Below, piece by piece: positions 1 through 53,888 of a DNA stretch of 53,888 bases. The first letter of the stretch is position 1. Each line of letters opens with the position of its first letter. The stretch comes from Opitutaceae bacterium (GTDB lineage Bacteria; Verrucomicrobiota; Verrucomicrobiia; Opitutales; Opitutaceae), in contig JANQKV010000023.1 in assembly GCA_028280945.1 (NCBI GenBank), positions 1 through 53,888 of the forward strand. Reading direction: 5' to 3'. The position numbers and the translations under genes were made by a program. The notes beneath the pieces were generated by a model, which saw nothing but the letters and a program-made list of their open reading frames with translations, ran no database searches and was not told where the DNA came from.

Positions 1-189
1 GTAGAATAATACATCGCCGCACCAGCCGGTGTGGCGGGGCCCTCCCTCCCGCCCTTTGGCCACGCTTGGCCAGGGGCGTGGATCGGGCGTCGCCAACCAT
101 CGGACATCGATAAGGCTTTGATGAACGGCAGATGAATTCGATGAATTTTCCGCTTCCCCCATCCCGGCTTCGCTCTTCGTATCCATCGC
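1..189. other. Gene-free leader upstream of the ROK kinase
   Basis: I see no coding region here. The only structure is a hairpin with arms at 15-23 and 28-36 (one G-T pair, 4-base loop). Read on the minus strand it is followed by an AT-rich stretch, so it may be a weak terminator for a gene to the right or a remnant. It is too weak to call as a terminator. The promoter of the following gene is presumably in this segment, but I found no convincing -10/-35 pair. Confidence 0.3.
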
Positions 190-1227
190 ATGGGTAACCA
201 AGGAGTCTACATCGGCACCGACAGCGGTGCGACCACGTCCAAGACCGGCGGCATTTTTGCCGATGGCAGCATCATTTCTCATGAGCTTCGCCAAAGCTCG
301 ACCAACTCCGCCGCTGGCACCGATGCGGTCATCGCCGGCTGGGTCGAAGGTGCCAAAGGCTTTATTGCCGACAACAATCTTTCGTGGGATGATGTCAAAG
401 GAGTGGGTCTCGCCCTGCCCGGCCCTTACCAGGAATATGGCATCCTGGCCAAGTCCTCGAACCTGCCCGCCAGTTTTGAAGGATGGAATTTCTGGGCCGA
501 CTACTCGAAGGCTCTTGAAGAGGCCGCGGGCCGACCCATCCCGCTGAGCACCGGAAACGATGGAGATCTGGGCGGCGTTGGTGAAGCGCACGCCGTTCGC
601 GGCGACGAAAAGGTTGGCGTGATCCTGTTGGCGCCGGGCTCCGGGCTAGGCTGCGCCTACGTCGACAAGAATGGTGAACACCTCGCGGGCGACAATTATG
701 CCGGTATGGAAGCGGGCCACATACCGGCCCCGCTTCACCTGCTGGGAAACCCGTCGGTTTACACCTGCGGCTGCGAACGGGACTGGGGCTGCATCGAACC
801 CTATACCACGATTTCGGGACTGCCCCAGTTGCTGCGCGATACCTTAAAACGTTACCCCGATCATCCGCTGGCCACCTCCGATGAGCCCATCAAAACCAAG
901 TGCCTCTCGCTCCGAGACTTGGCTCAAAAGGGCGATGAGATGGCCCTCGATATATTCGATTTTCAAGCCCGGGCATTGGGGCTTCATGCGGCGATCCTGA
1001 CCGTCATCCTCGACCCCACCTACGTCGTAATCGGTGGTGGACTCATTGACCCCGGAGCCACAACCCCCGAGTTCCGCGACCGCTATATGAGCGGGATTCG
1101 CAACGCCGCCATGCCCTACTTGTGGCCGAGGCAACGGGAAAACGTGAAGTTCGTCGAAGCCACCTTGGGTGAGCTTTCCCAAGCCATCGGCGCGGCCTTT
1201 GTCGCCCGCAAAGCGGCGCACAATTAA
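190..1227 (+). CDS. ROK family sugar kinase (glucokinase-like)
   Basis: 345 residues, a normal length for the ROK family (ATP-dependent sugar kinases and related repressors). An N-terminal phosphate-binding loop GTDSGATTSK is followed by the sugar-site motif GNDGDLGG, the ATP-site segment PGSGLGC, EAGH, and the family zinc cluster CGCERDWGCIE. There is no N-terminal helix-turn-helix, so it should be a kinase rather than a transcriptional repressor. It is cytosolic and would phosphorylate glucose or a related hexose, feeding glycolysis. The start is the first ATG after a leader with no gene. The next gene begins 64 bases downstream and is functionally unrelated. The substrate cannot be read from the sequence. 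Confidence 0.85.
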   Translation: MGNQGVYIGTDSGATTSKTGGIFADGSIISHELRQSSTNSAAGTDAVIAGWVEGAKGFIADNNLSWDDVKGVGLALPGPYQEYGILAKSSNLPASFEGWNFWADYSKALEEAAGRPIPLSTGNDGDLGGVGEAHAVRGDEKVGVILLAPGSGLGCAYVDKNGEHLAGDNYAGMEAGHIPAPLHLLGNPSVYTCGCERDWGCIEPYTTISGLPQLLRDTLKRYPDHPLATSDEPIKTKCLSLRDLAQKGDEMALDIFDFQARALGLHAAILTVILDPTYVVIGGGLIDPGATTPEFRDRYMSGIRNAAMPYLWPRQRENVKFVEATLGELSQAIGAAFVARKAAHN

Positions 1228-1291
1228 CCCACCGTTGCCGAATCAGGTTTTGCAGGAGGCAACAAGGGCAACGAAGCTGAGCCCATTCAGC

Positions 1292-2305
1292 ATGCCTTGG
1301 TTCTCTTTACTGCCTTCTGTAAAAACCATTTTCTGCGGTCTGCTGGCCGTTTGGGCGACTGGATCGGTCGCTGCCAACTACAAAGGCGCCATCGTCATCG
1401 ATGTGGATTCCGGGGCCGCCTTGTTTAAGGACAATGCCGACTACGTTGGGCCGCCCGCCAGTGTCACGAAGCTCATGACGTTTCTGGTTGTGCATGATCT
1501 TATCGAAACCGGCCGTATTTCCCTCAACACGCCCGTCACGATCTCGGCCGCGGATTCCCGCATGGGAGGCACCCAAGTCTGGCTGAAGCACAACGAAGTC
1601 TTCCCGGTTCGTGAACTGCTCTATGCGCTCATGGTCCAATCCGCCAACGACGCCGCCCATGCTCTCAGCCACGCAGCCGGCACCACTCGCGACGAGTTTG
1701 TCGCTTTGATGAATCAACGCAGCCGTGAAATCGGCATGCCCAACACGATCTGGCGCACGCCGCACGGATTGCCGCCACGGTCGCGCCGACTGGACGAAAC
1801 CGATCAAACCTCACCCCGGGATCTCGCCCGCCTGGCTCTGGTCCTGGTGGATCAAACCGACGTCCTGACCTACTCCTCAATCGAGAAACGACCGTTTGGC
1901 AGTGCTGTCCGCGAGAAGCCGGTGGAAATGGACAACCACAACAACCTGCTCGGCAAAGTCCGTGGCGTGGACGGCTTGAAGACGGGCTTCACACGCGCGG
2001 CCGGGTTCTGCCTCGCGGCTACCGTGGAGCGTGATGGCCGTCGCATCATTGCCGTGATCATGGGCAGCCCCTCCGCGAAGGAGCGGGATTTCGAAATGAT
2101 CAATCTGATCGATCGAGCGTTCGCAACGGATCTACCGGAACCGGCGGTGCTCAACACTGCGCCAAACCCTCTTCCGCCTCCTGCAACAACTTCGCCAAAG
2201 CTTGAACCTCTCCTGCTCCCTACGATTGGCGAATCGCCCGGAACATTGCCCGGAAAAGACTCGACCGAGCCCCCTCCCGCCGTGCGTTTTGATTTCCCGA
2301 ACTGA
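1292..2305 (+). CDS. Serine-type D-Ala-D-Ala carboxypeptidase (peptidase S11)
   Basis: 337 residues from the ATG at 1292, chosen because it starts a signal peptide (hydrophobic stretch to about residue 28); an upstream in-frame start would overlap the ROK gene and place charged residues before it. All three penicillin-binding-protein motifs are present: SVTK at residues 57-60, SAN at 117-119 and KTG at 230-232. Enzymes of this family trim the terminal D-alanine from peptidoglycan stem peptides in the periplasm. The C-terminal 60 residues are Pro-rich and low-complexity, and there is no obvious amphipathic membrane anchor like that of PBP5, so it may be soluble or loosely associated. It probably stands alone; neighbours are not cell-wall genes. 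Confidence 0.9.
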   Translation: MPWFSLLPSVKTIFCGLLAVWATGSVAANYKGAIVIDVDSGAALFKDNADYVGPPASVTKLMTFLVVHDLIETGRISLNTPVTISAADSRMGGTQVWLKHNEVFPVRELLYALMVQSANDAAHALSHAAGTTRDEFVALMNQRSREIGMPNTIWRTPHGLPPRSRRLDETDQTSPRDLARLALVLVDQTDVLTYSSIEKRPFGSAVREKPVEMDNHNNLLGKVRGVDGLKTGFTRAAGFCLAATVERDGRRIIAVIMGSPSAKERDFEMINLIDRAFATDLPEPAVLNTAPNPLPPPATTSPKLEPLLLPTIGESPGTLPGKDSTEPPPAVRFDFPN

Positions 2306-2343
2306 CCACGTCCCGTCGAGTGTCACGTATTAAGTGACAAACC

Positions 2344-2679
2344 ATGAGTGTCGATAATCCGGACGAGATCGATTTTGTCAGCCAGTCCCAGGAGACGGGC
2401 ACGGTGACCATGGTCATATCGGACCATTTGCCGTGGGACGATCTGCCCGGCCATCTGGTGATGCTGCAGCAGAAGATCGCCAACTACCGGCAGTTTATTC
2501 AATCGGGCAACATCAACACCCTGACCCCTTCCGCTCGAAACAACCTCAAGGCCATCGAGGTATTCTTTATGATCAAACCGCCCCGCGGCCCGGCGACCGC
2601 TTTTTTGGAGGACATCGGCAGTGAACTGGGCAAAGTCGGGATCGACTTCAAATATCGGAAATTCGAAGGACCGTTTTAA
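2344..2679 (+). CDS. Small conserved protein, DUF6572-like
   Basis: 111 residues, acidic, no signal peptide and no membrane segment. It opens with MSVDNPDEIDFV and continues with an HLPWDDL motif, then a helix-rich region, which together resemble the DUF6572 family of short cytosolic proteins; I recognise this from memory, not from a search. Function is unknown. It starts 38 bases after the carboxypeptidase and ends 23 bases before the convergent transporter gene. Its codon use resembles its neighbours, so I see no sign of recent transfer. Confidence 0.75.
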   Translation: MSVDNPDEIDFVSQSQETGTVTMVISDHLPWDDLPGHLVMLQQKIANYRQFIQSGNINTLTPSARNNLKAIEVFFMIKPPRGPATAFLEDIGSELGKVGIDFKYRKFEGPF

Positions 2680-2702
2680 GGTTGGTCCTCCGCCCGGCTG
2701 GT

Positions 2703-3434
2703 CTAATGGCTGTGGGAAACCAGCACTGATATTGCCGCGAGAACAAAAAAGAGCCCGGCCAGCAAGCCCGCTTCGTATTTCTCAAAGCGAGCCAGTTCAA
2801 AGCGCTTGCTCCCCAGCAGCGTAAGCCACGTAAGCAGGGTCATGCTTGCAATCGTCCCTACTGCCAAAATCCCGCTTAACAGTAGAAATCCCGGCCATCC
2901 AAATTGGACGCCGGAGAGGTAAATCGGGAGAAAGCCCTCGCACGGGCTGAGGGTTACCATCGAAAACAGCCCTCCCATGGCCGCCCAATCGCCTTTGCGT
3001 GATTCCATCAGGGGCGAATCCGCCAGCTCCTCGTCCCAGTGGGAATGGCCATGATCGTGATCATGGCCGCAATCCTCGCTCGGCTGGTGCTGGCCGCCCG
3101 GCGGATGGTGGTGACAAATCCCCTTCCCCTGCCATTGGCGCCACGCGAAATATCCGCCTACACCGGCAAGCACACCCGCAATCAAAAACGGGAAAAGATG
3201 CTCCAGGGATTCCTCCAACTCGAACCCCGCCCAAGCGATCAAAAACCCGATGAGCGTTGTCATGAGCACATGCCCCGAACCCGCCGCCGCGGTGATTGCC
3301 ACGGTGCGGCCCCGGCTCCAGCCGCGCGCTTTCCCCACCAGGACAAATGGGACCCAGTGGGTCGGAATCACCGCATGCAAAATCGCTACCGTAAAACCGG
3401 TGAGCGTGATGGAAAGGAGAGCGGTATCGTTCAT
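2703..3434 (-). CDS. Polytopic membrane protein with His-rich loop, probable metal-ion transporter
   Basis: 243 residues with about six hydrophobic segments. Between the third and fourth segments lies a cytosolic-type loop rich in histidine and aspartate (CHHHPPGG followed by DHDHGHSHW), and the protein ends in HSH. The first helix carries HAVIPTHW and a later one TLSPCEGFLP, a pattern seen in HupE/UreJ, RcnA and sulfite-exporter-like transporters. A nickel, cobalt or zinc transporter is the most economical reading, but direction and metal are open. It is convergent with the DUF6572-like gene and divergent from the arginine operon, so its promoter shares the 208-base interval that holds the predicted promoter at 3527. 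Confidence 0.7.
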   Translation of the reverse strand: MNDTALLSITLTGFTVAILHAVIPTHWVPFVLVGKARGWSRGRTVAITAAAGSGHVLMTTLIGFLIAWAGFELEESLEHLFPFLIAGVLAGVGGYFAWRQWQGKGICHHHPPGGQHQPSEDCGHDHDHGHSHWDEELADSPLMESRKGDWAAMGGLFSMVTLSPCEGFLPIYLSGVQFGWPGFLLLSGILAVGTIASMTLLTWLTLLGSKRFELARFEKYEAGLLAGLFFVLAAISVLVSHSH

Positions 3435-3526
3435 GTGTTTGAGGGCTGCCGCCCGGGAAGTGAAACAGCCGACCCGACCACCGTGCCGTTGTCCAATGCG
3501 AACTCCAACAAAGTCGTCAACCTTGG

Positions 3527-3555
3527 GCGACAGGTCAGCGGTGCGATACTATAAT
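3527..3555 (+). promoter_or_regulatory. Predicted sigma-70 promoter of the M20-astA-astD-yfcC operon
   Basis: A perfect -10 hexamer TATAAT lies at 3550-3555. A -35-like GCGACA (four of six matches to TTGACA) lies at 3527-3532, giving the ideal 17-base spacer. It sits 88 bases upstream of the first ATG of the operon, with no other gene between. No transcript data support it. Confidence 0.5.
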
Positions 3556-3642
3556 CAAATCGGGATACACCGTAAGTTGTAATGCTCTGGTTCGCATCGT
3601 GCTGGGCTTGAACCCATTGGTTTGTTATGGAAACGCTCCACT

Positions 3643-4902
3643 ATGCCCGCCCCCGGCAATACGACTTCTCTTGAAGAGCACCCGGCTTGTGAAGATGCCC
3701 GGGTATACTTGGCCGGCCGCTCGACCGAGATGATCGAGACCCTGCGCACGTGGGCCGACCAGAACTCCGGATCCGACAACGTTGCCGGCATCGAACGGAT
3801 GGCGGAACTGGTAAAGGAACACGCGTTGTTCTTGCCCGGGAAATTTTCCCCGCTGACGGCTCCTGATTCCGACACCACCTGCGCCTTGCGTTGGGAGCAT
3901 ATGCCCCGGCCCGGCCTGCCCCGGGTGTTGCTGAATGGCCATTTGGATACCGTGTTTCCCGCGGATCATCCTTTTCAACGCTGCCACATCGATGACCATG
4001 GCCGCATCCATGGCCCGGGGGTGGCGGACATGAAAGGTGGACTGGTCATCCTGTTTGAGGCCCTGCGGGCCTTTCTTCGCAGCGGACTGCACGACCGCCT
4101 GGCCTGGGAAGTCTTGGTCACCTTTGACGAAGAAGTCGGGTCACCGACAAATTTCGATCATCTGAAAGCCGCCGCGCAACGCAACGATGTTGGCCTGGCT
4201 TTTGAATCCTCTCCGCACGTGGACGAGTTGATCCGCAACCGCATGGGCACGGGTGTCATCGACATCACCTGCCGGGGCAAGGCCGCGCATGCCGGCCGCA
4301 ACTTCGCCGACGGCCGCAATGCGATTCTGGCGCTCGGAAACTATCTTCAGCATATCAACAAACTGAATACATCGATTCCCGGAGGCATCGTCAACGTGGG
4401 CGCCATCACCGGGGGTGGGCCCGTCAACGTCGTTCCCGACTCCGCTTCCGCATCAGTCAACCTGCGCGCTATCGACCCCGCCACGCAGGATGAGATGATG
4501 CATGAACTCCGGGCCATCGCGTCCCGTATCTCCTCCGAAACCGAGTGCACCATCGATTTGAGCGGAGGCTTTACCCGCCCTCCCAAGGTAGCCGGCCCTG
4601 CCACGGAAAAACTGCTCAGGGCCGTGAAACGTGTCGGTCACACCCTCGATCTTGACATCAGCTGGCGCGATACGGGCGGCGCTTCCGACGGCAATATTCT
4701 CCAACATGCCGGCCTGCCGACGATTGATAATCTCGGTGCGGTTGGCACCCATCTCCACAGCGATGCCGAGTTTGCGGAATGCGCCCGGTTTGTCCCCCGT
4801 GCCCAACTCACGGCCTGTTTTCTCATCAATCTGGCGGCGGGACGTCTTGACGAAAACGGGATCGCTTTCGTCGACCAACTTGGAGATCCCCGCGCTTCGT
4901 GA
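3643..4902 (+). CDS. M20 family metallohydrolase, candidate N-succinylglutamate desuccinylase
   Basis: 419 residues from the ATG at 3643; a TTG 21 bases upstream is the alternative. Zinc ligands and catalytic residues of the M20/ArgE/DapE/CPG2 clan are visible: H100 and D102 in LNGHLDT, D129 in GVADMKGG, the glutamate pair 163-164 in FDEEVGS, and H372 in HLHSDAEF. Between them is the dimerisation domain of about 110 residues. It overlaps astA by four bases (GTGA) and opens an AST operon that has no AstE. Because M20 members remove succinyl (DapE) or acetyl (ArgE) groups or act next to glutamate (CPG2), hydrolysis of N-succinylglutamate to succinate and glutamate is the best guess. A dipeptidase acting on beta-Asp-Arg is the alternative. 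Family is certain; the substrate is inference. Confidence 0.85.
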   Translation: MPAPGNTTSLEEHPACEDARVYLAGRSTEMIETLRTWADQNSGSDNVAGIERMAELVKEHALFLPGKFSPLTAPDSDTTCALRWEHMPRPGLPRVLLNGHLDTVFPADHPFQRCHIDDHGRIHGPGVADMKGGLVILFEALRAFLRSGLHDRLAWEVLVTFDEEVGSPTNFDHLKAAAQRNDVGLAFESSPHVDELIRNRMGTGVIDITCRGKAAHAGRNFADGRNAILALGNYLQHINKLNTSIPGGIVNVGAITGGGPVNVVPDSASASVNLRAIDPATQDEMMHELRAIASRISSETECTIDLSGGFTRPPKVAGPATEKLLRAVKRVGHTLDLDISWRDTGGASDGNILQHAGLPTIDNLGAVGTHLHSDAEFAECARFVPRAQLTACFLINLAAGRLDENGIAFVDQLGDPRAS

Positions 4903-5954
4903 ATGCCTCGATCAGAAACTACGTTTTGCGGCCCGCCGCGCTTGCCGATCTTGACGCCATTGTGGCGCTGGTGGGCAGCCTGACCGATTCCCTTACGTCA
5001 CTTCCGCAGGAACCGGATTTCATTTTAAGGCGAATCCACAAGTCGATGCATTCCTTCTACCCGCACGTCGATGCTCCCGGCAGCGAACAGTATCTTTTTG
5101 TGCTGGATGGTCCCGATGGTGTGGTCGGCATCTCGGCCATCATCGCCCGCGTCGGTGGTTATCAGCCGTTCTACACCTTCGAGATCACGCACGAGGATTT
5201 CACGCATGGCCCCCTTGGCATCGCCAAAAAAATCCCGACCCTGAGCCTTAAACTCAACCACGACGGTCCCTCTGAAATTGGCAGTCTCTATCTGCACCCG
5301 AACCATCGGCGCGACGGCCTGGGACGACTGCTCTCGCTCGGCCGCTTTCTCTTCATGGCGCAGTTTCCGCACCGCTTTCGGGGCCAGACCCTCGCCGAGC
5401 TGCGGGGCTATCTCGACGAAAACGGCGACTCCCCGTTTTGGCAGCGAGTCGGCAAGCCGTTTTTCGAAACCGAATTCACCGACGCCGATTTTCTCAGCGG
5501 CCTGGGCAACAAGTCCTTCATTCGCGATCTCATGCCCCGGCATCCGTTTTACACCAATCTGCTGCCGCCTGATGTGCAGGAAGTGATCGGCCGGGTGCAT
5601 CATCAGACCGAGCCGGCCAAGGCACTCATCGAGGCCGAAGGTTTTTCGACCATCAACGAAGTCGATATCTTTGATGCCGGCCCCATCCTGCAGGCGGAAA
5701 CCCGATCCATCCGCACCATTGCCGCCCGCCGCAATTTCAGAATCGCGGGACTGGTCGACGAGGAGGCCCTACCGGGCACCCCGTGGCATGCCGCCAACCG
5801 AGCCCTGGAATTTCGAGCCTGCATCGCACGCGCAGAGGTCGAGGAGGGGAAGTGCCTCCTCTCCTCCCGCGCAGCCCAAACGCTCCAGCTGGGACTCGGC
5901 GACACCGTGCAACTCGCACCCGCGCGACCTCCCTCAGCTGTCACCTCGTCATGA
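4899..5954 (+). CDS. astA: Arginine N-succinyltransferase
   Basis: 351 residues, close to the 344 usual for AstA. It transfers succinyl from succinyl-CoA to the alpha-amino group of arginine, the first step of the AST pathway. Family signatures are clear: RPAALADLD at the start, then EIGSLYLHPNHRRDGLG and GRFLFMAQFPHRF of the acyltransferase core, and FFETEF further on. The start is GTG at 4899, overlapping the end of the M20 gene by four bases. It ends in an ATGA overlap with astD. Both junctions indicate translational coupling in one operon. No sign of damage. Confidence 0.95.
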   Translation: MNASIRNYVLRPAALADLDAIVALVGSLTDSLTSLPQEPDFILRRIHKSMHSFYPHVDAPGSEQYLFVLDGPDGVVGISAIIARVGGYQPFYTFEITHEDFTHGPLGIAKKIPTLSLKLNHDGPSEIGSLYLHPNHRRDGLGRLLSLGRFLFMAQFPHRFRGQTLAELRGYLDENGDSPFWQRVGKPFFETEFTDADFLSGLGNKSFIRDLMPRHPFYTNLLPPDVQEVIGRVHHQTEPAKALIEAEGFSTINEVDIFDAGPILQAETRSIRTIAARRNFRIAGLVDEEALPGTPWHAANRALEFRACIARAEVEEGKCLLSSRAAQTLQLGLGDTVQLAPARPPSAVTSS

Positions 5955-7408
5955 TTCAAACCGTCATCGGAAATGAGGCCCGGCCCGGCGAAAGCGATGC
6001 CGTTGTCTGCAACCGCAACCCGTCCACTGGCGAAATTGTCCCCGCGTGGCCGAGCGCCAGCGCTGCTCAAGTGGACGCGGCCGTGGCCGCCGCCCGCTCC
6101 GCTGCTTCGGCCTGGTCCACCCGCAGCCTGGCCGATCGCGAGTCCCTGCTGCGTCGCTATGCCGAGGTGGCCGCCGAGCAAGGCGAGGCGTTTGCCGCCG
6201 CCATTCAGGCCGAAGCCGGCAAACCCCTGTGGGAAGCGCGCCAGGAAGCCAAGGCCGTGGTCGGAAAGATTGAGCTCTCCATCAAAGCCTACGCGCAGCG
6301 TTGCGCCGAATTCGGCAGCGGACCGGGAAAAACCCGTTTTAAACCGCACGGCGTGTTGGGTGTGCTGGGTCCCTTCAACTTTCCCGCCCACCTGCCCAAC
6401 GGCCACATCGTGCCCGCTCTCCTGGCCGGCAATACTGTCGTCTTCAAACCCAGTGAACGTGTTCCCACTGCCGCCCAGATCATGATGGCATGCTGGCAGG
6501 AGGCGGGACTGCCCGCCGGCGTGCTGAATCTCGTGCAAGGTGGTCGCGATACCGGGGCGGCCCTGGCTCAACATGAAGGCATCGACGGACTGCTTTTCAC
6601 CGGAGGGTCGGCCCTCGGCGAAAAACTTCGGCGCGAGTTCGCCGCCAAACCGGCGAAAATGCTCGCCCTTGAATTGGGTGGAAACAACCCGCTGGTCGTG
6701 TGGGAGCCGGACAATCTCGACCTGGCGGTGAATTTAATCCTGCAGAGTGCTTACGTGACCGCCGGCCAGCGCTGCACCTGCGCCCGCCGCTTGATTGTGC
6801 CGGAGGGTCCGACAGGCGAGGCGCTTCTCGACGCCCTCGTGGCAGCCATCGACCAGCTGCGGGTGGGCTCCGCCCACGCCACTCCCGAGGTCTTCATGGG
6901 GCCGGTAATCGGAGCGGCCGCAGCCAAGACCCTGGTAGCCAAGCAACAGGAGCTGATCGACCGCGGCGCCAAGGCTCTCCGCCTGCTGCGGCATACCAAT
7001 CCGGATACCGGATTGGTGACCCCGGGACTGATGGATGCGACCGGGATCAACGATTTGGCCGACGAGGAAATGTTCGGTCCGCTGCTCACGGTCCGCCGTG
7101 TCGCCACCTTCGAAGATGCCATCGCCGAGGCAAATCGCACGGCCTACGGGCTGGCGGCCGGATTGGTTTCTCCCGATCACGCCCAATACGAGGTCTTCTC
7201 GCGGGAAGTCCGCAGCGGTATCATCAATTGGAATACCCAACTCACGGGCGCGTCCGGAGCCGCCCCGTTCGGCGGGCTCGGGCTGAGTGGAAACTTCCGG
7301 CCGAGCGGTTTTTTTGCCGCCGACTATTGTTCCTACGCCGTCGCCAGCCTGGAAGCCGGTGAACTTAACCCGGATGCACCGGTGCCGCCCGGATTGCGTC
7401 CGGATTGA
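5951..7408 (+). CDS. astD: N-succinylglutamate 5-semialdehyde dehydrogenase
   Basis: 485 residues from the ATG at 5951, which overlaps the astA stop as ATGA; the frame stays open further upstream but only over astA. It oxidises N-succinylglutamate semialdehyde to N-succinylglutamate with NAD, step four of the AST pathway. Aldehyde dehydrogenase features are complete: GPFNFPAHLPNGH, the cofactor motif FTGGS near residue 217, the general base E241 in ELGGNNP, and catalytic C275 in GQRCTCARR, which is the typical AstD form of the motif. It overlaps the next gene if that one starts at TTG 7405. Confidence 0.95.
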   Translation: MIQTVIGNEARPGESDAVVCNRNPSTGEIVPAWPSASAAQVDAAVAAARSAASAWSTRSLADRESLLRRYAEVAAEQGEAFAAAIQAEAGKPLWEARQEAKAVVGKIELSIKAYAQRCAEFGSGPGKTRFKPHGVLGVLGPFNFPAHLPNGHIVPALLAGNTVVFKPSERVPTAAQIMMACWQEAGLPAGVLNLVQGGRDTGAALAQHEGIDGLLFTGGSALGEKLRREFAAKPAKMLALELGGNNPLVVWEPDNLDLAVNLILQSAYVTAGQRCTCARRLIVPEGPTGEALLDALVAAIDQLRVGSAHATPEVFMGPVIGAAAAKTLVAKQQELIDRGAKALRLLRHTNPDTGLVTPGLMDATGINDLADEEMFGPLLTVRRVATFEDAIAEANRTAYGLAAGLVSPDHAQYEVFSREVRSGIINWNTQLTGASGAAPFGGLGLSGNFRPSGFFAADYCSYAVASLEAGELNPDAPVPPGLRPD

Positions 7409-7437
7409 GTCACATACTTCCCCCTGATCCCGCAGCC

Positions 7438-9024
7438 ATGTCTTCAAGTCCGCCATTGCCCAAGCCGTCGCAACACCTGCAGCGCTGGGAGATGCCGGAT
7501 GCCTACATCATCATCTTCATCGTCATCGCCTTGGCCGCGTTGACGACCTACCTGGTGCCGGCCGGTTACTTTTCCCTCAAGGAGGTGACCTACGAGGAAA
7601 ACGGTCAGGTCCACACGCGCTCGGTGATCGATCCGGCCACGTTTGAATACGCCCGGGACGCCGAAGGAAAGCCTGCGAAGGTCAACGTCAGTCTGTTTTC
7701 GGGCGAGGCCCACCAGGGGTCTACCCGCATCCATCGCTTCCCGTCCGACGCCAACTCAAACATCGGTTTTTTTAACTATGCGTTCGAGGGCATCACTTCC
7801 GGGAGCAAATACGGTGCAGCCGTCGGCGTGATGGCCTTCATTTTGGTCATTGGCGGCGCCTTTGGCATCATCTCCCGCACGGGGGCCATCGAGGTCGGCA
7901 TCCTCAACGTCATTCACCACACCCAGGGAAAGGACCTGTTGCTGATCCCGGCACTTTTTCTGATCTTCTCACTGGGCGGTGCCATATTCGGCATGGGCGA
8001 AGAGGCGATCGCTTTTGCCGTCATCGTCACCCCCCTCATGGTGCGCCTGGGCTACGACAACATCACGGCAGTCATGGTCACTTACGGGGCGACTCAGATC
8101 GGATTCGCCACGTCGTGGATGAATCCTTTCAGCATCAGCGTCGCGCAGGGTTTGGCGGAAATCCCGGTGCTTTCCGGAGCTCGTTTTCGCATCATCATGT
8201 GGGCGCTCTTCACGCTGGGTGTCATGGTTTATGTGATACGCTATGCCCGGGTGATCAAGCGGGATCCCTCCCGCTCACTCGCCTACAAATCTGATGATGG
8301 ATTTCGCGGGAGCTCCGCCGAGGCAACGGGATCGGCCGGGGAGGCATTTGGCTGGGGCCACGGCGTGGTGCTCGCCGTGGTCACCCTAGGCCTGGTTTGG
8401 ATCATCTACGGCGTGACGGTCTACCAGTATTACATACCGGAAATCGCCACGCAGTTCTTTATCATTGGAGTCGTGGCCGGCGTGACGGGGGTGGCCTTTA
8501 AACTCCGTCATATGCGGATCAACGACATCGCGATCGGCTTTCGCCGTGGCGCCAGTGACCTGCTTGGGGCGGCAATGATCGTGGGCATGGCGAAGGGCAT
8601 CGTGCTGATTCTCGGTGGCGACAACAGCACGGAGCCCAGCGTGCTCAACACCTTGCTGCACGAGGTGAGCCATTGGATCGAACCGCTGCCCGCCCAATTA
8701 TCCGCGGTCGGCATGCTGGTGTTTCAAAGCGGCCTCAACTTCTTCATTCCGTCCGGCTCGGGCCAAGCGGCCCTCACCGTGCCCCTGATGGCCCCGTTGG
8801 CCGATCTCGCCGGGCTCAATCGCCAGATCGCCGTGCTGGCCTTTCAGCTCGGCGACGGATTCACCAATTTGATCATCCCCACCAGTGCGTCCCTGATGGG
8901 CACGCTGGCGGTGGCGAGACTGGACTATGTCACGTGGTTCCGGTTCTTCTGGAAAATCCAGGTTGCGCTTTTCGTGACCGCCGCCGCCACGATGTTGCTG
9001 GCCGTTTCGATCGGCTACAGCTGA
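7438..9024 (+). CDS. YfcC family basic amino-acid or dipeptide permease
   Basis: 528 residues from the ATG at 7438; a TTG at 7405, overlapping astD by four bases, would add 11 residues. The protein has roughly twelve hydrophobic segments and a periplasmic-type loop after the first one. Motifs such as GGAFGII, GMGEEAIAFA, and FFIPSGSGQAALT near the end are those of the YfcC/DcuC-like family, whose members include arginine/ornithine exchangers and other amino-acid carriers. Its place as the last gene of the AST operon suggests it imports arginine or the dipeptide beta-Asp-Arg across the inner membrane. The exact substrate is not readable. Confidence 0.85.
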   Translation: MSSSPPLPKPSQHLQRWEMPDAYIIIFIVIALAALTTYLVPAGYFSLKEVTYEENGQVHTRSVIDPATFEYARDAEGKPAKVNVSLFSGEAHQGSTRIHRFPSDANSNIGFFNYAFEGITSGSKYGAAVGVMAFILVIGGAFGIISRTGAIEVGILNVIHHTQGKDLLLIPALFLIFSLGGAIFGMGEEAIAFAVIVTPLMVRLGYDNITAVMVTYGATQIGFATSWMNPFSISVAQGLAEIPVLSGARFRIIMWALFTLGVMVYVIRYARVIKRDPSRSLAYKSDDGFRGSSAEATGSAGEAFGWGHGVVLAVVTLGLVWIIYGVTVYQYYIPEIATQFFIIGVVAGVTGVAFKLRHMRINDIAIGFRRGASDLLGAAMIVGMAKGIVLILGGDNSTEPSVLNTLLHEVSHWIEPLPAQLSAVGMLVFQSGLNFFIPSGSGQAALTVPLMAPLADLAGLNRQIAVLAFQLGDGFTNLIIPTSASLMGTLAVARLDYVTWFRFFWKIQVALFVTAAATMLLAVSIGYS

Positions 9025-9029
9025 GGCCG

Positions 9030-10187
9030 CTACTTCAAACGCGACACCAATTGCGCCCGGCTTTTTAGGCCGAGCTTTTGGAAGATGGAATTCACCTGCG
9101 TCTTCACGGTAAGCACGCTTTTGTTCAGCTCGCCGGCGATCTCCGCGTTGCTGGCCCCCGTGCAGATGAACCGCACCACTTCCCGCTCCGCCGGGGTCAA
9201 TGCGGCCAAAGCCCGGGCCTTGCGGGCGGCCATCGCCTCGGGCGGCAGCGGTTCTTCCAGGCTGATCGGCTCCTTGAACAAAACAAAAAATCCCGGACGA
9301 GCCAGCGACGACTGGCCAAAGTGGGCGGGACTGATCGTCGCCCGCAGCCGCGAATCGAGCGGATGAGGAATCTCGAGCGGTTTGGGCATGCGACCCGAGA
9401 GCTCCCGGGGGTCGATGGCCTGAATCTCTGTTTTGAGCTGCCTCACTACTTGAAGCACCGGGCCGGGCACCCGGAAACACTCCCGGGGGTTGTAGCTGCG
9501 GGCCTTGCGCGCGCCAAAGTTCCAGATGGCGGCGCTTTCGTAAGCGGCAGGATTCGCGAAAAACAGCTTCATGGCCCAATCGAGCAGGAGCAGGGGTGCG
9601 GGCAACGTGCGGGTGAAGGCCTGCAGGGCATTGCGGAAGTTCTGATCCCGATGAATTTGCTGCACCCGTGTAACCGCCACCTCGATGTGCCGCCCAATTT
9701 CCAGAATCTGCTTCAGCTCCGCCGTCGAAAAATCCTCCACCTCCGGAGCGCGATACAACGAGAACATCGCCAACATTTCCTCCCCCCGCCAAAACATCAC
9801 GGAGAGCCCCTTGTCCCAGCCCTCGCGCTTGGCGAACTTCTGATAAAACGGAGTTCGGTGAAACTCCGCCGGCTCGCCCACCACGTCGCGAAAAAGGTAA
9901 TACGGCGCCCCAACGTGTGCCTCGATCCACCGGCTGAACGGGTTTAACTTGCCCCGTTCACTAAACCACCTCGTGGCCTCCGGAATCTCCGGTTCGGTGT
10001 AGACCATGCGGGCCTCACCCATGCCCAAGTGCCCGAGAAACAGGGTGATACGATCGAAGTGGCAGACATTCGCCAGGACTTCCCGCACGCCGTGCCAGAG
10101 GCTCTCCCGATCAATCGCAGAATGCAGCGCGAGAATCGGAGCACCGATTGCATCCCATGAGGGTTTGCCAAGGTCCGGTTTGGCCAT
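9030..10187 (-). CDS. LuxR-type transcriptional regulator with N-terminal sensor region
   Basis: 385 residues from the ATG at 10187; a TTG at 10223 is an alternative. The C-terminal 65 residues form a LuxR/GerE helix-turn-helix, with LTPAEREVVRFICTG, SNAEIAGELNKSVLTVKTQV and the conserved end LKSRAQLV. The N-terminal 200 residues look like a GAF-type sensor, followed by a possible PAS-like segment. There is no receiver domain, so it may bind a small molecule directly. It lies between the AST operon and a TonB receptor, divergent from the latter, and is the only regulator in the island. It is the natural candidate for controlling the polymer and arginine genes. The ligand could be arginine or a dipeptide; that is speculation. 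Confidence 0.85.
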   Translation of the reverse strand: MAKPDLGKPSWDAIGAPILALHSAIDRESLWHGVREVLANVCHFDRITLFLGHLGMGEARMVYTEPEIPEATRWFSERGKLNPFSRWIEAHVGAPYYLFRDVVGEPAEFHRTPFYQKFAKREGWDKGLSVMFWRGEEMLAMFSLYRAPEVEDFSTAELKQILEIGRHIEVAVTRVQQIHRDQNFRNALQAFTRTLPAPLLLLDWAMKLFFANPAAYESAAIWNFGARKARSYNPRECFRVPGPVLQVVRQLKTEIQAIDPRELSGRMPKPLEIPHPLDSRLRATISPAHFGQSSLARPGFFVLFKEPISLEEPLPPEAMAARKARALAALTPAEREVVRFICTGASNAEIAGELNKSVLTVKTQVNSIFQKLGLKSRAQLVSRLK

Positions 10188-10348
10188 CGCGCCAAAGGTG
10201 ATCTTTCCCGGGCAATTAGCCAACCCTTTTACTACCTTGGTTGTATGGGGGAATTGAGCCTTTCGTGGTAATTTTTAGACTCCTGTAGCTCGGACCCGGA
10301 TACGAAAGCCCCCACTCACCAAGCAAAAGAAAAGCAACCCACCAGGAA

Positions 10349-13300
10349 ATGATTCCCACTGAAACCTTCTCCCTTTCGCACCTTCGCCGGCCTAGCTGGT
10401 GCTGGGTGCTTGCGCTGTTGTTCAGCCTGACCGCCTTCGCCCAGGCCCAGACCGGCAGCGTGCGGGGCATCGTCACCGATCGCTCTGCCATCAACAACCT
10501 TGACGGTGCCACTGTTGTGCTCTCGGGCACCAGTTTTCGCGCAAGCACCAATCGCTCCGGTCGTTTCACCATCAACAACGTGCCCTCCGGCGAATACACC
10601 CTCGTGGTCAATCACATGGGCTACGTCCGCGATGAGCGCACCGTGCAGGTGGGCAACACTCCGCTCGACCTGGCCATCACCTTGGAGCCCGACGCCGATG
10701 TCGTGCGCATGGAGGCCTTTAACGTGCGGTCCAACCGGGCCGGCCTCGACCGCGCCGCGTCATTGCAACGCGCCGCCGCCAATCGGCTCGACGTCATCTC
10801 AGCCGACAACCTCGGACAGCTTCCCGACAGCACCATCGCGGACGCCATTCGCCGCCTGCCCGGCGTCAACGTCGAAAAGGACTCCCAGGGCCGCGAAGGG
10901 CGTTATGTCACCATTCGCGGCATGAACGCCGATTTCAATTCGGTGACCATCAACGGCCAAAAAGTCGTCGTTTCCAACTTCGATGGCGCCAGCCGCTCGG
11001 TGCCCATGGACGTGGTGTCCGCCGCCAGTGCCGGCACAATTGAAGTGACCAAATCCGTGCTGCCGAGCCAGGACGCCGACTCCATCGGTGGCGCGATCAA
11101 CATCAAATCCCGGTCCGCCTTCGATCAGGTCGGCATGGCCGCCGAAGCCGAATTTGCGGTCGGTTCGCAGAGCCTGGCCAACGATTATTCCGGCAGCTAT
11201 CCGCACGACGACATGCCCTATGAAGCATCCATCACCTGGGCCAACACGCTGGATGCCGACCGCACCCTGGGCCTCGCCCTGTCCGTGGATCACAGCAACC
11301 GTCCCTACCTGTTCCGGTCGATCGAAAGCGGTCCCTACGTGCTGGACCTCGGCGACTACTTCCCCACCTACGGCCGCCTTGAGGAAGCCTTCGACAATGT
11401 CGAATCCATCGGTGGCACCGCCCGCTTCGACTGGCGGCCCCATGACAACATCGAGTGGTCCGTCGACATCGCCTACTCGCAACGCGAAACCCAACAGGGC
11501 AGCCATCGCACGCAGGTGAACTTCGATCCGGGTTTTCTCGTCGGCGATCTCGAGATCACGGGCGACACCGCCACCAGGTTCACTTCAGAGGACCGCTCCC
11601 AGCGCGAAATCCGCGACTTCTTCGAGGAACAGGAAAACCTCACGCTCTCCACCGAGTTGCTCCAACGCATCGAAGAGTGGGAACTCACCTACGGCCTCGG
11701 CCTCAACCAGGGGGACTTCGCGGGCGACCCCGACCGCGACCTGCGCGCCTTCTTCCGCACCGGCTTCCGGGACGGCAACGGCGACTTTCTCGAAAACAGC
11801 TACGAGCTCCTCAACGGCGATGCCTACCAACCGCTCTACGGCGACAATCACGCCACCCTGCCCCCGTCTGATTTTGAAGTCTTCGAAGTCCGGCGCGGCA
11901 CGCGAATCATCGAGGACGAGACCTTCACCGGTTACATCAACGCCAAACGTGACCTGCTCTGGGGCGAGCTTCCGGGCTATCTGAAATTTGGTATCAAAAC
12001 AACGGATACGGACCGCGACTTTGATGACATTCGCCGCCGCTATCGCACCGCCGACACGCTGTGGACCCTGGATTCGGTTGTCATCAACGGCACCGAACAG
12101 GTCTACGGCAGCGTGCTCGCCGACTATGGCATCGACCGGGCCCTCAACGGCCAGGCGTTCGGTTCCATGATCGACCCGATCAAGGTCCGCGAGGCCGAGG
12201 AAGCGCTCGCCGCCGCCGGCTTGCGCGACGAAGGCGATGCCAATTGGTATCTCGACCAAAACACCGCCCGTGATGCCCGCGCCAACCTCGTGAACTCCTA
12301 CGACCTCAGTGAACGGGTCGACGCCGCCTATATCGAGGGCCAGGTGCAGACCCAGAAGCTCACCGTGATCGCCGGCGCCCGCATCGAGCTGACCGATGTG
12401 ACCGTGCGCACGCACGCCGGGGACTTCTTTGAAACCGACCCTGACGGTCCGCTTTTCGTGCGCCCCATCACGGGCAGCAACGACTACGACAACATCCTTC
12501 CGCACCTGCACCTGCGGTATGATGAAAATGAGGACCTGATCTTCCGCGCGTCGTTCAACCAGACCCTCGCCCGGCCGTCGTTCCGGCAGCTCAATCCCTC
12601 GACCGACATCGACCCGACCGCCAACGACGACGACGGCCTCGTGTTCAAGGGCCGCACCGATCTTGATCCCGTTGTATCGTCCAATTTCGACATTTCGGTC
12701 GATCGCTACTTCACCGGTTCCAACCGAATCTCCCTCGGCGCCTTCTACAAGGACATGTCGGACAACATCTACCGCCTGACCCGGCCGGTCCTGCCCGGCG
12801 ACCCGGCCAATTTTCCGCCCAATGCCGAAGTGCGTGAATTCCTCAACGCCGATGGCGCGCAGGTCTTCGGTCTGGAGTTCTCGTTTGAGCTCGGTTTCGA
12901 CGTGTTCACCGATGCGCTGACCGGTCTGAGCCTCACCGGCAACTACACCTACACCGACTCCGAGGTCGATGGCATCCAACGTTTGGATACCAACGGAGAC
13001 ATCGTGGAGGAGTTTGGCCGCACGCCGTTGTTTGGCCAGGTGCCCGATACCTACAACCTCGCCCTCAACTTCTCTCGCTGGGGCATCGACACCCGCCTCG
13101 CGTGGAATCGCACGAGTGACTATCTCGACTTTGGCGGGATCGATCTCGACATGAATCTCGACGATTACATCGCGGAACGTGACCGGGTCGATCTGAGCGT
13201 GAGCTATCGATTCCTGAACAACTGGACCGTCTTCGCCGAGATCAGCAACCTGCTCGACGACGATTCCCGGGCATTTGAGGGCGACGAGACGACCCGCATG

Positions 13301-13357
13301 TTTTACCGCGAAGAAGCCGGCCGATTCACCTGGGTCGGTGTTCGCTGGACTCTGTAG
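10349..13357 (+). CDS. TonB-dependent receptor with carboxypeptidase-regulatory-like N-domain
   Basis: 1002 residues. A signal peptide (cleavage after AFAQA) is followed by a CarboxypepD_reg-like beta-sandwich (about residues 35-115, starting GSVRGIVTD), a plug domain (about 145-260, with LPDSTIADAIRRLPGVNVE and GGAINIKSRSAF) and a barrel of about 700 residues ending in aromatic FTWVGVRWTL. It is an outer-membrane active transporter driven by TonB. It has its own transcription unit, divergent from the LuxR gene and ended by a strong terminator. Between the AST operon and the cyanophycinase operon its likely cargo is a cyanophycin fragment or arginine-containing peptide. The cargo is inferred from position only. 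The ATG follows an AGGA at three bases, too close for a normal ribosome site. Confidence 0.9.
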   Translation: MIPTETFSLSHLRRPSWCWVLALLFSLTAFAQAQTGSVRGIVTDRSAINNLDGATVVLSGTSFRASTNRSGRFTINNVPSGEYTLVVNHMGYVRDERTVQVGNTPLDLAITLEPDADVVRMEAFNVRSNRAGLDRAASLQRAAANRLDVISADNLGQLPDSTIADAIRRLPGVNVEKDSQGREGRYVTIRGMNADFNSVTINGQKVVVSNFDGASRSVPMDVVSAASAGTIEVTKSVLPSQDADSIGGAINIKSRSAFDQVGMAAEAEFAVGSQSLANDYSGSYPHDDMPYEASITWANTLDADRTLGLALSVDHSNRPYLFRSIESGPYVLDLGDYFPTYGRLEEAFDNVESIGGTARFDWRPHDNIEWSVDIAYSQRETQQGSHRTQVNFDPGFLVGDLEITGDTATRFTSEDRSQREIRDFFEEQENLTLSTELLQRIEEWELTYGLGLNQGDFAGDPDRDLRAFFRTGFRDGNGDFLENSYELLNGDAYQPLYGDNHATLPPSDFEVFEVRRGTRIIEDETFTGYINAKRDLLWGELPGYLKFGIKTTDTDRDFDDIRRRYRTADTLWTLDSVVINGTEQVYGSVLADYGIDRALNGQAFGSMIDPIKVREAEEALAAAGLRDEGDANWYLDQNTARDARANLVNSYDLSERVDAAYIEGQVQTQKLTVIAGARIELTDVTVRTHAGDFFETDPDGPLFVRPITGSNDYDNILPHLHLRYDENEDLIFRASFNQTLARPSFRQLNPSTDIDPTANDDDGLVFKGRTDLDPVVSSNFDISVDRYFTGSNRISLGAFYKDMSDNIYRLTRPVLPGDPANFPPNAEVREFLNADGAQVFGLEFSFELGFDVFTDALTGLSLTGNYTYTDSEVDGIQRLDTNGDIVEEFGRTPLFGQVPDTYNLALNFSRWGIDTRLAWNRTSDYLDFGGIDLDMNLDDYIAERDRVDLSVSYRFLNNWTVFAEISNLLDDDSRAFEGDETTRMFYREEAGRFTWVGVRWTL

Positions 13358-13383
13358 CCACAGATTGAGGTTTGGACAACCGG

Positions 13384-13413
13384 GACCGGGCCGTTCGGCC
13401 CGGTCTTTTTTTT
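13384..13413 (+). terminator. Intrinsic terminator after the TonB receptor
   Basis: A perfect 9-base-pair GC-rich stem (13384-13392 with 13397-13405) around a GTTC loop is followed directly by eight T residues (13406-13413). It lies 27 bases after the receptor stop codon and also separates it from the convergent isoaspartyl peptidase gene. Confidence 0.95.
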
Positions 13414-13444
13414 GGCCGGATTCCTCAGAAACTGCCGGCTGCTT

Positions 13445-14425
13445 TCAGTCGTCGCCAAAGATGGCAACGCCTTCGGTCTTATCGCGACTCGTGCGCCAGG
13501 CGCGATACATGCCATCGGTATTAAACGGCAGGCTCACCCGGCCGGTGCGGTCCACCGCAATCAATCCACCGCTGCCACGGAGTTTCGGCAATTTTTGCCA
13601 TACTACATGACGGGTCGCCCTTTCCAAGGTCTCGCCGAGGTATTCCATGCGCGCGGCCACATCGTGGGCGACCACAGCGCGCATAAATTCTTCGCCGTAT
13701 CCAGTGCAGGATACCGCGCAAGTGCGGTTATCCGCATAGGTTCCAGCACCAATCAATGGCGTGTCCCCGATGCGGCCAAATTTTTTGTTGGTAAGACCGC
13801 CGGTGGAAGTCGCCGCGGCCACATCACCGTGCTCATCCAAGGCAACGACGCCGATGGTGCCATACTTGGTGGATACCTTGCCATCGTGGTCCATCACCAT
13901 GCCGTCGTTGGCTTGGGCGGCCCGCAGCTGGGCGAAACGTTCCGGGGTGCCAAACCAATCGGCGGCCACGCGCTCAACCGCAACGCTTTCCGCAAAGGCC
14001 TCCGCACCTGGCCCAGCCAGAAAAACGTAGCGCTCATCCGCCAACACGGCCCGGGCCAACGAAATGGGATTTTTAACGGACTTCACGCCCGCCACGGCCC
14101 CCGCCTTGCGTTCACGGCCTTCCATGATCGCGGCATCCAATTCATGGCCGCCATCACTGGTGAACACCGCGCCCAGCCCGGCATTAAAAAGCGGACAATC
14201 CTCCAGCACTTTCGCTCCCGCTTCGACGGCATCGAGGGCCGCGCCGCCGGCCGCCAGCAGGGACCAGGCCGCATCACGTGCCTCGGCCAGCGCCTGTCGA
14301 TAGGATTGCTCCAACTCTGCGCTCAACATCTCCCGGCAGATGGTGCCGGAACCTCCGTGCAGGGCGACCGCGATGGGCGGGACGTCGGTTGAGGAAGCGG
14401 GATCTGTCATAGAAGCGTGCATCAT
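13445..14425 (-). CDS. iaaA: Isoaspartyl peptidase / L-asparaginase (plant type, Ntn hydrolase)
   Basis: 326 residues from the ATG at 14425; a nearby ATG at 14410 is equally possible. The family is N-terminal-nucleophile hydrolase T2. It is made as one chain and cuts itself before a threonine, here in KYGTIGVVALD (T190 with this start), producing alpha and beta subunits. The opening ALHGGSG, NAGLGAVFTSDG, and TSTGGLTNKKFGRIGD with GAGTYAD are all family hallmarks. No signal peptide, so it acts in the cytosol. IaaA enzymes are known to split beta-Asp-Arg from cyanophycin into aspartate and arginine. Being divergent from a cyanophycinase supports that role here. Asparaginase activity is the usual side function. 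Confidence 0.92.
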   Translation of the reverse strand: MMHASMTDPASSTDVPPIAVALHGGSGTICREMLSAELEQSYRQALAEARDAAWSLLAAGGAALDAVEAGAKVLEDCPLFNAGLGAVFTSDGGHELDAAIMEGRERKAGAVAGVKSVKNPISLARAVLADERYVFLAGPGAEAFAESVAVERVAADWFGTPERFAQLRAAQANDGMVMDHDGKVSTKYGTIGVVALDEHGDVAAATSTGGLTNKKFGRIGDTPLIGAGTYADNRTCAVSCTGYGEEFMRAVVAHDVAARMEYLGETLERATRHVVWQKLPKLRGSGGLIAVDRTGRVSLPFNTDGMYRAWRTSRDKTEGVAIFGDD

Positions 14426-14517
14426 AGCAGCCAATGCCGATTACTGCATACCACTTTAGCTGTATATGCCCGGAGAGACGCTAGCCAGCTAAGAGGGCTG
14501 TGGTAGGATGCCCTCCC

Positions 14518-15504
14518 ATGCCTTTTCGGTTCATCCCCCCTCTCCTGCCCACTCTCATTGCCATCGGCTCCCTCACCGCGTCGGATGCACCGCAACGTTG
14601 GCAGGTCGGCAACCCCGCCGATGTGGCCCCTTCCTCCCCGACCTCGGGAGGACTCATGTTGATGGGCGGTGGGGGCGACGTGGACACCGCATTCCAGTGG
14701 TTCCTGCAACAGGCAGGCGGCGGTGATGTGGTTGTCCTGCGCAGCAGCGGCAGCGATGGCTACAACCCTTACTTGATGCGGGAGCTCGGCATCGAAGTGG
14801 ACTCGGTTGAAACGATATTGCTGACCTCGCGCGAGCAATCCTTTGATGCAGACTTGGCTGCCACCTTGGCGGGGGCCGAAGCTATATTTCTGGCCGGGGG
14901 CGATCAGTCAAACTACGTCCGGTTTTGGCAACACACTCCCGTCGAAAACGCGCTCAACGCCCACGTTGCCGCGGGCAAACCCCTTGGTGGAACCAGCGCC
15001 GGTCTGGCCGTGATGGGGCGCCATGTTTATGCGGCCATGCATGACGGGGACCTCACTTCGAAACTGGCGATCAAATCCCCCGACCATCGCTACATTACCC
15101 TGATCGACGATTTCCTGCACCTGCCCTTCCTTCAGCAAGTTCTCACCGACTCCCACTTCAGCGAACGTGCCCGGCTCGGGCGGCTGATGGTCATGGTGCA
15201 CCGCATCGCCCAAGCTCAAAACGGCCAGCCTCCGCTCGGTCTGGGGCTCGACGAGCGCACCGCCCTTTGCGTGGAGGCCAGTGGCGTTGCCCGGGTCCTG
15301 ACGGCCGATCGCGGTCAGGTTCACCTGGTGTCCCTCGCCGAGTTCAACCCAGCGACTCCCGAGGGGGCGGTGGCCGCCGTCATCTCGCTTGGTTCCGACA
15401 GCACGTTCGATCTGGCCTCGCTCAATATCGAAAACCCCGACGCGGAAAAAATCGTGCGCATCACCCGAGGCAAACTCGAAGCCCTCGAACCCATCCAGCC
15501 ATGA
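14518..15504 (+). CDS. Secreted cyanophycinase (peptidase S51), short form
   Basis: 328 residues from the ATG at 14518, chosen because it starts a signal peptide of about 22 residues; an earlier start at 14500 would put polar residues before it. S51 serine peptidases cut the Asp backbone of cyanophycin to give beta-Asp-Arg. The nucleophile elbow GGTSAG puts the catalytic serine at residue 160. The paired TDSHFSERARLGRL segment carries the histidine at 213, and it resembles the extracellular CphE type. It begins the second operon of the island and ends in an ATGA overlap with the aminotransferase, so polymer cutting and arginine breakdown are co-expressed. Confidence 0.9.
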   Translation: MPFRFIPPLLPTLIAIGSLTASDAPQRWQVGNPADVAPSSPTSGGLMLMGGGGDVDTAFQWFLQQAGGGDVVVLRSSGSDGYNPYLMRELGIEVDSVETILLTSREQSFDADLAATLAGAEAIFLAGGDQSNYVRFWQHTPVENALNAHVAAGKPLGGTSAGLAVMGRHVYAAMHDGDLTSKLAIKSPDHRYITLIDDFLHLPFLQQVLTDSHFSERARLGRLMVMVHRIAQAQNGQPPLGLGLDERTALCVEASGVARVLTADRGQVHLVSLAEFNPATPEGAVAAVISLGSDSTFDLASLNIENPDAEKIVRITRGKLEALEPIQP

Positions 15505-16919
15505 GTTCCCCTCCTGCCCTTCCGCTCGGCGAACAGCTTCAGGCTGATCCCGAATTCAACGCCGCCCTCGATCAAGCAGCGACCATCGTCCGCAGTTATG
15601 CCAATCGCATCGACGGCATCCGCCCGCCCCTGGCCGGCCGCACCATCGACTATCAGAGGGCCGTGGATGAATTCGGCCAAATCCGCGGCGGCAGATTGTT
15701 CTTTCCCTTCATCGGCTCGGGATTGGGTCGAGGTCCATTTGTGGAGCTCGGCGACGGCAGCGTGAAACTCGATTTCATCAACGGCATCGGGGCGCTCCCG
15801 TTCGGACATTCGCATCCCGAGATCACGGCTGCCGCCCTCCGAGCCGCCGCGACCAACGCGGTCATGCACGGCAACCTGCAGCAAAACGCAGCCGGGGTGG
15901 AATTCTCGCGCAAGCTGCTCGCCATGGCCAACGCCCGGCATCCCGTTTTCGATCATTGTTTTATCAGTTCGACCGGAGTCATGGCGGGCGAAAACATGCT
16001 GAAGATCGCCTTCCAGGCACGTCAGCCCGCTCACCGAGTTCTCGCGTTTGAGGGATGTTTCGCCGGGCGCACGTTGGCCTTTTCCCAAATTACCGACAAA
16101 GCCGCATTTCGCGTCGGACTGCCGCAGACGCTGGAAGTGGACTACGTGCCATTTTTCGACGCCGAAGATCCTGCCGGTTCCACGGAACGGGCGGTTGTGG
16201 TGCTGCGGCGCCACCTGACCCGCTATCCCCAACAGCATGCCGCGTTCATCTATGAGCTTGTGCAGGGTGAAGGCGGTTTCTATCCGGGCACCAAGGCGTT
16301 CTTCACCACGCTGATGACGATTTGCCGTGAACATGGTGTGCTGAATCTGGGTGATGAAGTCCAAACGTTTGCCCGCACGCCCCAGCCTTTCGCGTTTCAA
16401 TACTTCGAACTCGAAGACCTGATCGACGGTCTCTGGATCGGAAAATCGAGCCAGGCCTGCGCCACGCTCTTTAAGTCAGCCCACCAACCCAAACCAGGAT
16501 TGCTGAGCCAAACCTTTACGGCCAGCGCGGTGGCGCTGGCAGCGGGTGAACGCATCCTGGATCTGCTGCAGGACGGCGGCTACTTCGGCACCGATGGCAT
16601 CATTGCCCGACGCGCCGCCGAGTTTCACCGCGGGTTGCAAGCCATTCACGAAAAGCACCCAAGTTGGCTGCGCGGGCCTTATGGCGTCGGCGCGATGACC
16701 GCCTTCACGCCATTCGCGGGGCAGCCTGCCCAAGCCCAGGCCGTCGTGCGCGCCTTGTATGACCACGGAGTGATGACGTTTGTGGCCGGAGCCGATCCCA
16801 TGCGGGTGCGTTTTCTGTGGCCGGTGGGTGTCACCGAATCCTCGCATATCGAACTCGCCCTGGGCATCTTGGAAAACGTTTTGAGCTCGCTGGCCCCAGA
16901 ACACACCAAATCCGCATGA
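15501..16919 (+). CDS. Class III aminotransferase, candidate succinylornithine transaminase
   Basis: 472 residues from the ATG at 15501 (ATGA overlap with the cyanophycinase); the open frame upstream is a shadow. It is a fold-type I, PLP-dependent class III enzyme: GIGALPFGHSHPEI near the start, SSTGVMAGENML, then GDEVQTFARTPQ and the predicted PLP-binding lysine K315 in WIGKSSQAC. It lies between a cyanophycinase gene and astB with overlaps on both sides, and the pathway otherwise lacks AstC, so conversion of N-succinylornithine to the semialdehyde with 2-oxoglutarate is the expected job. It is longer than AstC (about 406) and its lysine context differs from the standard AstC/ArgD form, so it appears to be a separate branch recruited to the pathway. 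Confidence 0.85.
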   Translation: MSSPPALPLGEQLQADPEFNAALDQAATIVRSYANRIDGIRPPLAGRTIDYQRAVDEFGQIRGGRLFFPFIGSGLGRGPFVELGDGSVKLDFINGIGALPFGHSHPEITAAALRAAATNAVMHGNLQQNAAGVEFSRKLLAMANARHPVFDHCFISSTGVMAGENMLKIAFQARQPAHRVLAFEGCFAGRTLAFSQITDKAAFRVGLPQTLEVDYVPFFDAEDPAGSTERAVVVLRRHLTRYPQQHAAFIYELVQGEGGFYPGTKAFFTTLMTICREHGVLNLGDEVQTFARTPQPFAFQYFELEDLIDGLWIGKSSQACATLFKSAHQPKPGLLSQTFTASAVALAAGERILDLLQDGGYFGTDGIIARRAAEFHRGLQAIHEKHPSWLRGPYGVGAMTAFTPFAGQPAQAQAVVRALYDHGVMTFVAGADPMRVRFLWPVGVTESSHIELALGILENVLSSLAPEHTKSA

Positions 16920-18256
16920 GCTACCGCGAAATCAACTTCGATGGCATCGTGGGGCCGACCCACAACTTCTCCGGTCTTTCGGAGGGTAACATCGCTTCCA
17001 TGGCTTCGCGGGCAAACGTTTCCCGCCCCCGGGAGGCTGCATTGCAAGGCCTGCAGAAAATGAAGGCGCTCGCCGACTGGGGCATTCCCCAGGCCGTGTT
17101 GCCACCCTTGGAGCGTCCGGCGATCAGCTGGCTGCGCCGCTTCGGCGTGGGAGGAAACCATGATGCCGCCGTGCTGGCTCGTGCTGCAGCGGAAGCGCCC
17201 CAGTTGCTGGCGGCCTGCTGCTCGGCGTCCGCCATGTGGACGGCCAATGCGGCCACCATGACACCCTCCTGCGACACCGCGGACGACAAGGCCCACTTCA
17301 CTCCCGCCAATCTCAGCAGCAAACTCCACCGAGCCATTGAGGCATCCGAAACGCACCAGGTTCTCGCCACGATTTTTGCTGATTCCGACCACTTCATGGT
17401 GCACCCACCTCTCGCTGGAGGTGAAGCCATGCGGGACGAAGGCGCGGCCAACCATACCCGGCTTTGCGCCGACTTCGGCAGCACCGGAATCCACGTTTTC
17501 GTTTACGGAGCATCGGTCTTCGACCGGAGCCTGCCACAACCCTCGCGTTTCCCGGCTCGCCAAACCCGGGAGGCCAGCGAAACCGTCGCCCGGCTTCACC
17601 GGATTCCGGACGAGCGCACGATCTATGTGCAGCAAAACCCGGCCGCCATTGATGCCGGCGTCTTCCACAACGATGTCATCGCGGTCGGACATCAAAACGT
17701 GCTGCTCTACCACGAGCTTGCCTTCGTGGAGGGCGATGCCGCGGTGCAACGTATCGCCGAAGCCTGTGACCATCCGCTGGTGCCAGTACGAGTCAGCGAA
17801 GCCGATGTGCCCCTAACCGATGCCGTCAAAAGCTATCTTTTCAACAGCCAGATTGTGACACGTCCCGACGGAAAACTCACAGTCATCGCCCCTCAGGAAA
17901 GCGCCGATACACCCGCTACCCGCGCGCTGCTGGAGCAGACCGTCGACGCATCCGACAACCCCATCACGGAGGTGAAATTCTTTGATCTGCGCCAGAGCAT
18001 GCGAAATGGCGGTGGCCCCGCTTGCCTCCGGCAGCGCGTGACGCTCAACGAACAGGAGATCGCCGCCATGCACGGCCGGGTCATGCTCACCGATGACTTG
18101 TTCGATGAACTCGAGGCCTGGGTCAAAGGGCACTATCGCGAGGAGATCGTCTTCGCCGATCTCTCCGATCCGACATTGTTGAGCGAGAGCCGCACCGCCT
18201 TGGACCAACTGACCCAGATCCTCCAACTCGGATCCCTTTATCCCTTCCAACGATGA
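16916..18256 (+). CDS. astB: N-succinylarginine dihydrolase
   Basis: 446 residues, matching the roughly 447 of E. coli AstB. It converts N-succinylarginine to N-succinylornithine, releasing two ammonia and CO2. Its start MSYREINFDGIVGPTHNFSG is characteristic. The catalytic triad of the amidinotransferase-like fold is visible as E175, H251 in VFHNDV and nucleophile C370 in GGGPACLRQRV. It overlaps both neighbours by four bases. This gene and astA make the AST assignment secure; no other pathway uses both. Confidence 0.97.
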   Translation: MSYREINFDGIVGPTHNFSGLSEGNIASMASRANVSRPREAALQGLQKMKALADWGIPQAVLPPLERPAISWLRRFGVGGNHDAAVLARAAAEAPQLLAACCSASAMWTANAATMTPSCDTADDKAHFTPANLSSKLHRAIEASETHQVLATIFADSDHFMVHPPLAGGEAMRDEGAANHTRLCADFGSTGIHVFVYGASVFDRSLPQPSRFPARQTREASETVARLHRIPDERTIYVQQNPAAIDAGVFHNDVIAVGHQNVLLYHELAFVEGDAAVQRIAEACDHPLVPVRVSEADVPLTDAVKSYLFNSQIVTRPDGKLTVIAPQESADTPATRALLEQTVDASDNPITEVKFFDLRQSMRNGGGPACLRQRVTLNEQEIAAMHGRVMLTDDLFDELEAWVKGHYREEIVFADLSDPTLLSESRTALDQLTQILQLGSLYPFQR

Positions 18257-19497
18257 TGCGCCTGGGCACCGTTCTCGTATGCCTGGCAGCGTGGGGTGGC
18301 AGTCTCGGGTGGGCCTCCCCCCGCGGAAGCCTGGTCATGGTCGGCGGCGGCCTGCGGGCCAGTAACGCTGCCATTTACCAAGAGTTCATCGCGCGAACCG
18401 GCGAGACGGGATCCATTGGCATCATCCCGCTGGCCAGCGGTAAACCGGTCGAATCGGGCCACAAGTTTCGCGACAACCTGATCCGCTACGGCGTGCCTGC
18501 CGAACGGATACACCTCCTGCCGCTGGCCTATCGCGATGACTCCACTACCTCCGACGTAGACGAAAGCACTTGGCGCCGGAACGCCCGGAACCCGAAACTG
18601 GCGGAAAGACTGGCCGACTTCACCGGTCTCTGGTTCACCGGGGGCGACCAAAACCGCATCACCAGCACCCTGCGGACCGAATCGGGCGAAGAAACCGTGG
18701 TCCTGAGAGCGATTCGCCAGCTTTACGCCCGAGGCGGCGTGATTGGTGGCACCAGTGCGGGGGCCGCGATGCAAAGCGAGGTCATGATTCTTGGCGGCAC
18801 CAGTCCGTTCGCGCTGACCGAGCCGCCGAGGCAGGACTACCCTGACATGGAATCGCAGGAAAACGGGCCGCTGGTGATCGGCGATGGGCTGGGATTCTTC
18901 CCCCACGGCATCATCGACCAACACTTTGAACGCAAAGCCCGGCTGGGCCGCCTCATTGCCGCACTGCTCGGCAACCCGGCTGGCGACCGAATCGGCTTTG
19001 GTATCGATGAAGATACGGCGTTGGTTTACGACGCATCGACCGGCAAAACCAACGTGATCGGTGCCAGCAATGTTGTGCTGGTGGATGCACGCGACTCCAA
19101 GACCACTCCGGAGGCTACCACCGGCATTCGGCTCAGTCTTTTTGGCAACGGCGATCGACTCGAGCTGCCAGCCTTAACCTCAACGATTCACTCCGGTCGC
19201 ACCCTCATCAGAGAACCTTACCTCGACGTGCCCACCACCAACGTCTCCAGCCTGCTCACTCCCTACGGCGGCCGGCTCGAGGATGCCCTCGGCTTTCTTC
19301 TCGTCGACAACGCCGCAACACAGCATTTCACGACACGGGTGGCCACTCCGGCGGGCGCGACGGCGGAACTGCGATTTGAAACCGACACTCGCAGCGAAGG
19401 TTTTTGGGGATACGTCGACGGTCAGCGCGACAGCTACAGCGTGCGACAAATCCTGGTCTCCTGCCGCCCGGGGCTGGATTTCCTGAACGCGGAATAG
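18253..19497 (+). CDS. Secreted cyanophycinase (peptidase S51), long form
   Basis: 414 residues with a signal peptide (cleavage near residue 21, after GWA). It is a second S51 peptidase, only distantly similar to the one at 14518: the elbow GGTSAGAA puts the serine at residue 168, and IDQHFERKARLGRL carries H224. It has about 110 extra C-terminal residues that look like a beta-rich domain of unknown role. The start overlaps the astB stop (ATGATGA), so it is in the same operon. Two different secreted forms may split endo and exo cutting, or act on soluble and insoluble polymer; that is a guess. The hem genes start 63 bases later and could be read through. Confidence 0.88.
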   Translation: MMRLGTVLVCLAAWGGSLGWASPRGSLVMVGGGLRASNAAIYQEFIARTGETGSIGIIPLASGKPVESGHKFRDNLIRYGVPAERIHLLPLAYRDDSTTSDVDESTWRRNARNPKLAERLADFTGLWFTGGDQNRITSTLRTESGEETVVLRAIRQLYARGGVIGGTSAGAAMQSEVMILGGTSPFALTEPPRQDYPDMESQENGPLVIGDGLGFFPHGIIDQHFERKARLGRLIAALLGNPAGDRIGFGIDEDTALVYDASTGKTNVIGASNVVLVDARDSKTTPEATTGIRLSLFGNGDRLELPALTSTIHSGRTLIREPYLDVPTTNVSSLLTPYGGRLEDALGFLLVDNAATQHFTTRVATPAGATAELRFETDTRSEGFWGYVDGQRDSYSVRQILVSCRPGLDFLNAE

Positions 19498-20514
<1,017 letters not shown>

Positions 20515-20626
20515 TTAAGGCTTCCCAATTACGATTAACGCATGCCGGTCAGCTCTCGATCCCAGGAATCCACTTTGCTTGGCGACTCATTGTCCTGCGT
20601 AATTCGCCATTCGTAAACTCATCCCG

Positions 20627-21655
20627 ATGACTTCACGCGAACGTTTTCTCAAAGCCTGTGCCTGCGAGCCGCTCGACCGGCCGCCGATCTGGGTCATGCG
20701 CCAGGCGGGGCGCTACCTGCCCGAGTATCGGGAGCTGAAATCCCAATCTTCGTTTCTCCACATGGTGAAGACCCCCGAGCTCGCCTTGGAAGTGACGTTG
20801 CAACCGCTGCGGCGATTCGATCTCGATGCGGCCATCCTGTTTTCGGACATTCTCACCATCCCGGAAGCGCTCGGCCAACCCTACCACTTTCGCGACCAGG
20901 GCGGCATCGGCATGGAGTTCGCGATCGAAACCCGGGACCAGGTCGACGCTTTGGCCGACGCCGAGGTGATCCCCGACAAGCTGGCTTATGTGCCGGATGC
21001 CCTGCGCTTGATCCGGGCGGAGTTGGGCGACTCCAAGGCGGTGTTGGGATTCGGGGGCTCGCCCTGGACCCTGGCCACCTACATGGTGGAGGGCGGCAGC
21101 TCCGCTGACTTCGAGCGCATCAAGCTGCTCTTCTACCAAAACCGGGTGATGTTCGACGCATTGCTCGAAAAATTGACCGCGGCACTCATCACTTACTTCA
21201 GGCTGCAGATAGAGGCTGGAGCCGATGCGATCCAGATCTTCGATTCCTGGGGTGGCATCATTGCGGGCCCGGATTACAGCGCCGCTTCGCTGCGCTGGAT
21301 CAAGCAGATCGTCGCCGCCCTGCCGGCTGATTTCCCCATCATTCTTTATGCCAAGGGAACTGCGCCCCACCTCACCGATCAGGCCTTCAGCGGGGTGCGG
21401 GTGATCAGTGTCGACTGGACCAACGACCTGCCCATCACCCGGCAAAACCTGCCCGCCAACGTCGCGGTCCAAGGCAACCTCGATCCCGTGCTCATGCAGA
21501 CCAGTCCGGAAATCGTGAGCACCGAGGCTAAGCGTTTGCTCGAGTCCATGCGCGGGCTGCCCGGGCATGTTTTTAACCTCGGCCACGGCATCACGCCGCA
21601 AGCCAAGATTGCGTGCATGGAGGCACTGGTTGAAACGGTGACGAATTGGAGATAA
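20627..21655 (+). CDS. hemE: Uroporphyrinogen decarboxylase
   Basis: 342 residues. It removes four acetate carboxyls from uroporphyrinogen III, producing coproporphyrinogen III for HemF. Signatures: PPIWVMRQAGRYLPEYRE near the N-terminus, FSDILTIPEALG with the active-site aspartate, GFGGSPWTLATYM and QIFDSWGG, and NLGHGI near the end. A gap of 112 bases after hemF holds nothing recognisable. The start ATG is at 20627. Confidence 0.97.
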   Translation: MTSRERFLKACACEPLDRPPIWVMRQAGRYLPEYRELKSQSSFLHMVKTPELALEVTLQPLRRFDLDAAILFSDILTIPEALGQPYHFRDQGGIGMEFAIETRDQVDALADAEVIPDKLAYVPDALRLIRAELGDSKAVLGFGGSPWTLATYMVEGGSSADFERIKLLFYQNRVMFDALLEKLTAALITYFRLQIEAGADAIQIFDSWGGIIAGPDYSAASLRWIKQIVAALPADFPIILYAKGTAPHLTDQAFSGVRVISVDWTNDLPITRQNLPANVAVQGNLDPVLMQTSPEIVSTEAKRLLESMRGLPGHVFNLGHGITPQAKIACMEALVETVTNWR

Positions 21656-21677
21656 CCTGTCTTCCTTATCTGTCCGC

Positions 21678-23048
21678 ATGAGCACAACTCGCAAAGTCGC
21701 CATCGTTGGAGCCGGCATCACCGGCCTGACGGCTGCCTATCGGCTCAAGCAAGCGGGGGCGGAGGTCCGGCTCTTTGAAGCTTCGGGCCGCGTGGGTGGC
21801 CCGGTGCAATCGTATCGCGACGGAGAGTGGCTTGTGGAGGCCGGTCCCAATTCGCTGCAGGAAAACAGCGATGACCTCACCAAGTTGATCGATGATCTTG
21901 GACTCGCGGGTGAGAAGCGCACCGCTTCGCCTGAGGCCAAGAACCGCTACATCCTGCGCAACGGAAAACCCGTCGCAGCGCCGGCTTCGCCCCCGGCATT
22001 GTTGAGCTCCCCGCTCTTTTCGTTCGGTTCAAAGGTTCGCGTGTTTCGCGAGATGTTGCAGCGACCACGACAACGGCCGGCTGACGTCAGCCTGGCCGAT
22101 TTTGTTCGGAGCCACTTCGGGCCCGAGCTGGTCGATTACGGACTGAATCCGTTTGTCTCCGGGGTCTATGCCGGGGACCCGACGAAGCTTTCGGCTAAGT
22201 ATTCCTTCCCTTCCCTTTGGCGGATCGAAAGCGAGTCCGGCTCGATCATTCGCGGGCAAATCAAGGCCGCCAAGACGCGCCGGGCGGCCGGCGGGCGCAG
22301 CGGTCCTCCCCCGATCATTTCATTTACCGAAGGGCTGGGGATGTTACCGCAGGCGCTCGCCCGGGAAATCGGCGACGACGACATCGGCTTGGGGGCGCGG
22401 ATCAAAAGCCTCATTCCCGGCGAACGGTGGGGAGTCGTTTGGAATCGAGATGGCGAGACACAGGTGGAAGAGGTTGACCGCGTGGTCCTGGCGCTTCCGG
22501 CCAAGGCTTTGAGTGAACTCGCCCTCGGATCATTGGGCGAACGACCGCTGGCCCCGTTGGCGAATATCATTTATCCGCCGGTTTCCTCCCTGTTTCTCGG
22601 TTACCGCCGCGAGCAGATTGCTCACCCGCTTGACGGATTTGGGATTCTGATGCCCCAGGTCGAGCACCGCCAGGTCTTGGGCATATTGTTTTCCTCCACC
22701 CTGTTCGAAGGGCGGGCTCCCACCGGGCACGTTGGGCTCACGGTCATGTTTGGCGGCGTCAACCGCACCGACTTGGGCGATGCCGACGAGCCGACCCTCG
22801 TTGGCATCGCCAAGCGTGAACTGGGGGAGATCCTGGGCGCAACCGGCGACCCTGTCTTTCAGCGCCTCAGCCAATGGCCGCGAGCGATCCCGCAATACGA
22901 TCTCGGTTATGGCCAGTTCATCTCCGTGATCGAAGACTGCGAGCGCAGCCACCGCGGCCTGTTGATCGGCGGACACGTGCGCGACGGCATCTCTTTGTCC
23001 AATTGCATTTCCGCCGGCGAAAAACTGGCGAAGCGCAGTTTGGCCTGA
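21678..23048 (+). CDS. hemY: Protoporphyrinogen oxidase, HemY type
   Basis: 456 residues. A flavin-binding Rossmann fold opens the protein (VAIVGAGITGLTAAYRL), followed by the HemY/PPOX pattern EAGPNSLQ and PFVSGVYAGDPTKLS, and a C-terminal FAD-contact segment near GLLIGGHVRDGIS. It oxidises protoporphyrinogen IX (or coproporphyrinogen III in the coproporphyrin route) with O2. Since hemF is next door, the protoporphyrin route is the likely one. It starts 22 bases after hemE. A convergent gene lies 37 bases on. Confidence 0.93.
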   Translation: MSTTRKVAIVGAGITGLTAAYRLKQAGAEVRLFEASGRVGGPVQSYRDGEWLVEAGPNSLQENSDDLTKLIDDLGLAGEKRTASPEAKNRYILRNGKPVAAPASPPALLSSPLFSFGSKVRVFREMLQRPRQRPADVSLADFVRSHFGPELVDYGLNPFVSGVYAGDPTKLSAKYSFPSLWRIESESGSIIRGQIKAAKTRRAAGGRSGPPPIISFTEGLGMLPQALAREIGDDDIGLGARIKSLIPGERWGVVWNRDGETQVEEVDRVVLALPAKALSELALGSLGERPLAPLANIIYPPVSSLFLGYRREQIAHPLDGFGILMPQVEHRQVLGILFSSTLFEGRAPTGHVGLTVMFGGVNRTDLGDADEPTLVGIAKRELGEILGATGDPVFQRLSQWPRAIPQYDLGYGQFISVIEDCERSHRGLLIGGHVRDGISLSNCISAGEKLAKRSLA

Positions 23049-23085
23049 TCCGGCCGATCGGCTAGGGCGAGGCCAGCCAGCGGAC

Positions 23086-24369
23086 TTAGCCCGCGGTGTT
23101 GATCCGGACCAATACCACACCCTCCACCGCTTTGCCTCGCGATACAGCGGGGAAAAACGGCAGCGCCGACACCCACTCCACCAGAGCGGTGTCGCCGACC
23201 GGCTGCGTGCAGGCCAAATCCACAAATACGCCCAACCCCGCTCCATCGGGTGAAACCCGGATAAAATATGCCGCGCCGTCGTCGGCGATCTGTTGGCGTT
23301 GGGAGGGAGAGAGCAGCGAGTGAATCAGAGCGGCCGACGCGTCCGTTTCGTTGTCGCGGTGTCGAACGATGTGGTCGAGCACGAGGAATTGATTCGTTTC
23401 ATCCCACGTAAGGGGAGTTCGGCGTTCGGAGAGATTCGTGGCGATCTCCCGGTCGCCTTCGAACAGGTGCACGCGGGTGTGGTCGATCTGGAAGCCCTGA
23501 GGAAATCCGGCCCGCGTGAACCGGATGTCTTTCTTTTCTCCCGCTGCCAACGGTCCGATGGGTTCCGCGAACACCCGGTGCTGGCGAAGCGGCACTTCGT
23601 TTTCGATCAGCGTGAATTCCACGAACACAACCACCCAGGGGTCGGTCATCGACTTCCGTGGTGACACCGTGAATACGAATTCGACGGCATCAAATCCCGG
23701 ATCCTCGCTGGTTTTCTCCTGAATCCGGCGATCGAACCATCCGGGATCCAGTTGTTGGGACTGCGCCTGGATCAGGGCCGCATCAAAATCGAACTGGGCC
23801 TGGGCCAGTTCCGCCCCGCTTTGCTGACTCACGGCAAGTGCTCCCTGCGGGGTGGTATTGGGGTTGTTCAGAATCGCATCGCGCTGGGCCGCTTGCGCGA
23901 TGGCTCCCTGCAAGCGGGTCGTGGCCGCATTCACGCTCGCATCAACACTGGATGCGGCCAGCGCCCGGTCGGCGACCCAGCGGCGCAACGGATCCGTCAC
24001 GGGGCTGTAGGTCTTTTCGGTCGCGAGACCATCGATATCGGCGGAGTTGGCGGAGACTTTGAGATCGTGGTCGAGGGTGAATTCGAAATCAGGAGCATCC
24101 ATCGGGATCGACTGCGTCGCGCCATCGGTGCGGGCGAGAAAGCTCTTTCCATCGGTGCCCTCCACAGTCCACCAGATGTCTGCATGTTTCACGGCAAGAT
24201 CAGCCCCGAGAAACAACATGTGGGTCTTCTCAAGCGCAGCCTGTGACTGGACCTCCCGTGGGCTGGATGTCGCGGTTGCCTGGGTGGTTGCCAATACGAG
24301 CAACGCGAGAAGCAACCCCCGGGAAGAGGCTGCCCGACCAGAAGAGGTAAAATCGACCAAAGAAAGCAT
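23086..24369 (-). CDS. Secreted protein of unknown function
   Basis: 427 residues; I do not recognise the family. The N-terminal 35 residues contain a hydrophobic core (LLLALLVLATTQA), so a signal peptide after a longer positively charged start is likely. Residues about 45-120 look like a beta domain, 130-220 are helical and rich in Ala and Gln (possible coiled coil), and 225-427 look beta-rich again. No catalytic motif or lipobox is visible. It is on the minus strand, convergent with the hem cluster and downstream of the lacI-type gene with a 139-base gap, so it may be co-transcribed with it or independent. Confidence 0.7.
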   Translation of the reverse strand: MLSLVDFTSSGRAASSRGLLLALLVLATTQATATSSPREVQSQAALEKTHMLFLGADLAVKHADIWWTVEGTDGKSFLARTDGATQSIPMDAPDFEFTLDHDLKVSANSADIDGLATEKTYSPVTDPLRRWVADRALAASSVDASVNAATTRLQGAIAQAAQRDAILNNPNTTPQGALAVSQQSGAELAQAQFDFDAALIQAQSQQLDPGWFDRRIQEKTSEDPGFDAVEFVFTVSPRKSMTDPWVVVFVEFTLIENEVPLRQHRVFAEPIGPLAAGEKKDIRFTRAGFPQGFQIDHTRVHLFEGDREIATNLSERRTPLTWDETNQFLVLDHIVRHRDNETDASAALIHSLLSPSQRQQIADDGAAYFIRVSPDGAGLGVFVDLACTQPVGDTALVEWVSALPFFPAVSRGKAVEGVVLVRINTAG

Positions 24370-24508
24370 GCTTGATTTAACCTTACATCATACCGGGCTG
24401 GTCCCCCTCATCAAGTGATTGTGTGGGTTTCAATAAAACATCGGTCCCCTCCTCTCTCGCCCTCAAGCACTGAGCGCAACCCTCCCGCCGTAAACGAAGG
24501 CAACGCCG

Positions 24509-25663
24509 CTAAGAAATCGATGGCACCAACCGCCGTTGCTTCGGCCGCGGTCCAACCGTGCCCCGGGGCACAACCTCGATCGGCAGGACGATGGGAGACA
24601 CCTGTTGAACCTCGTCCTGATTCGAATCGATCCGCCGCATCAGGAGATCCACTGCCATGCGCCCCATCTGCACCAGCGGTTGTTTTACCGTGGTGAGCTG
24701 TGGCACCGAGGAGCGGGAAAGCGAAGTATCGTCAAACCCCACCACGGAAATGTCGTCCGGAATGCGGAGCCCCATCTCGGAAACGGCATGCATGCAACCC
24801 ACCGCCATGCCATCGTTGCCGCAAAAGATCGCATCCGGCAGCGGCTGCCCCTGGTTTTGCCGAAACCACGTCAAGGTGGCCTGGCGGGCGATCTCCTGGT
24901 TGAAGTCCGAGTAGTGAAGCAGCGATCGGCTGAACCGTATTTTGTGCCGCTGGAGCGCGCGGCGATATCCCTTGACGCGGCACTCGGTGCCTCGGACGCC
25001 CTTCAGACCAGCCAAATGCAGGATGCGGCGATGCCCTTGCGAGATCAAATGCTCGGTGATGGCGAACCCGCCGTGCTCATCATCACACTCGATGTTGACC
25101 GCTCCGGGATAATCCAGGTTGCCGTGGATGGTCACAATCGGGAAGTGCGAGGGCAGCAGACCTATCGTCTCTTCGTCGCAGGTCGGCGCCAACAGGATCA
25201 AACCATCGATGCGACCGTCGCAAAAACCAGGCAGGCGCTCGCGGGCGTCTTCCTCCCAATTGTGCAGGGCAAAGACAGTGGTGGTTTGATCATGGTGGGT
25301 CGCTGCGGAAAGCACGCCGTTGAACAAGGCGAGGAAGTAGTGGTTCACTTCCAGGGCGTCGTAGAGTACCGCGGCAAGACCAAACGTGTGCATGCGCCGC
25401 TGGAGCAGCGCCCGGGCGGCCGCGTTGGGCCGGTAGCGCAGTCGCTTCGCCGCCTTGAGGATACGCTCGCGCGTGGCCGCGGAAATCCGCGAGGAGGTCT
25501 TGGTTCCGTTCAAGGCCGCGGACGCGGCCATGGCGGAAACCCCGGCAGCGCGCCCGACGTCCGCTAGGGTGGTGGCGCGAGAGGACTTGGATTTGGAGGG
25601 GCGAGGCACAGCAAAGCCGGAACATTTGGGCGAGGTCAGTTGCATCGCAAGATTCCGCTGCAT
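24509..25663 (-). CDS. LacI family transcriptional regulator
   Basis: 384 residues from the ATG at 25663; the frame runs open further upstream but through a terminator, and an ATG at 25645 is also possible. The helix-turn-helix with hinge covers about residues 25-80: TTLADVGRAAGVSAMAASAA, then RISAATRERILKAAKRLRY. The rest is a periplasmic-binding-protein-like sensor with GFDDTSLSRSSVPQLTTVKQ near the end, the usual LacI/GalR C-terminal pattern. Such proteins repress or activate sugar-uptake genes. It is immediately downstream of a large TonB receptor on the same strand but separated by a terminator, so it probably has its own promoter. A candidate operator lies upstream of the receptor at 29824. 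Confidence 0.93.
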   Translation of the reverse strand: MQRNLAMQLTSPKCSGFAVPRPSKSKSSRATTLADVGRAAGVSAMAASAALNGTKTSSRISAATRERILKAAKRLRYRPNAAARALLQRRMHTFGLAAVLYDALEVNHYFLALFNGVLSAATHHDQTTTVFALHNWEEDARERLPGFCDGRIDGLILLAPTCDEETIGLLPSHFPIVTIHGNLDYPGAVNIECDDEHGGFAITEHLISQGHRRILHLAGLKGVRGTECRVKGYRRALQRHKIRFSRSLLHYSDFNQEIARQATLTWFRQNQGQPLPDAIFCGNDGMAVGCMHAVSEMGLRIPDDISVVGFDDTSLSRSSVPQLTTVKQPLVQMGRMAVDLLMRRIDSNQDEVQQVSPIVLPIEVVPRGTVGPRPKQRRLVPSIS

Positions 25664-25717
25664 GGAAAAGTTCCCACCGTTGAGTATCGAGAATGGCAAT
25701 ACGCCGGTTCCGCCAAG

Positions 25718-25749
25718 AAAAACCCCCGCCGGTGCACCGGCGGGGGTTT
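25718..25749 (-). terminator. Intrinsic terminator after the large TonB receptor
   Basis: A perfect 30-base palindrome (arms 25720-25732 and 25737-25749, loop TGCA) ends, read on the minus strand, in TTTTT at 25722-25718. It lies 103 bases past the receptor stop and before the lacI-type gene. On the plus strand it is followed by only TTTG, so it should work mainly on minus-strand transcripts. Confidence 0.9.
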
Positions 25750-25851
25750 GAATTCCTTTTGACCAACCCAAGGGCCGGACGGGATTCCGTGGCGGGTCTG
25801 GCTTGCCCCCCGGCAAGACCTGCCCTGTCACACGGAACCGTTGCCGAAAGA

Positions 25852-28800
25852 TCAGAAGGAGAACGTATTTGTGAGCGCCCACGTCATGCCTTCGGTGATA
25901 CGCTGGGCCGCGATTTCACCGTCCGGATTAGCCGAGATCGGGGTCAGACCCTTGTTCTCGCCGACGTTGCGCATGTTGAGCTGGATGCGCCAGTTGAGCG
26001 CCTCGGTGAGTTGACGGCTGTAGCCGACCCACAGATCGAGGTGGCCTTCGCTTTCACCGTAGATCGGCTTCTCCACACTCAGGCCGGACAGGTCATCTTT
26101 CAGGCCGTAACCCAGGATTTGCTTGTCCTGCCAGCGGTAGGCACCACCAACGTTGACTCCCTTGAAGCGACCCTCACTGAAGTTGTAGTTGGTGATGGCG
26201 CTGAAGCGCCACGGGCGCAGCTCGGGCACATCAAAGCCGATCGACTCACGCTGGAATTCCACGGCGGAGATGATGTTGTCCTCGTAGTATTGGCGGAGCT
26301 GACGGTCACCACCCCACCACAGGCGAAGATCACCGGCCGGCCCCTGGAGCTTGGACCACTGGCCGTCGATGAAATCGAGCATGGGTTGACCAAGATTCTC
26401 GCGGAAAGCGGTGGTCTTGGAGGCGTTGACCTGAAGGTTCCACTGGCTGGTCGGCTGCCAATTGATCTCGATCTCGTAACCCTCGGAGGTGTTGTCGATC
26501 GTGCCATTGGGCGAGATGCCGTTGATCTGGCCGTTGTTCTGCGAGGAGAACCCGGTGGTGTAGGTGCCGACGTTAAAGCCACTGGCTTCGGCGGCGGCAA
26601 CGAGCGGGTTGATGTCACCGGTGGAGCGCCACGTATTGTAGGCGTTTTGGAGCGCCGTCACATCGGCATTGATGTCGTAGTTCGAGAAGAACTGGGCATC
26701 GATGCCCGCCATCCACGCATCCATGGCGGCAAGCTGGGAGACCGTGCTGGGGTGGCTTTCCCAGAAGGGATGACCCGGCTGATACTCGTCGGCGTTGCCA
26801 CCGTTGTCGTCGATGTTGGCCCAGTTCCAGTGCCAGTTTTGGTTGGGATCAAGACCCGCCCGCCCGAAGGCATTGAGCAGGGTGTTGGAGGTGCCCCAGG
26901 CTTCCAGCTGGTAGAGATAATACTGGTTGGAACCCAGGATGGAGGAGCCGCCCGGCAGGTTGCCGTTCTTCACCTTGGTCTCGTAGTAGCCGACCTTGAT
27001 GTTGAGGCGATCGTCGAAGGCGCTGACCACCACACCATAGTCGATACTCTCGGCGGACGGATTGGCCAAGGGCTCACCGTCGTAGTTGTAGCGGGCCTCA
27101 ACCTTGTTGTTTTCGCCGTAGTTGTAGTAGCCGCTGAGTCCGGAGATAACGGGCACGTTGTCCATCCAACTGTTGGGGACGTGGGCCACCACACCCCAGG
27201 AGCGGGTGCGGCCGGTGTTCTCCAACACCTTTTCCACCTCATCAACCGAGGTGGAGGCGATGCCGGTGGCGTCCTTTTCACCCGTGCCGGTGTAGGTGGC
27301 GAGGGTGTCTTCGCGCCAACCCACGGTCGGCACGATGAGGCCGTCGAGCAGATGACCCTGCCACACGATGCCCTCGGAATCGATGGTTTGCTCCGTCACT
27401 CCGTATTCGGAGGTGAGCTGAGCCAAATCGCCGTTGTCGGCATTGAGGATGTTGGTCGTGCCGGTGACGCGCCCCGTGTAGTTAAACGGATTATCGGCCT
27501 GCACACCTTCGGACCCGAGCAGGTTGGTCCACGGTGCCCCCGGATCAACATAGGACGGATCCGCGGGGTTGGTGGAAGGCAACCAGGTGGTCTGGAAGAA
27601 ATCCACGTTCACCTGGCCCGACGGGTTGTAGTTCACATCGATGGGCGGGAGGTTGAGTCCCGAAGCCGAGGTGCGGCCAAACAACGGATCACTGAGATAG
27701 ATAACCGGAGTGACTCCCCGCGGGGCCTGACCCAATTGGGTGTTTTCCCCGGAGACCGACAGGTTGTTGGCCCACTCAAAACTGGTGGCACTCGGCTCCC
27801 AGGTGGTTTGCGCCTCGAAGCGTTCTTCCTCGGTATACAAACCCGTCACCAGGTGACGACCGATGACGCGCGTGAGCCAGGACTCATCACCAAAGACATC
27901 CTCGGCGCGGAACTCGGCAAACGCCGTAAGACGGTTCGTGTCGCGTTCACGATCGGTGCGCGTATTGTTCGAGAAGCTGCCGGCGGTGAAAGCAGCGCCT
28001 GCCATCGGGTTGGCATAGGGCTGGCTTGCTGATGGGGTGAACCCGTAAACCGTGTAGGAAGCAGGATCAACCAGGTCATCCGCTGTCCTGGTATATTGAG
28101 TGAGCTGATTCTGCAGGTTTCGATTGATATCGATGGAGATGTAGGGGCGGTTCCAAGCGGAACCTCCACGCCATTGCGAATAGCTCTGGCTGTCATAGAC
28201 ATACTCCAAACCGAGCCGGTTGTCGAAGAAGGTCTGGGCCAGCGTGATGTTGGTCGCATCCCATTCCTGGAATTCACGTTTGTTGTCGCCGTCGATCAAC
28301 TGGTTGTAGAAATCGAAGATCGAAGCGTCCGTGAGGGACTGGTCCTTGTAGTAACCGCGGCTGGCCAGTGGGTAGCGGGAGGGATTGCCCTCCGCGCCGT
28401 CCATGCGGTCGAGCTGCACGGCGTAAGCATTGAGACCACTGACGCGCAGCGGCGAACCATAAGGGATGTCGAGGGAGTTGTCGATCGAGCCATCGGCTGC
28501 CAAAGCGCCGGGGTAACCGCGAGGGGCCTGGCGGGAAACGAAGAACGGTGAATCCTGACCGTTGATCCAGAAGAAGCCGATGCCGCCGTTGTTGAGGGCG
28601 CCACTGTCAATCTGGGCCGTGCCCGGTTGGTAGAAGGGATTAAGAACCGAGCTGTTGGACAAGGGTCCACGGCCCGGATCGCCACCACCGGTTTGGTTGT
28701 AGAGGAACATGTCGATCACCGATTGACCGAGGCCGATCTTGTCCCGCACCCCATCGCCGGCGGTGTCTTCAAACCAGAGCGAAATGCCATCTTCCGGTGG

Positions 28801-29700
28801 CAGCACGCGGGGACGATTGCCTTCGACCGAAGCGTCCTCGTAGCTGACGCGCACCGTGAGAGGGCTGGCCCAACTGCGCGGGAGAACCTGCGGCTGGAAG
28901 GTCGAGGTCAGGAAAATGCGCTCGTCGTCGTTGAAGGCCGGGTTTTGGCGGAACTGTTGGTAGTTGCCCAAACCGGCGACCCGGAACGCAAGCACATCGT
29001 CAACGATTTCCCAGTTGTAGTCGGCGACCAGGCGGGCGGAACCAAAACTGCTCACTTGTCCCTCGACGCGACCGGAGTTGCCGTTGAAGCGCGCCTGGAT
29101 GTTGTTGGCGTTGATGATACCGGCCGGGGAACCGACACCAAAGAGGATCGAATTTGGACCCCGTTGGATTTCGACGCGATCCGTGTTGTAGCTGTCCCAC
29201 GGAATGTCGGAGAGGAAGAAATTCCGGGTGCTGTCGGCCTGCTCCAGGCCACGTACGCGGGTATTCTGATTGGGTTGCATCAAGGCACCGCGGTCACTCA
29301 CACCTTGAGAGTTGCCGAAGCCACCGTAGTTGCCAATCAGGCCGCCGACCTCCGTGTTGGTCGTATAGGTCAGGAGGTCCTGATTGTTGTTGGAAGCGGT
29401 GTCCTGCAGAAACTGCGACGTGATGACGCTGATCGGCGAGGCGATGTCGCGCAAATCCGTGCGCACCCGGGCGCCCGCCAAGGTGGAGGTGGCCCGATAG
29501 CTTTGGGACTCTTCGCTGGATTCAACCAGGAAGGGCGAAAGGACAATCGTTTCTTCTTCGTCAACTTCAGAGCCGTCCGCAGGGTCGGTGGTTTGCGCCA
29601 TACTTGGCACAATGAGGCCCAAAAGGCCGCCAAAGATGAATGAACGCGAAAGCCAGGAAAGCTTTGTGGTCCGCTCACCGAATGAGGTTCGTATACACAT
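25852..29700 (-). CDS. Large TonB-dependent receptor
   Basis: 1282 residues. After a signal peptide (cleavage near PSMAQ) comes an acidic spacer with EEETIVLSPFLVE, which resembles a TonB box region, then the plug (about residues 70-220; DLRDIASPISVITSQFLQD, VEIQRGPNSILFGVGSPAGI) and a very long barrel closing in ALTNTFSF. The plug motif is of the siderophore-type class expanded in Opitutaceae. There is no carboxypeptidase-like N-domain, unlike the receptor at 10349. The neighbouring LacI regulator suggests a carbohydrate cargo. It ends at a strong terminator. A 25-779-residue open frame on the opposite strand is a shadow of its codon bias. Confidence 0.9.
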   Translation of the reverse strand: MCIRTSFGERTTKLSWLSRSFIFGGLLGLIVPSMAQTTDPADGSEVDEEETIVLSPFLVESSEESQSYRATSTLAGARVRTDLRDIASPISVITSQFLQDTASNNNQDLLTYTTNTEVGGLIGNYGGFGNSQGVSDRGALMQPNQNTRVRGLEQADSTRNFFLSDIPWDSYNTDRVEIQRGPNSILFGVGSPAGIINANNIQARFNGNSGRVEGQVSSFGSARLVADYNWEIVDDVLAFRVAGLGNYQQFRQNPAFNDDERIFLTSTFQPQVLPRSWASPLTVRVSYEDASVEGNRPRVLPPEDGISLWFEDTAGDGVRDKIGLGQSVIDMFLYNQTGGGDPGRGPLSNSSVLNPFYQPGTAQIDSGALNNGGIGFFWINGQDSPFFVSRQAPRGYPGALAADGSIDNSLDIPYGSPLRVSGLNAYAVQLDRMDGAEGNPSRYPLASRGYYKDQSLTDASIFDFYNQLIDGDNKREFQEWDATNITLAQTFFDNRLGLEYVYDSQSYSQWRGGSAWNRPYISIDINRNLQNQLTQYTRTADDLVDPASYTVYGFTPSASQPYANPMAGAAFTAGSFSNNTRTDRERDTNRLTAFAEFRAEDVFGDESWLTRVIGRHLVTGLYTEEERFEAQTTWEPSATSFEWANNLSVSGENTQLGQAPRGVTPVIYLSDPLFGRTSASGLNLPPIDVNYNPSGQVNVDFFQTTWLPSTNPADPSYVDPGAPWTNLLGSEGVQADNPFNYTGRVTGTTNILNADNGDLAQLTSEYGVTEQTIDSEGIVWQGHLLDGLIVPTVGWREDTLATYTGTGEKDATGIASTSVDEVEKVLENTGRTRSWGVVAHVPNSWMDNVPVISGLSGYYNYGENNKVEARYNYDGEPLANPSAESIDYGVVVSAFDDRLNIKVGYYETKVKNGNLPGGSSILGSNQYYLYQLEAWGTSNTLLNAFGRAGLDPNQNWHWNWANIDDNGGNADEYQPGHPFWESHPSTVSQLAAMDAWMAGIDAQFFSNYDINADVTALQNAYNTWRSTGDINPLVAAAEASGFNVGTYTTGFSSQNNGQINGISPNGTIDNTSEGYEIEINWQPTSQWNLQVNASKTTAFRENLGQPMLDFIDGQWSKLQGPAGDLRLWWGGDRQLRQYYEDNIISAVEFQRESIGFDVPELRPWRFSAITNYNFSEGRFKGVNVGGAYRWQDKQILGYGLKDDLSGLSVEKPIYGESEGHLDLWVGYSRQLTEALNWRIQLNMRNVGENKGLTPISANPDGEIAAQRITEGMTWALTNTFSF

Positions 29701-29823
29701 GGGGTTGGTATTTGAGGGTTAGGTTCAAGCCTTAGCTCCCGATGACACTTGTCGCAGCTGGGTTGGGGGGTAATTAAAGCCAGTCGCATAAGCGATCGGG
29801 GGGCTGGCAGGATGATGTTTCGT

Positions 29824-29841
29824 TAAATCAAGCGTGATTTA
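29824..29841. promoter_or_regulatory. Candidate LacI-family operator
   Basis: An 18-base palindrome: TAAATCA, AGCG, TGATTTA, with 7-base perfect arms and a GC centre, the shape of LacI/GalR operators. It lies 124 bases upstream of the large receptor start in an AT-rich part of an otherwise GC-rich interval. No second copy was noticed in the window. Confidence 0.4.
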
Positions 29842-30033
29842 TGGTTCAATCATATTAAACCTCCCACCCCCTTCAGGTCTCTTAGACGTTAACCAGTCAC
29901 CTGTTGGTTTCCCCAAAATCGGAAGCATTTGTACCCAAAACGACCTCCGGTCGTGCCGCAGCCCCTTCATGAAATCACCTCATTCAAAACGGTGCGTTCT
30001 TGTGTGTATCAGAAGATGGGAGCACCATGCGGC

Positions 30034-30651
30034 ATGGACGCAAAAATCACCCCTACGCCCGATGGTCCGCTGCATGCGGAGAACCTGCCCGCCCTCAAAG
30101 ATGATGCCGGCGAAGTGATCAGCACCGACAAGGATCTGTGGCTCTGTCGCTGCGGCGCGTCAAAAAACAAACCCTATTGTGACGGCGCGCACAACGACGC
30201 CAAATTCACCAGCAAACGCATTCGCCAGAATCCACCCGCTCCCGCCGAGTTTGCAGGGAAAGACCTGACCATTATTGACGACGTAGGGCTCTGCGCCCAC
30301 GCGGGTGAGTGCGTCAACGGCGCCCCCAACACCTTTTTCACGAAAGAAGATGGTAAACGCATCTCGCATCCCGACACCACTCCCACCAACCAGGTGATTG
30401 CCACCATCCGCCGTTGTCCCTCCGGCTCACTCCTCTACAAGACAGGAGGCGAAACCCAGGCCGCCTACGCCACCGAGTCGGGTGTGCGGGTGGAAAAAGA
30501 CGGACCACTGCTCGTGAGCAAAACGAAGCTCGAAGGCGACGCCCAACCCGCCACTGACGACCACTATACGCTCTGCCGCTGCGGTGCCTCGCTTAACAAA
30601 CCCTTCTGCGACGGCATGCACAGCAAGGTCAAATTCACCGACGACAACTGA
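30034..30651 (+). CDS. CDGSH iron-sulfur protein with central ferredoxin-like domain
   Basis: 205 residues from the ATG at 30034, preceded by GGAG at 11 bases. Two CDGSH (mitoNEET-like) 2Fe-2S motifs are present: CRCGASKNKPYCDGAH at residues 38-53 and CRCGASLNKPFCDGMH at 181-196, each with the three Cys and one His ligand set. Between them is a divergent 4Fe-4S-type segment with GLCAHAGECVNGAPNTF. No signal peptide; a small cytosolic electron carrier or cluster-transfer protein. The three-domain order is known for bacterial CDGSH proteins. It stands alone, with repeat-rich DNA downstream. Confidence 0.9.
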   Translation: MDAKITPTPDGPLHAENLPALKDDAGEVISTDKDLWLCRCGASKNKPYCDGAHNDAKFTSKRIRQNPPAPAEFAGKDLTIIDDVGLCAHAGECVNGAPNTFFTKEDGKRISHPDTTPTNQVIATIRRCPSGSLLYKTGGETQAAYATESGVRVEKDGPLLVSKTKLEGDAQPATDDHYTLCRCGASLNKPFCDGMHSKVKFTDDN

Positions 30652-30940
30652 CTCTGTTTGAGGCCCCTGTTTTCCTGATTTCCAAATTAAAAAACCAGGA
30701 AATCGGCAGCCCTCTGCGGCCTCGTACCTCCGCGTGAGGAATTCGTCGTGCTGGAGGTGCGATTCAGGCACAGTATACCTATGCTTATTATTGCTTATCA
30801 ATGAGTTAAAACTACTATTAGCTGTCCTCAAAAACCGCGCGACTACATTATATTTACATTGAAAATCCACCTCATTCTGTCACCTTGAACTCAGTCGGAC
30901 GATTCGCCCGACAAGGTGTCTGAAACATGACGCCAAAAAA

Positions 30941-30969
30941 GACCGCCGGACGTTCGCCGTCCGGCGGTC
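30941..30969. terminator. Orphan bidirectional intrinsic terminator
   Basis: A 12-base-pair GC-rich perfect stem (30941-30952 with 30958-30969, loop TTCGC). AAAAAA precedes it (30935-30940), so on the minus strand it ends in six T. On the plus strand it is followed by GTTGTTTTC. The nearest plus-strand gene ends 290 bases before and no minus-strand gene precedes it. It may end an unrecognised small RNA or be left from a lost gene. Confidence 0.75.
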
Positions 30970-30983
30970 GTTGTTTTCAGCCG

Positions 30984-31505
30984 GAGGGAAATCATTTCGG
31001 ATTTCTTTACTCCGCATCCTCTGTCCCGCCATGTTGTTCGCCGAAGCCTTGGCGAAGGAGGAAGCCTCGGTGACGGCGTATCCGTGTGAGCCAAACTACA
31101 TGCTGACGGCTAATTTAAACCCATTCTCCCTCTTCACAGCCTTTGTGATCTCTTCGCGTTCTTTGCGTTAAAACCAGCGTTGGAGTGGCCACTAAAGAAA
31201 ACCTTCGTGCCCTCGGTGTCCTCTGTGGTTCAACCCCAGTAGACTGACGGTCACGCCATTTCGGATTTCTTTACTCCGCGCCTTCGCGTCTCCGCGTGAG
31301 CCAAACTACATGCTGACGGCTGATTAAAACCCATTCTCCATCTTCCCGGCCTTTGCGATCCCTTTGTCTTCTTTGCGTTAAAACAAAACAGCGGAGTGGT
31401 ACCCTTTCCTGACTTCCTGATTCCCAAATTCAACCCCAGCAGCAGGCTGATGGCTCCGCGTAAATCTGCGTGCATCCGCAATCAAAAACCACACAGGCTG
31501 ACGGC
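30984..31505. repeat. Composite intergenic repeat block 1
   Basis: This block holds no gene. It consists of four modules in fixed order: m1 with repeated ATTTCGGATTT; m2 ending in CCGCGTGAGCCAAACTAC and CTGACGGC; m3 with CCTTTG..ATCTCTT and CTTTGCGTTAAAAC; and m4 with CCTTCGTGCCCTCGGTG and GTTCAACCCC. The order m1-m2-m3-m4 then restarts (about 31255). Translated on the minus strand it gives low-complexity NAKNAKG-like and HAETRRRG-like peptides, which are artefacts. The first m2 copy is interrupted by the small element at 31026. Confidence 0.9.
31026..31079. repeat. 54-base insertion element, copy A
   Basis: Sits inside module m2 of repeat block 1; an uninterrupted m2 lies at about 31270-31310 as the empty-site comparison. 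It begins CCGCCATGTTGTTCGCCGAA and continues with GCCTTGGCGAAGGAGGAAGC, ending near GACGGCG. Differs from copy B at its right end (GTGACGGCGT instead of GCGACGGCGG). Confidence 0.85.
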
Positions 31506-31520
31506 TCACTCCCTTACCCC

Positions 31521-33443
31521 ATGATCCGACTCGCCTTTTCCCTGCTGGCTCTCCTGCTGCCCATCCTCCTTTCCGCCGGCCACCAGGTTACCGAAACCAA
31601 TCCTGCTCCTGATATTCCGGCAGACGCACCGTTCATCTTTGTCAATCAGAGCGGCTACAATGCGGGAGCGCCACATCGCTTCACCACCGTCAACTTCGAC
31701 CCCGATGCCGAATTTATAATCGCGTCTGCGACCACAGGCGAAATGCTCCACCGGGGCAACCTCGAAGGCCCTGTCGGCGACTTCACCGGCGAGCTCGAAT
31801 CGTCCGCGGACGAGTTGGTGGTGCGCATCGGTGGCGTCACCTCCGACCCGTTCCGCATCGGACCCTGGTGGTTGGAACGCGTCTCTTATGAAGGTGCCAT
31901 GACCTTTGCCGTGCAGTCGCGCAACTACGTGGGCAACGTCACCGAGCCCGCGAGCCACACCTACGCGTGGCGCGACGACCATCACTTCGCTTTCCACCTG
32001 CGCACGCTGGTCAGCCAATACCTCTCCCATCCCGCCGCCTACCACCGGATGGCATCCACCGTGACCTACTCGGAACCCATCGATGGGAAATGGGGGGTAT
32101 TGGCGCCTTATGACGAATCAGCTCCCGACATCGTGAAACTCATCCACTGGGCGGCCGACACCAAGGTGACCCAGCAACTCACCCATGAGTTCTTTAAAGG
32201 TGACCTGGTGTTTTTCCTCTACGCCTGGCCCTGGATGTCCGAATGGCTGGACGAACAGAACTTCCGAGTTGTTTGCGACTTCGCCCTGACGCACTGGAAC
32301 GAGTCCGAAATCGACCAAGCCTACCCCTTTGACGAAAGTGCCCCGGACGGCCACAGTCTCTTCTCCCTCAAAACCGCCATCGGCAGTGAGAAAGGCCCCT
32401 ACCCGCCGGGTTTCTCCATCCTGCCCAATACCCTGATGGCGGTTGTGCTCGATCGCACTGGTGATCCCCGCGCCGATCAGTTCCGCGAGGCCGCTCGCCA
32501 ACAGGTGGCCTGGATCGTACAACACATCGACGTGGAGAACCCCGCGCTCACCAAAGGACAACGCATGAGCGCCGACTTGCTGATGAGCAGCCTGGCCACA
32601 TTCGCACGCATCGACCCAACCGGCCTGCCTCCCAATTTCGACTCATTCATTCAGGATTGGAGCAGCGTGGTGATTCGACGGTCGGCCAACCTGTGGGACT
32701 TTTTTCAACTCACTGATGATGGTCACTGGGTCGCCTACGTCGACGGCCACGAAACAAAGTGGAATGATCCGGGAAGCGTGCTGGCCCTGCCCTCCGCGGT
32801 CCTCGCTGCTGCCGAACTCACCCCCGATCGCCAACAACGCACCCGGCTGGTTGAAATCGCTTACGCCGCCATCGACCATGCCTTTGGCCGGAATCCCACC
32901 GGCCGCCATTTCAGTTTTGATGCTCCCCGCGAAATCGAAGGCGTTGAACGCGGTTGGTATAGCTACTACGTCGGCGGAGTTGGGCAACTGGACGACGTGC
33001 CCTTCACCTTCGACGGCGCGCCCAAGGCCCCGCACTACCCCTACCATCCGGAAGCCGGCAACATCAGTTGGACCGAAGGCTGGGTCAGCTTCAACAACGC
33101 CTTCAACCGCTCCCTCGCCGCCCTCGCCTACTTCGAATCGGATCTATCCCTCCAGCGTACTGCCACCGGCATATCCGTCCAACTGCGCGCCCCGCTCAAC
33201 TTCGACTACAGTCAGCCCGAACCGGTCGCACTCACCGTCACCACCTCATCCGGCGACATCGAACGTATCCAACTCCTTGAGACACACCCCCTCGCCCGCG
33301 AACACACCGGCAAGTTGCCGCTTTCCCAGGAGGACGAAGCGACTCCCCACAACGGCACGCTGGAGGCCTCCCCCGGCGAAACCGTAAAAGTCACCTACGC
33401 CCACGGCTACTACCAACACACCGCCCAAATTACGGTGGAGTGA
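31521..33443 (+). CDS. Secreted GH9-like protein, probable glycoside hydrolase or derivative
   Basis: 640 residues from the ATG at 31521, which starts a clear signal peptide (MIRLAFSLLALLLPILLSAG). Residues about 30-120 look like the Ig-like domain that precedes many family 9 cellulases (FIFVNQSGYN, then FRIGPWW). The rest is helical like an (alpha/alpha)6 barrel, with FGRNPTGRHF and TEGWVSFNNAFNRSLAALAY near the positions of GH9 C-terminal blocks. The canonical GH9 DAGD motif is not visible, the nearest text being APYDESAPD. So either a distant active family or a non-canonical member. It is convergent with a sodium:solute symporter gene that might take up a product. Confidence 0.7.
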   Translation: MIRLAFSLLALLLPILLSAGHQVTETNPAPDIPADAPFIFVNQSGYNAGAPHRFTTVNFDPDAEFIIASATTGEMLHRGNLEGPVGDFTGELESSADELVVRIGGVTSDPFRIGPWWLERVSYEGAMTFAVQSRNYVGNVTEPASHTYAWRDDHHFAFHLRTLVSQYLSHPAAYHRMASTVTYSEPIDGKWGVLAPYDESAPDIVKLIHWAADTKVTQQLTHEFFKGDLVFFLYAWPWMSEWLDEQNFRVVCDFALTHWNESEIDQAYPFDESAPDGHSLFSLKTAIGSEKGPYPPGFSILPNTLMAVVLDRTGDPRADQFREAARQQVAWIVQHIDVENPALTKGQRMSADLLMSSLATFARIDPTGLPPNFDSFIQDWSSVVIRRSANLWDFFQLTDDGHWVAYVDGHETKWNDPGSVLALPSAVLAAAELTPDRQQRTRLVEIAYAAIDHAFGRNPTGRHFSFDAPREIEGVERGWYSYYVGGVGQLDDVPFTFDGAPKAPHYPYHPEAGNISWTEGWVSFNNAFNRSLAALAYFESDLSLQRTATGISVQLRAPLNFDYSQPEPVALTVTTSSGDIERIQLLETHPLAREHTGKLPLSQEDEATPHNGTLEASPGETVKVTYAHGYYQHTAQITVE

Positions 33444-33469
33444 ACAGTGAGCATTCAGTGGTCAGCTTT

Positions 33470-33885
33470 CAGCAGTCAGAAGCCGGATATCAGCTGGCTG
33501 AAGGCACTCCATTGCGGAATTGGGATTACGGATTTTGGATTGATTAGCACTGCGTCCTCTGTCTCTCCGCGCCTCTGCGTCTCCGCGTGAAAACCCAGCA
33601 CGCTGACGGCCGTCTCATTTCGGATTTCGGATTCTAAATTTCGGATTTCTCTGCTCCGCGCCTTTGCGATCCCTTAGCATTCTTTGCGTTAAAAAGACAA
33701 CGGAGTGGCCACCTTAGAAAGCCTTCGTGTGCTTTGTGCCCTTCGTGGTTCAACCCCAGCACGCTGACGGCTATCCATTGTGGAATTGGGATTGCGGATT
33801 TGGGGTTGATTAGCATCGCACCTTCTGGCTCTCCGCGCCTCTGCGTCTCCGCGTGAAAACCCAGCAGGCTGACGGCCATTTCAGC
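33470..33885. repeat. Composite intergenic repeat block 2
   Basis: Fills the space between two convergent genes. It contains two uninterrupted copies of module m2 (CTCCGCGCCTCTGCGTCTCC) at about 33555 and 33830, one m1, m3 and m4 each, and several CTGACGGC ends. A further module (GAATTGGGATT.CGGATT) appears twice, at about 33518 and 33782. No small insertion element is present, so it serves as empty-site reference. Confidence 0.85.
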
Positions 33886-33888
33886 ATT

Positions 33889-35613
33889 TCAGCTCTTCCT
33901 CCCCGGTTTCCACCGCAGCGCCGGGGTTGCCATCGCCGCCAGCAGCACCACCGCAATGACCAGCAATCCCCGGTCTTCCGGCAGGAACAGCGCCAACCCC
34001 GCCAGGACCACCGCACAAGACGCCAGGCTCCAGCCCACCACCCGCGCCGGTTGCACCTGCTCCTCCACTGACATCGCCGACGGCGCCGCCACCGATCGCC
34101 GCGCCAATTCCCGCACCGCCAAGGCACCTGCAGCGACGTCCTTTCGCCGCCATTCCGCCACCCCCATCAACAGCGCCGGCAACACCACCCCGATGATCAC
34201 ATCCACGTTGCGCGGACTGGATTCCACCCATGCCTTCAACGCCGCCACACCGGGCCAGTCGGACCACAGGGCGTTTTCGCCCAAGCCAAATTTCACCAGC
34301 GCCCCCACGGCAAAACACACACTCACTGCAATGGCCACGTCCACCGCGACCACCTTGCGACTAAACAACGACCAGATCAGCGGCAGCAGCAACGGCCCCA
34401 CGATCAGGCTCGTAACCCCCAGCACCACCTTCTCGGCTCCACCCAGCACGGACACCAGCAGCGCCACGCCGGTCACCATGATCCCGAGCACCAGGGTCAT
34501 GATCCGACCCAGCCAAATCAGTCCCCGCTCATCCGGTCGCTGTTTGAACGCCGGCAAAAGGATGTCCTGGGTGAGCACCCCGGCGAACACGTTGATCTGA
34601 CTGCTCACCATCGAGGCGGTGGCGGAGAACATGGCGGCAACCATCAAACCGAGCATGCCGGTCGGCAGCACCAGCCACGCGGCCAGGATGTAGGCCTCCT
34701 CCGGATTGGCCGAGCCGTCCAGCGTGCGAAAAATCATCGGCGGCAGCATCCAGAACAACGGACTGATGAGATAGAGCACTCCAAACAACCACGCGCTCCT
34801 GCGCGCATCCTGGGCGGAGCGCACGCAAATGAACCGCTGCACAAACGCCCACTCCGCTCCGACCATAAAAAAGTGGATCGCCGTCCAACCGGCCAGAAAC
34901 ACCCAGGTGAATTCATTGTTGGTCAATGCAGTGAAGCCGTCCGGAAGTTTTTGCAAAAACGCCGCCGTGCCGCCGACTTCCCCAAACAGGAGTGGCACCA
35001 CAAATCCAATGGCCAGGTAGAGCACGATGAACTGCAGCACATCCGTCATCAGCACCGCCCAAAGTCCACCCACCACGGTGTAGATCACCACGATCGCGCC
35101 AAACGCCACGATCGCCCAAGCCAGCGACAGGTTGCCGGTGGTCGGATCGCGAAAGAACCACCCCTCCGGCACGGGAATGAGCGCGGACAACAACACCGCC
35201 AGCGCGTAGAGCGACACGGCGGCACTCAGGGCCCGATAACTCATCACCGCCCACGTGTAGCCGTGCACCGCACGCGGACCAAAGCGCTGCCGAACGAATT
35301 CAGCCGGGGTGGTGATCCCGCTCTCCCGCCACCGGCCGGCCACAAACCATCCCACCAGCAAAGCCGCGACGCCGTAGCACATGTTGATGCTCACGGCCAC
35401 GAACCCATGCCGGTAGGCGATCCCACCCCACACCACAAATGTGCCGGCGGAAAACATTGTCATGAATCCACTGAGCCCGGACACCCACCACGGTGAGTTG
35501 CCTCCCGCGGCAAAGAGATCCCGGGAAGACCTCACCCTCCCTCCATAAATCCCCCCGACAACAAACAGCCCTACAATGTAGGCAAAAATGACAATCAGAT
35601 CCGGGGTCTTCAC
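33889..35613 (-). CDS. Sodium:solute symporter (SSS family)
   Basis: 574 residues starting at a GTG (35613). About thirteen to fourteen hydrophobic segments with SSS hallmarks: an early YGGRVRSSRDLFAAGG, MTMFSAGTFVVWGG, FGPRAVHGYTW and ITTPAEF. Members import sugars, organic acids, amino acids or sialic acid with Na+. The family is firm, the solute is not. It is flanked on both sides by repeat blocks, so it is a single-gene unit; convergence with the GH9-like gene suggests a sugar. Confidence 0.92.
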   Translation of the reverse strand: MKTPDLIVIFAYIVGLFVVGGIYGGRVRSSRDLFAAGGNSPWWVSGLSGFMTMFSAGTFVVWGGIAYRHGFVAVSINMCYGVAALLVGWFVAGRWRESGITTPAEFVRQRFGPRAVHGYTWAVMSYRALSAAVSLYALAVLLSALIPVPEGWFFRDPTTGNLSLAWAIVAFGAIVVIYTVVGGLWAVLMTDVLQFIVLYLAIGFVVPLLFGEVGGTAAFLQKLPDGFTALTNNEFTWVFLAGWTAIHFFMVGAEWAFVQRFICVRSAQDARRSAWLFGVLYLISPLFWMLPPMIFRTLDGSANPEEAYILAAWLVLPTGMLGLMVAAMFSATASMVSSQINVFAGVLTQDILLPAFKQRPDERGLIWLGRIMTLVLGIMVTGVALLVSVLGGAEKVVLGVTSLIVGPLLLPLIWSLFSRKVVAVDVAIAVSVCFAVGALVKFGLGENALWSDWPGVAALKAWVESSPRNVDVIIGVVLPALLMGVAEWRRKDVAAGALAVRELARRSVAAPSAMSVEEQVQPARVVGWSLASCAVVLAGLALFLPEDRGLLVIAVVLLAAMATPALRWKPGRKS

Positions 35614-35802
35614 ACGATGTGTTCTAAGTCAGAAGTAAGATGGATGAAGTAAGAAGTGGTCCTGGTCACCGAACCATCTCTCTCCCCTTTCCATCCCTTC
35701 GTGCTCTTCGCGCCCTTCGTGGTTAAACCAACAGGCTAACGGCCACGTTCATTTCGGATTTCGGATTTTAAATTTCGGATTTCCCTGCTCCGCGTCCTCT
35801 GT

Positions 35803-35826
35803 CCGCCATAGCCTCGGCGACGGCGG
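35803..35826. repeat. 24-base derivative of the insertion element, copy D
   Basis: Keeps both ends of the element (CCGCCAT and GCCTCGGCGACGGCGG) but lacks the middle 30 bases. It folds as a hairpin with outer CCGCC/GGCGG and inner GCC/GGC pairs. It occupies the same site in module m2 as the long copies. Confidence 0.75.
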
Positions 35827-36057
35827 ATCCGCGTGAGCCAAACTACATGCTGACGGCTAACTTAGACCCACTTTCCATCTTCGCAGCCTTTGTGATCTCT
35901 TAGCATTCTTTGCGTTAAAACCAGCGTTGGAGTGGCCACCAAAGAAAACCTTCGTGCCCTCGGTGCCCTTCGTGATTCAACCCCATTAGACTGACGGCCA
36001 CGTCATTTCGGATTTCGGATTCTAGATTTCGGATTTCTCTGCTCCGTGTCCTCTGTC

Positions 36058-36111
36058 CCGCCATGTTGTTCGCCGAAGCCTTGGCGAAGGAGGAAGCCTC
36101 GGCGACGGCGG
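36058..36111. repeat. 54-base insertion element, copy B
   Basis: Full-length copy within m2 of repeat block 3. Terminal CCGCC (36058-36062) and GGCGG (36107-36111) are inverted repeats. The core CGCCGAAGCCTTGGCGAAGG plus AGGAAG matches the hsdS copy over 26 bases without mismatch. Confidence 0.88.
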
Positions 36112-36290
36112 ATCCGCGTGAGCCAAACTACATGCTAACGGCCAATTTAGACCCATTTTCCATCTTCCCGACCTTTGCGATCTCTTTGCATTCTTTGCGT
36201 TAAAACAAAACAGCGGAGTAGTACACTTTCCTGACTTCCTGATTCCCAAATTTAACCCCAGCAGACTTACAAACGTCTTTTCTGGACATT

Positions 36291-36315
36291 TTGGCTACTT
36301 TAGCCAATTTGGCTA
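36291..36315. promoter_or_regulatory. Predicted autoregulatory operator of the Phd-zeta pair
   Basis: A perfect inverted repeat TTGGCTA-CTT-TAGCCAA (36291-36307) is followed at once by a third half-site TTGGCTA at 36309-36315, ending one base before the antitoxin ATG. Phd/YefM antitoxins bind such palindromes and repress their own operon, so this is the likely binding site. With so short a leader the transcript may be leaderless. Confidence 0.65.
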
Positions 36316-36316
36316 T

Positions 36317-36667
36317 ATGGCTACTCGATCCCTCACCGTCGATGACTCTCTGGTCGCCTCCCTCCCATCGGTCACCACCACCGAACTGAAGAACAACTTT
36401 GGTGATGTCGTGCGGCAAGCCACGCGCGAAGCCGTGGCCATCACCCGTCACCGCCGCCCGGAATTTGTGCTCGTGCCGGCGGCCGAGTATGCGCAGCTCC
36501 GCCAATCGCAGCAGGCACCCCTCGACGCCCTGACCGCCGAATTCGATGCCATGGTCGCGCAGATGAACACGCCAGCGAGCAAACAGGCCGTGGACCAGTT
36601 CTTCGCAGCCACGTCGAAAGAGCTCGGGCAAGCCGCCGTAAATGCGGTCACGAAGCATGGCGAGTAG
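36317..36667 (+). CDS. Type II antitoxin, Phd/YefM family
   Basis: 116 residues, longer than the usual 80-90. The Phd fold is visible at residues about 18-60: TTTELKNNFGDVVRQATRE, then VAITRHRRPEFVLVPAAEYA. The extra C-terminal 50 residues (helical, ending KHGE) would form the toxin-binding part. It overlaps the zeta toxin by 11 bases, so the two are co-translated. The N-domain binds DNA, most likely the palindromic site just upstream. Confidence 0.85.
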   Translation: MATRSLTVDDSLVASLPSVTTTELKNNFGDVVRQATREAVAITRHRRPEFVLVPAAEYAQLRQSQQAPLDALTAEFDAMVAQMNTPASKQAVDQFFAATSKELGQAAVNAVTKHGE

Positions 36668-37343
36668 CCGCCGCAAGCAGCCACCGTCTCCCCCTTCGTC
36701 ATCCGCATCCGCCACCATCACGGTTCTGGCGGGTGTTAATGGTGCGGGGAAAAGCAGTGTGGGTGGTGCCGCTTTGCGGGCTGCAGGTGGTGAATTCTAC
36801 AATCCGGACGAAACCGCCCATCGAATCCGTTCGCACTCGGGAACACTGACTACAACCGAAGCCAATGCCGCGGCCTGGCGCGAAGGCCGGCGACGTTTGG
36901 AAACCGCGATCCGCGACGGCACTCATTTCAATTTTGAAACCACCCTGGGTGGCAACACCATCACCCGGATCCTGCTGGAAGCGGCCCAATCCGGTGCCCG
37001 ACTTCGGATCTGGTTTGTTGGCCTAAACAGCGTTGAGCTACACCTGCAGCGAGTGGCGGAACGGGTTGGCAAAGGCGGACACAACATTCCCGAGGCGGCG
37101 ATTCGCAGCCGCTGGGAAAGCAGTCGAGTCAATTTGGTTAAACTTATCCCTCATGTGACCGACCTGGTCGTCTTCGACAACTCAACCCACCACGACCCTC
37201 ATAAAGGAGAGACACCCTCGCCCCGCATGCTCCTCCAAATTGTCGACCGGCAACTCATGCATCCCCAACCGGAAGACGCCACCCGAACCCCACCCTGGGC
37301 CAAACCCATCATCATGGCCGCCCTCAAGCACTTCCGGCGCTAG
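36657..37343 (+). CDS. Zeta toxin family kinase
   Basis: 228 residues from the ATG at 36657, inside the end of the antitoxin gene. Zeta toxins phosphorylate UDP-N-acetylglucosamine and block wall synthesis. The Walker A loop is AGVNGAGKSS, followed by YNPDETAHRI (substrate and base-side aspartate region) and HFNFETTLGG, which fits the zeta pattern, and an arginine-rich lid segment. Pairing with a Phd-type antitoxin rather than epsilon or a PezA helix-turn-helix protein is unusual. The codon use is similar to that of its neighbours. Confidence 0.85.
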   Translation: MASSRRKQPPSPPSSSASATITVLAGVNGAGKSSVGGAALRAAGGEFYNPDETAHRIRSHSGTLTTTEANAAAWREGRRRLETAIRDGTHFNFETTLGGNTITRILLEAAQSGARLRIWFVGLNSVELHLQRVAERVGKGGHNIPEAAIRSRWESSRVNLVKLIPHVTDLVVFDNSTHHDPHKGETPSPRMLLQIVDRQLMHPQPEDATRTPPWAKPIIMAALKHFRR

Positions 37344-37404
37344 CTGCTGGCGACTGGTTTCTTGCTACTAAAACCTGGTGCCATCTCATCACTATCCGGA
37401 GACC

Positions 37405-37822
37405 CCTTCCTTACCTTCGTTCCCTTCTGTAAAACCAGCACGCTGACGGCCACGTCATTTCGGATTTCGGATTTTAGATCTCGGATTTCTTTGCTCCGCG
37501 TCCTCTGTCCCGCCATGTTGTTCGCCGAAGCCTTGGCGGAGGAGGAAGCCTCGGCGACGGCGGATCCGCGTGAGTCAAACTACGTGCTGACGGCTATTTA
37601 AACCCATTTTTCCATCTTCGCAGCCTTTGCGGTCTCTTCGCGTTCTTTGCGTTAAAACCAGCGGTGGAGCGGTTACCCCTTAGAAAACCTTCGTGCCCTC
37701 GGTGTCCTTCGTGGTTCAAACCCAGCACGCTGACGGCCACGTCATTTCGGGTTCTAGATTTCGGATTTCTTTGCTCCGCGTCTTCGCGTCTCTGCGTGAG
37801 TCAAACTACATGCTGACGGCTT
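37405..37822. repeat. Composite intergenic repeat block 4
   Basis: Gene-free interval after the zeta toxin. Modules run m1 (37458), m2 with long insertion element, m3 (37600), m4 (37685), m1 (37741), and uninterrupted m2 (37775), ending in CTGACGGC. It thus holds a filled and an empty m2 only 210 bases apart. Confidence 0.9.
37510..37563. repeat. 54-base insertion element, copy C
   Basis: Full-length copy with CCGCC/GGCGG ends. It differs from copy B at one position (GGCGGAGG instead of GGCGAAGG) and in that it matches the hsdM copy at 50254. Confidence 0.87.
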
Positions 37823-37854
37823 CCTAGCTCCTAGATTCTAGTATCTAGTTACTA
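37822..37854. repeat. CTAG-rich short repeat
   Basis: Repeated CTAG units at short intervals (TCCTAGCTCCTAGATTCTAG, then TATCTAGTTACTA) lie directly before the ATG at 37863. A similar array is at 53104-53136. Confidence 0.65.
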
Positions 37855-37862
37855 CCCCACCC

Positions 37863-38447
37863 ATGTATTACCACGCCCGCCCGCTTCAGTTTGTCACCTA
37901 CGGCAAGGTTGGTCCGCCGCCGGTGGACGCCCTGGGCGGCACACGATGGGAGAATCCCTACCGCTGGCTGGGCGAGCACTGTGGATTTTTTCCGCAAGTG
38001 TGGCTGTCCCGCAGCCGGTCGCGCATCACCGGATACCGCCGCTGGGCGAACCAACCGGATTCACTGGGACTGATCCTCTTTGGTTTTGAATCCATCCAAG
38101 GCTTTGGTTTGGACTACGATTTTTGGGAGCTGCTGCTTACACCGCTTTCCCGCACCGGTGATTTCACCGAACAAAACCACCACAACCGGCAAATGCTGGA
38201 CGACCAACTCAGGTTCCACGAAGGCGAATTGTCGCCGTTGCTCACCACCTGGAACGAAACCCGCGACCTCGACCAAGTCTTTAAAAAACACCTGTTCATC
38301 AAAAACGATCAGGTGGTGGTGCCAACCCTGAACCTGAAGACCGCCAAGGAAATCATCTGTCGCGACGAATCGGAGAAAAAACACCTGCGCAAACTCGGCT
38401 TCATCGAAGACCGCATCACCATCCGCAACACCCGCCCGGGAAATTGA
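37863..38447 (+). CDS. Conserved hypothetical protein
   Basis: 194 residues, no signal peptide or membrane segment; family not recognised. It is rich in aromatic residues and opens MYYHARPLQFVTYGKVGPPP. The C-terminal end KLGFIEDRITIRNTRPGN is nearly repeated in a 23-codon remnant after the lipase gene (41107), so a second copy once existed. A role cannot be assigned. It is preceded by a CTAG-rich repeat and followed by a gene that begins 157 bases on. Confidence 0.7.
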   Translation: MYYHARPLQFVTYGKVGPPPVDALGGTRWENPYRWLGEHCGFFPQVWLSRSRSRITGYRRWANQPDSLGLILFGFESIQGFGLDYDFWELLLTPLSRTGDFTEQNHHNRQMLDDQLRFHEGELSPLLTTWNETRDLDQVFKKHLFIKNDQVVVPTLNLKTAKEIICRDESEKKHLRKLGFIEDRITIRNTRPGN

Positions 38448-38557
38448 GAGATCACCGGTCAGCCATTAATGGTGGGCGGTCGTTTGCCAGAACAACCAAC
38501 CCCTTCTGAGTGCCTGTCGTGGTCTTCGTGTTTCAAGGATTACGGTAGCGGCAAGGA

Positions 38558-38592
38558 GCTACTCGCTACCTGCTACTCGCTACTCACTACTC
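38558..38592. repeat. TACTCGC tandem repeat before the PQQ dehydrogenase
   Basis: Five imperfect units of CTACTCGCTAC type end 12 bases before the start codon at 38605, so they cover the expected ribosome-binding region. An almost identical array precedes the DUF2911 gene (52014-52048). Confidence 0.7.
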
Positions 38593-38604
38593 CCTTCATC
38601 TCCC

Positions 38605-40050
38605 ATGGTTCGCCGCCTGATACTGCTCGTTGTCACGCTTGCTTTCGCTTCCGCCAACCCGGCCTCCGCCCAGCGCCCGCGGGCGCACGAACGGCTTTAT
38701 GCCGAGCACTGCGCGACCTGCCATGGGGTCGACGGCGCGGGGGGCCTGGGTCTGTCACTGGTCGACGACATTTGGACCCACGGCGCGGACGATGCCTCCA
38801 TCGCCCGAATCATCGCCAATGGTGCCGCCGAGGGCGCCATGCCCGCCTACCGCGAAGTCCTGACCGATGAACAAATCCGCTCGCTTGTCGTGGTGATCCG
38901 CGAACTCCGCGACCGCCCGCGATTTGATGCCGCCAAGCTCGAAGCAGCCGGCACCAACGGTCGCTACTCCTCCCGGTTGGCCGACTTTACCCTGACCGAA
39001 GTCTACGCCACCGAAGGCATCCTGTGGGGACTCGATTTCCTGCCTGATGACAACATGATCCTGTCCTCGCGATCCGGGCGCATCGTCGTCACCGACGGAC
39101 AGCAGGAAACCGTCATCCAGGGAACCCCCGCCGTGCACGACGAAGGCGACATCGGCTTGCTCGATCTGCGGCTCCACCCCGACTACAAGAACAACGGCTG
39201 GGTTTACGTGGCCGCCAACGTCGATGGCGACCCCCACACTGACGAACGCCGGGCCATGACGGAGATTATCCGGGCGCGGATTCGCAATGGCCAATGGGTG
39301 GACGAGGAACGCATCTTCCAGGCCCGGCCCGAGCACCGCGCCATGGGACGCCAACGACTCGGCTCCCGGTTTCTGTTTCACGATGGCTACCTGTATTTCT
39401 CGATTGGGGACGGCGGACCGCAGGACCAGCCCTCGCAGGACCTGACCGCTCCGATCGGAAAAACCTACCGCATCCATGACGACGGCCGCATCCCGTCCGA
39501 CAATCCTTTTGCCGGCCACGAAAATCCTGACGTTTACGAAGCCATCTGGACCTACGGAAACCGCAACGTGCAAGGCTTCGCCATCCAGCCGGAAACCGGA
39601 CTACTCTTCGCCGCCGAACACGGTCCGCGTGGCGGCGATGAACTCAACATCCTCAAACCCGGCGCCAACTACGGCTGGCCGCTGGTGACCTACGGCGTCC
39701 ACTACAACGGTCAGCCGATCTCGGCGGTTCAACAAAAGGAAGGCATCGAAGACGTCGTCCTGCACTGGACCCCGTCGATCGCCGTGTGCGACATCCACTT
39801 CTACGACGGCAACGCCTTCCCCGCCTGGCACGGAGACCTGCTCGTGACAGCCCTCGGCCGCGAACACCTGCGCCGCCTACGCTTTGATGGGACAACGGTT
39901 ACCGAACAAGAACTCCTCATCAGCGACATCGGCCGCATCCGCACGATTTCAACGGACCAAAACGGGACGCTCCACCTCGTCACGAATCACCGCGGCGAAA
40001 ACCCCCGCAGCCAAGTCTACCGCATGGAGCCGTCACCAATGAAAAAGTAA
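38605..40050 (+). CDS. Cytochrome c-PQQ-dependent sugar dehydrogenase fusion
   Basis: 481 residues. Signal peptide (cleavage after ASA, about residue 22), then a class I cytochrome c domain with haem motif CATCH at residues 36-40 and likely distal ligand M79 in GAMPAY. From about residue 125 follows a six-bladed propeller of the glucose/sorbosone dehydrogenase family (GILWGLDFLPDDNMIL, DEGDIGLLDLRLHPDY, AEHGPRGGDELNIL and NYGWP). These use PQQ in the periplasm to oxidise aldose sugars, and the fused cytochrome would pass electrons to the respiratory chain. Domain order with the cytochrome first is known but less usual. No PQQ synthesis genes are in the window. Confidence 0.9.
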   Translation: MVRRLILLVVTLAFASANPASAQRPRAHERLYAEHCATCHGVDGAGGLGLSLVDDIWTHGADDASIARIIANGAAEGAMPAYREVLTDEQIRSLVVVIRELRDRPRFDAAKLEAAGTNGRYSSRLADFTLTEVYATEGILWGLDFLPDDNMILSSRSGRIVVTDGQQETVIQGTPAVHDEGDIGLLDLRLHPDYKNNGWVYVAANVDGDPHTDERRAMTEIIRARIRNGQWVDEERIFQARPEHRAMGRQRLGSRFLFHDGYLYFSIGDGGPQDQPSQDLTAPIGKTYRIHDDGRIPSDNPFAGHENPDVYEAIWTYGNRNVQGFAIQPETGLLFAAEHGPRGGDELNILKPGANYGWPLVTYGVHYNGQPISAVQQKEGIEDVVLHWTPSIAVCDIHFYDGNAFPAWHGDLLVTALGREHLRRLRFDGTTVTEQELLISDIGRIRTISTDQNGTLHLVTNHRGENPRSQVYRMEPSPMKK

Positions 40051-40270
40051 CAAGATAGAACCTGACTGTGTCCGATCAAATTCCCCGAAGCTGAATCGAG
40101 TCATCCGTTATTCTTTATCTTTTGCGTCTGCCCCCTTCGGTCCATTGACCCTGACTCCTTCGGACTCCCTGTGAACTACAACGGCCGCCGGGCTCGCATT
40201 CCTTCAACAACTCTGAAAGCGTTCGCCTGCTGGCTGCTTCACTAATCAACAAAAACGGAGAAGATCATCC

Positions 40271-41110
40271 ATGAGTGAATTCATTCAGCACTATTCGGGA
40301 TTGGTAGCCCGAGCAAAATATCATGCCCCCACCGCTCTGTCGCTCGCTGTCTTGTGCGACCTTTCCTACAAACCTGCCGCGCAAGCCAAGGCCGGTGCCG
40401 CCCAGTTGGGATACTCCAAAAGCGCGTTCGTTAATGTCCGCAAAGCGAAGGACATCGACACACAATGCCTGATTATCGGCGACGCGGAAAACGTTGTGGT
40501 CGTGTTTCGTGGATCGGACGACATCAACGATTGGTTTGCCAATTTTCAGGCCGTGCGCGACCCCGGGCCCCTCACCAATACCAAGGCGCACGAAGGATTT
40601 CAGGATGCCCTTTTTCCATCCGTGATTCAGGTGACCAACGCCATCGACGGCATGCTGGACAACAATCAGCGCATCTGGGTCACCGGCCACAGCCTCGGCG
40701 GCGCCCTGACCTCCCTCTACTCTGCCATGATGTTTGAAGCGGGTTATACGGTTTATGGCATCTACACCTTCGCCAGTCCCCGGCCGGGCGACGATCCCTT
40801 GGCCAAGGCATTGGATACCAAAATGAACAAAGTGAGCAAGGGGCCCCACCACCGGGTGATGAACAACAACGACATCGTTCCTCACCTCCCGCCCGAGCCG
40901 TTCTTCAGTCACTCGGGCAACCGCATGATTCTAAAGAAGAACTCCCAGGACACGAAACTGAAGCCCTGGCGGCAGTTAAAGGTAACCATTTTCCGGCGAC
41001 TGATGAACCTGACCGGAGGAATCTGGAACGTGAAGAACAACCACATCCTGGGTGGTGAACACGGCTATATCCAACGCCTGGTCAACCAAGCCCAGCGCAA
41101 CCCCAACTGA
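40271..41110 (+). CDS. Class 3 lipase family hydrolase
   Basis: 279 residues, with GGAG 10 bases before the ATG, the clearest ribosome site in this region. Alpha/beta hydrolase of the fungal lipase (Lipase_3) type: VVVVFRGSDDINDWFANF (oxyanion region), nucleophile S141 in GHSLGG, acid D174 in ASPRPGDD, and a His near GGEHGY at about residue 265. There is no signal peptide, so it is either cytosolic or exported by another route. The gap of 220 bases upstream shows no gene; it contains several CCTTCGG-type short motifs. Confidence 0.87.
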   Translation: MSEFIQHYSGLVARAKYHAPTALSLAVLCDLSYKPAAQAKAGAAQLGYSKSAFVNVRKAKDIDTQCLIIGDAENVVVVFRGSDDINDWFANFQAVRDPGPLTNTKAHEGFQDALFPSVIQVTNAIDGMLDNNQRIWVTGHSLGGALTSLYSAMMFEAGYTVYGIYTFASPRPGDDPLAKALDTKMNKVSKGPHHRVMNNNDIVPHLPPEPFFSHSGNRMILKKNSQDTKLKPWRQLKVTIFRRLMNLTGGIWNVKNNHILGGEHGYIQRLVNQAQRNPN

Positions 41111-41178
41111 TCTTTCACCAACTCGGCTTCGTCGAAGACCGGATTGCCATCCGCAACACCCGCCCCGCACAGTGGTGA
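41107..41178 (+). pseudogene. 3' remnant of a second copy of the 37863 gene
   Basis: Twenty-three codons and a stop, in the frame starting at 41107, read QLGFVEDRIAIRNTRPAQW at the end. This matches the C-terminal end of the protein at 37863 (KLGFIEDRITIRNTRPGN) at about 13 of 17 positions. There is no start codon or upstream part; the lipase gene occupies the space. It indicates duplication followed by replacement or deletion. Confidence 0.8.
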
Positions 41179-41267
41179 CTACAACCTACTACCGAGGAGC
41201 CACAGCGACGACACCTCAACGAGCACCGCGAGAATAACAAGCCCCACTTTTGGCCCCTCTTTTTCGA

Positions 41268-42356
41268 TCAGAATCCTTCAGGGACGAGCCCCAGTCGATT
41301 GATTGACTCGTTGACTGCTTCCAGACGCTCATGAGTTCGAAGCACATCCGCGTAGTCCCAACAAGTGAGACCTGACATTTCATTCACGTCTTCGGCATGG
41401 GCCTTAATCTTCTCGAGCTGCTTAGCATCGGAAACTGCAACCACTCCTTGAACCGCTGGGTTCTTCTTCGATTTAAGCAGATTGAGGATCAAACTGTCGA
41501 TCGATCCACGGGTCTGAACTTCAAAGACATAGATCACGCGCCCCATATTTCCAATGGTGGCTTCCCATACTGCATCGACTTTTGATCCTGCAGACACTCG
41601 AACCTCGATACGGGCATGAAAGCCAAGCCATTTACCGATTTCAGCAATCTTCTCCTTAACTTCGTCATGGAGGAACTCTCTGCCCGATTCCGTCGCGGAC
41701 CCTGTCTCCGAAGCCTCATCCATGGATCCTCGCTCTCCGTCGGACTGCTCTTGAACTGCAGAGTGAACCTCATCCCAAAGGAAATAGTTAACTTCCAGTA
41801 GAATGTGTTTTCGGCCGGAAAGTTCGCCGAGTCGATTTCGTATGTTTCGAGTAATCTCGCATATTTCCTGGTAGGACTCTCCGTTAATCTGGTGATTCTT
41901 CTGCGGCAAATCCTCGAAACCAAGGTAGTTGAGTGAAGCGACAGTTATCTTGTTCCAGATGATGTAACGATCCGGGTGGACGTAACCAAGGAGCTCACTC
42001 ATCATTCCGGGTCCAACCCACTTGATTGCAGAACGGAAACTATCCCATCGCGTTTTTAGCTCGCTGCTTCCCCACAATAAGTCCGCCAAGTGCGATCGTA
42101 GATTCTCGAGTCCGTTGTCGGTAATCATCTGATTCACTTGGTATTCCTTATTTCCCCACATCGACATTCCCCACAGTGGAGCGAAAAAACCCACCAGATC
42201 ATCGAGGGTCGCGGAGTTCATCCTCTCAGGATTCCAACCCTCGTATATTTCCAACCGCTCTTTTCGATCTTCAGATTCTTCTTCGGCAACATCGGGGTTC
42301 TCTTCGCGGTAAGCTAAATATCCGCGAAGGTGCAAATCCAGTAGTTCACTATTCAT
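41268..42356 (-). CDS. Nuclease-like protein of the defence operon
   Basis: 362 residues, AT-richer than the surrounding housekeeping genes; family not firmly recognised. Residues 1-190 are helical and resemble the N-terminal part of restriction-associated proteins (WGMSMWGNKEYQ, KWVGPGMMSELLGYVHPDRY, IIWN). Residues 230-300 read like a PD-(D/E)xK nuclease core: KVDAVWEATIG with the aspartate, then VIYVFEVQTRGS, where ExQ takes the place of ExK. A Ser/Glu-rich linker (about 195-220) joins the two. It is the last gene of the minus-strand defence block, 236 bases after hsdR. A nuclease working with the restriction system is plausible but unproven. Confidence 0.7.
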   Translation of the reverse strand: MNSELLDLHLRGYLAYREENPDVAEEESEDRKERLEIYEGWNPERMNSATLDDLVGFFAPLWGMSMWGNKEYQVNQMITDNGLENLRSHLADLLWGSSELKTRWDSFRSAIKWVGPGMMSELLGYVHPDRYIIWNKITVASLNYLGFEDLPQKNHQINGESYQEICEITRNIRNRLGELSGRKHILLEVNYFLWDEVHSAVQEQSDGERGSMDEASETGSATESGREFLHDEVKEKIAEIGKWLGFHARIEVRVSAGSKVDAVWEATIGNMGRVIYVFEVQTRGSIDSLILNLLKSKKNPAVQGVVAVSDAKQLEKIKAHAEDVNEMSGLTCWDYADVLRTHERLEAVNESINRLGLVPEGF

Positions 42357-42358
42357 CG

Positions 42359-42512
42359 CTACTCTTCTTTGGGGTTAAGTGACTCTTCGATATCGCGAAA
42401 TTCTTCGAGCGTGGTTCCCAGACTAGCTACGATTTTCTCGGGGAGTTACGCTGGGGTAAGAGGTTTTCGATGTCTTTGAGGTCTTTGTTGCCAAACGAAT
42501 TGGTGTTGAGGG
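42359..42512 (-). pseudogene. Decayed small gene between hsdR and the nuclease-like gene
   Basis: On the minus strand one frame reads NTNSFGNKDLKDIENLLPQR. A one-base shift then continues with PEKIVASLGTTLEEFRDIEE and ends at a TAG two bases before the next ATG. Composition looks protein-like and the tight junction suggests a former coupled gene. I do not recognise a family, and no start codon fits. Confidence 0.4.
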
Positions 42513-42592
42513 TGAAGTATTAGCTGGTCCGTGTTTCGAAGGAGTGCGGGCGAATCCTTATATACAGTTCAGTTTCTCGCATACTCGCCACA

Positions 42593-45500
42593 TTACTCGC
42601 TCGCATCATCAGTGTTATTCAGAAGATCGAGCACATTGGACGGTGTATTCAGTAAGTCAGGCTCGGACTCAACTTTGGCTAGCTGACTCGTCGTCAGCAC
42701 ATGAACAAAAACCCGATTTTCACCGTCGATTGAGGTCTTGAGAACCAAGAGTGATCCAATTCGACCCGCGAATTCCGAAATAGTCTCAACCGACTTCAAT
42801 AGATTAGCGGCAGCAGTGGCGTTGTTTCGGTTCACCTCCGATTGGAGTTTTTCTATCTTTGCGAGCTCGATGGCTTTTTTGGTTTTAAGGAAAGCCTCCT
42901 GGGATTCCTTTGAGTTCCAAACCCGCTGGATAAACTCAACGCCTTTGCGTATCCACGATCCCTCTACAAACTCTCCACTGTTTACCGGGCGCAACCCTGC
43001 AGAGATTGCTAGGTCCAAATAGCGATCGAAGACTTCCTTCGCCTTGGGAAAGTCATTCGTTCCTACGAAGACGTGGCCGGTGTGCTTAATCGAGATCTCT
43101 TTGTTCTTTTGGTATTTCTTAAAGTTTTCTGCCTGCTCAAAAATCTCTTGGTAGACTTCGTCACGGTCGACTGGCGGGTAATCGTTGTTGGCCAGGAGGA
43201 TGATGAGATCGACTTTGAGCTCGGCCTTGATGTCGTCGCGTTGGCTCCAGTCAGTGTATTTGGCTTTGTCGTCGACGACAACTTTGACCTCTTTGGCGAG
43301 GTGGATAAGTTTGTCCTCGGGATACTCGAAGTCGTATTTGTGCGCGAGTGACTTTAGGATATCGTAGAAAGCCTTCTCTTCGAAATCGATGCCCATCTCA
43401 CCGAAGGATTCCTTTTCCTTCTTCAGAGCATGGAAGAGATCGATGATCTCATCGGTGAAGTCCTCCAGCACCTCGCTGTGCAATACGTCCTGCTCACTGC
43501 GCTCGTTGTATCGGCTCACCAGCGCCTGGAACTGCTTGGTGAAGTCGACGCCCTTGATTTTATTCACTTTCTGGAAGTCCTCGATGGCGCGTTTGAGGAG
43601 CTGCTGGAGGAGCTTGATCTTGGTGTTAGGCAGTTTGACCTTTTCGATCTTGGCGAGGTAGTCGTCGCCGAAGATGTCGATCTCGGCCGCGCCGTCTCCG
43701 CCGAGTTTGAAGATCTCTTCGATCCCGTCGCTAGCTAGCGCGTCAGCGATCATCTCGCGCACCTTGGCGTTCATCTGGGCGCTGTCGGGGGCTTCGCCTT
43801 TGGTCAGCTTGGCGACGATGGAGCGGACGGCGAGGTAGAAGTGGATGTGGTCGCGCTCGGACTGACTGAAGACATCTGCGCCGCTGCAGATGTCGTAGGC
43901 GGCTTTGAGGCGCTTCACGAGGGCCATGACCCGCTTCTCGATCTTGTCGGTGAGCTGCACGAACTCGGCGGCCTGATTCAGGCATTGCAGTTGCTCGACG
44001 GGCGAGCCGCTGAAGTAGGGCTTGGTGTCGAACTGGTGGAAAACCCGCCCGAGCAAATCGAGGTGATCGCGCACCACTACGATGGAGGCCTCGATCTCTT
44101 CGATGTTGCTACTGTCCGCCTTGGAGTAGTGCGCCAGCGCGAGGTTCATCTGTTTCTTGATGCCGATGTAGTCGACAACGAGACCCTTCTTCTTGTTCTC
44201 AAACTTCCGGTTCACCCGGGAGATGGTCTGGATGAGGTTGTGACGCTGGACCGGCTTGTCGATGTAGATGGTGTCGAGGAAGGGCACGTCAAAACCCGTC
44301 AGCCACATGTCCACCACGATGGCTATTTTGAAGTTGGATTCGGCCTTCTTGAACTGGGTGTCGAACTTCTTGCGGTCGTCCTTGTTGCCGAGCAGATCGT
44401 AAAGTGCCTTTTCGTCATCCTTGCCCCGCGTCATCACCATCTTGATGCGCTCCATCGGCAGGATCTCCTTCTTCTGTTTCTCGGCCAGCTCAACGCCCTC
44501 GGCAGCGACGCGCACCTCGGCCCACTCGGGGCGCAGCTTGATCACCTGCTTGTAAAAGTCGTAGGCGATGGGACGGCTACTGCTGACAAAGATCGCCTTG
44601 CCCGCCACGGTGGAACCTTCGGCTATACGCTTCTCGTAGTGCTCCACGAAATCCGCTGCCAGCGCCTCGATGCGCTGCGGGTCTCCCAGTATGGAGCCCA
44701 TGTTGGCCATCGTCTTCTTGCTGTCTTCGATGGCGTAGTCACTCGCTCCGGCTTCGGCGCATTCGTCGTAATATTTCTCGATCTCCTCCAGCTTGCTATT
44801 GTCGAGGATCACCTTGGCGGCACGGCCTTCGTAAACGATGGGCACGGTGATCTCGTCGGCGACCGATTCGGTCATGGTGTAGCTGTCCACCACCTCGCCA
44901 AAGACATCGAGCGTGGCATCGATGGGCGTGCCGGTGAAGCCGACGTAGGTCGCGTTGGGGAGGGAGTCGTGCAGATACTTGGCGAAGCCAAAGGTCCGCC
45001 TCACGCCCTCTTCAGTGATCTTGAGCTTCTGGTCCAGATTCACCTGACTGCGGTGCGCCTCGTCGGAAATGCAGATGACGTTGGTGCGCTCGGTGAGCAG
45101 CTCGGTGTCCTCGGTGAATTTGTGGACTGTGGTTAAGAATACCCCGCCGCTGTTGCGGCCCTTCAGCAAGTCGCGCAGGTGCTGGCGACTCTCCACGCTG
45201 ATGACCGACTCATCGCCCAGATAGCCTTTGGCATTGGTGAATAGTCCTGATAGCTGGTCATCCAGGTCCGTGCGGTCGGTGATCAGGACGATGGTGGGGC
45301 TGGAAAGATCTACGCTCTTCATCAGCAGCCGCGCCAGGAAGAGCATGGTGAAGCTCTTGCCGCAGCCGGTCGCGCCAAAATAGGTGCCGCCCTTGCCGTC
45401 GCCCTCCGGCTTCCGGTGCTGGAGGATGTTCCGATACAGCTTGGTCGCCGCGTAGTATTGCGGGTAGCGGCAGAGGATCTTCTCCTCCTTGCGCGAGGTG

Positions 45501-46318
45501 TCGGGTAGGTAAATGAAGTTCCGGATGACATCCAGCAGCCGCGTCTGGTGAAACAGCCCCTGGATCATGGTGTAGAGTGAGTTGATCCCGTCCCTCTCGA
45601 CCAAGTCGCTGCCGTCCGTCTTGCGCCAGGCGTAGTAGAACTCGTAGGGAGCGAAGAAGGAACCCGCCTTGTTGTTCACCCCGTCGCTGATCACGCAGAA
45701 GGCGTTGTATTTGAAAAGCTCGGGAATGTCGCGCTGGTAGCGGGTGGTCAGCTGGATATAGGCGTCGTGAATTGTCGCCTCCTCGCGGATCGCGCTCTTA
45801 AATTCAAAGACGACCAGGGGCAGGCCGTTGATGTAGAGAATGCCGTCCGGGATGCGTTTCTCGCTGCCGGTGATCTCCAACTGGTTGACGATCTTGAAGA
45901 GGTTGTTGTTGGAGCCGTAGGTCGCTTTGTCCTCGGCGACGATCGAGGGCACTTGGTCCGGCGTCGGTTCGCGAAAGGCGACCAACCCGGAGTAGTCGAT
46001 CAGCTGAATGTAGAGGTCCTTCTGGGTGTGGTCTTCGCGCTTCAGGAGGAAGCCGTCCGCGACCAGCTTCATGATCGCCTTGTTGCTCTCGTAGAGATCG
46101 GCGGCAGAGTAGGCTTCGAGCCGGTTGATGACCCTTTCGATCTCCTGCGGCGTGATGTGGTCGGCGGCGTATTGCTTGGCGAGGAAGGCGCGAAGGTCGG
46201 CCTTGATGAGAACCTCCTGCGGCTGACGTCCAATCGCCTCGCCCAACTCGTGCGGGTAGCCCTCGGCTTCGAGAAGCTCGAGGATGGCAGATTCGAGTTG
46301 GGCTTCGGTGAATTTCAT
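42593..46318 (-). CDS. hsdR: Type I restriction enzyme, R subunit
   Basis: 1241 residues from the ATG at 46318; the longer open frame upstream covers the end of ptuB. Domains: N-terminal nuclease (about 120-200) with the PD-(D/E)xK set PDGILYINGLPLVVFEFKS; helicase with Walker A FGATGCGKSFTM, DEAH in CISDEAHRSQ, and TGTPIDATL; RecA2 with TGFDVPFLDTIYIDKP and QTISRVNR; long helical C-terminal part that contacts HsdM. It is the ATP-driven translocase and cutter for unmodified DNA. Unlike the compact hsdMSR order, two Septu-like genes separate it from hsdS. Intact as read. Confidence 0.96.
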   Translation of the reverse strand: MKFTEAQLESAILELLEAEGYPHELGEAIGRQPQEVLIKADLRAFLAKQYAADHITPQEIERVINRLEAYSAADLYESNKAIMKLVADGFLLKREDHTQKDLYIQLIDYSGLVAFREPTPDQVPSIVAEDKATYGSNNNLFKIVNQLEITGSEKRIPDGILYINGLPLVVFEFKSAIREEATIHDAYIQLTTRYQRDIPELFKYNAFCVISDGVNNKAGSFFAPYEFYYAWRKTDGSDLVERDGINSLYTMIQGLFHQTRLLDVIRNFIYLPDTSRKEEKILCRYPQYYAATKLYRNILQHRKPEGDGKGGTYFGATGCGKSFTMLFLARLLMKSVDLSSPTIVLITDRTDLDDQLSGLFTNAKGYLGDESVISVESRQHLRDLLKGRNSGGVFLTTVHKFTEDTELLTERTNVICISDEAHRSQVNLDQKLKITEEGVRRTFGFAKYLHDSLPNATYVGFTGTPIDATLDVFGEVVDSYTMTESVADEITVPIVYEGRAAKVILDNSKLEEIEKYYDECAEAGASDYAIEDSKKTMANMGSILGDPQRIEALAADFVEHYEKRIAEGSTVAGKAIFVSSSRPIAYDFYKQVIKLRPEWAEVRVAAEGVELAEKQKKEILPMERIKMVMTRGKDDEKALYDLLGNKDDRKKFDTQFKKAESNFKIAIVVDMWLTGFDVPFLDTIYIDKPVQRHNLIQTISRVNRKFENKKKGLVVDYIGIKKQMNLALAHYSKADSSNIEEIEASIVVVRDHLDLLGRVFHQFDTKPYFSGSPVEQLQCLNQAAEFVQLTDKIEKRVMALVKRLKAAYDICSGADVFSQSERDHIHFYLAVRSIVAKLTKGEAPDSAQMNAKVREMIADALASDGIEEIFKLGGDGAAEIDIFGDDYLAKIEKVKLPNTKIKLLQQLLKRAIEDFQKVNKIKGVDFTKQFQALVSRYNERSEQDVLHSEVLEDFTDEIIDLFHALKKEKESFGEMGIDFEEKAFYDILKSLAHKYDFEYPEDKLIHLAKEVKVVVDDKAKYTDWSQRDDIKAELKVDLIILLANNDYPPVDRDEVYQEIFEQAENFKKYQKNKEISIKHTGHVFVGTNDFPKAKEVFDRYLDLAISAGLRPVNSGEFVEGSWIRKGVEFIQRVWNSKESQEAFLKTKKAIELAKIEKLQSEVNRNNATAAANLLKSVETISEFAGRIGSLLVLKTSIDGENRVFVHVLTTSQLAKVESEPDLLNTPSNVLDLLNNTDDASE

Positions 46319-46325
46319 ACTAGTA

Positions 46326-47078
46326 TTACACTTTTCCTCCATCTTGCAATCCGTCGGGATTGGGCGCGGGAGTAATTGGGCTCGCATCGACAGCAAAGCA
46401 CCCGCTATCTCGTGTGCCTGAAAAAGCATCAACGAAGCGATTCTTCATTTCAGAAACATGGTCGAAAACCGCCATCCAGACGCTGAAGAAACCGGCAATC
46501 ACTGCATTTCTCACAATCAGATTCTTTACGGTTGAGTTGGTTGGGTCTGTATTGAAGTCCTGCAGGCAGATTTCGGCTAATTTCCACACCTCCATTCTTT
46601 GAGACGAACGGTCCTCGGCAATTAGCCTGCCTTGCTCATCGTGAGTCTGGCGCCTTTCTTTATGGAGCCCCGTTAGCTTCAGTGTGTCTGTAGCAATTTG
46701 ATCACCAGGATCTGCTGGTTGAAGGTTTCCATCCTTCAAGTAATCGAACGCGGAAAATGTATTATCCCGATCTGGAAAATAGAGATCCGTGAATATAACT
46801 TTCTTGTCCTTCTTGGTCGAATTGCAGTTCGTGCAAGCCAGAAGAAAATTCTCCCATCGTCCTATTAGGTGAGGCTTCCCGTGAGGTCCCTTTTTGGGCT
46901 CAATATGCTCGACAGCTAAGCCTGTTGAAATTGGCCTTTCACAATAGCTACAATACGATGCTAGATGATTGCCGTCGGACCACCCGCTTCCAATTCGGCT
47001 AACCAGATCGGTTCTAGCGTCGGTGTAATCGTTGTAGTCTCCCGCAATTGGGGACGAGTTTCTTCTGACAGGTCTCAT
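46326..47078 (-). CDS. ptuB: HNH endonuclease, Septu PtuB-like
   Basis: 250 residues. The HNH fold is seen in the first 110: CSYCERP, then VEHIEPKKG, and NFLLACTNCNSTKKDK, giving two Cys pairs and the catalytic His. Such TIGR02646-like HNH proteins pair with an ATPase in Septu defence (PtuA/PtuB). Here the ATG directly follows the stop of the ATPase gene (TAAATG), so the pair is coupled. AT-richer than hsdM and hsdR. It ends 7 bases before hsdR. Nuclease activity on phage or host nucleic acid is the expected output. Confidence 0.85.
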   Translation of the reverse strand: MRPVRRNSSPIAGDYNDYTDARTDLVSRIGSGWSDGNHLASYCSYCERPISTGLAVEHIEPKKGPHGKPHLIGRWENFLLACTNCNSTKKDKKVIFTDLYFPDRDNTFSAFDYLKDGNLQPADPGDQIATDTLKLTGLHKERRQTHDEQGRLIAEDRSSQRMEVWKLAEICLQDFNTDPTNSTVKNLIVRNAVIAGFFSVWMAVFDHVSEMKNRFVDAFSGTRDSGCFAVDASPITPAPNPDGLQDGGKV

Positions 47079-48542
47079 TTATCCGCCTAATCGTGATTCC
47101 TGTTGTAGTTCCAAAAATGCCTGCATCGCGGGGTTTTGCGCATGCGCCAACTTTCTCCCTAATCTCTCGATATACTCTTCGAGTTTATCTTCCGGCGATT
47201 TCTCAGCTTCATCCAAGAGTTGGAGAAAGCTCTTGGCTAATTCGACCTGCTCCGCGTATCGCGTAGCCACATCTGGTCGTTCTACGTCCATTACCACTTT
47301 GGCGATTTTCTCGATCCCTGTGTTTCCCAGCTGCGCGAGTGGTTCACCGTCCAGAAGCACCAGATTCGAGTCAGATCGGACCGACTGAATAACGAACGGT
47401 GAATGAGTGGTAGCGATGAACTGACAGCGAGGGAAAAGGTCTTCTAGTAGGGGGACAATCTGTCGTTGCCATTTTGGATGAAGGTGAACGTCGATCTCAT
47501 CAATAAGAACGACCGCTTCTCCGGCTCCAATATTGCGACTTGATTCCTCACGGACCGAAAGTTCTCGAGCAATATCGACAAATAGCGAGAATAGGCGTTG
47601 TTCTCCGTCCGAAAGTTGACTCAGCGCCAATGGACCAATCGGGCGCATTATCATAATGCGAGGAGTCAGTTTAACCTTCAAAAGCGAATCATAAAGCATC
47701 CGCCTCCCACTCGATGGTAAATCCATGGTCTCGAAAGCATATTGCCAGAGCATGTTTAATTCCCTATTCGTCCGGCTCTTCGATTCTTGCCCTAAGATGA
47801 CCTCAGATTGATCGGGCCAATCAGGGAATCTCTTTCGCCTCCTCAGATGGAATTTCGCGAAGTATCGCATGGTTGCCGCCTCAACCTGTCTCTTTAAGTT
47901 CGGGTCGATCCGAGATTCAATGTCTGCAGATTCCTTGGAAACAAGAGAACAGGAATAGGGTTCAAACCTCCATCGAAAGTCTCCAAAGTCGGGAGAAAAA
48001 CTTGAGAGAATTTTCCCCACAAACTCTCGAACTTGTTGACTGTTCCCAAACCGTTTCTCCGGTGTAGCCAAGCCATCTTCACGAGTTCTTCTCTCAGACC
48101 CGTAATAAAGGAATTCTTGCTTGCGGCGGATCTCGGCGGGTTGACCTCCTTGGAACCGCTTGGTTTTTCTTCCCTTCATGGATGAGCAAACGGCTTCGTT
48201 TGAAGCATAACTGAGAACTAGTGGACGGTTGGCGCTTCGCGGTGACCGGCTTGCTCGACCCCAAAGGGGCTTTCGAAAATAGAACTCCTCTTTTCGCCCA
48301 TGGGACGATTCTAGCTTTGCTTCGACAATCGCATGGTCGCACCCCAACCGGATGTCTTCGTCTAAGAATCTCAGGCTATTACTTGATCTTGAGGTTGGCC
48401 CAAGTGCCGCGAACACCGCCCGCATGATGGTGGTCTTTCCTGCGCCGTTTTCGCCGACGAGCAAATTGAATCCCGGTGAAAATTGAAAATCCCGTTCTTC
48501 AAATTGCCGCAAATCGGTTATTGAAAGGTGAGTTAGATGCAT
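47079..48542 (-). CDS. ptuA: AAA ATPase, Septu PtuA-like
   Basis: 487 residues from the ATG at 48542; an ATG at 48611 would overlap hsdS by 29 bases and add a non-conserved tail. Structure is SMC/OLD-like: LLVGENGAGKTT (Walker A, near residue 35), an insertion of about 250 residues, the signature LSDGEQRLFSLF, Walker B VVLIDEIDVHLHP, and the switch HSPF. The C-terminal 80 residues are helical. With PtuB it makes a complete Septu-like pair. Being inside hsdMSR suggests a joint defence unit. Base composition is lower in GC than the hsd genes, so the pair may have been inserted. Confidence 0.85.
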   Translation of the reverse strand: MHLTHLSITDLRQFEERDFQFSPGFNLLVGENGAGKTTIMRAVFAALGPTSRSSNSLRFLDEDIRLGCDHAIVEAKLESSHGRKEEFYFRKPLWGRASRSPRSANRPLVLSYASNEAVCSSMKGRKTKRFQGGQPAEIRRKQEFLYYGSERRTREDGLATPEKRFGNSQQVREFVGKILSSFSPDFGDFRWRFEPYSCSLVSKESADIESRIDPNLKRQVEAATMRYFAKFHLRRRKRFPDWPDQSEVILGQESKSRTNRELNMLWQYAFETMDLPSSGRRMLYDSLLKVKLTPRIMIMRPIGPLALSQLSDGEQRLFSLFVDIARELSVREESSRNIGAGEAVVLIDEIDVHLHPKWQRQIVPLLEDLFPRCQFIATTHSPFVIQSVRSDSNLVLLDGEPLAQLGNTGIEKIAKVVMDVERPDVATRYAEQVELAKSFLQLLDEAEKSPEDKLEEYIERLGRKLAHAQNPAMQAFLELQQESRLGG

Positions 48543-48582
48543 GGATGGCTCAAAGTTGGCAAGTTCGATGGGTTTGTTTGAC

Positions 48583-50013
48583 TCATGCAATTTGTGACGC
48601 TGGCGACCCAACTGCTATTGGCGGGTCTAGTTGCCCGGAAGTAAGTTTTGGAAGGAGGGTGTCACGGAGCTTGGTGAGTGTTTCGTTCTCCTCAGCCAGC
48701 GTTTTCATTCTCTCGAAGGACGGCGTAATCGATTCCGAGAAGCGCTGGTTTACGGCGCTGCCAGCATTCAAGAACGGAATACTGTTCATGTTCTTCTGGT
48801 TTATCTTCAATTGAACGGCCCCAGTAACAAACGGAGTGATGTCCTGCGACTGCATGAAGAGCAGCAGATGTTCTGTGGAGACGTCATCATTGCCCTGAAG
48901 CACATGGGCGTGATTGTTGACCCAGGTCTTCCCCCAAATATATTGTATGAAGGGACTTCCATCTTCCTTCATGACAGAGCCGTCTTCGCCGATCAGGAGG
49001 AAAGTGTCATCGAAGATCCATTCATCGATGAAATCCATTATTGAAGTGGCACCATAGTATGGGATTGCACCGGGCTTCTTTTCCTCGCGTTGCTTCTTAG
49101 AAAGGGGGATGCGCTTCCGGTCGAAACAGTTCGAAACGTCACCAAAAGAAATGATGTCCCATCCCTTCGGAATCCATCCCAGCTCATCATCGAATTCAAA
49201 CGCGGCGGGAAAGAGGGATTTGGGATCTGACAGGGTTGGGTGGTCGACTGAACCCTGTTGGTTAGTGCCGGCGGCGAGGACTTCCTCCTTCGCCAAGGCT
49301 TCGGCGGACAAGTTCTTGCGGACTTCGGCGCGGGGGGCGAGTTCGTCGGGAATGGGGTTGCCGGCGGCGAGGGCATTGTCGATCACCGGGTCAAAGTCCA
49401 CAAACCAGCTTTTGAAGAGCGCCTGCGCCATCCCTTCCAGCGTCGCATTCATCCGCCGATTCAACTCAATCTTGTCATCCAAGGTGCCCAAGATGTGAGC
49501 AATCGCTTTTTGCTCGGGGAGGGGTGGGACAGGGACGAGAATCTCTTTGATCGAAGTTGATGCCTTAGCTATCGCTGGGACGCCTACTTGAGATGCGTTA
49601 GCAAGCAAGCGGTGTTGGCCAACGTGGCTTTGCAAGAAGTAGTTTACGTAGAATGGATCAACCAGATCCTCGTTGAGTGTAACCTTAAGCTGACTTTGAG
49701 AGACGACGTATTTCTCATATTCCGAGTCATCTGGAATTATGCTGACTTGGCCAATGGTCCCTCTGTGAGTGATTACTAGGTCTCTTCGAAATGCTTGAGA
49801 GCTTTTTAGCTCTTCTGCTTTTTCCTCGCTCAGAAAATCAAAGTTTCCTTCGGTCAAATACCCTCCGTGAAGGTTTCCGCCCTTAATGACCGGGACGCCA
49901 CTCTCTACAAAGTTCTCAACCTTGATTCGTGAACCAAAGGGGCCCATTGCGATGGAACCCTTTGTGGGTGCCTTGAGCTTGTCGATGGTCGCCTCTTTCC
50001 ACTCACTTCCCAT
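48583..50013 (-). CDS. hsdS: Type I restriction enzyme, specificity subunit
   Basis: 476 residues: target recognition domain 1 (about 1-165), a helical spacer (PPLPEQKAIAHILGTLDDKI), domain 2 (about 270-400) and a second spacer near the end. It selects the two halves of the DNA target. It overlaps hsdM by 11 bases. Between spacer 1 and domain 2 lies a stretch SAEALAKEE encoded by 49281-49306, whose DNA is a copy of the mobile intergenic element. It adds about 15-20 residues to a linker without breaking the frame. Confidence 0.94.
   Translation of the reverse strand: MGSEWKEATIDKLKAPTKGSIAMGPFGSRIKVENFVESGVPVIKGGNLHGGYLTEGNFDFLSEEKAEELKSSQAFRRDLVITHRGTIGQVSIIPDDSEYEKYVVSQSQLKVTLNEDLVDPFYVNYFLQSHVGQHRLLANASQVGVPAIAKASTSIKEILVPVPPLPEQKAIAHILGTLDDKIELNRRMNATLEGMAQALFKSWFVDFDPVIDNALAAGNPIPDELAPRAEVRKNLSAEALAKEEVLAAGTNQQGSVDHPTLSDPKSLFPAAFEFDDELGWIPKGWDIISFGDVSNCFDRKRIPLSKKQREEKKPGAIPYYGATSIMDFIDEWIFDDTFLLIGEDGSVMKEDGSPFIQYIWGKTWVNNHAHVLQGNDDVSTEHLLLFMQSQDITPFVTGAVQLKINQKNMNSIPFLNAGSAVNQRFSESITPSFERMKTLAEENETLTKLRDTLLPKLTSGQLDPPIAVGSPASQIA
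49281..49306 (-). repeat. In-frame copy of the insertion element inside hsdS
   Basis: 26 bases identical to the core of copies A and B (read on the minus strand CGCCGAAGCCTTGGCGAAGG then AGGAAG). Similarity seems to go on at both sides over about 54 bases. It encodes AEALAKEE in an inter-domain linker. Confidence 0.85.
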
Positions 50014-51586
50014 ACCCCAAGCCCTCCAAGTTTTTTCGAATCACTTCATCGAGCTTCGCCGACTCCTCCATTTGAGCGTAGAGCGTCTGGCTCAGCTCGG
50101 TCATTTTGCTCTCAAAGGGAATGCCATCATCCTCCAAGGCCGCCGCGCCGACATAACGCCCCGGTGTGAGCACGTAGTCGTGCTTGCGGATGTCTTCGAG
50201 GTTGGCGGATTTGCAGTAGCCGGGGACGTCCTTGTATTTAAATGAGGCCGCGGCCTCCTCCGCCAAGGCTCCGGCGGGACTTCGCCAGGCGTGGTAGGTC
50301 CGGGCGATGGCGGCGATGTCGTCTTCGTCGAGTTCCTTCTGCGTCCGGCTGATCATGGAGCCCATCTTGCGGGCATCGATGAAGAGGGTTTCGCCTTCGC
50401 GGTTGCGGTAGTCGCGTTCGCTGTCGGCCTTTTTATTTTTGGTCAGGAACCAGAGGCAGACGGGGATCTGGGTGGTGTAGAAGAGTTGGCCGGGCAGGGC
50501 GATCATGCTGTCGACGAGGTCGTTCTCGACGAGCTTTTGGCGGATCTCGCCTTCGCCCTTGGTGTTGGTGGACATGGAGCCGTTGGCGAGGACGAAGCCG
50601 GCGACGCCGTTTTCGGAGAGTTTGCTCACCATGTGGAGAATCCAGGCGTAGTTGGCATTGCCGGTGGGCGGGGTCTCGTAGCCGTTCCAGCGTCCGTCGT
50701 GGACGAGTTCGTCGGGGCCGCGCCAGTCCTTCAGGTTGAAGGGGGGATTGGCCATGATGTAGTCGGCCTTGAGGTCGGGGTGTTGATCCTTGAAGAAGGT
50801 GTCGGCGGGGACTTCGCCGAGGTTGGCGGAGAGGCCGCGCACGGCGAGGTTCATCTTGGCCAGCTTGTAGGTGGTGGCGGTGAACTCCTGCCCGTAGACG
50901 GAGATGTCCTTCTTGTTGCCGTGGTGGCTTTCGACAAACTTGATGGACTGGACGAACATGCCGCCGGAGCCGCAGCAGGGGTCGTAGATTTTGCCCCGGT
51001 AGGGCTCGATCATTTCGGCGATGAGATTGACGACGCACTTCGGGGTATAGAACTCGCCCCCGAGCTTGCCCTCGGAGGCGGCGAATTTGCCGAGGAAGTA
51101 TTCATAGACCCGGCCGACGGTGTCCTCCTCCTTGTCCTCGACGGTGTCGATGTTGTTGATGGCATCGATGAGGGCGGAGAGCTTGCTGCCATCGAGCCCG
51201 AGGCGGGAGAAGTAGTTGTCGGGCAAGGCGCCCTTGAGCGAGGCATTGCTCTTCTCGACGTCGGTGAGGGCGGAGTCGATCTTGAGGGCGATGTCGCCCT
51301 GCTTGGCATGCTGCTGGATGTAGGACCAGCGGGAGGCCTCCGGCAGGTAGAAGACATTCTGCATGGTGTAGAACTCCACCATGTCGAGGTAGTCCTCCTT
51401 GCCCTCGGCCACGAGCTCGGCCCGGCGCTCCTCGAACTTGTCGGAGACGAACTTGAGGAAGATCAGGGAGAGGACGACGTGCTTGTATTCCGAGGACTCG
51501 ACGGAGCCACGGAGCTTGTTGGCAGTGTCCCAGAGGGTTTCTTCGAAGGACTTGGATTTCTTGGGAGCAGTGCTCTGCTTGGGCAT
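50003..51586 (-). CDS. hsdM: Type I restriction enzyme, M subunit (N6-adenine methyltransferase)
   Basis: 527 residues. N-terminal HsdM helical domain (about 1-150), then the SAM-binding motif YDPCCGSGGMFVQS and catalytic motif IMANPPFNL. It methylates the target adenine and forms the core of the complex. First intact gene of the operon, with the start ATG at 51586. In the C-terminal third, SPAGALAEEAAAS is encoded by DNA resembling the mobile element (50254-50276), at a position where relatives I remember have a direct link between the HAW segment and the VPGYCKSA segment. Confidence 0.96.
   Translation of the reverse strand: MPKQSTAPKKSKSFEETLWDTANKLRGSVESSEYKHVVLSLIFLKFVSDKFEERRAELVAEGKEDYLDMVEFYTMQNVFYLPEASRWSYIQQHAKQGDIALKIDSALTDVEKSNASLKGALPDNYFSRLGLDGSKLSALIDAINNIDTVEDKEEDTVGRVYEYFLGKFAASEGKLGGEFYTPKCVVNLIAEMIEPYRGKIYDPCCGSGGMFVQSIKFVESHHGNKKDISVYGQEFTATTYKLAKMNLAVRGLSANLGEVPADTFFKDQHPDLKADYIMANPPFNLKDWRGPDELVHDGRWNGYETPPTGNANYAWILHMVSKLSENGVAGFVLANGSMSTNTKGEGEIRQKLVENDLVDSMIALPGQLFYTTQIPVCLWFLTKNKKADSERDYRNREGETLFIDARKMGSMISRTQKELDEDDIAAIARTYHAWRSPAGALAEEAAASFKYKDVPGYCKSANLEDIRKHDYVLTPGRYVGAAALEDDGIPFESKMTELSQTLYAQMEESAKLDEVIRKNLEGLGYGK
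50254..50276 (-). repeat. In-frame copy of the insertion element inside hsdM
   Basis: Read on the minus strand, CGCCGGAGCCTTGGCGGAGG plus AGG, 22 of 23 matches to copy C. It encodes AGALAEEA at a loop of HsdM. The frame is kept. Confidence 0.75.
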
Positions 51587-51656
51587 GGGTGAGAAATGGG
51601 AAATTGAGTCGATAGTTTTAAAGTGCGTGTCCGTGGCGAAGGCGTCTCATGGATGG

Positions 51657-51788
51657 TCAGAATAAAGCCACTCCCCTGCCCTTATGAAGATTGAGTTCCT
51701 GCTTCGTTTGAACCGTCCACCCAGCCGCTTCGAGCATTGCGTCGATCTGCTCGCGGGCCTCTTCCTCGGGGTGTTGATATGAGGGCAT
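51657..51788 (-). pseudogene. N-terminal remnant of another type I R subunit
   Basis: From the ATG at 51788 it reads PSYQHPEEEAREQIDAMLEA, then AGWTVQTKQELNLHKGRGVA, and stops. This is the very conserved opening of EcoEI-type R subunits (the ..ID..L..AGW.VQ...ELNL..G.GVA pattern). About 43 of roughly 800-1000 residues are left, ended by a frame change. It lies 71 bases before hsdM, on the same strand, so a different hsdR once headed this operon. Confidence 0.8.
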
Positions 51789-51954
51789 AGTGCTGGATGG
51801 GGCGTCTCTAACTGGGCCAGAGTCAGGAGACAGCGGACATGCCAGTGAATTGCAGTCGCAAGGGCAATCATTACCGGCTTTAAATGAGGCGGTTAGGAGA
51901 AGACTTCGTTCCAAACCGCTAGGGGAAGAGTTCTGCTCGTTTCGATTCCCTCAT

Positions 51955-51990
51955 AGCTCCGCGTCCAGCCATAGGCTGGCAAGCTCCGCG
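51955..51990. repeat. Small hairpin between direct repeats
   Basis: A perfect hairpin (CCAGCC, ATA, GGCTGG at 51965-51979) sits between two copies of AGCTCCGCG (51955-51963 and 51982-51990). This has the look of a tiny insertion with target duplication, in a 274-base interval that otherwise has no gene. Confidence 0.5.
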
Positions 51991-52013
51991 CTAGGAATAA
52001 TCAGACTGATGGT

Positions 52014-52048
52014 CTACTCTCTACTCGCTACCCGCTACTCACTACTTC
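52014..52048. repeat. TACTCGC tandem repeat before the DUF2911 gene
   Basis: Units of CTACTCGCTAC type, nearly the same as at 38558, ending 14 bases before the start codon of a signal-peptide protein. Confidence 0.7.
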
Positions 52049-52062
52049 AAACAGACCCTCCC

Positions 52063-52938
52063 ATGAAATTTCTTTCCTGCTTTCGTTTTTCCTTGGTTGT
52101 TGCCGCCGCCGTTCTGTTGTGCCCCTTCCCCGCCCTCGCACAGGATCAGATCCAGTTTCCGGTGCCCAGTCCGAGCGCGACTGTAAAACAGACGGTTGGC
52201 CTCACCGACATCGAGATCGTCTACTCCCGCCCCGCCTCCCGGGGGCGCCAGGTGTTTGGTGGACTGGTGCCCTACGATCAGGTCTGGCGCACCGGCGCCA
52301 ACGAATCGACCCGGATCACTTTTGGTGGACCAGTCGTCTTTGGCGGCGTGGACGTGCCCGCAGGAACCTATGCGATCTACTCCGTACCGGGCAAAAAGTC
52401 GTGGGAGGTCATCCTCTCGTCCAATGCCGAACTCTTTGGCTCCTATGGATACTCGGCGGACGCCGATGTGGCCCGGGTAACGGTAAAACCTGAAAAACTG
52501 GCGACGCCGTTGGAGTCGTTGGCGATCGGCTTCGAAGCCGTGGTCGATGATGAAGCCAAACTCAGCATCGCGTGGGAAAACACCAAGGTCTCCGTGGATG
52601 TTTTTGCCGATACCCAGACCGAGCTCGTTCCCCAAATCGAGGCGGCCATGGCCAGTGACAGCGAAGAGAAACCCTATTTTGCAGCGGCCATGTATTACTA
52701 TTCCAAGGGCATCCATTTGCAACAGGCTGCCGCATGGATGGCAAAGGTGGTCGAACAACAACCCGACGCGTTTTGGGCCTCCTACCGCCAGGGGCTGGTC
52801 TTGGCAGCCGCCGGCGACCATGCCGGCGCCCGCCAGGCCGCCAAGGCCTCCATCGCCAAAGCCAGCGAACACTCCAACCGCGAACTCCGCGAAGAATACG
52901 TCCGCCTCAACGAGGCCCTGCTGGCCCGGTTGGAGTGA
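52063..52938 (+). CDS. Secreted DUF2911 domain protein
   Basis: 291 residues from the ATG at 52063, which opens a signal peptide (cleavage after ALA, about residue 26). Residues about 30-170 form the DUF2911 beta domain (VGLTDIEIVYSRPASRGRQV, FGGLVPYDQVWRTGANE, PAGTYAIYSVPG). The C-terminal 100 residues are helical with TPR-like AAAMYYYSKG and ALLARLE. DUF2911 proteins are common in Bacteroidota and Verrucomicrobiota; function unknown. Single-gene unit. Confidence 0.88.
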   Translation: MKFLSCFRFSLVVAAAVLLCPFPALAQDQIQFPVPSPSATVKQTVGLTDIEIVYSRPASRGRQVFGGLVPYDQVWRTGANESTRITFGGPVVFGGVDVPAGTYAIYSVPGKKSWEVILSSNAELFGSYGYSADADVARVTVKPEKLATPLESLAIGFEAVVDDEAKLSIAWENTKVSVDVFADTQTELVPQIEAAMASDSEEKPYFAAAMYYYSKGIHLQQAAAWMAKVVEQQPDAFWASYRQGLVLAAAGDHAGARQAAKASIAKASEHSNRELREEYVRLNEALLARLE

Positions 52939-52974
52939 GAGGAATCAACCACTCCGACGCTAGGTTTTTACAGA

Positions 52975-53041
52975 AGCTTGTCCGCCTCTGGCGGGGTAAC
53001 AAAGAAAACTAAGGGATCCACACGCCAGAGGCGCACAAGCT
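52975..53041. repeat. Imperfect inverted repeat with 19-base arms
   Basis: Arms at 52975-52993 and 53023-53041 match at 18 of 19 positions, with a 29-base loop. It lies 36 bases after the DUF2911 stop. There is no clear T-run, so it is not a classical terminator. It could be a small inverted-repeat element. Confidence 0.7.
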
Positions 53042-53103
53042 CCAACGCTATTTTCACAGGAGAAAGCAGAGTAAGCGGAGGTAACAAAGATGCCGTCAGC
53101 AGG

Positions 53104-53136
53104 CTAGTTTCTAGATTCTAGTGGCTAGTTTCTAGA
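53104..53136. repeat. CTAG-rich short repeat
   Basis: Repeated CTAG units (CTAGTTTCTAGATTCTAG, then TGGCTAGTTTCTAG) next to the end of the decayed vapC; similar to 37822-37854. Confidence 0.65.
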
Positions 53137-53219
53137 TCACGTCGTGAGCGGCTAATCCGAAGTGAGGTGCGGCTGCCCAGAAAGTGGCGGTCGTGAGAGT
53201 AGACTTCGGTGAATCCGTG
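53132..53219 (-). pseudogene. VapC toxin C-terminal remnant with frameshift
   Basis: On the minus strand one frame gives HGFTEVYSHDRHFLG. A shift at a GGG (GG expected) continues with AAAPHFGLAAHDVI and a stop, which is the typical end of PIN-domain VapC toxins (the DRHF..AAPHFGL pattern). About 28 of some 130 residues are left; the catalytic N-terminal part is missing, so the toxin is dead. It follows the vapB remnant directly. Confidence 0.75.
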
Positions 53220-53220
53220 C

Positions 53221-53496
53221 CTAGCGGCCATCCCGGTCATCTGAAATCAATTCCGTGACATCCTTGTCTTTCGGACGCCGAGTAAACTCACCTGATTTCA
53301 TCACTCTTTGAAACTCGGGCAGGATTTTTCGATCAGCCCAGTAGGACTGCGGACGTTCTGAAACACTAGAGGATGCATCGCCAATCTCGTTTTTGAGCGC
53401 AATCAACACAAGCGCCCGAATGGTCACGCCGCGCTCTAGAGCCACACCCGTCGTGCGGTCTTAGAGGGGATCTGGAATATCAAGTGTGATTTCCAT
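53221..53496 (-). pseudogene. VapB-type antitoxin broken by a nonsense codon
   Basis: From the ATG at 53496 the frame reads MEITLDIPDPL, then TAA (53461-53463), then in the same frame DRTTGVALERGVTIRALVLI and on to a stop at 53221. Related antitoxins read TLDIPD.LY.R, so the TAA stands where a tyrosine codon (TAT/TAC) is expected. A single base change explains the break. The residual downstream frame has its own ATG-less start and is unlikely to make antitoxin. Confidence 0.8.
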
Positions 53497-53622
53497 CTGC
53501 CTATTTCCAACGGGGTGATCCACTAAACAATACGGTCGAGGGTTCAAATTTCCCAAGGGTGAGACAGTGAGGAATGGCTCGACAATACCTGGATCCAGTG
53601 GTCCGTTCGCGACCTGCAACCA

Positions 53623-53712
53623 GGAGAGGTGGCAGAGTGGTCGATTGCGGTGGTCTTGAAAACCACTGGGCTCGCAAGGGTCCCGAGGGTTCGAATCCCT
53701 CCCTCTCCGCCA
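53623..53712 (+). tRNA. tRNA-Ser (anticodon UGA)
   Basis: 90 bases with encoded CCA. The acceptor stem GGAGAGG (53623-53629) pairs with CCTCTCC (53702-53708). The anticodon arm GTGGT-CTTGAAA-ACCAC puts TGA at 53657-53659. A long variable arm (GGCTCGCAAGGGTCCC region) and T-arm GGGTTCGAATCCC are typical of class II serine tRNA. It reads UCA and related serine codons. The CCA is also part of a 9-base hairpin that follows. Confidence 0.97.
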
Positions 53713-53729
53713 AACTCGCAGAGTTTGGC
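53709..53729. other. Hairpin overlapping the 3' end of tRNA-Ser
   Basis: Perfect 9-base arms GCCAAACTC and GAGTTTGGC around GCA. The left arm includes the discriminator base and CCA. No T-run follows, so it may serve in 3' processing or be the edge of the neighbouring mobile element. Confidence 0.55.
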
Positions 53730-53735
53730 GACAAA

Positions 53736-53760
53736 GGGGTCTACACCAAAAAGTGGGGGA
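53736..53760. repeat. Probable terminal inverted repeat of the ISL3-family element
   Basis: GGGGTCTACACCAAAAAGTG followed by GGGGA resembles ISL3-family ends (GG.TCTACA...AAAGTGG pattern, from memory). It lies between the tRNA and the transposase stop, at the expected position. The other end is beyond the window, so it cannot be paired. Confidence 0.5.
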
Positions 53761-53792
53761 TTGATGCGGAGAGGCATTTTTAGGGAGGGAGG

Positions 53793-53888
53793 TTAACCGC
53801 ATTGTGCGATGACGCGGATGCGGTAGTGGTGGAAGTTGCGGAAGCCGTAGGCTCGGCGTTGGATCAGTTTCATCTTTCGGTGGAAGCC
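53793..53888 (-). mobile_element. ISL3-family transposase, C-terminal end (cut by window edge)
   Basis: The last 31 codons and stop of a minus-strand gene read KMKLIQRRAYGFRNFHHYRI near the end, which is the C-terminal signature of ISL3 (IS204/IS1001/IS1165) DDE transposases (KLIKR.AYGFRNF.NYR). The rest lies outside the window, so intactness is unknown. The insertion is just downstream of tRNA-Ser. Confidence 0.85.

Follow-up and report, generated by a model that had tools for sequence, protein, structure and literature searches.

A gene island of an Opitutaceae bacterium with predicted coupling of cyanophycin scavenging to arginine catabolism

The island occupies positions 3643-19497 of a 53,888-nucleotide stretch of DNA from an Opitutaceae bacterium (contig JANQKV010000023.1), referred to here as the window, and the gene order, coordinates and strands were confirmed as they had first been described. 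It contains two operons on the forward strand, M20-astA-astD-yfcC (3643-9024) and S51a-aminotransferase-astB-S51b (14500-19497). Between them lie genes for a LuxR-type regulator and a TonB receptor, and the divergent isoaspartyl peptidase gene iaaA. Six four-base overlaps join the operon genes: 4899-4902, 5951-5954 and 7405-7408 in the first operon, and 15501-15504, 16916-16919 and 18253-18256 in the second. The overlap at 4899 presupposes a GTG start for astA, and that at 7405 a TTG start for yfcC. In the second operon the overlaps intermix genes for S51 (polymer-cutting) proteins with genes of arginine catabolism, a feature that an earlier note on this DNA had pointed out and that the coordinates bear out. 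An intrinsic terminator on the forward strand (13382-13407; an 11-pair stem with 8 G-C pairs, then a T run) is located in the gap between the TonB receptor gene and iaaA. A promoter scan of the region gave one site against 4.3 in shuffles, i.e. fewer than in shuffled sequence, and tRNA alone was matched at the Rfam gathering cut-offs.

The earlier note had read the island as covering all five AST steps, and this held for three of them. AstB (N-succinylarginine dihydrolase; 16916-18256, forward strand) and AstD (succinylglutamate-semialdehyde dehydrogenase; 5951-7408, forward strand) passed their equivalog cut-offs (TIGR03241, 624.1 against 538.3 bits, and TIGR03240, 615.3 against 579.3 bits, respectively). 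AstA (arginine N-succinyltransferase; 4899-5954, forward strand) matched PF04958 (356 bits), passed the AstA/AOST subfamily cut-off (TIGR03243, 321.6 against 284.35 bits) and fell short of the narrower AstA equivalog (310.9 against 391 bits). On these profile matches the assignments of AstA, AstB and AstD are firm. The two remaining steps have predicted substitutes. The class-III aminotransferase AT3 (15501-16919, forward strand; PF00202, 155 bits) is outside the AstC family (TIGR03246, 83.7 against 609.95 bits) and is predicted, from its neighbourhood, to fill the AstC (succinylornithine) step. At E <= 1e-60 it was found in two of 374 genomes, the island host and one other (G366; 48%); this sole orthologue is located away from AST genes, and AT3 was discarded as an AST-specific marker. 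A plasmid search with AT3 was uninformative (833 records, all below 60% identity and with the best rows at 26-32%), and its structure model (mean pLDDT 50) was too poor for use.

The M20 metallohydrolase (3643-4902, forward strand) passed the cut-off of the PRK07338 family (NF005602, 391 against 357 bits) and is outside the AstE family; the AstE profiles TIGR03242 and PF04952 had no match anywhere in the genome, which is 96% complete. Its nearest solved relatives are carboxypeptidase G2 and DapE. In a sample of 387 genomes of the phylum, AstB was matched in eight (seven over cut-off), and in five of these eight, island host counted, the M20 gene lies within the AST run. PRK07338-type M20 proteins over the cut-off also occur in 18 of the 379 AstB-less genomes, two of which belong to the same genus, and therefore have another role there. 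From its neighbourhood, the M20 protein of the island is predicted to substitute for succinylglutamate desuccinylase (AstE).

The second operon begins and ends with genes for S51 proteins, which had been taken for two secreted cyanophycinases, cyanophycin being a nitrogen store in many cyanobacteria. The name fits S51b (18253-19497, forward strand), a long protein with a C-terminal extension that passed the cyanophycinase cut-off (TIGR02069, 178.2 against 126.6 bits), matched 3en0, a CphB chain, at 4e-22, and retains the GGDQ, GGTSAGAA and DQHF-R motifs in the alignment. We call it CphE-like by its length and N-terminus. In the tree of S51 proteins it falls inside an eight-member clade (97/90). 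The name does not extend to S51a (14500-15504, forward strand; likely start ATG 14518), which remained below the same cut-off (98.5 against 126.6 bits) and fell in a separate, divergent S51 clade. Both proteins match CphB chains in sequence, and S51a resembles them in predicted fold too; the solved structure nearest to it is 7uqv, with the title 'pseudo-CphB'. The GxSAG Ser nucleophile, GGDQ and D-x-H-F..R.R..R are present in outline in S51a and S51b, with Ser replacing Gln after the motif Asp in S51a and Lys replacing the first Arg in S51b. S132 is named in the title of 7uqw, and for part of the motif residues the catalytic role is one that we take them to have. An apparent loss of the catalytic His from the S51a of HF-Din24, a gammaproteobacterial metagenome-assembled genome (MAG), was set aside, as it depends on the alignment (lost in one, kept in another). 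As for secretion, the N-termini of the S51 proteins are hydrophobic by eye; a crude hydropathy count was non-discriminating for export, because AstA, which we take to be surely cytosolic, scores as high. S51a is best described as a divergent S51 protein, possibly exported, whose part in cyanophycin cutting is uncertain.

IaaA (13445-14434, reverse strand), a plant-type isoaspartyl peptidase/L-asparaginase, matched its family profile PF01112 (356 bits) and, at 312 bits, the PDB chain 2zak, whose entry reads L-asparaginase precursor. Its Thr-nucleophile junction, G-T-(I/V)-G, is aligned in 2zak and 9hnc, and the protein scored under the narrower PRK10226 equivalog cut-off (350.8 against 567). 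The gene is separated from S51a by 65 bp and from S51b by 3.8 kb, inside the limit of 5 kb used for clustering of an isoaspartyl dipeptidase. IaaA is predicted to be a cytosolic beta-Asp-Arg hydrolase. The island could also be read as degrading isoaspartyl peptides of damaged proteins, or other beta-aspartyl material, with the S51 proteins as peptidases of other specificity. In its favour, PMC10206079 describes the IaaA and IadA enzymes of cyanophycin clusters as promiscuous, S51a scores under the cyanophycinase cut-off, and a poly(aspartic acid) hydrolase is among the matches of the M20 protein (7ljh, 1.4e-11). Against this, S51b passes that cut-off with motif residues common to CphB chains, and arginine-specific catabolism sits in the same operon. 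We hold this reading to be quite improbable.

The permease and the TonB receptor named in the earlier note were likewise recovered by profile. YfcC (7405-9024, forward strand, TTG start assumed), of the DcuC Pfam family, passed its equivalog cut-off (NF008611, 685.7 against 500 bits), and no solved relative was found by sequence; it is a predicted importer of beta-Asp-Arg (or arginine). The TonB-dependent receptor (10349-13357, forward strand), with an N-terminal carboxypeptidase-regulatory-like domain, exceeded its family cut-off (TIGR01782, 443 against 310 bits) and would serve as the outer-membrane port. The receptors of gammaproteobacterial clusters (HF-Din24, Halioglobus, Pseudoalteromonas) are mutually related (34-42%); the island receptor shows no full-length similarity to them, only 28% over 75 residues, and a common cyanophycin receptor family was rejected. 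The LuxR-type (GerE) protein (9030-10223, reverse strand) matched PF00196 at its C-terminus (47.3 bits), no sensor domain was recognised in it by Pfam profiles, and from position alone it is a candidate island regulator.

No cyanophycin synthetase had been seen in the window, and a search for cphA through the genome, 96% complete, agreed: TIGR02068 gave 11 matches, all of them under the cut-off, and the highest-scoring lies in an ORF that reads by eye as MurE, beside a MurF-like ORF. A host that formerly made cyanophycin, lost cphA and kept the mobilisation genes would also lack the synthetase, and in the accessible part of PMC10206079 cphA1 and cyanophycinase are mostly clustered where both occur. 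An internal store, however, needs no TonB receptor, none of the other seven members of the S51b clade comes from the 13 cphA-bearing loci compared, and two genomes of the same genus (G091 and G271) have neither an over-cut-off cyanophycinase nor AstB. A storage remnant therefore has very little probability. In the phylum sample, over-cut-off cyanophycinases were found in seven genomes, two of them in common with AstB. Once the island host genome was left out, this co-occurrence was not significant (p = 0.10) and is therefore not counted as support.

Comparison with other loci favours one system. The HF-Din24 MAG carries the whole kit on one contig within ~17 kb (L030 + L059), in the order AspA (aspartase)-AstB-AstD-AstA-M20 against AT-TBDT-YfcC-IadA-S51b-S51a. 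The genomes G158 and G119, both from a different family of the order, have M20-AstA-AstD as one block and a divergent IaaA/AstB pair (adjacent in G158, with one ORF between in G119), that is, the island layout minus the S51 and AT3 genes, with no cyanophycinases at these loci. Among the other loci compared, YfcC accompanies cyanophycinase in 11 of the 41 that lack cphA and in none of the 13 that have it (p = 0.048), a value that is indicative only, because part of the loci come from close relatives (four from Acidobacteriota, three from Pseudoalteromonas and seven from Hymenobacter) and some of the stretches span just 3-6 kb. For Pseudoalteromonas, two of the three records were picked after the first showed the cluster; minus those, YfcC is found in 9 of 39 cphA-less loci. 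Four of the 11 YfcC matches are over the NF008611 cut-off of 500 (L029, L030, L031 and L133); in three Acidobacteriota loci (L043, L045 and L049) NF008611 is the only family match, at 355-367 bits, L044 was counted without a family scan, and the three Pseudoalteromonas matches rest on the yfcC name in the records. From plasmids, 9 of the 29 records with an S51b match were examined. All 11 YfcC loci have S51 together with IadA or IaaA. Since it lies near cyanophycinase, always with an isoaspartyl dipeptidase, in cphA-less loci, YfcC is the prime candidate for a beta-Asp-Arg importer.

The same comparison bears on the possibility that the functions are separate, a cyanophycin set having landed by chance in an AST operon pair of the order, so that transcripts are shared, the polymer is a minor arginine source and YfcC imports arginine. 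The AST and IaaA/AstB blocks free of cyanophycinases in G158 and G119 fit such an origin, as does the grouping of the island AstB with order members in the tree (96/94). In NCBIfam, moreover, YfcC is annotated as a putative basic amino acid antiporter, and ArcE, of the basic amino acid antiporter family TC 2.A.118, is a proven Arg/Orn exchanger (PMC5300872). Chance is opposed by the four-base overlaps of the S51 genes within the astB operon, by 11 loci in which YfcC recurs beside S51 and IadA/IaaA and of which just one has AST genes, and by the same union in HF-Din24. A single system is in turn opposed by the fact that HF-Din24, a MAG, is the one locus among 54 others with AST genes alongside S51, and by the AT3, M20 and TonB-receptor comparisons given above. 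Separate functions are on balance unlikely, less so than the two alternatives above.

Genes acting together in cyanophycin scavenging coupled to arginine catabolism in an Opitutales-type bacterium are thus the probable explanation, as judged from sequence. S51b, which we infer to be exported, would cut the polymer of other organisms, its presumed ecological source, to beta-Asp-Arg dipeptides, with S51a assisting in some undefined way. Dipeptides or short oligomers, as the supposed transport substrates, would be taken across the outer membrane by the TonB receptor and then across the inner membrane by YfcC, and cytosolic IaaA would split the dipeptides to aspartate and arginine. The latter would be converted to glutamate, succinate and ammonia by AstA, AstB, the aminotransferase, AstD and, in AstE's place, M20, provided that AT3 and M20 have the activities ascribed to them; co-regulation would presumably be exerted by the LuxR-type protein. 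This would tie polymer scavenging to the fate of the polymer's arginine. More tentatively, and with the balance somewhat against it, the island may exemplify a modular catabolic system found across phyla, with an uptake core and an exchangeable arginine module, in which YfcC carries beta-Asp-Arg across the inner membrane, the S51a clade represents either a novel enzyme or a binding partner working with CphE, and PRK07338-type M20 is a second, unrelated AstE. The core would comprise a CphE-like S51 protein, YfcC, and IadA or IaaA, joined in some diderms by a TonB receptor; the module would be AST with the M20 desuccinylase, or arginase/agmatinase. Near cyanophycinase, an arginase-family gene is located in Pseudoalteromonas sp. 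THAF3 and an agmatinase-family gene in Natronosalvus. The comparison names a candidate importer (YfcC), a candidate AST-enzyme replacement (M20) and an uncharacterised S51 partner, all of them cheaply testable.

A literature search, with most subscription journals outside it and hence weak as evidence of novelty, found no link of YfcC with cyanophycin, no operon combining cyanophycinase with AST genes, and no M20 protein as AstE. It found no named importer of cyanophycin dipeptides either; the Cyanophycin utilization locus of Ben Hania et al. (2017), outside the search, includes a transporter, as described in the part of PMC10206079 available. CphA-less clusters of cyanophycinase with IaaA/IadA are reported in that part of the article (Sharon and Schmeing, 2023), where scavenging of environmental cyanophycin is proposed for cphA1-less loci. 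Like these, the island combines a cyanophycinase, an isoaspartyl dipeptidase and a transporter, with predicted transport substrates, in a genome without an over-cut-off cphA1 match, and it is probably a cyanophycin utilization locus. Unlike the loci as presented there, it has AST genes in the same operons, includes a TonB receptor, the YfcC permease and a second, divergent S51 protein, and belongs to a member of Verrucomicrobiota. In Citromicrobium sp. JLT1363 a TonB receptor lies beside cyanophycinase and TonB-dependent uptake of cyanophycin products was predicted, as here; the part of PMC3400609 consulted mentions no coupling to AST genes such as the island has. Compared with the CphB/CphE cyanophycinases of family S51 (3en0, 7uqw), S51b shares the family cut-off and, relative to CphB, extends ~110 residues C-terminally past the match. 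The AST pathway is matched at the AstA/AOST, AstB and AstD cut-offs; in place of the AstE and AstC families the island has an M20 hydrolase and a class-III aminotransferase from a different subfamily as predicted substitutes. Scavenging gene sets are already known; what the island adds is the tie to arginine breakdown and a likely importer.

The island (3643-19497) lies on a single 53.9-kb contig of a 5.4-Mb genome assembled in 75 contigs (96% complete), and it contains two runs of genes on the forward strand, M20-astA-astD-yfcC and S51a-AT3-astB-S51b, each with three four-base overlaps. Between the runs are genes for a LuxR-type regulator (-) and a TonB-dependent receptor (+), the latter followed by a strong intrinsic terminator at 13382-13407, and iaaA (-), which codes for an isoaspartyl dipeptidase and diverges from S51a at a distance of 65 bp. 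The island is followed, 27 bp on, by haem genes (hemF, hemE and protoporphyrinogen oxidase; 19525-23048, +). Upstream of the island, 2703-3434 (-) encodes a membrane-like protein of 243 aa in which a His-rich loop was noted by eye; Pfam and NCBIfam searches gave no match.

Further along the window, a LacI-type regulator adjoins a 1282-aa protein whose sole recognised domain is a TonB-receptor plug (24509-29700, -). A Type I restriction-modification operon (HsdM, HsdS, HsdR) occupies 42593-51586 (-), a stretch mostly of lower GC, with a PtuA-like ATPase and a PtuB-like HNH protein (Septu) between HsdS and HsdR. A tRNA-Ser (TGA) gene at the contig end past these defence genes (53623-53712, +) is a possible integration site.

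NCBIfam cut-offs were reached by M20 (a PRK07338-family metallohydrolase), AstA (AstA/AOST subfamily), AstD, AstB, the permease YfcC, the TonB receptor and the cyanophycinase S51b. The divergent S51 protein S51a remained under the cyanophycinase cut-off (98.5 vs 126.6) and the class-III aminotransferase AT3 under that of AstC (83.7 vs 610), and neither AstA nor IaaA reached the narrowest equivalog cut-offs. AstE profiles run on the whole genome gave no match. The earlier note had credited the island with all five steps of the arginine succinyltransferase (AST) route; since AT3 fails the AstC cut-off and AstE has no match in the genome, this holds for three firm enzymes, the other two being predicted stand-ins. 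The profile for cyanophycin synthetase (cphA) gave 11 matches in the genome, all under cut-off, and by eye the best of them looks like MurE.

For M20 as the predicted stand-in for AstE, co-occurrence with AstB was analyzed in 387 genomes of the phylum. AstB was matched in eight (seven over cut-off) and PRK07338 exceeded its cut-off in 24, namely 6/8 AstB genomes vs 18/379 others; with the genome of the window removed, the figures were 5/7 vs 18/379 (p = 9e-6, uncorrected for kinship). M20 lies inside the AST run in five of the eight (the window, G257, G366, G119 and G158) and on a different contig in G330, and no PRK07338 copy over cut-off was found in G086 and G235. The chemistry also fits, because the closest solved relatives of M20 are carboxypeptidase G2, which releases glutamate from its N-acylated form, and succinyl-DAP desuccinylases; a poly(aspartic acid) hydrolase stands lower in the list. 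Against this role, the family also occurs in same-genus genomes lacking AstB, and no AST gene was found near M20 in the four AstB-less genomes whose M20 surroundings were compared (G091, G271, G099 and G018). M20 is a plausible AstE stand-in, in a role that is not exclusive.

A genome scan using an S51b alignment gave 29 loci. One of them, on a single contig of the gammaproteobacterial MAG HF-Din24, carries aspartase-AstB-AstD-AstA-M20 on one strand (M20, 515 bits) and, divergent from this run, a class-III aminotransferase, a TonB receptor, YfcC, IadA, S51b and S51a. It differs from the window in that IadA, also an isoaspartyl dipeptidase, replaces IaaA, the aminotransferase is of another type (nearest family PRK07482), and there is an additional gene, for an aspartase, that would deal with the aspartate half. 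That non-homologous enzymes are re-used for a given step is the strongest indication that what holds the cluster together is its steps and not chance. As this is a single MAG contig, misbinning could make its taxonomic label wrong but would leave the order of its genes untouched. In a Parvularcula MAG the two sets are on separate contigs, YfcC-S51b-IaaA and AstA-AstD-AstB.

Fifty-four other S51 loci were compared: three from G158 and G289, 28 of the 29 scan loci (one being a duplicate), seven further phylum loci, nine of 29 plasmid records, and seven from a Halioglobus family search with matches in 8/46 genomes, Halioglobus itself counted. A YfcC-type permease was present in 11/41 loci without cphA vs 0/13 with it, and all 11 also carry an isoaspartyl dipeptidase (IadA in ten, IaaA in one). 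The three Pseudoalteromonas plasmids examined are annotated with the order TonB receptor-YfcC-IadA and, opposite it, the cyanophycinase. Because both dipeptidases, IadA and IaaA, act in the cytosol, an importer beside them, here YfcC, would most simply carry the dipeptide. The rival is import of arginine, since ArcE, from a family of basic amino acid antiporters, is an arginine/ornithine exchanger (PMC5300872). AST genes accompany S51 in only one of the 54 loci (HF-Din24); an arginase-family gene in Pseudoalteromonas THAF3 and an agmatinase-family gene in Natronosalvus suggest, from these few cases, that the arginine module is exchangeable. In the Natronosalvus locus, on a haloarchaeal plasmid, the agmatinase-family gene shares one stretch with two cyanophycinases, glutamate dehydrogenase and an ABC transporter. 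Three genomes of the Halioglobus family search (L134, L135 and L136) encode, beside cphA, an S51 protein that is 704-745 aa long and contains two S51-like stretches; an IadA gene lies close by as well in L134 and L136 and was not found in L135.

Regarding origin, M20-AstA-AstD forms one block in G158 and G119, from another family of the order, with a divergent iaaA/astB pair away from it (adjacent in G158, one ORF between in G119); this is the layout of the window minus the S51 genes, AT3 and YfcC. S51a and S51b are on other contigs in G158, and the phylum-genome search gave no S51 match in G119. In a tree of 10 sequences, the AstB of the window clusters with the AstB of three genomes of the order, G158, G119 and G366 (96/94). 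G091 and G271, which belong to the same genus as the window, lack AstB, and neither has a cyanophycinase over cut-off. Read most simply, a locus of the order for arginine and isoaspartyl peptides would have gained the genes for cyanophycinase, aminotransferase and permease.

The gene set is real and coherent, recurring widely in part and once in whole, and the island is best read as a predicted locus for scavenging cyanophycin that includes its own route for arginine. In the literature searched, neither a link of such scavenging to AST nor a part in it for YfcC, M20 or S51a was found. Cyanophycin scavenging as an idea is already established: TonB-dependent cyanophycin uptake was proposed in Citromicrobium (PMC3400609), nutrient scavenging via a cyanophycinase homologue was suggested for Pseudoalteromonas tunicata (PMC2536512), and a cyanophycin niche was suggested for the heterotrophs of a cyanobacterial consortium (PMC8880816). 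S51b matches in size an extracellular cyanophycinase whose 1260-bp gene includes a leader peptide (PMC3235067). PMC10206079, which cites the "cyanophycin utilization locus" of Ben Hania et al., reports clustered cyanophycinase and isoaspartyl dipeptidase genes in 45 of the 52 genomes having both without cphA1, often accompanied by amino acid transporters.
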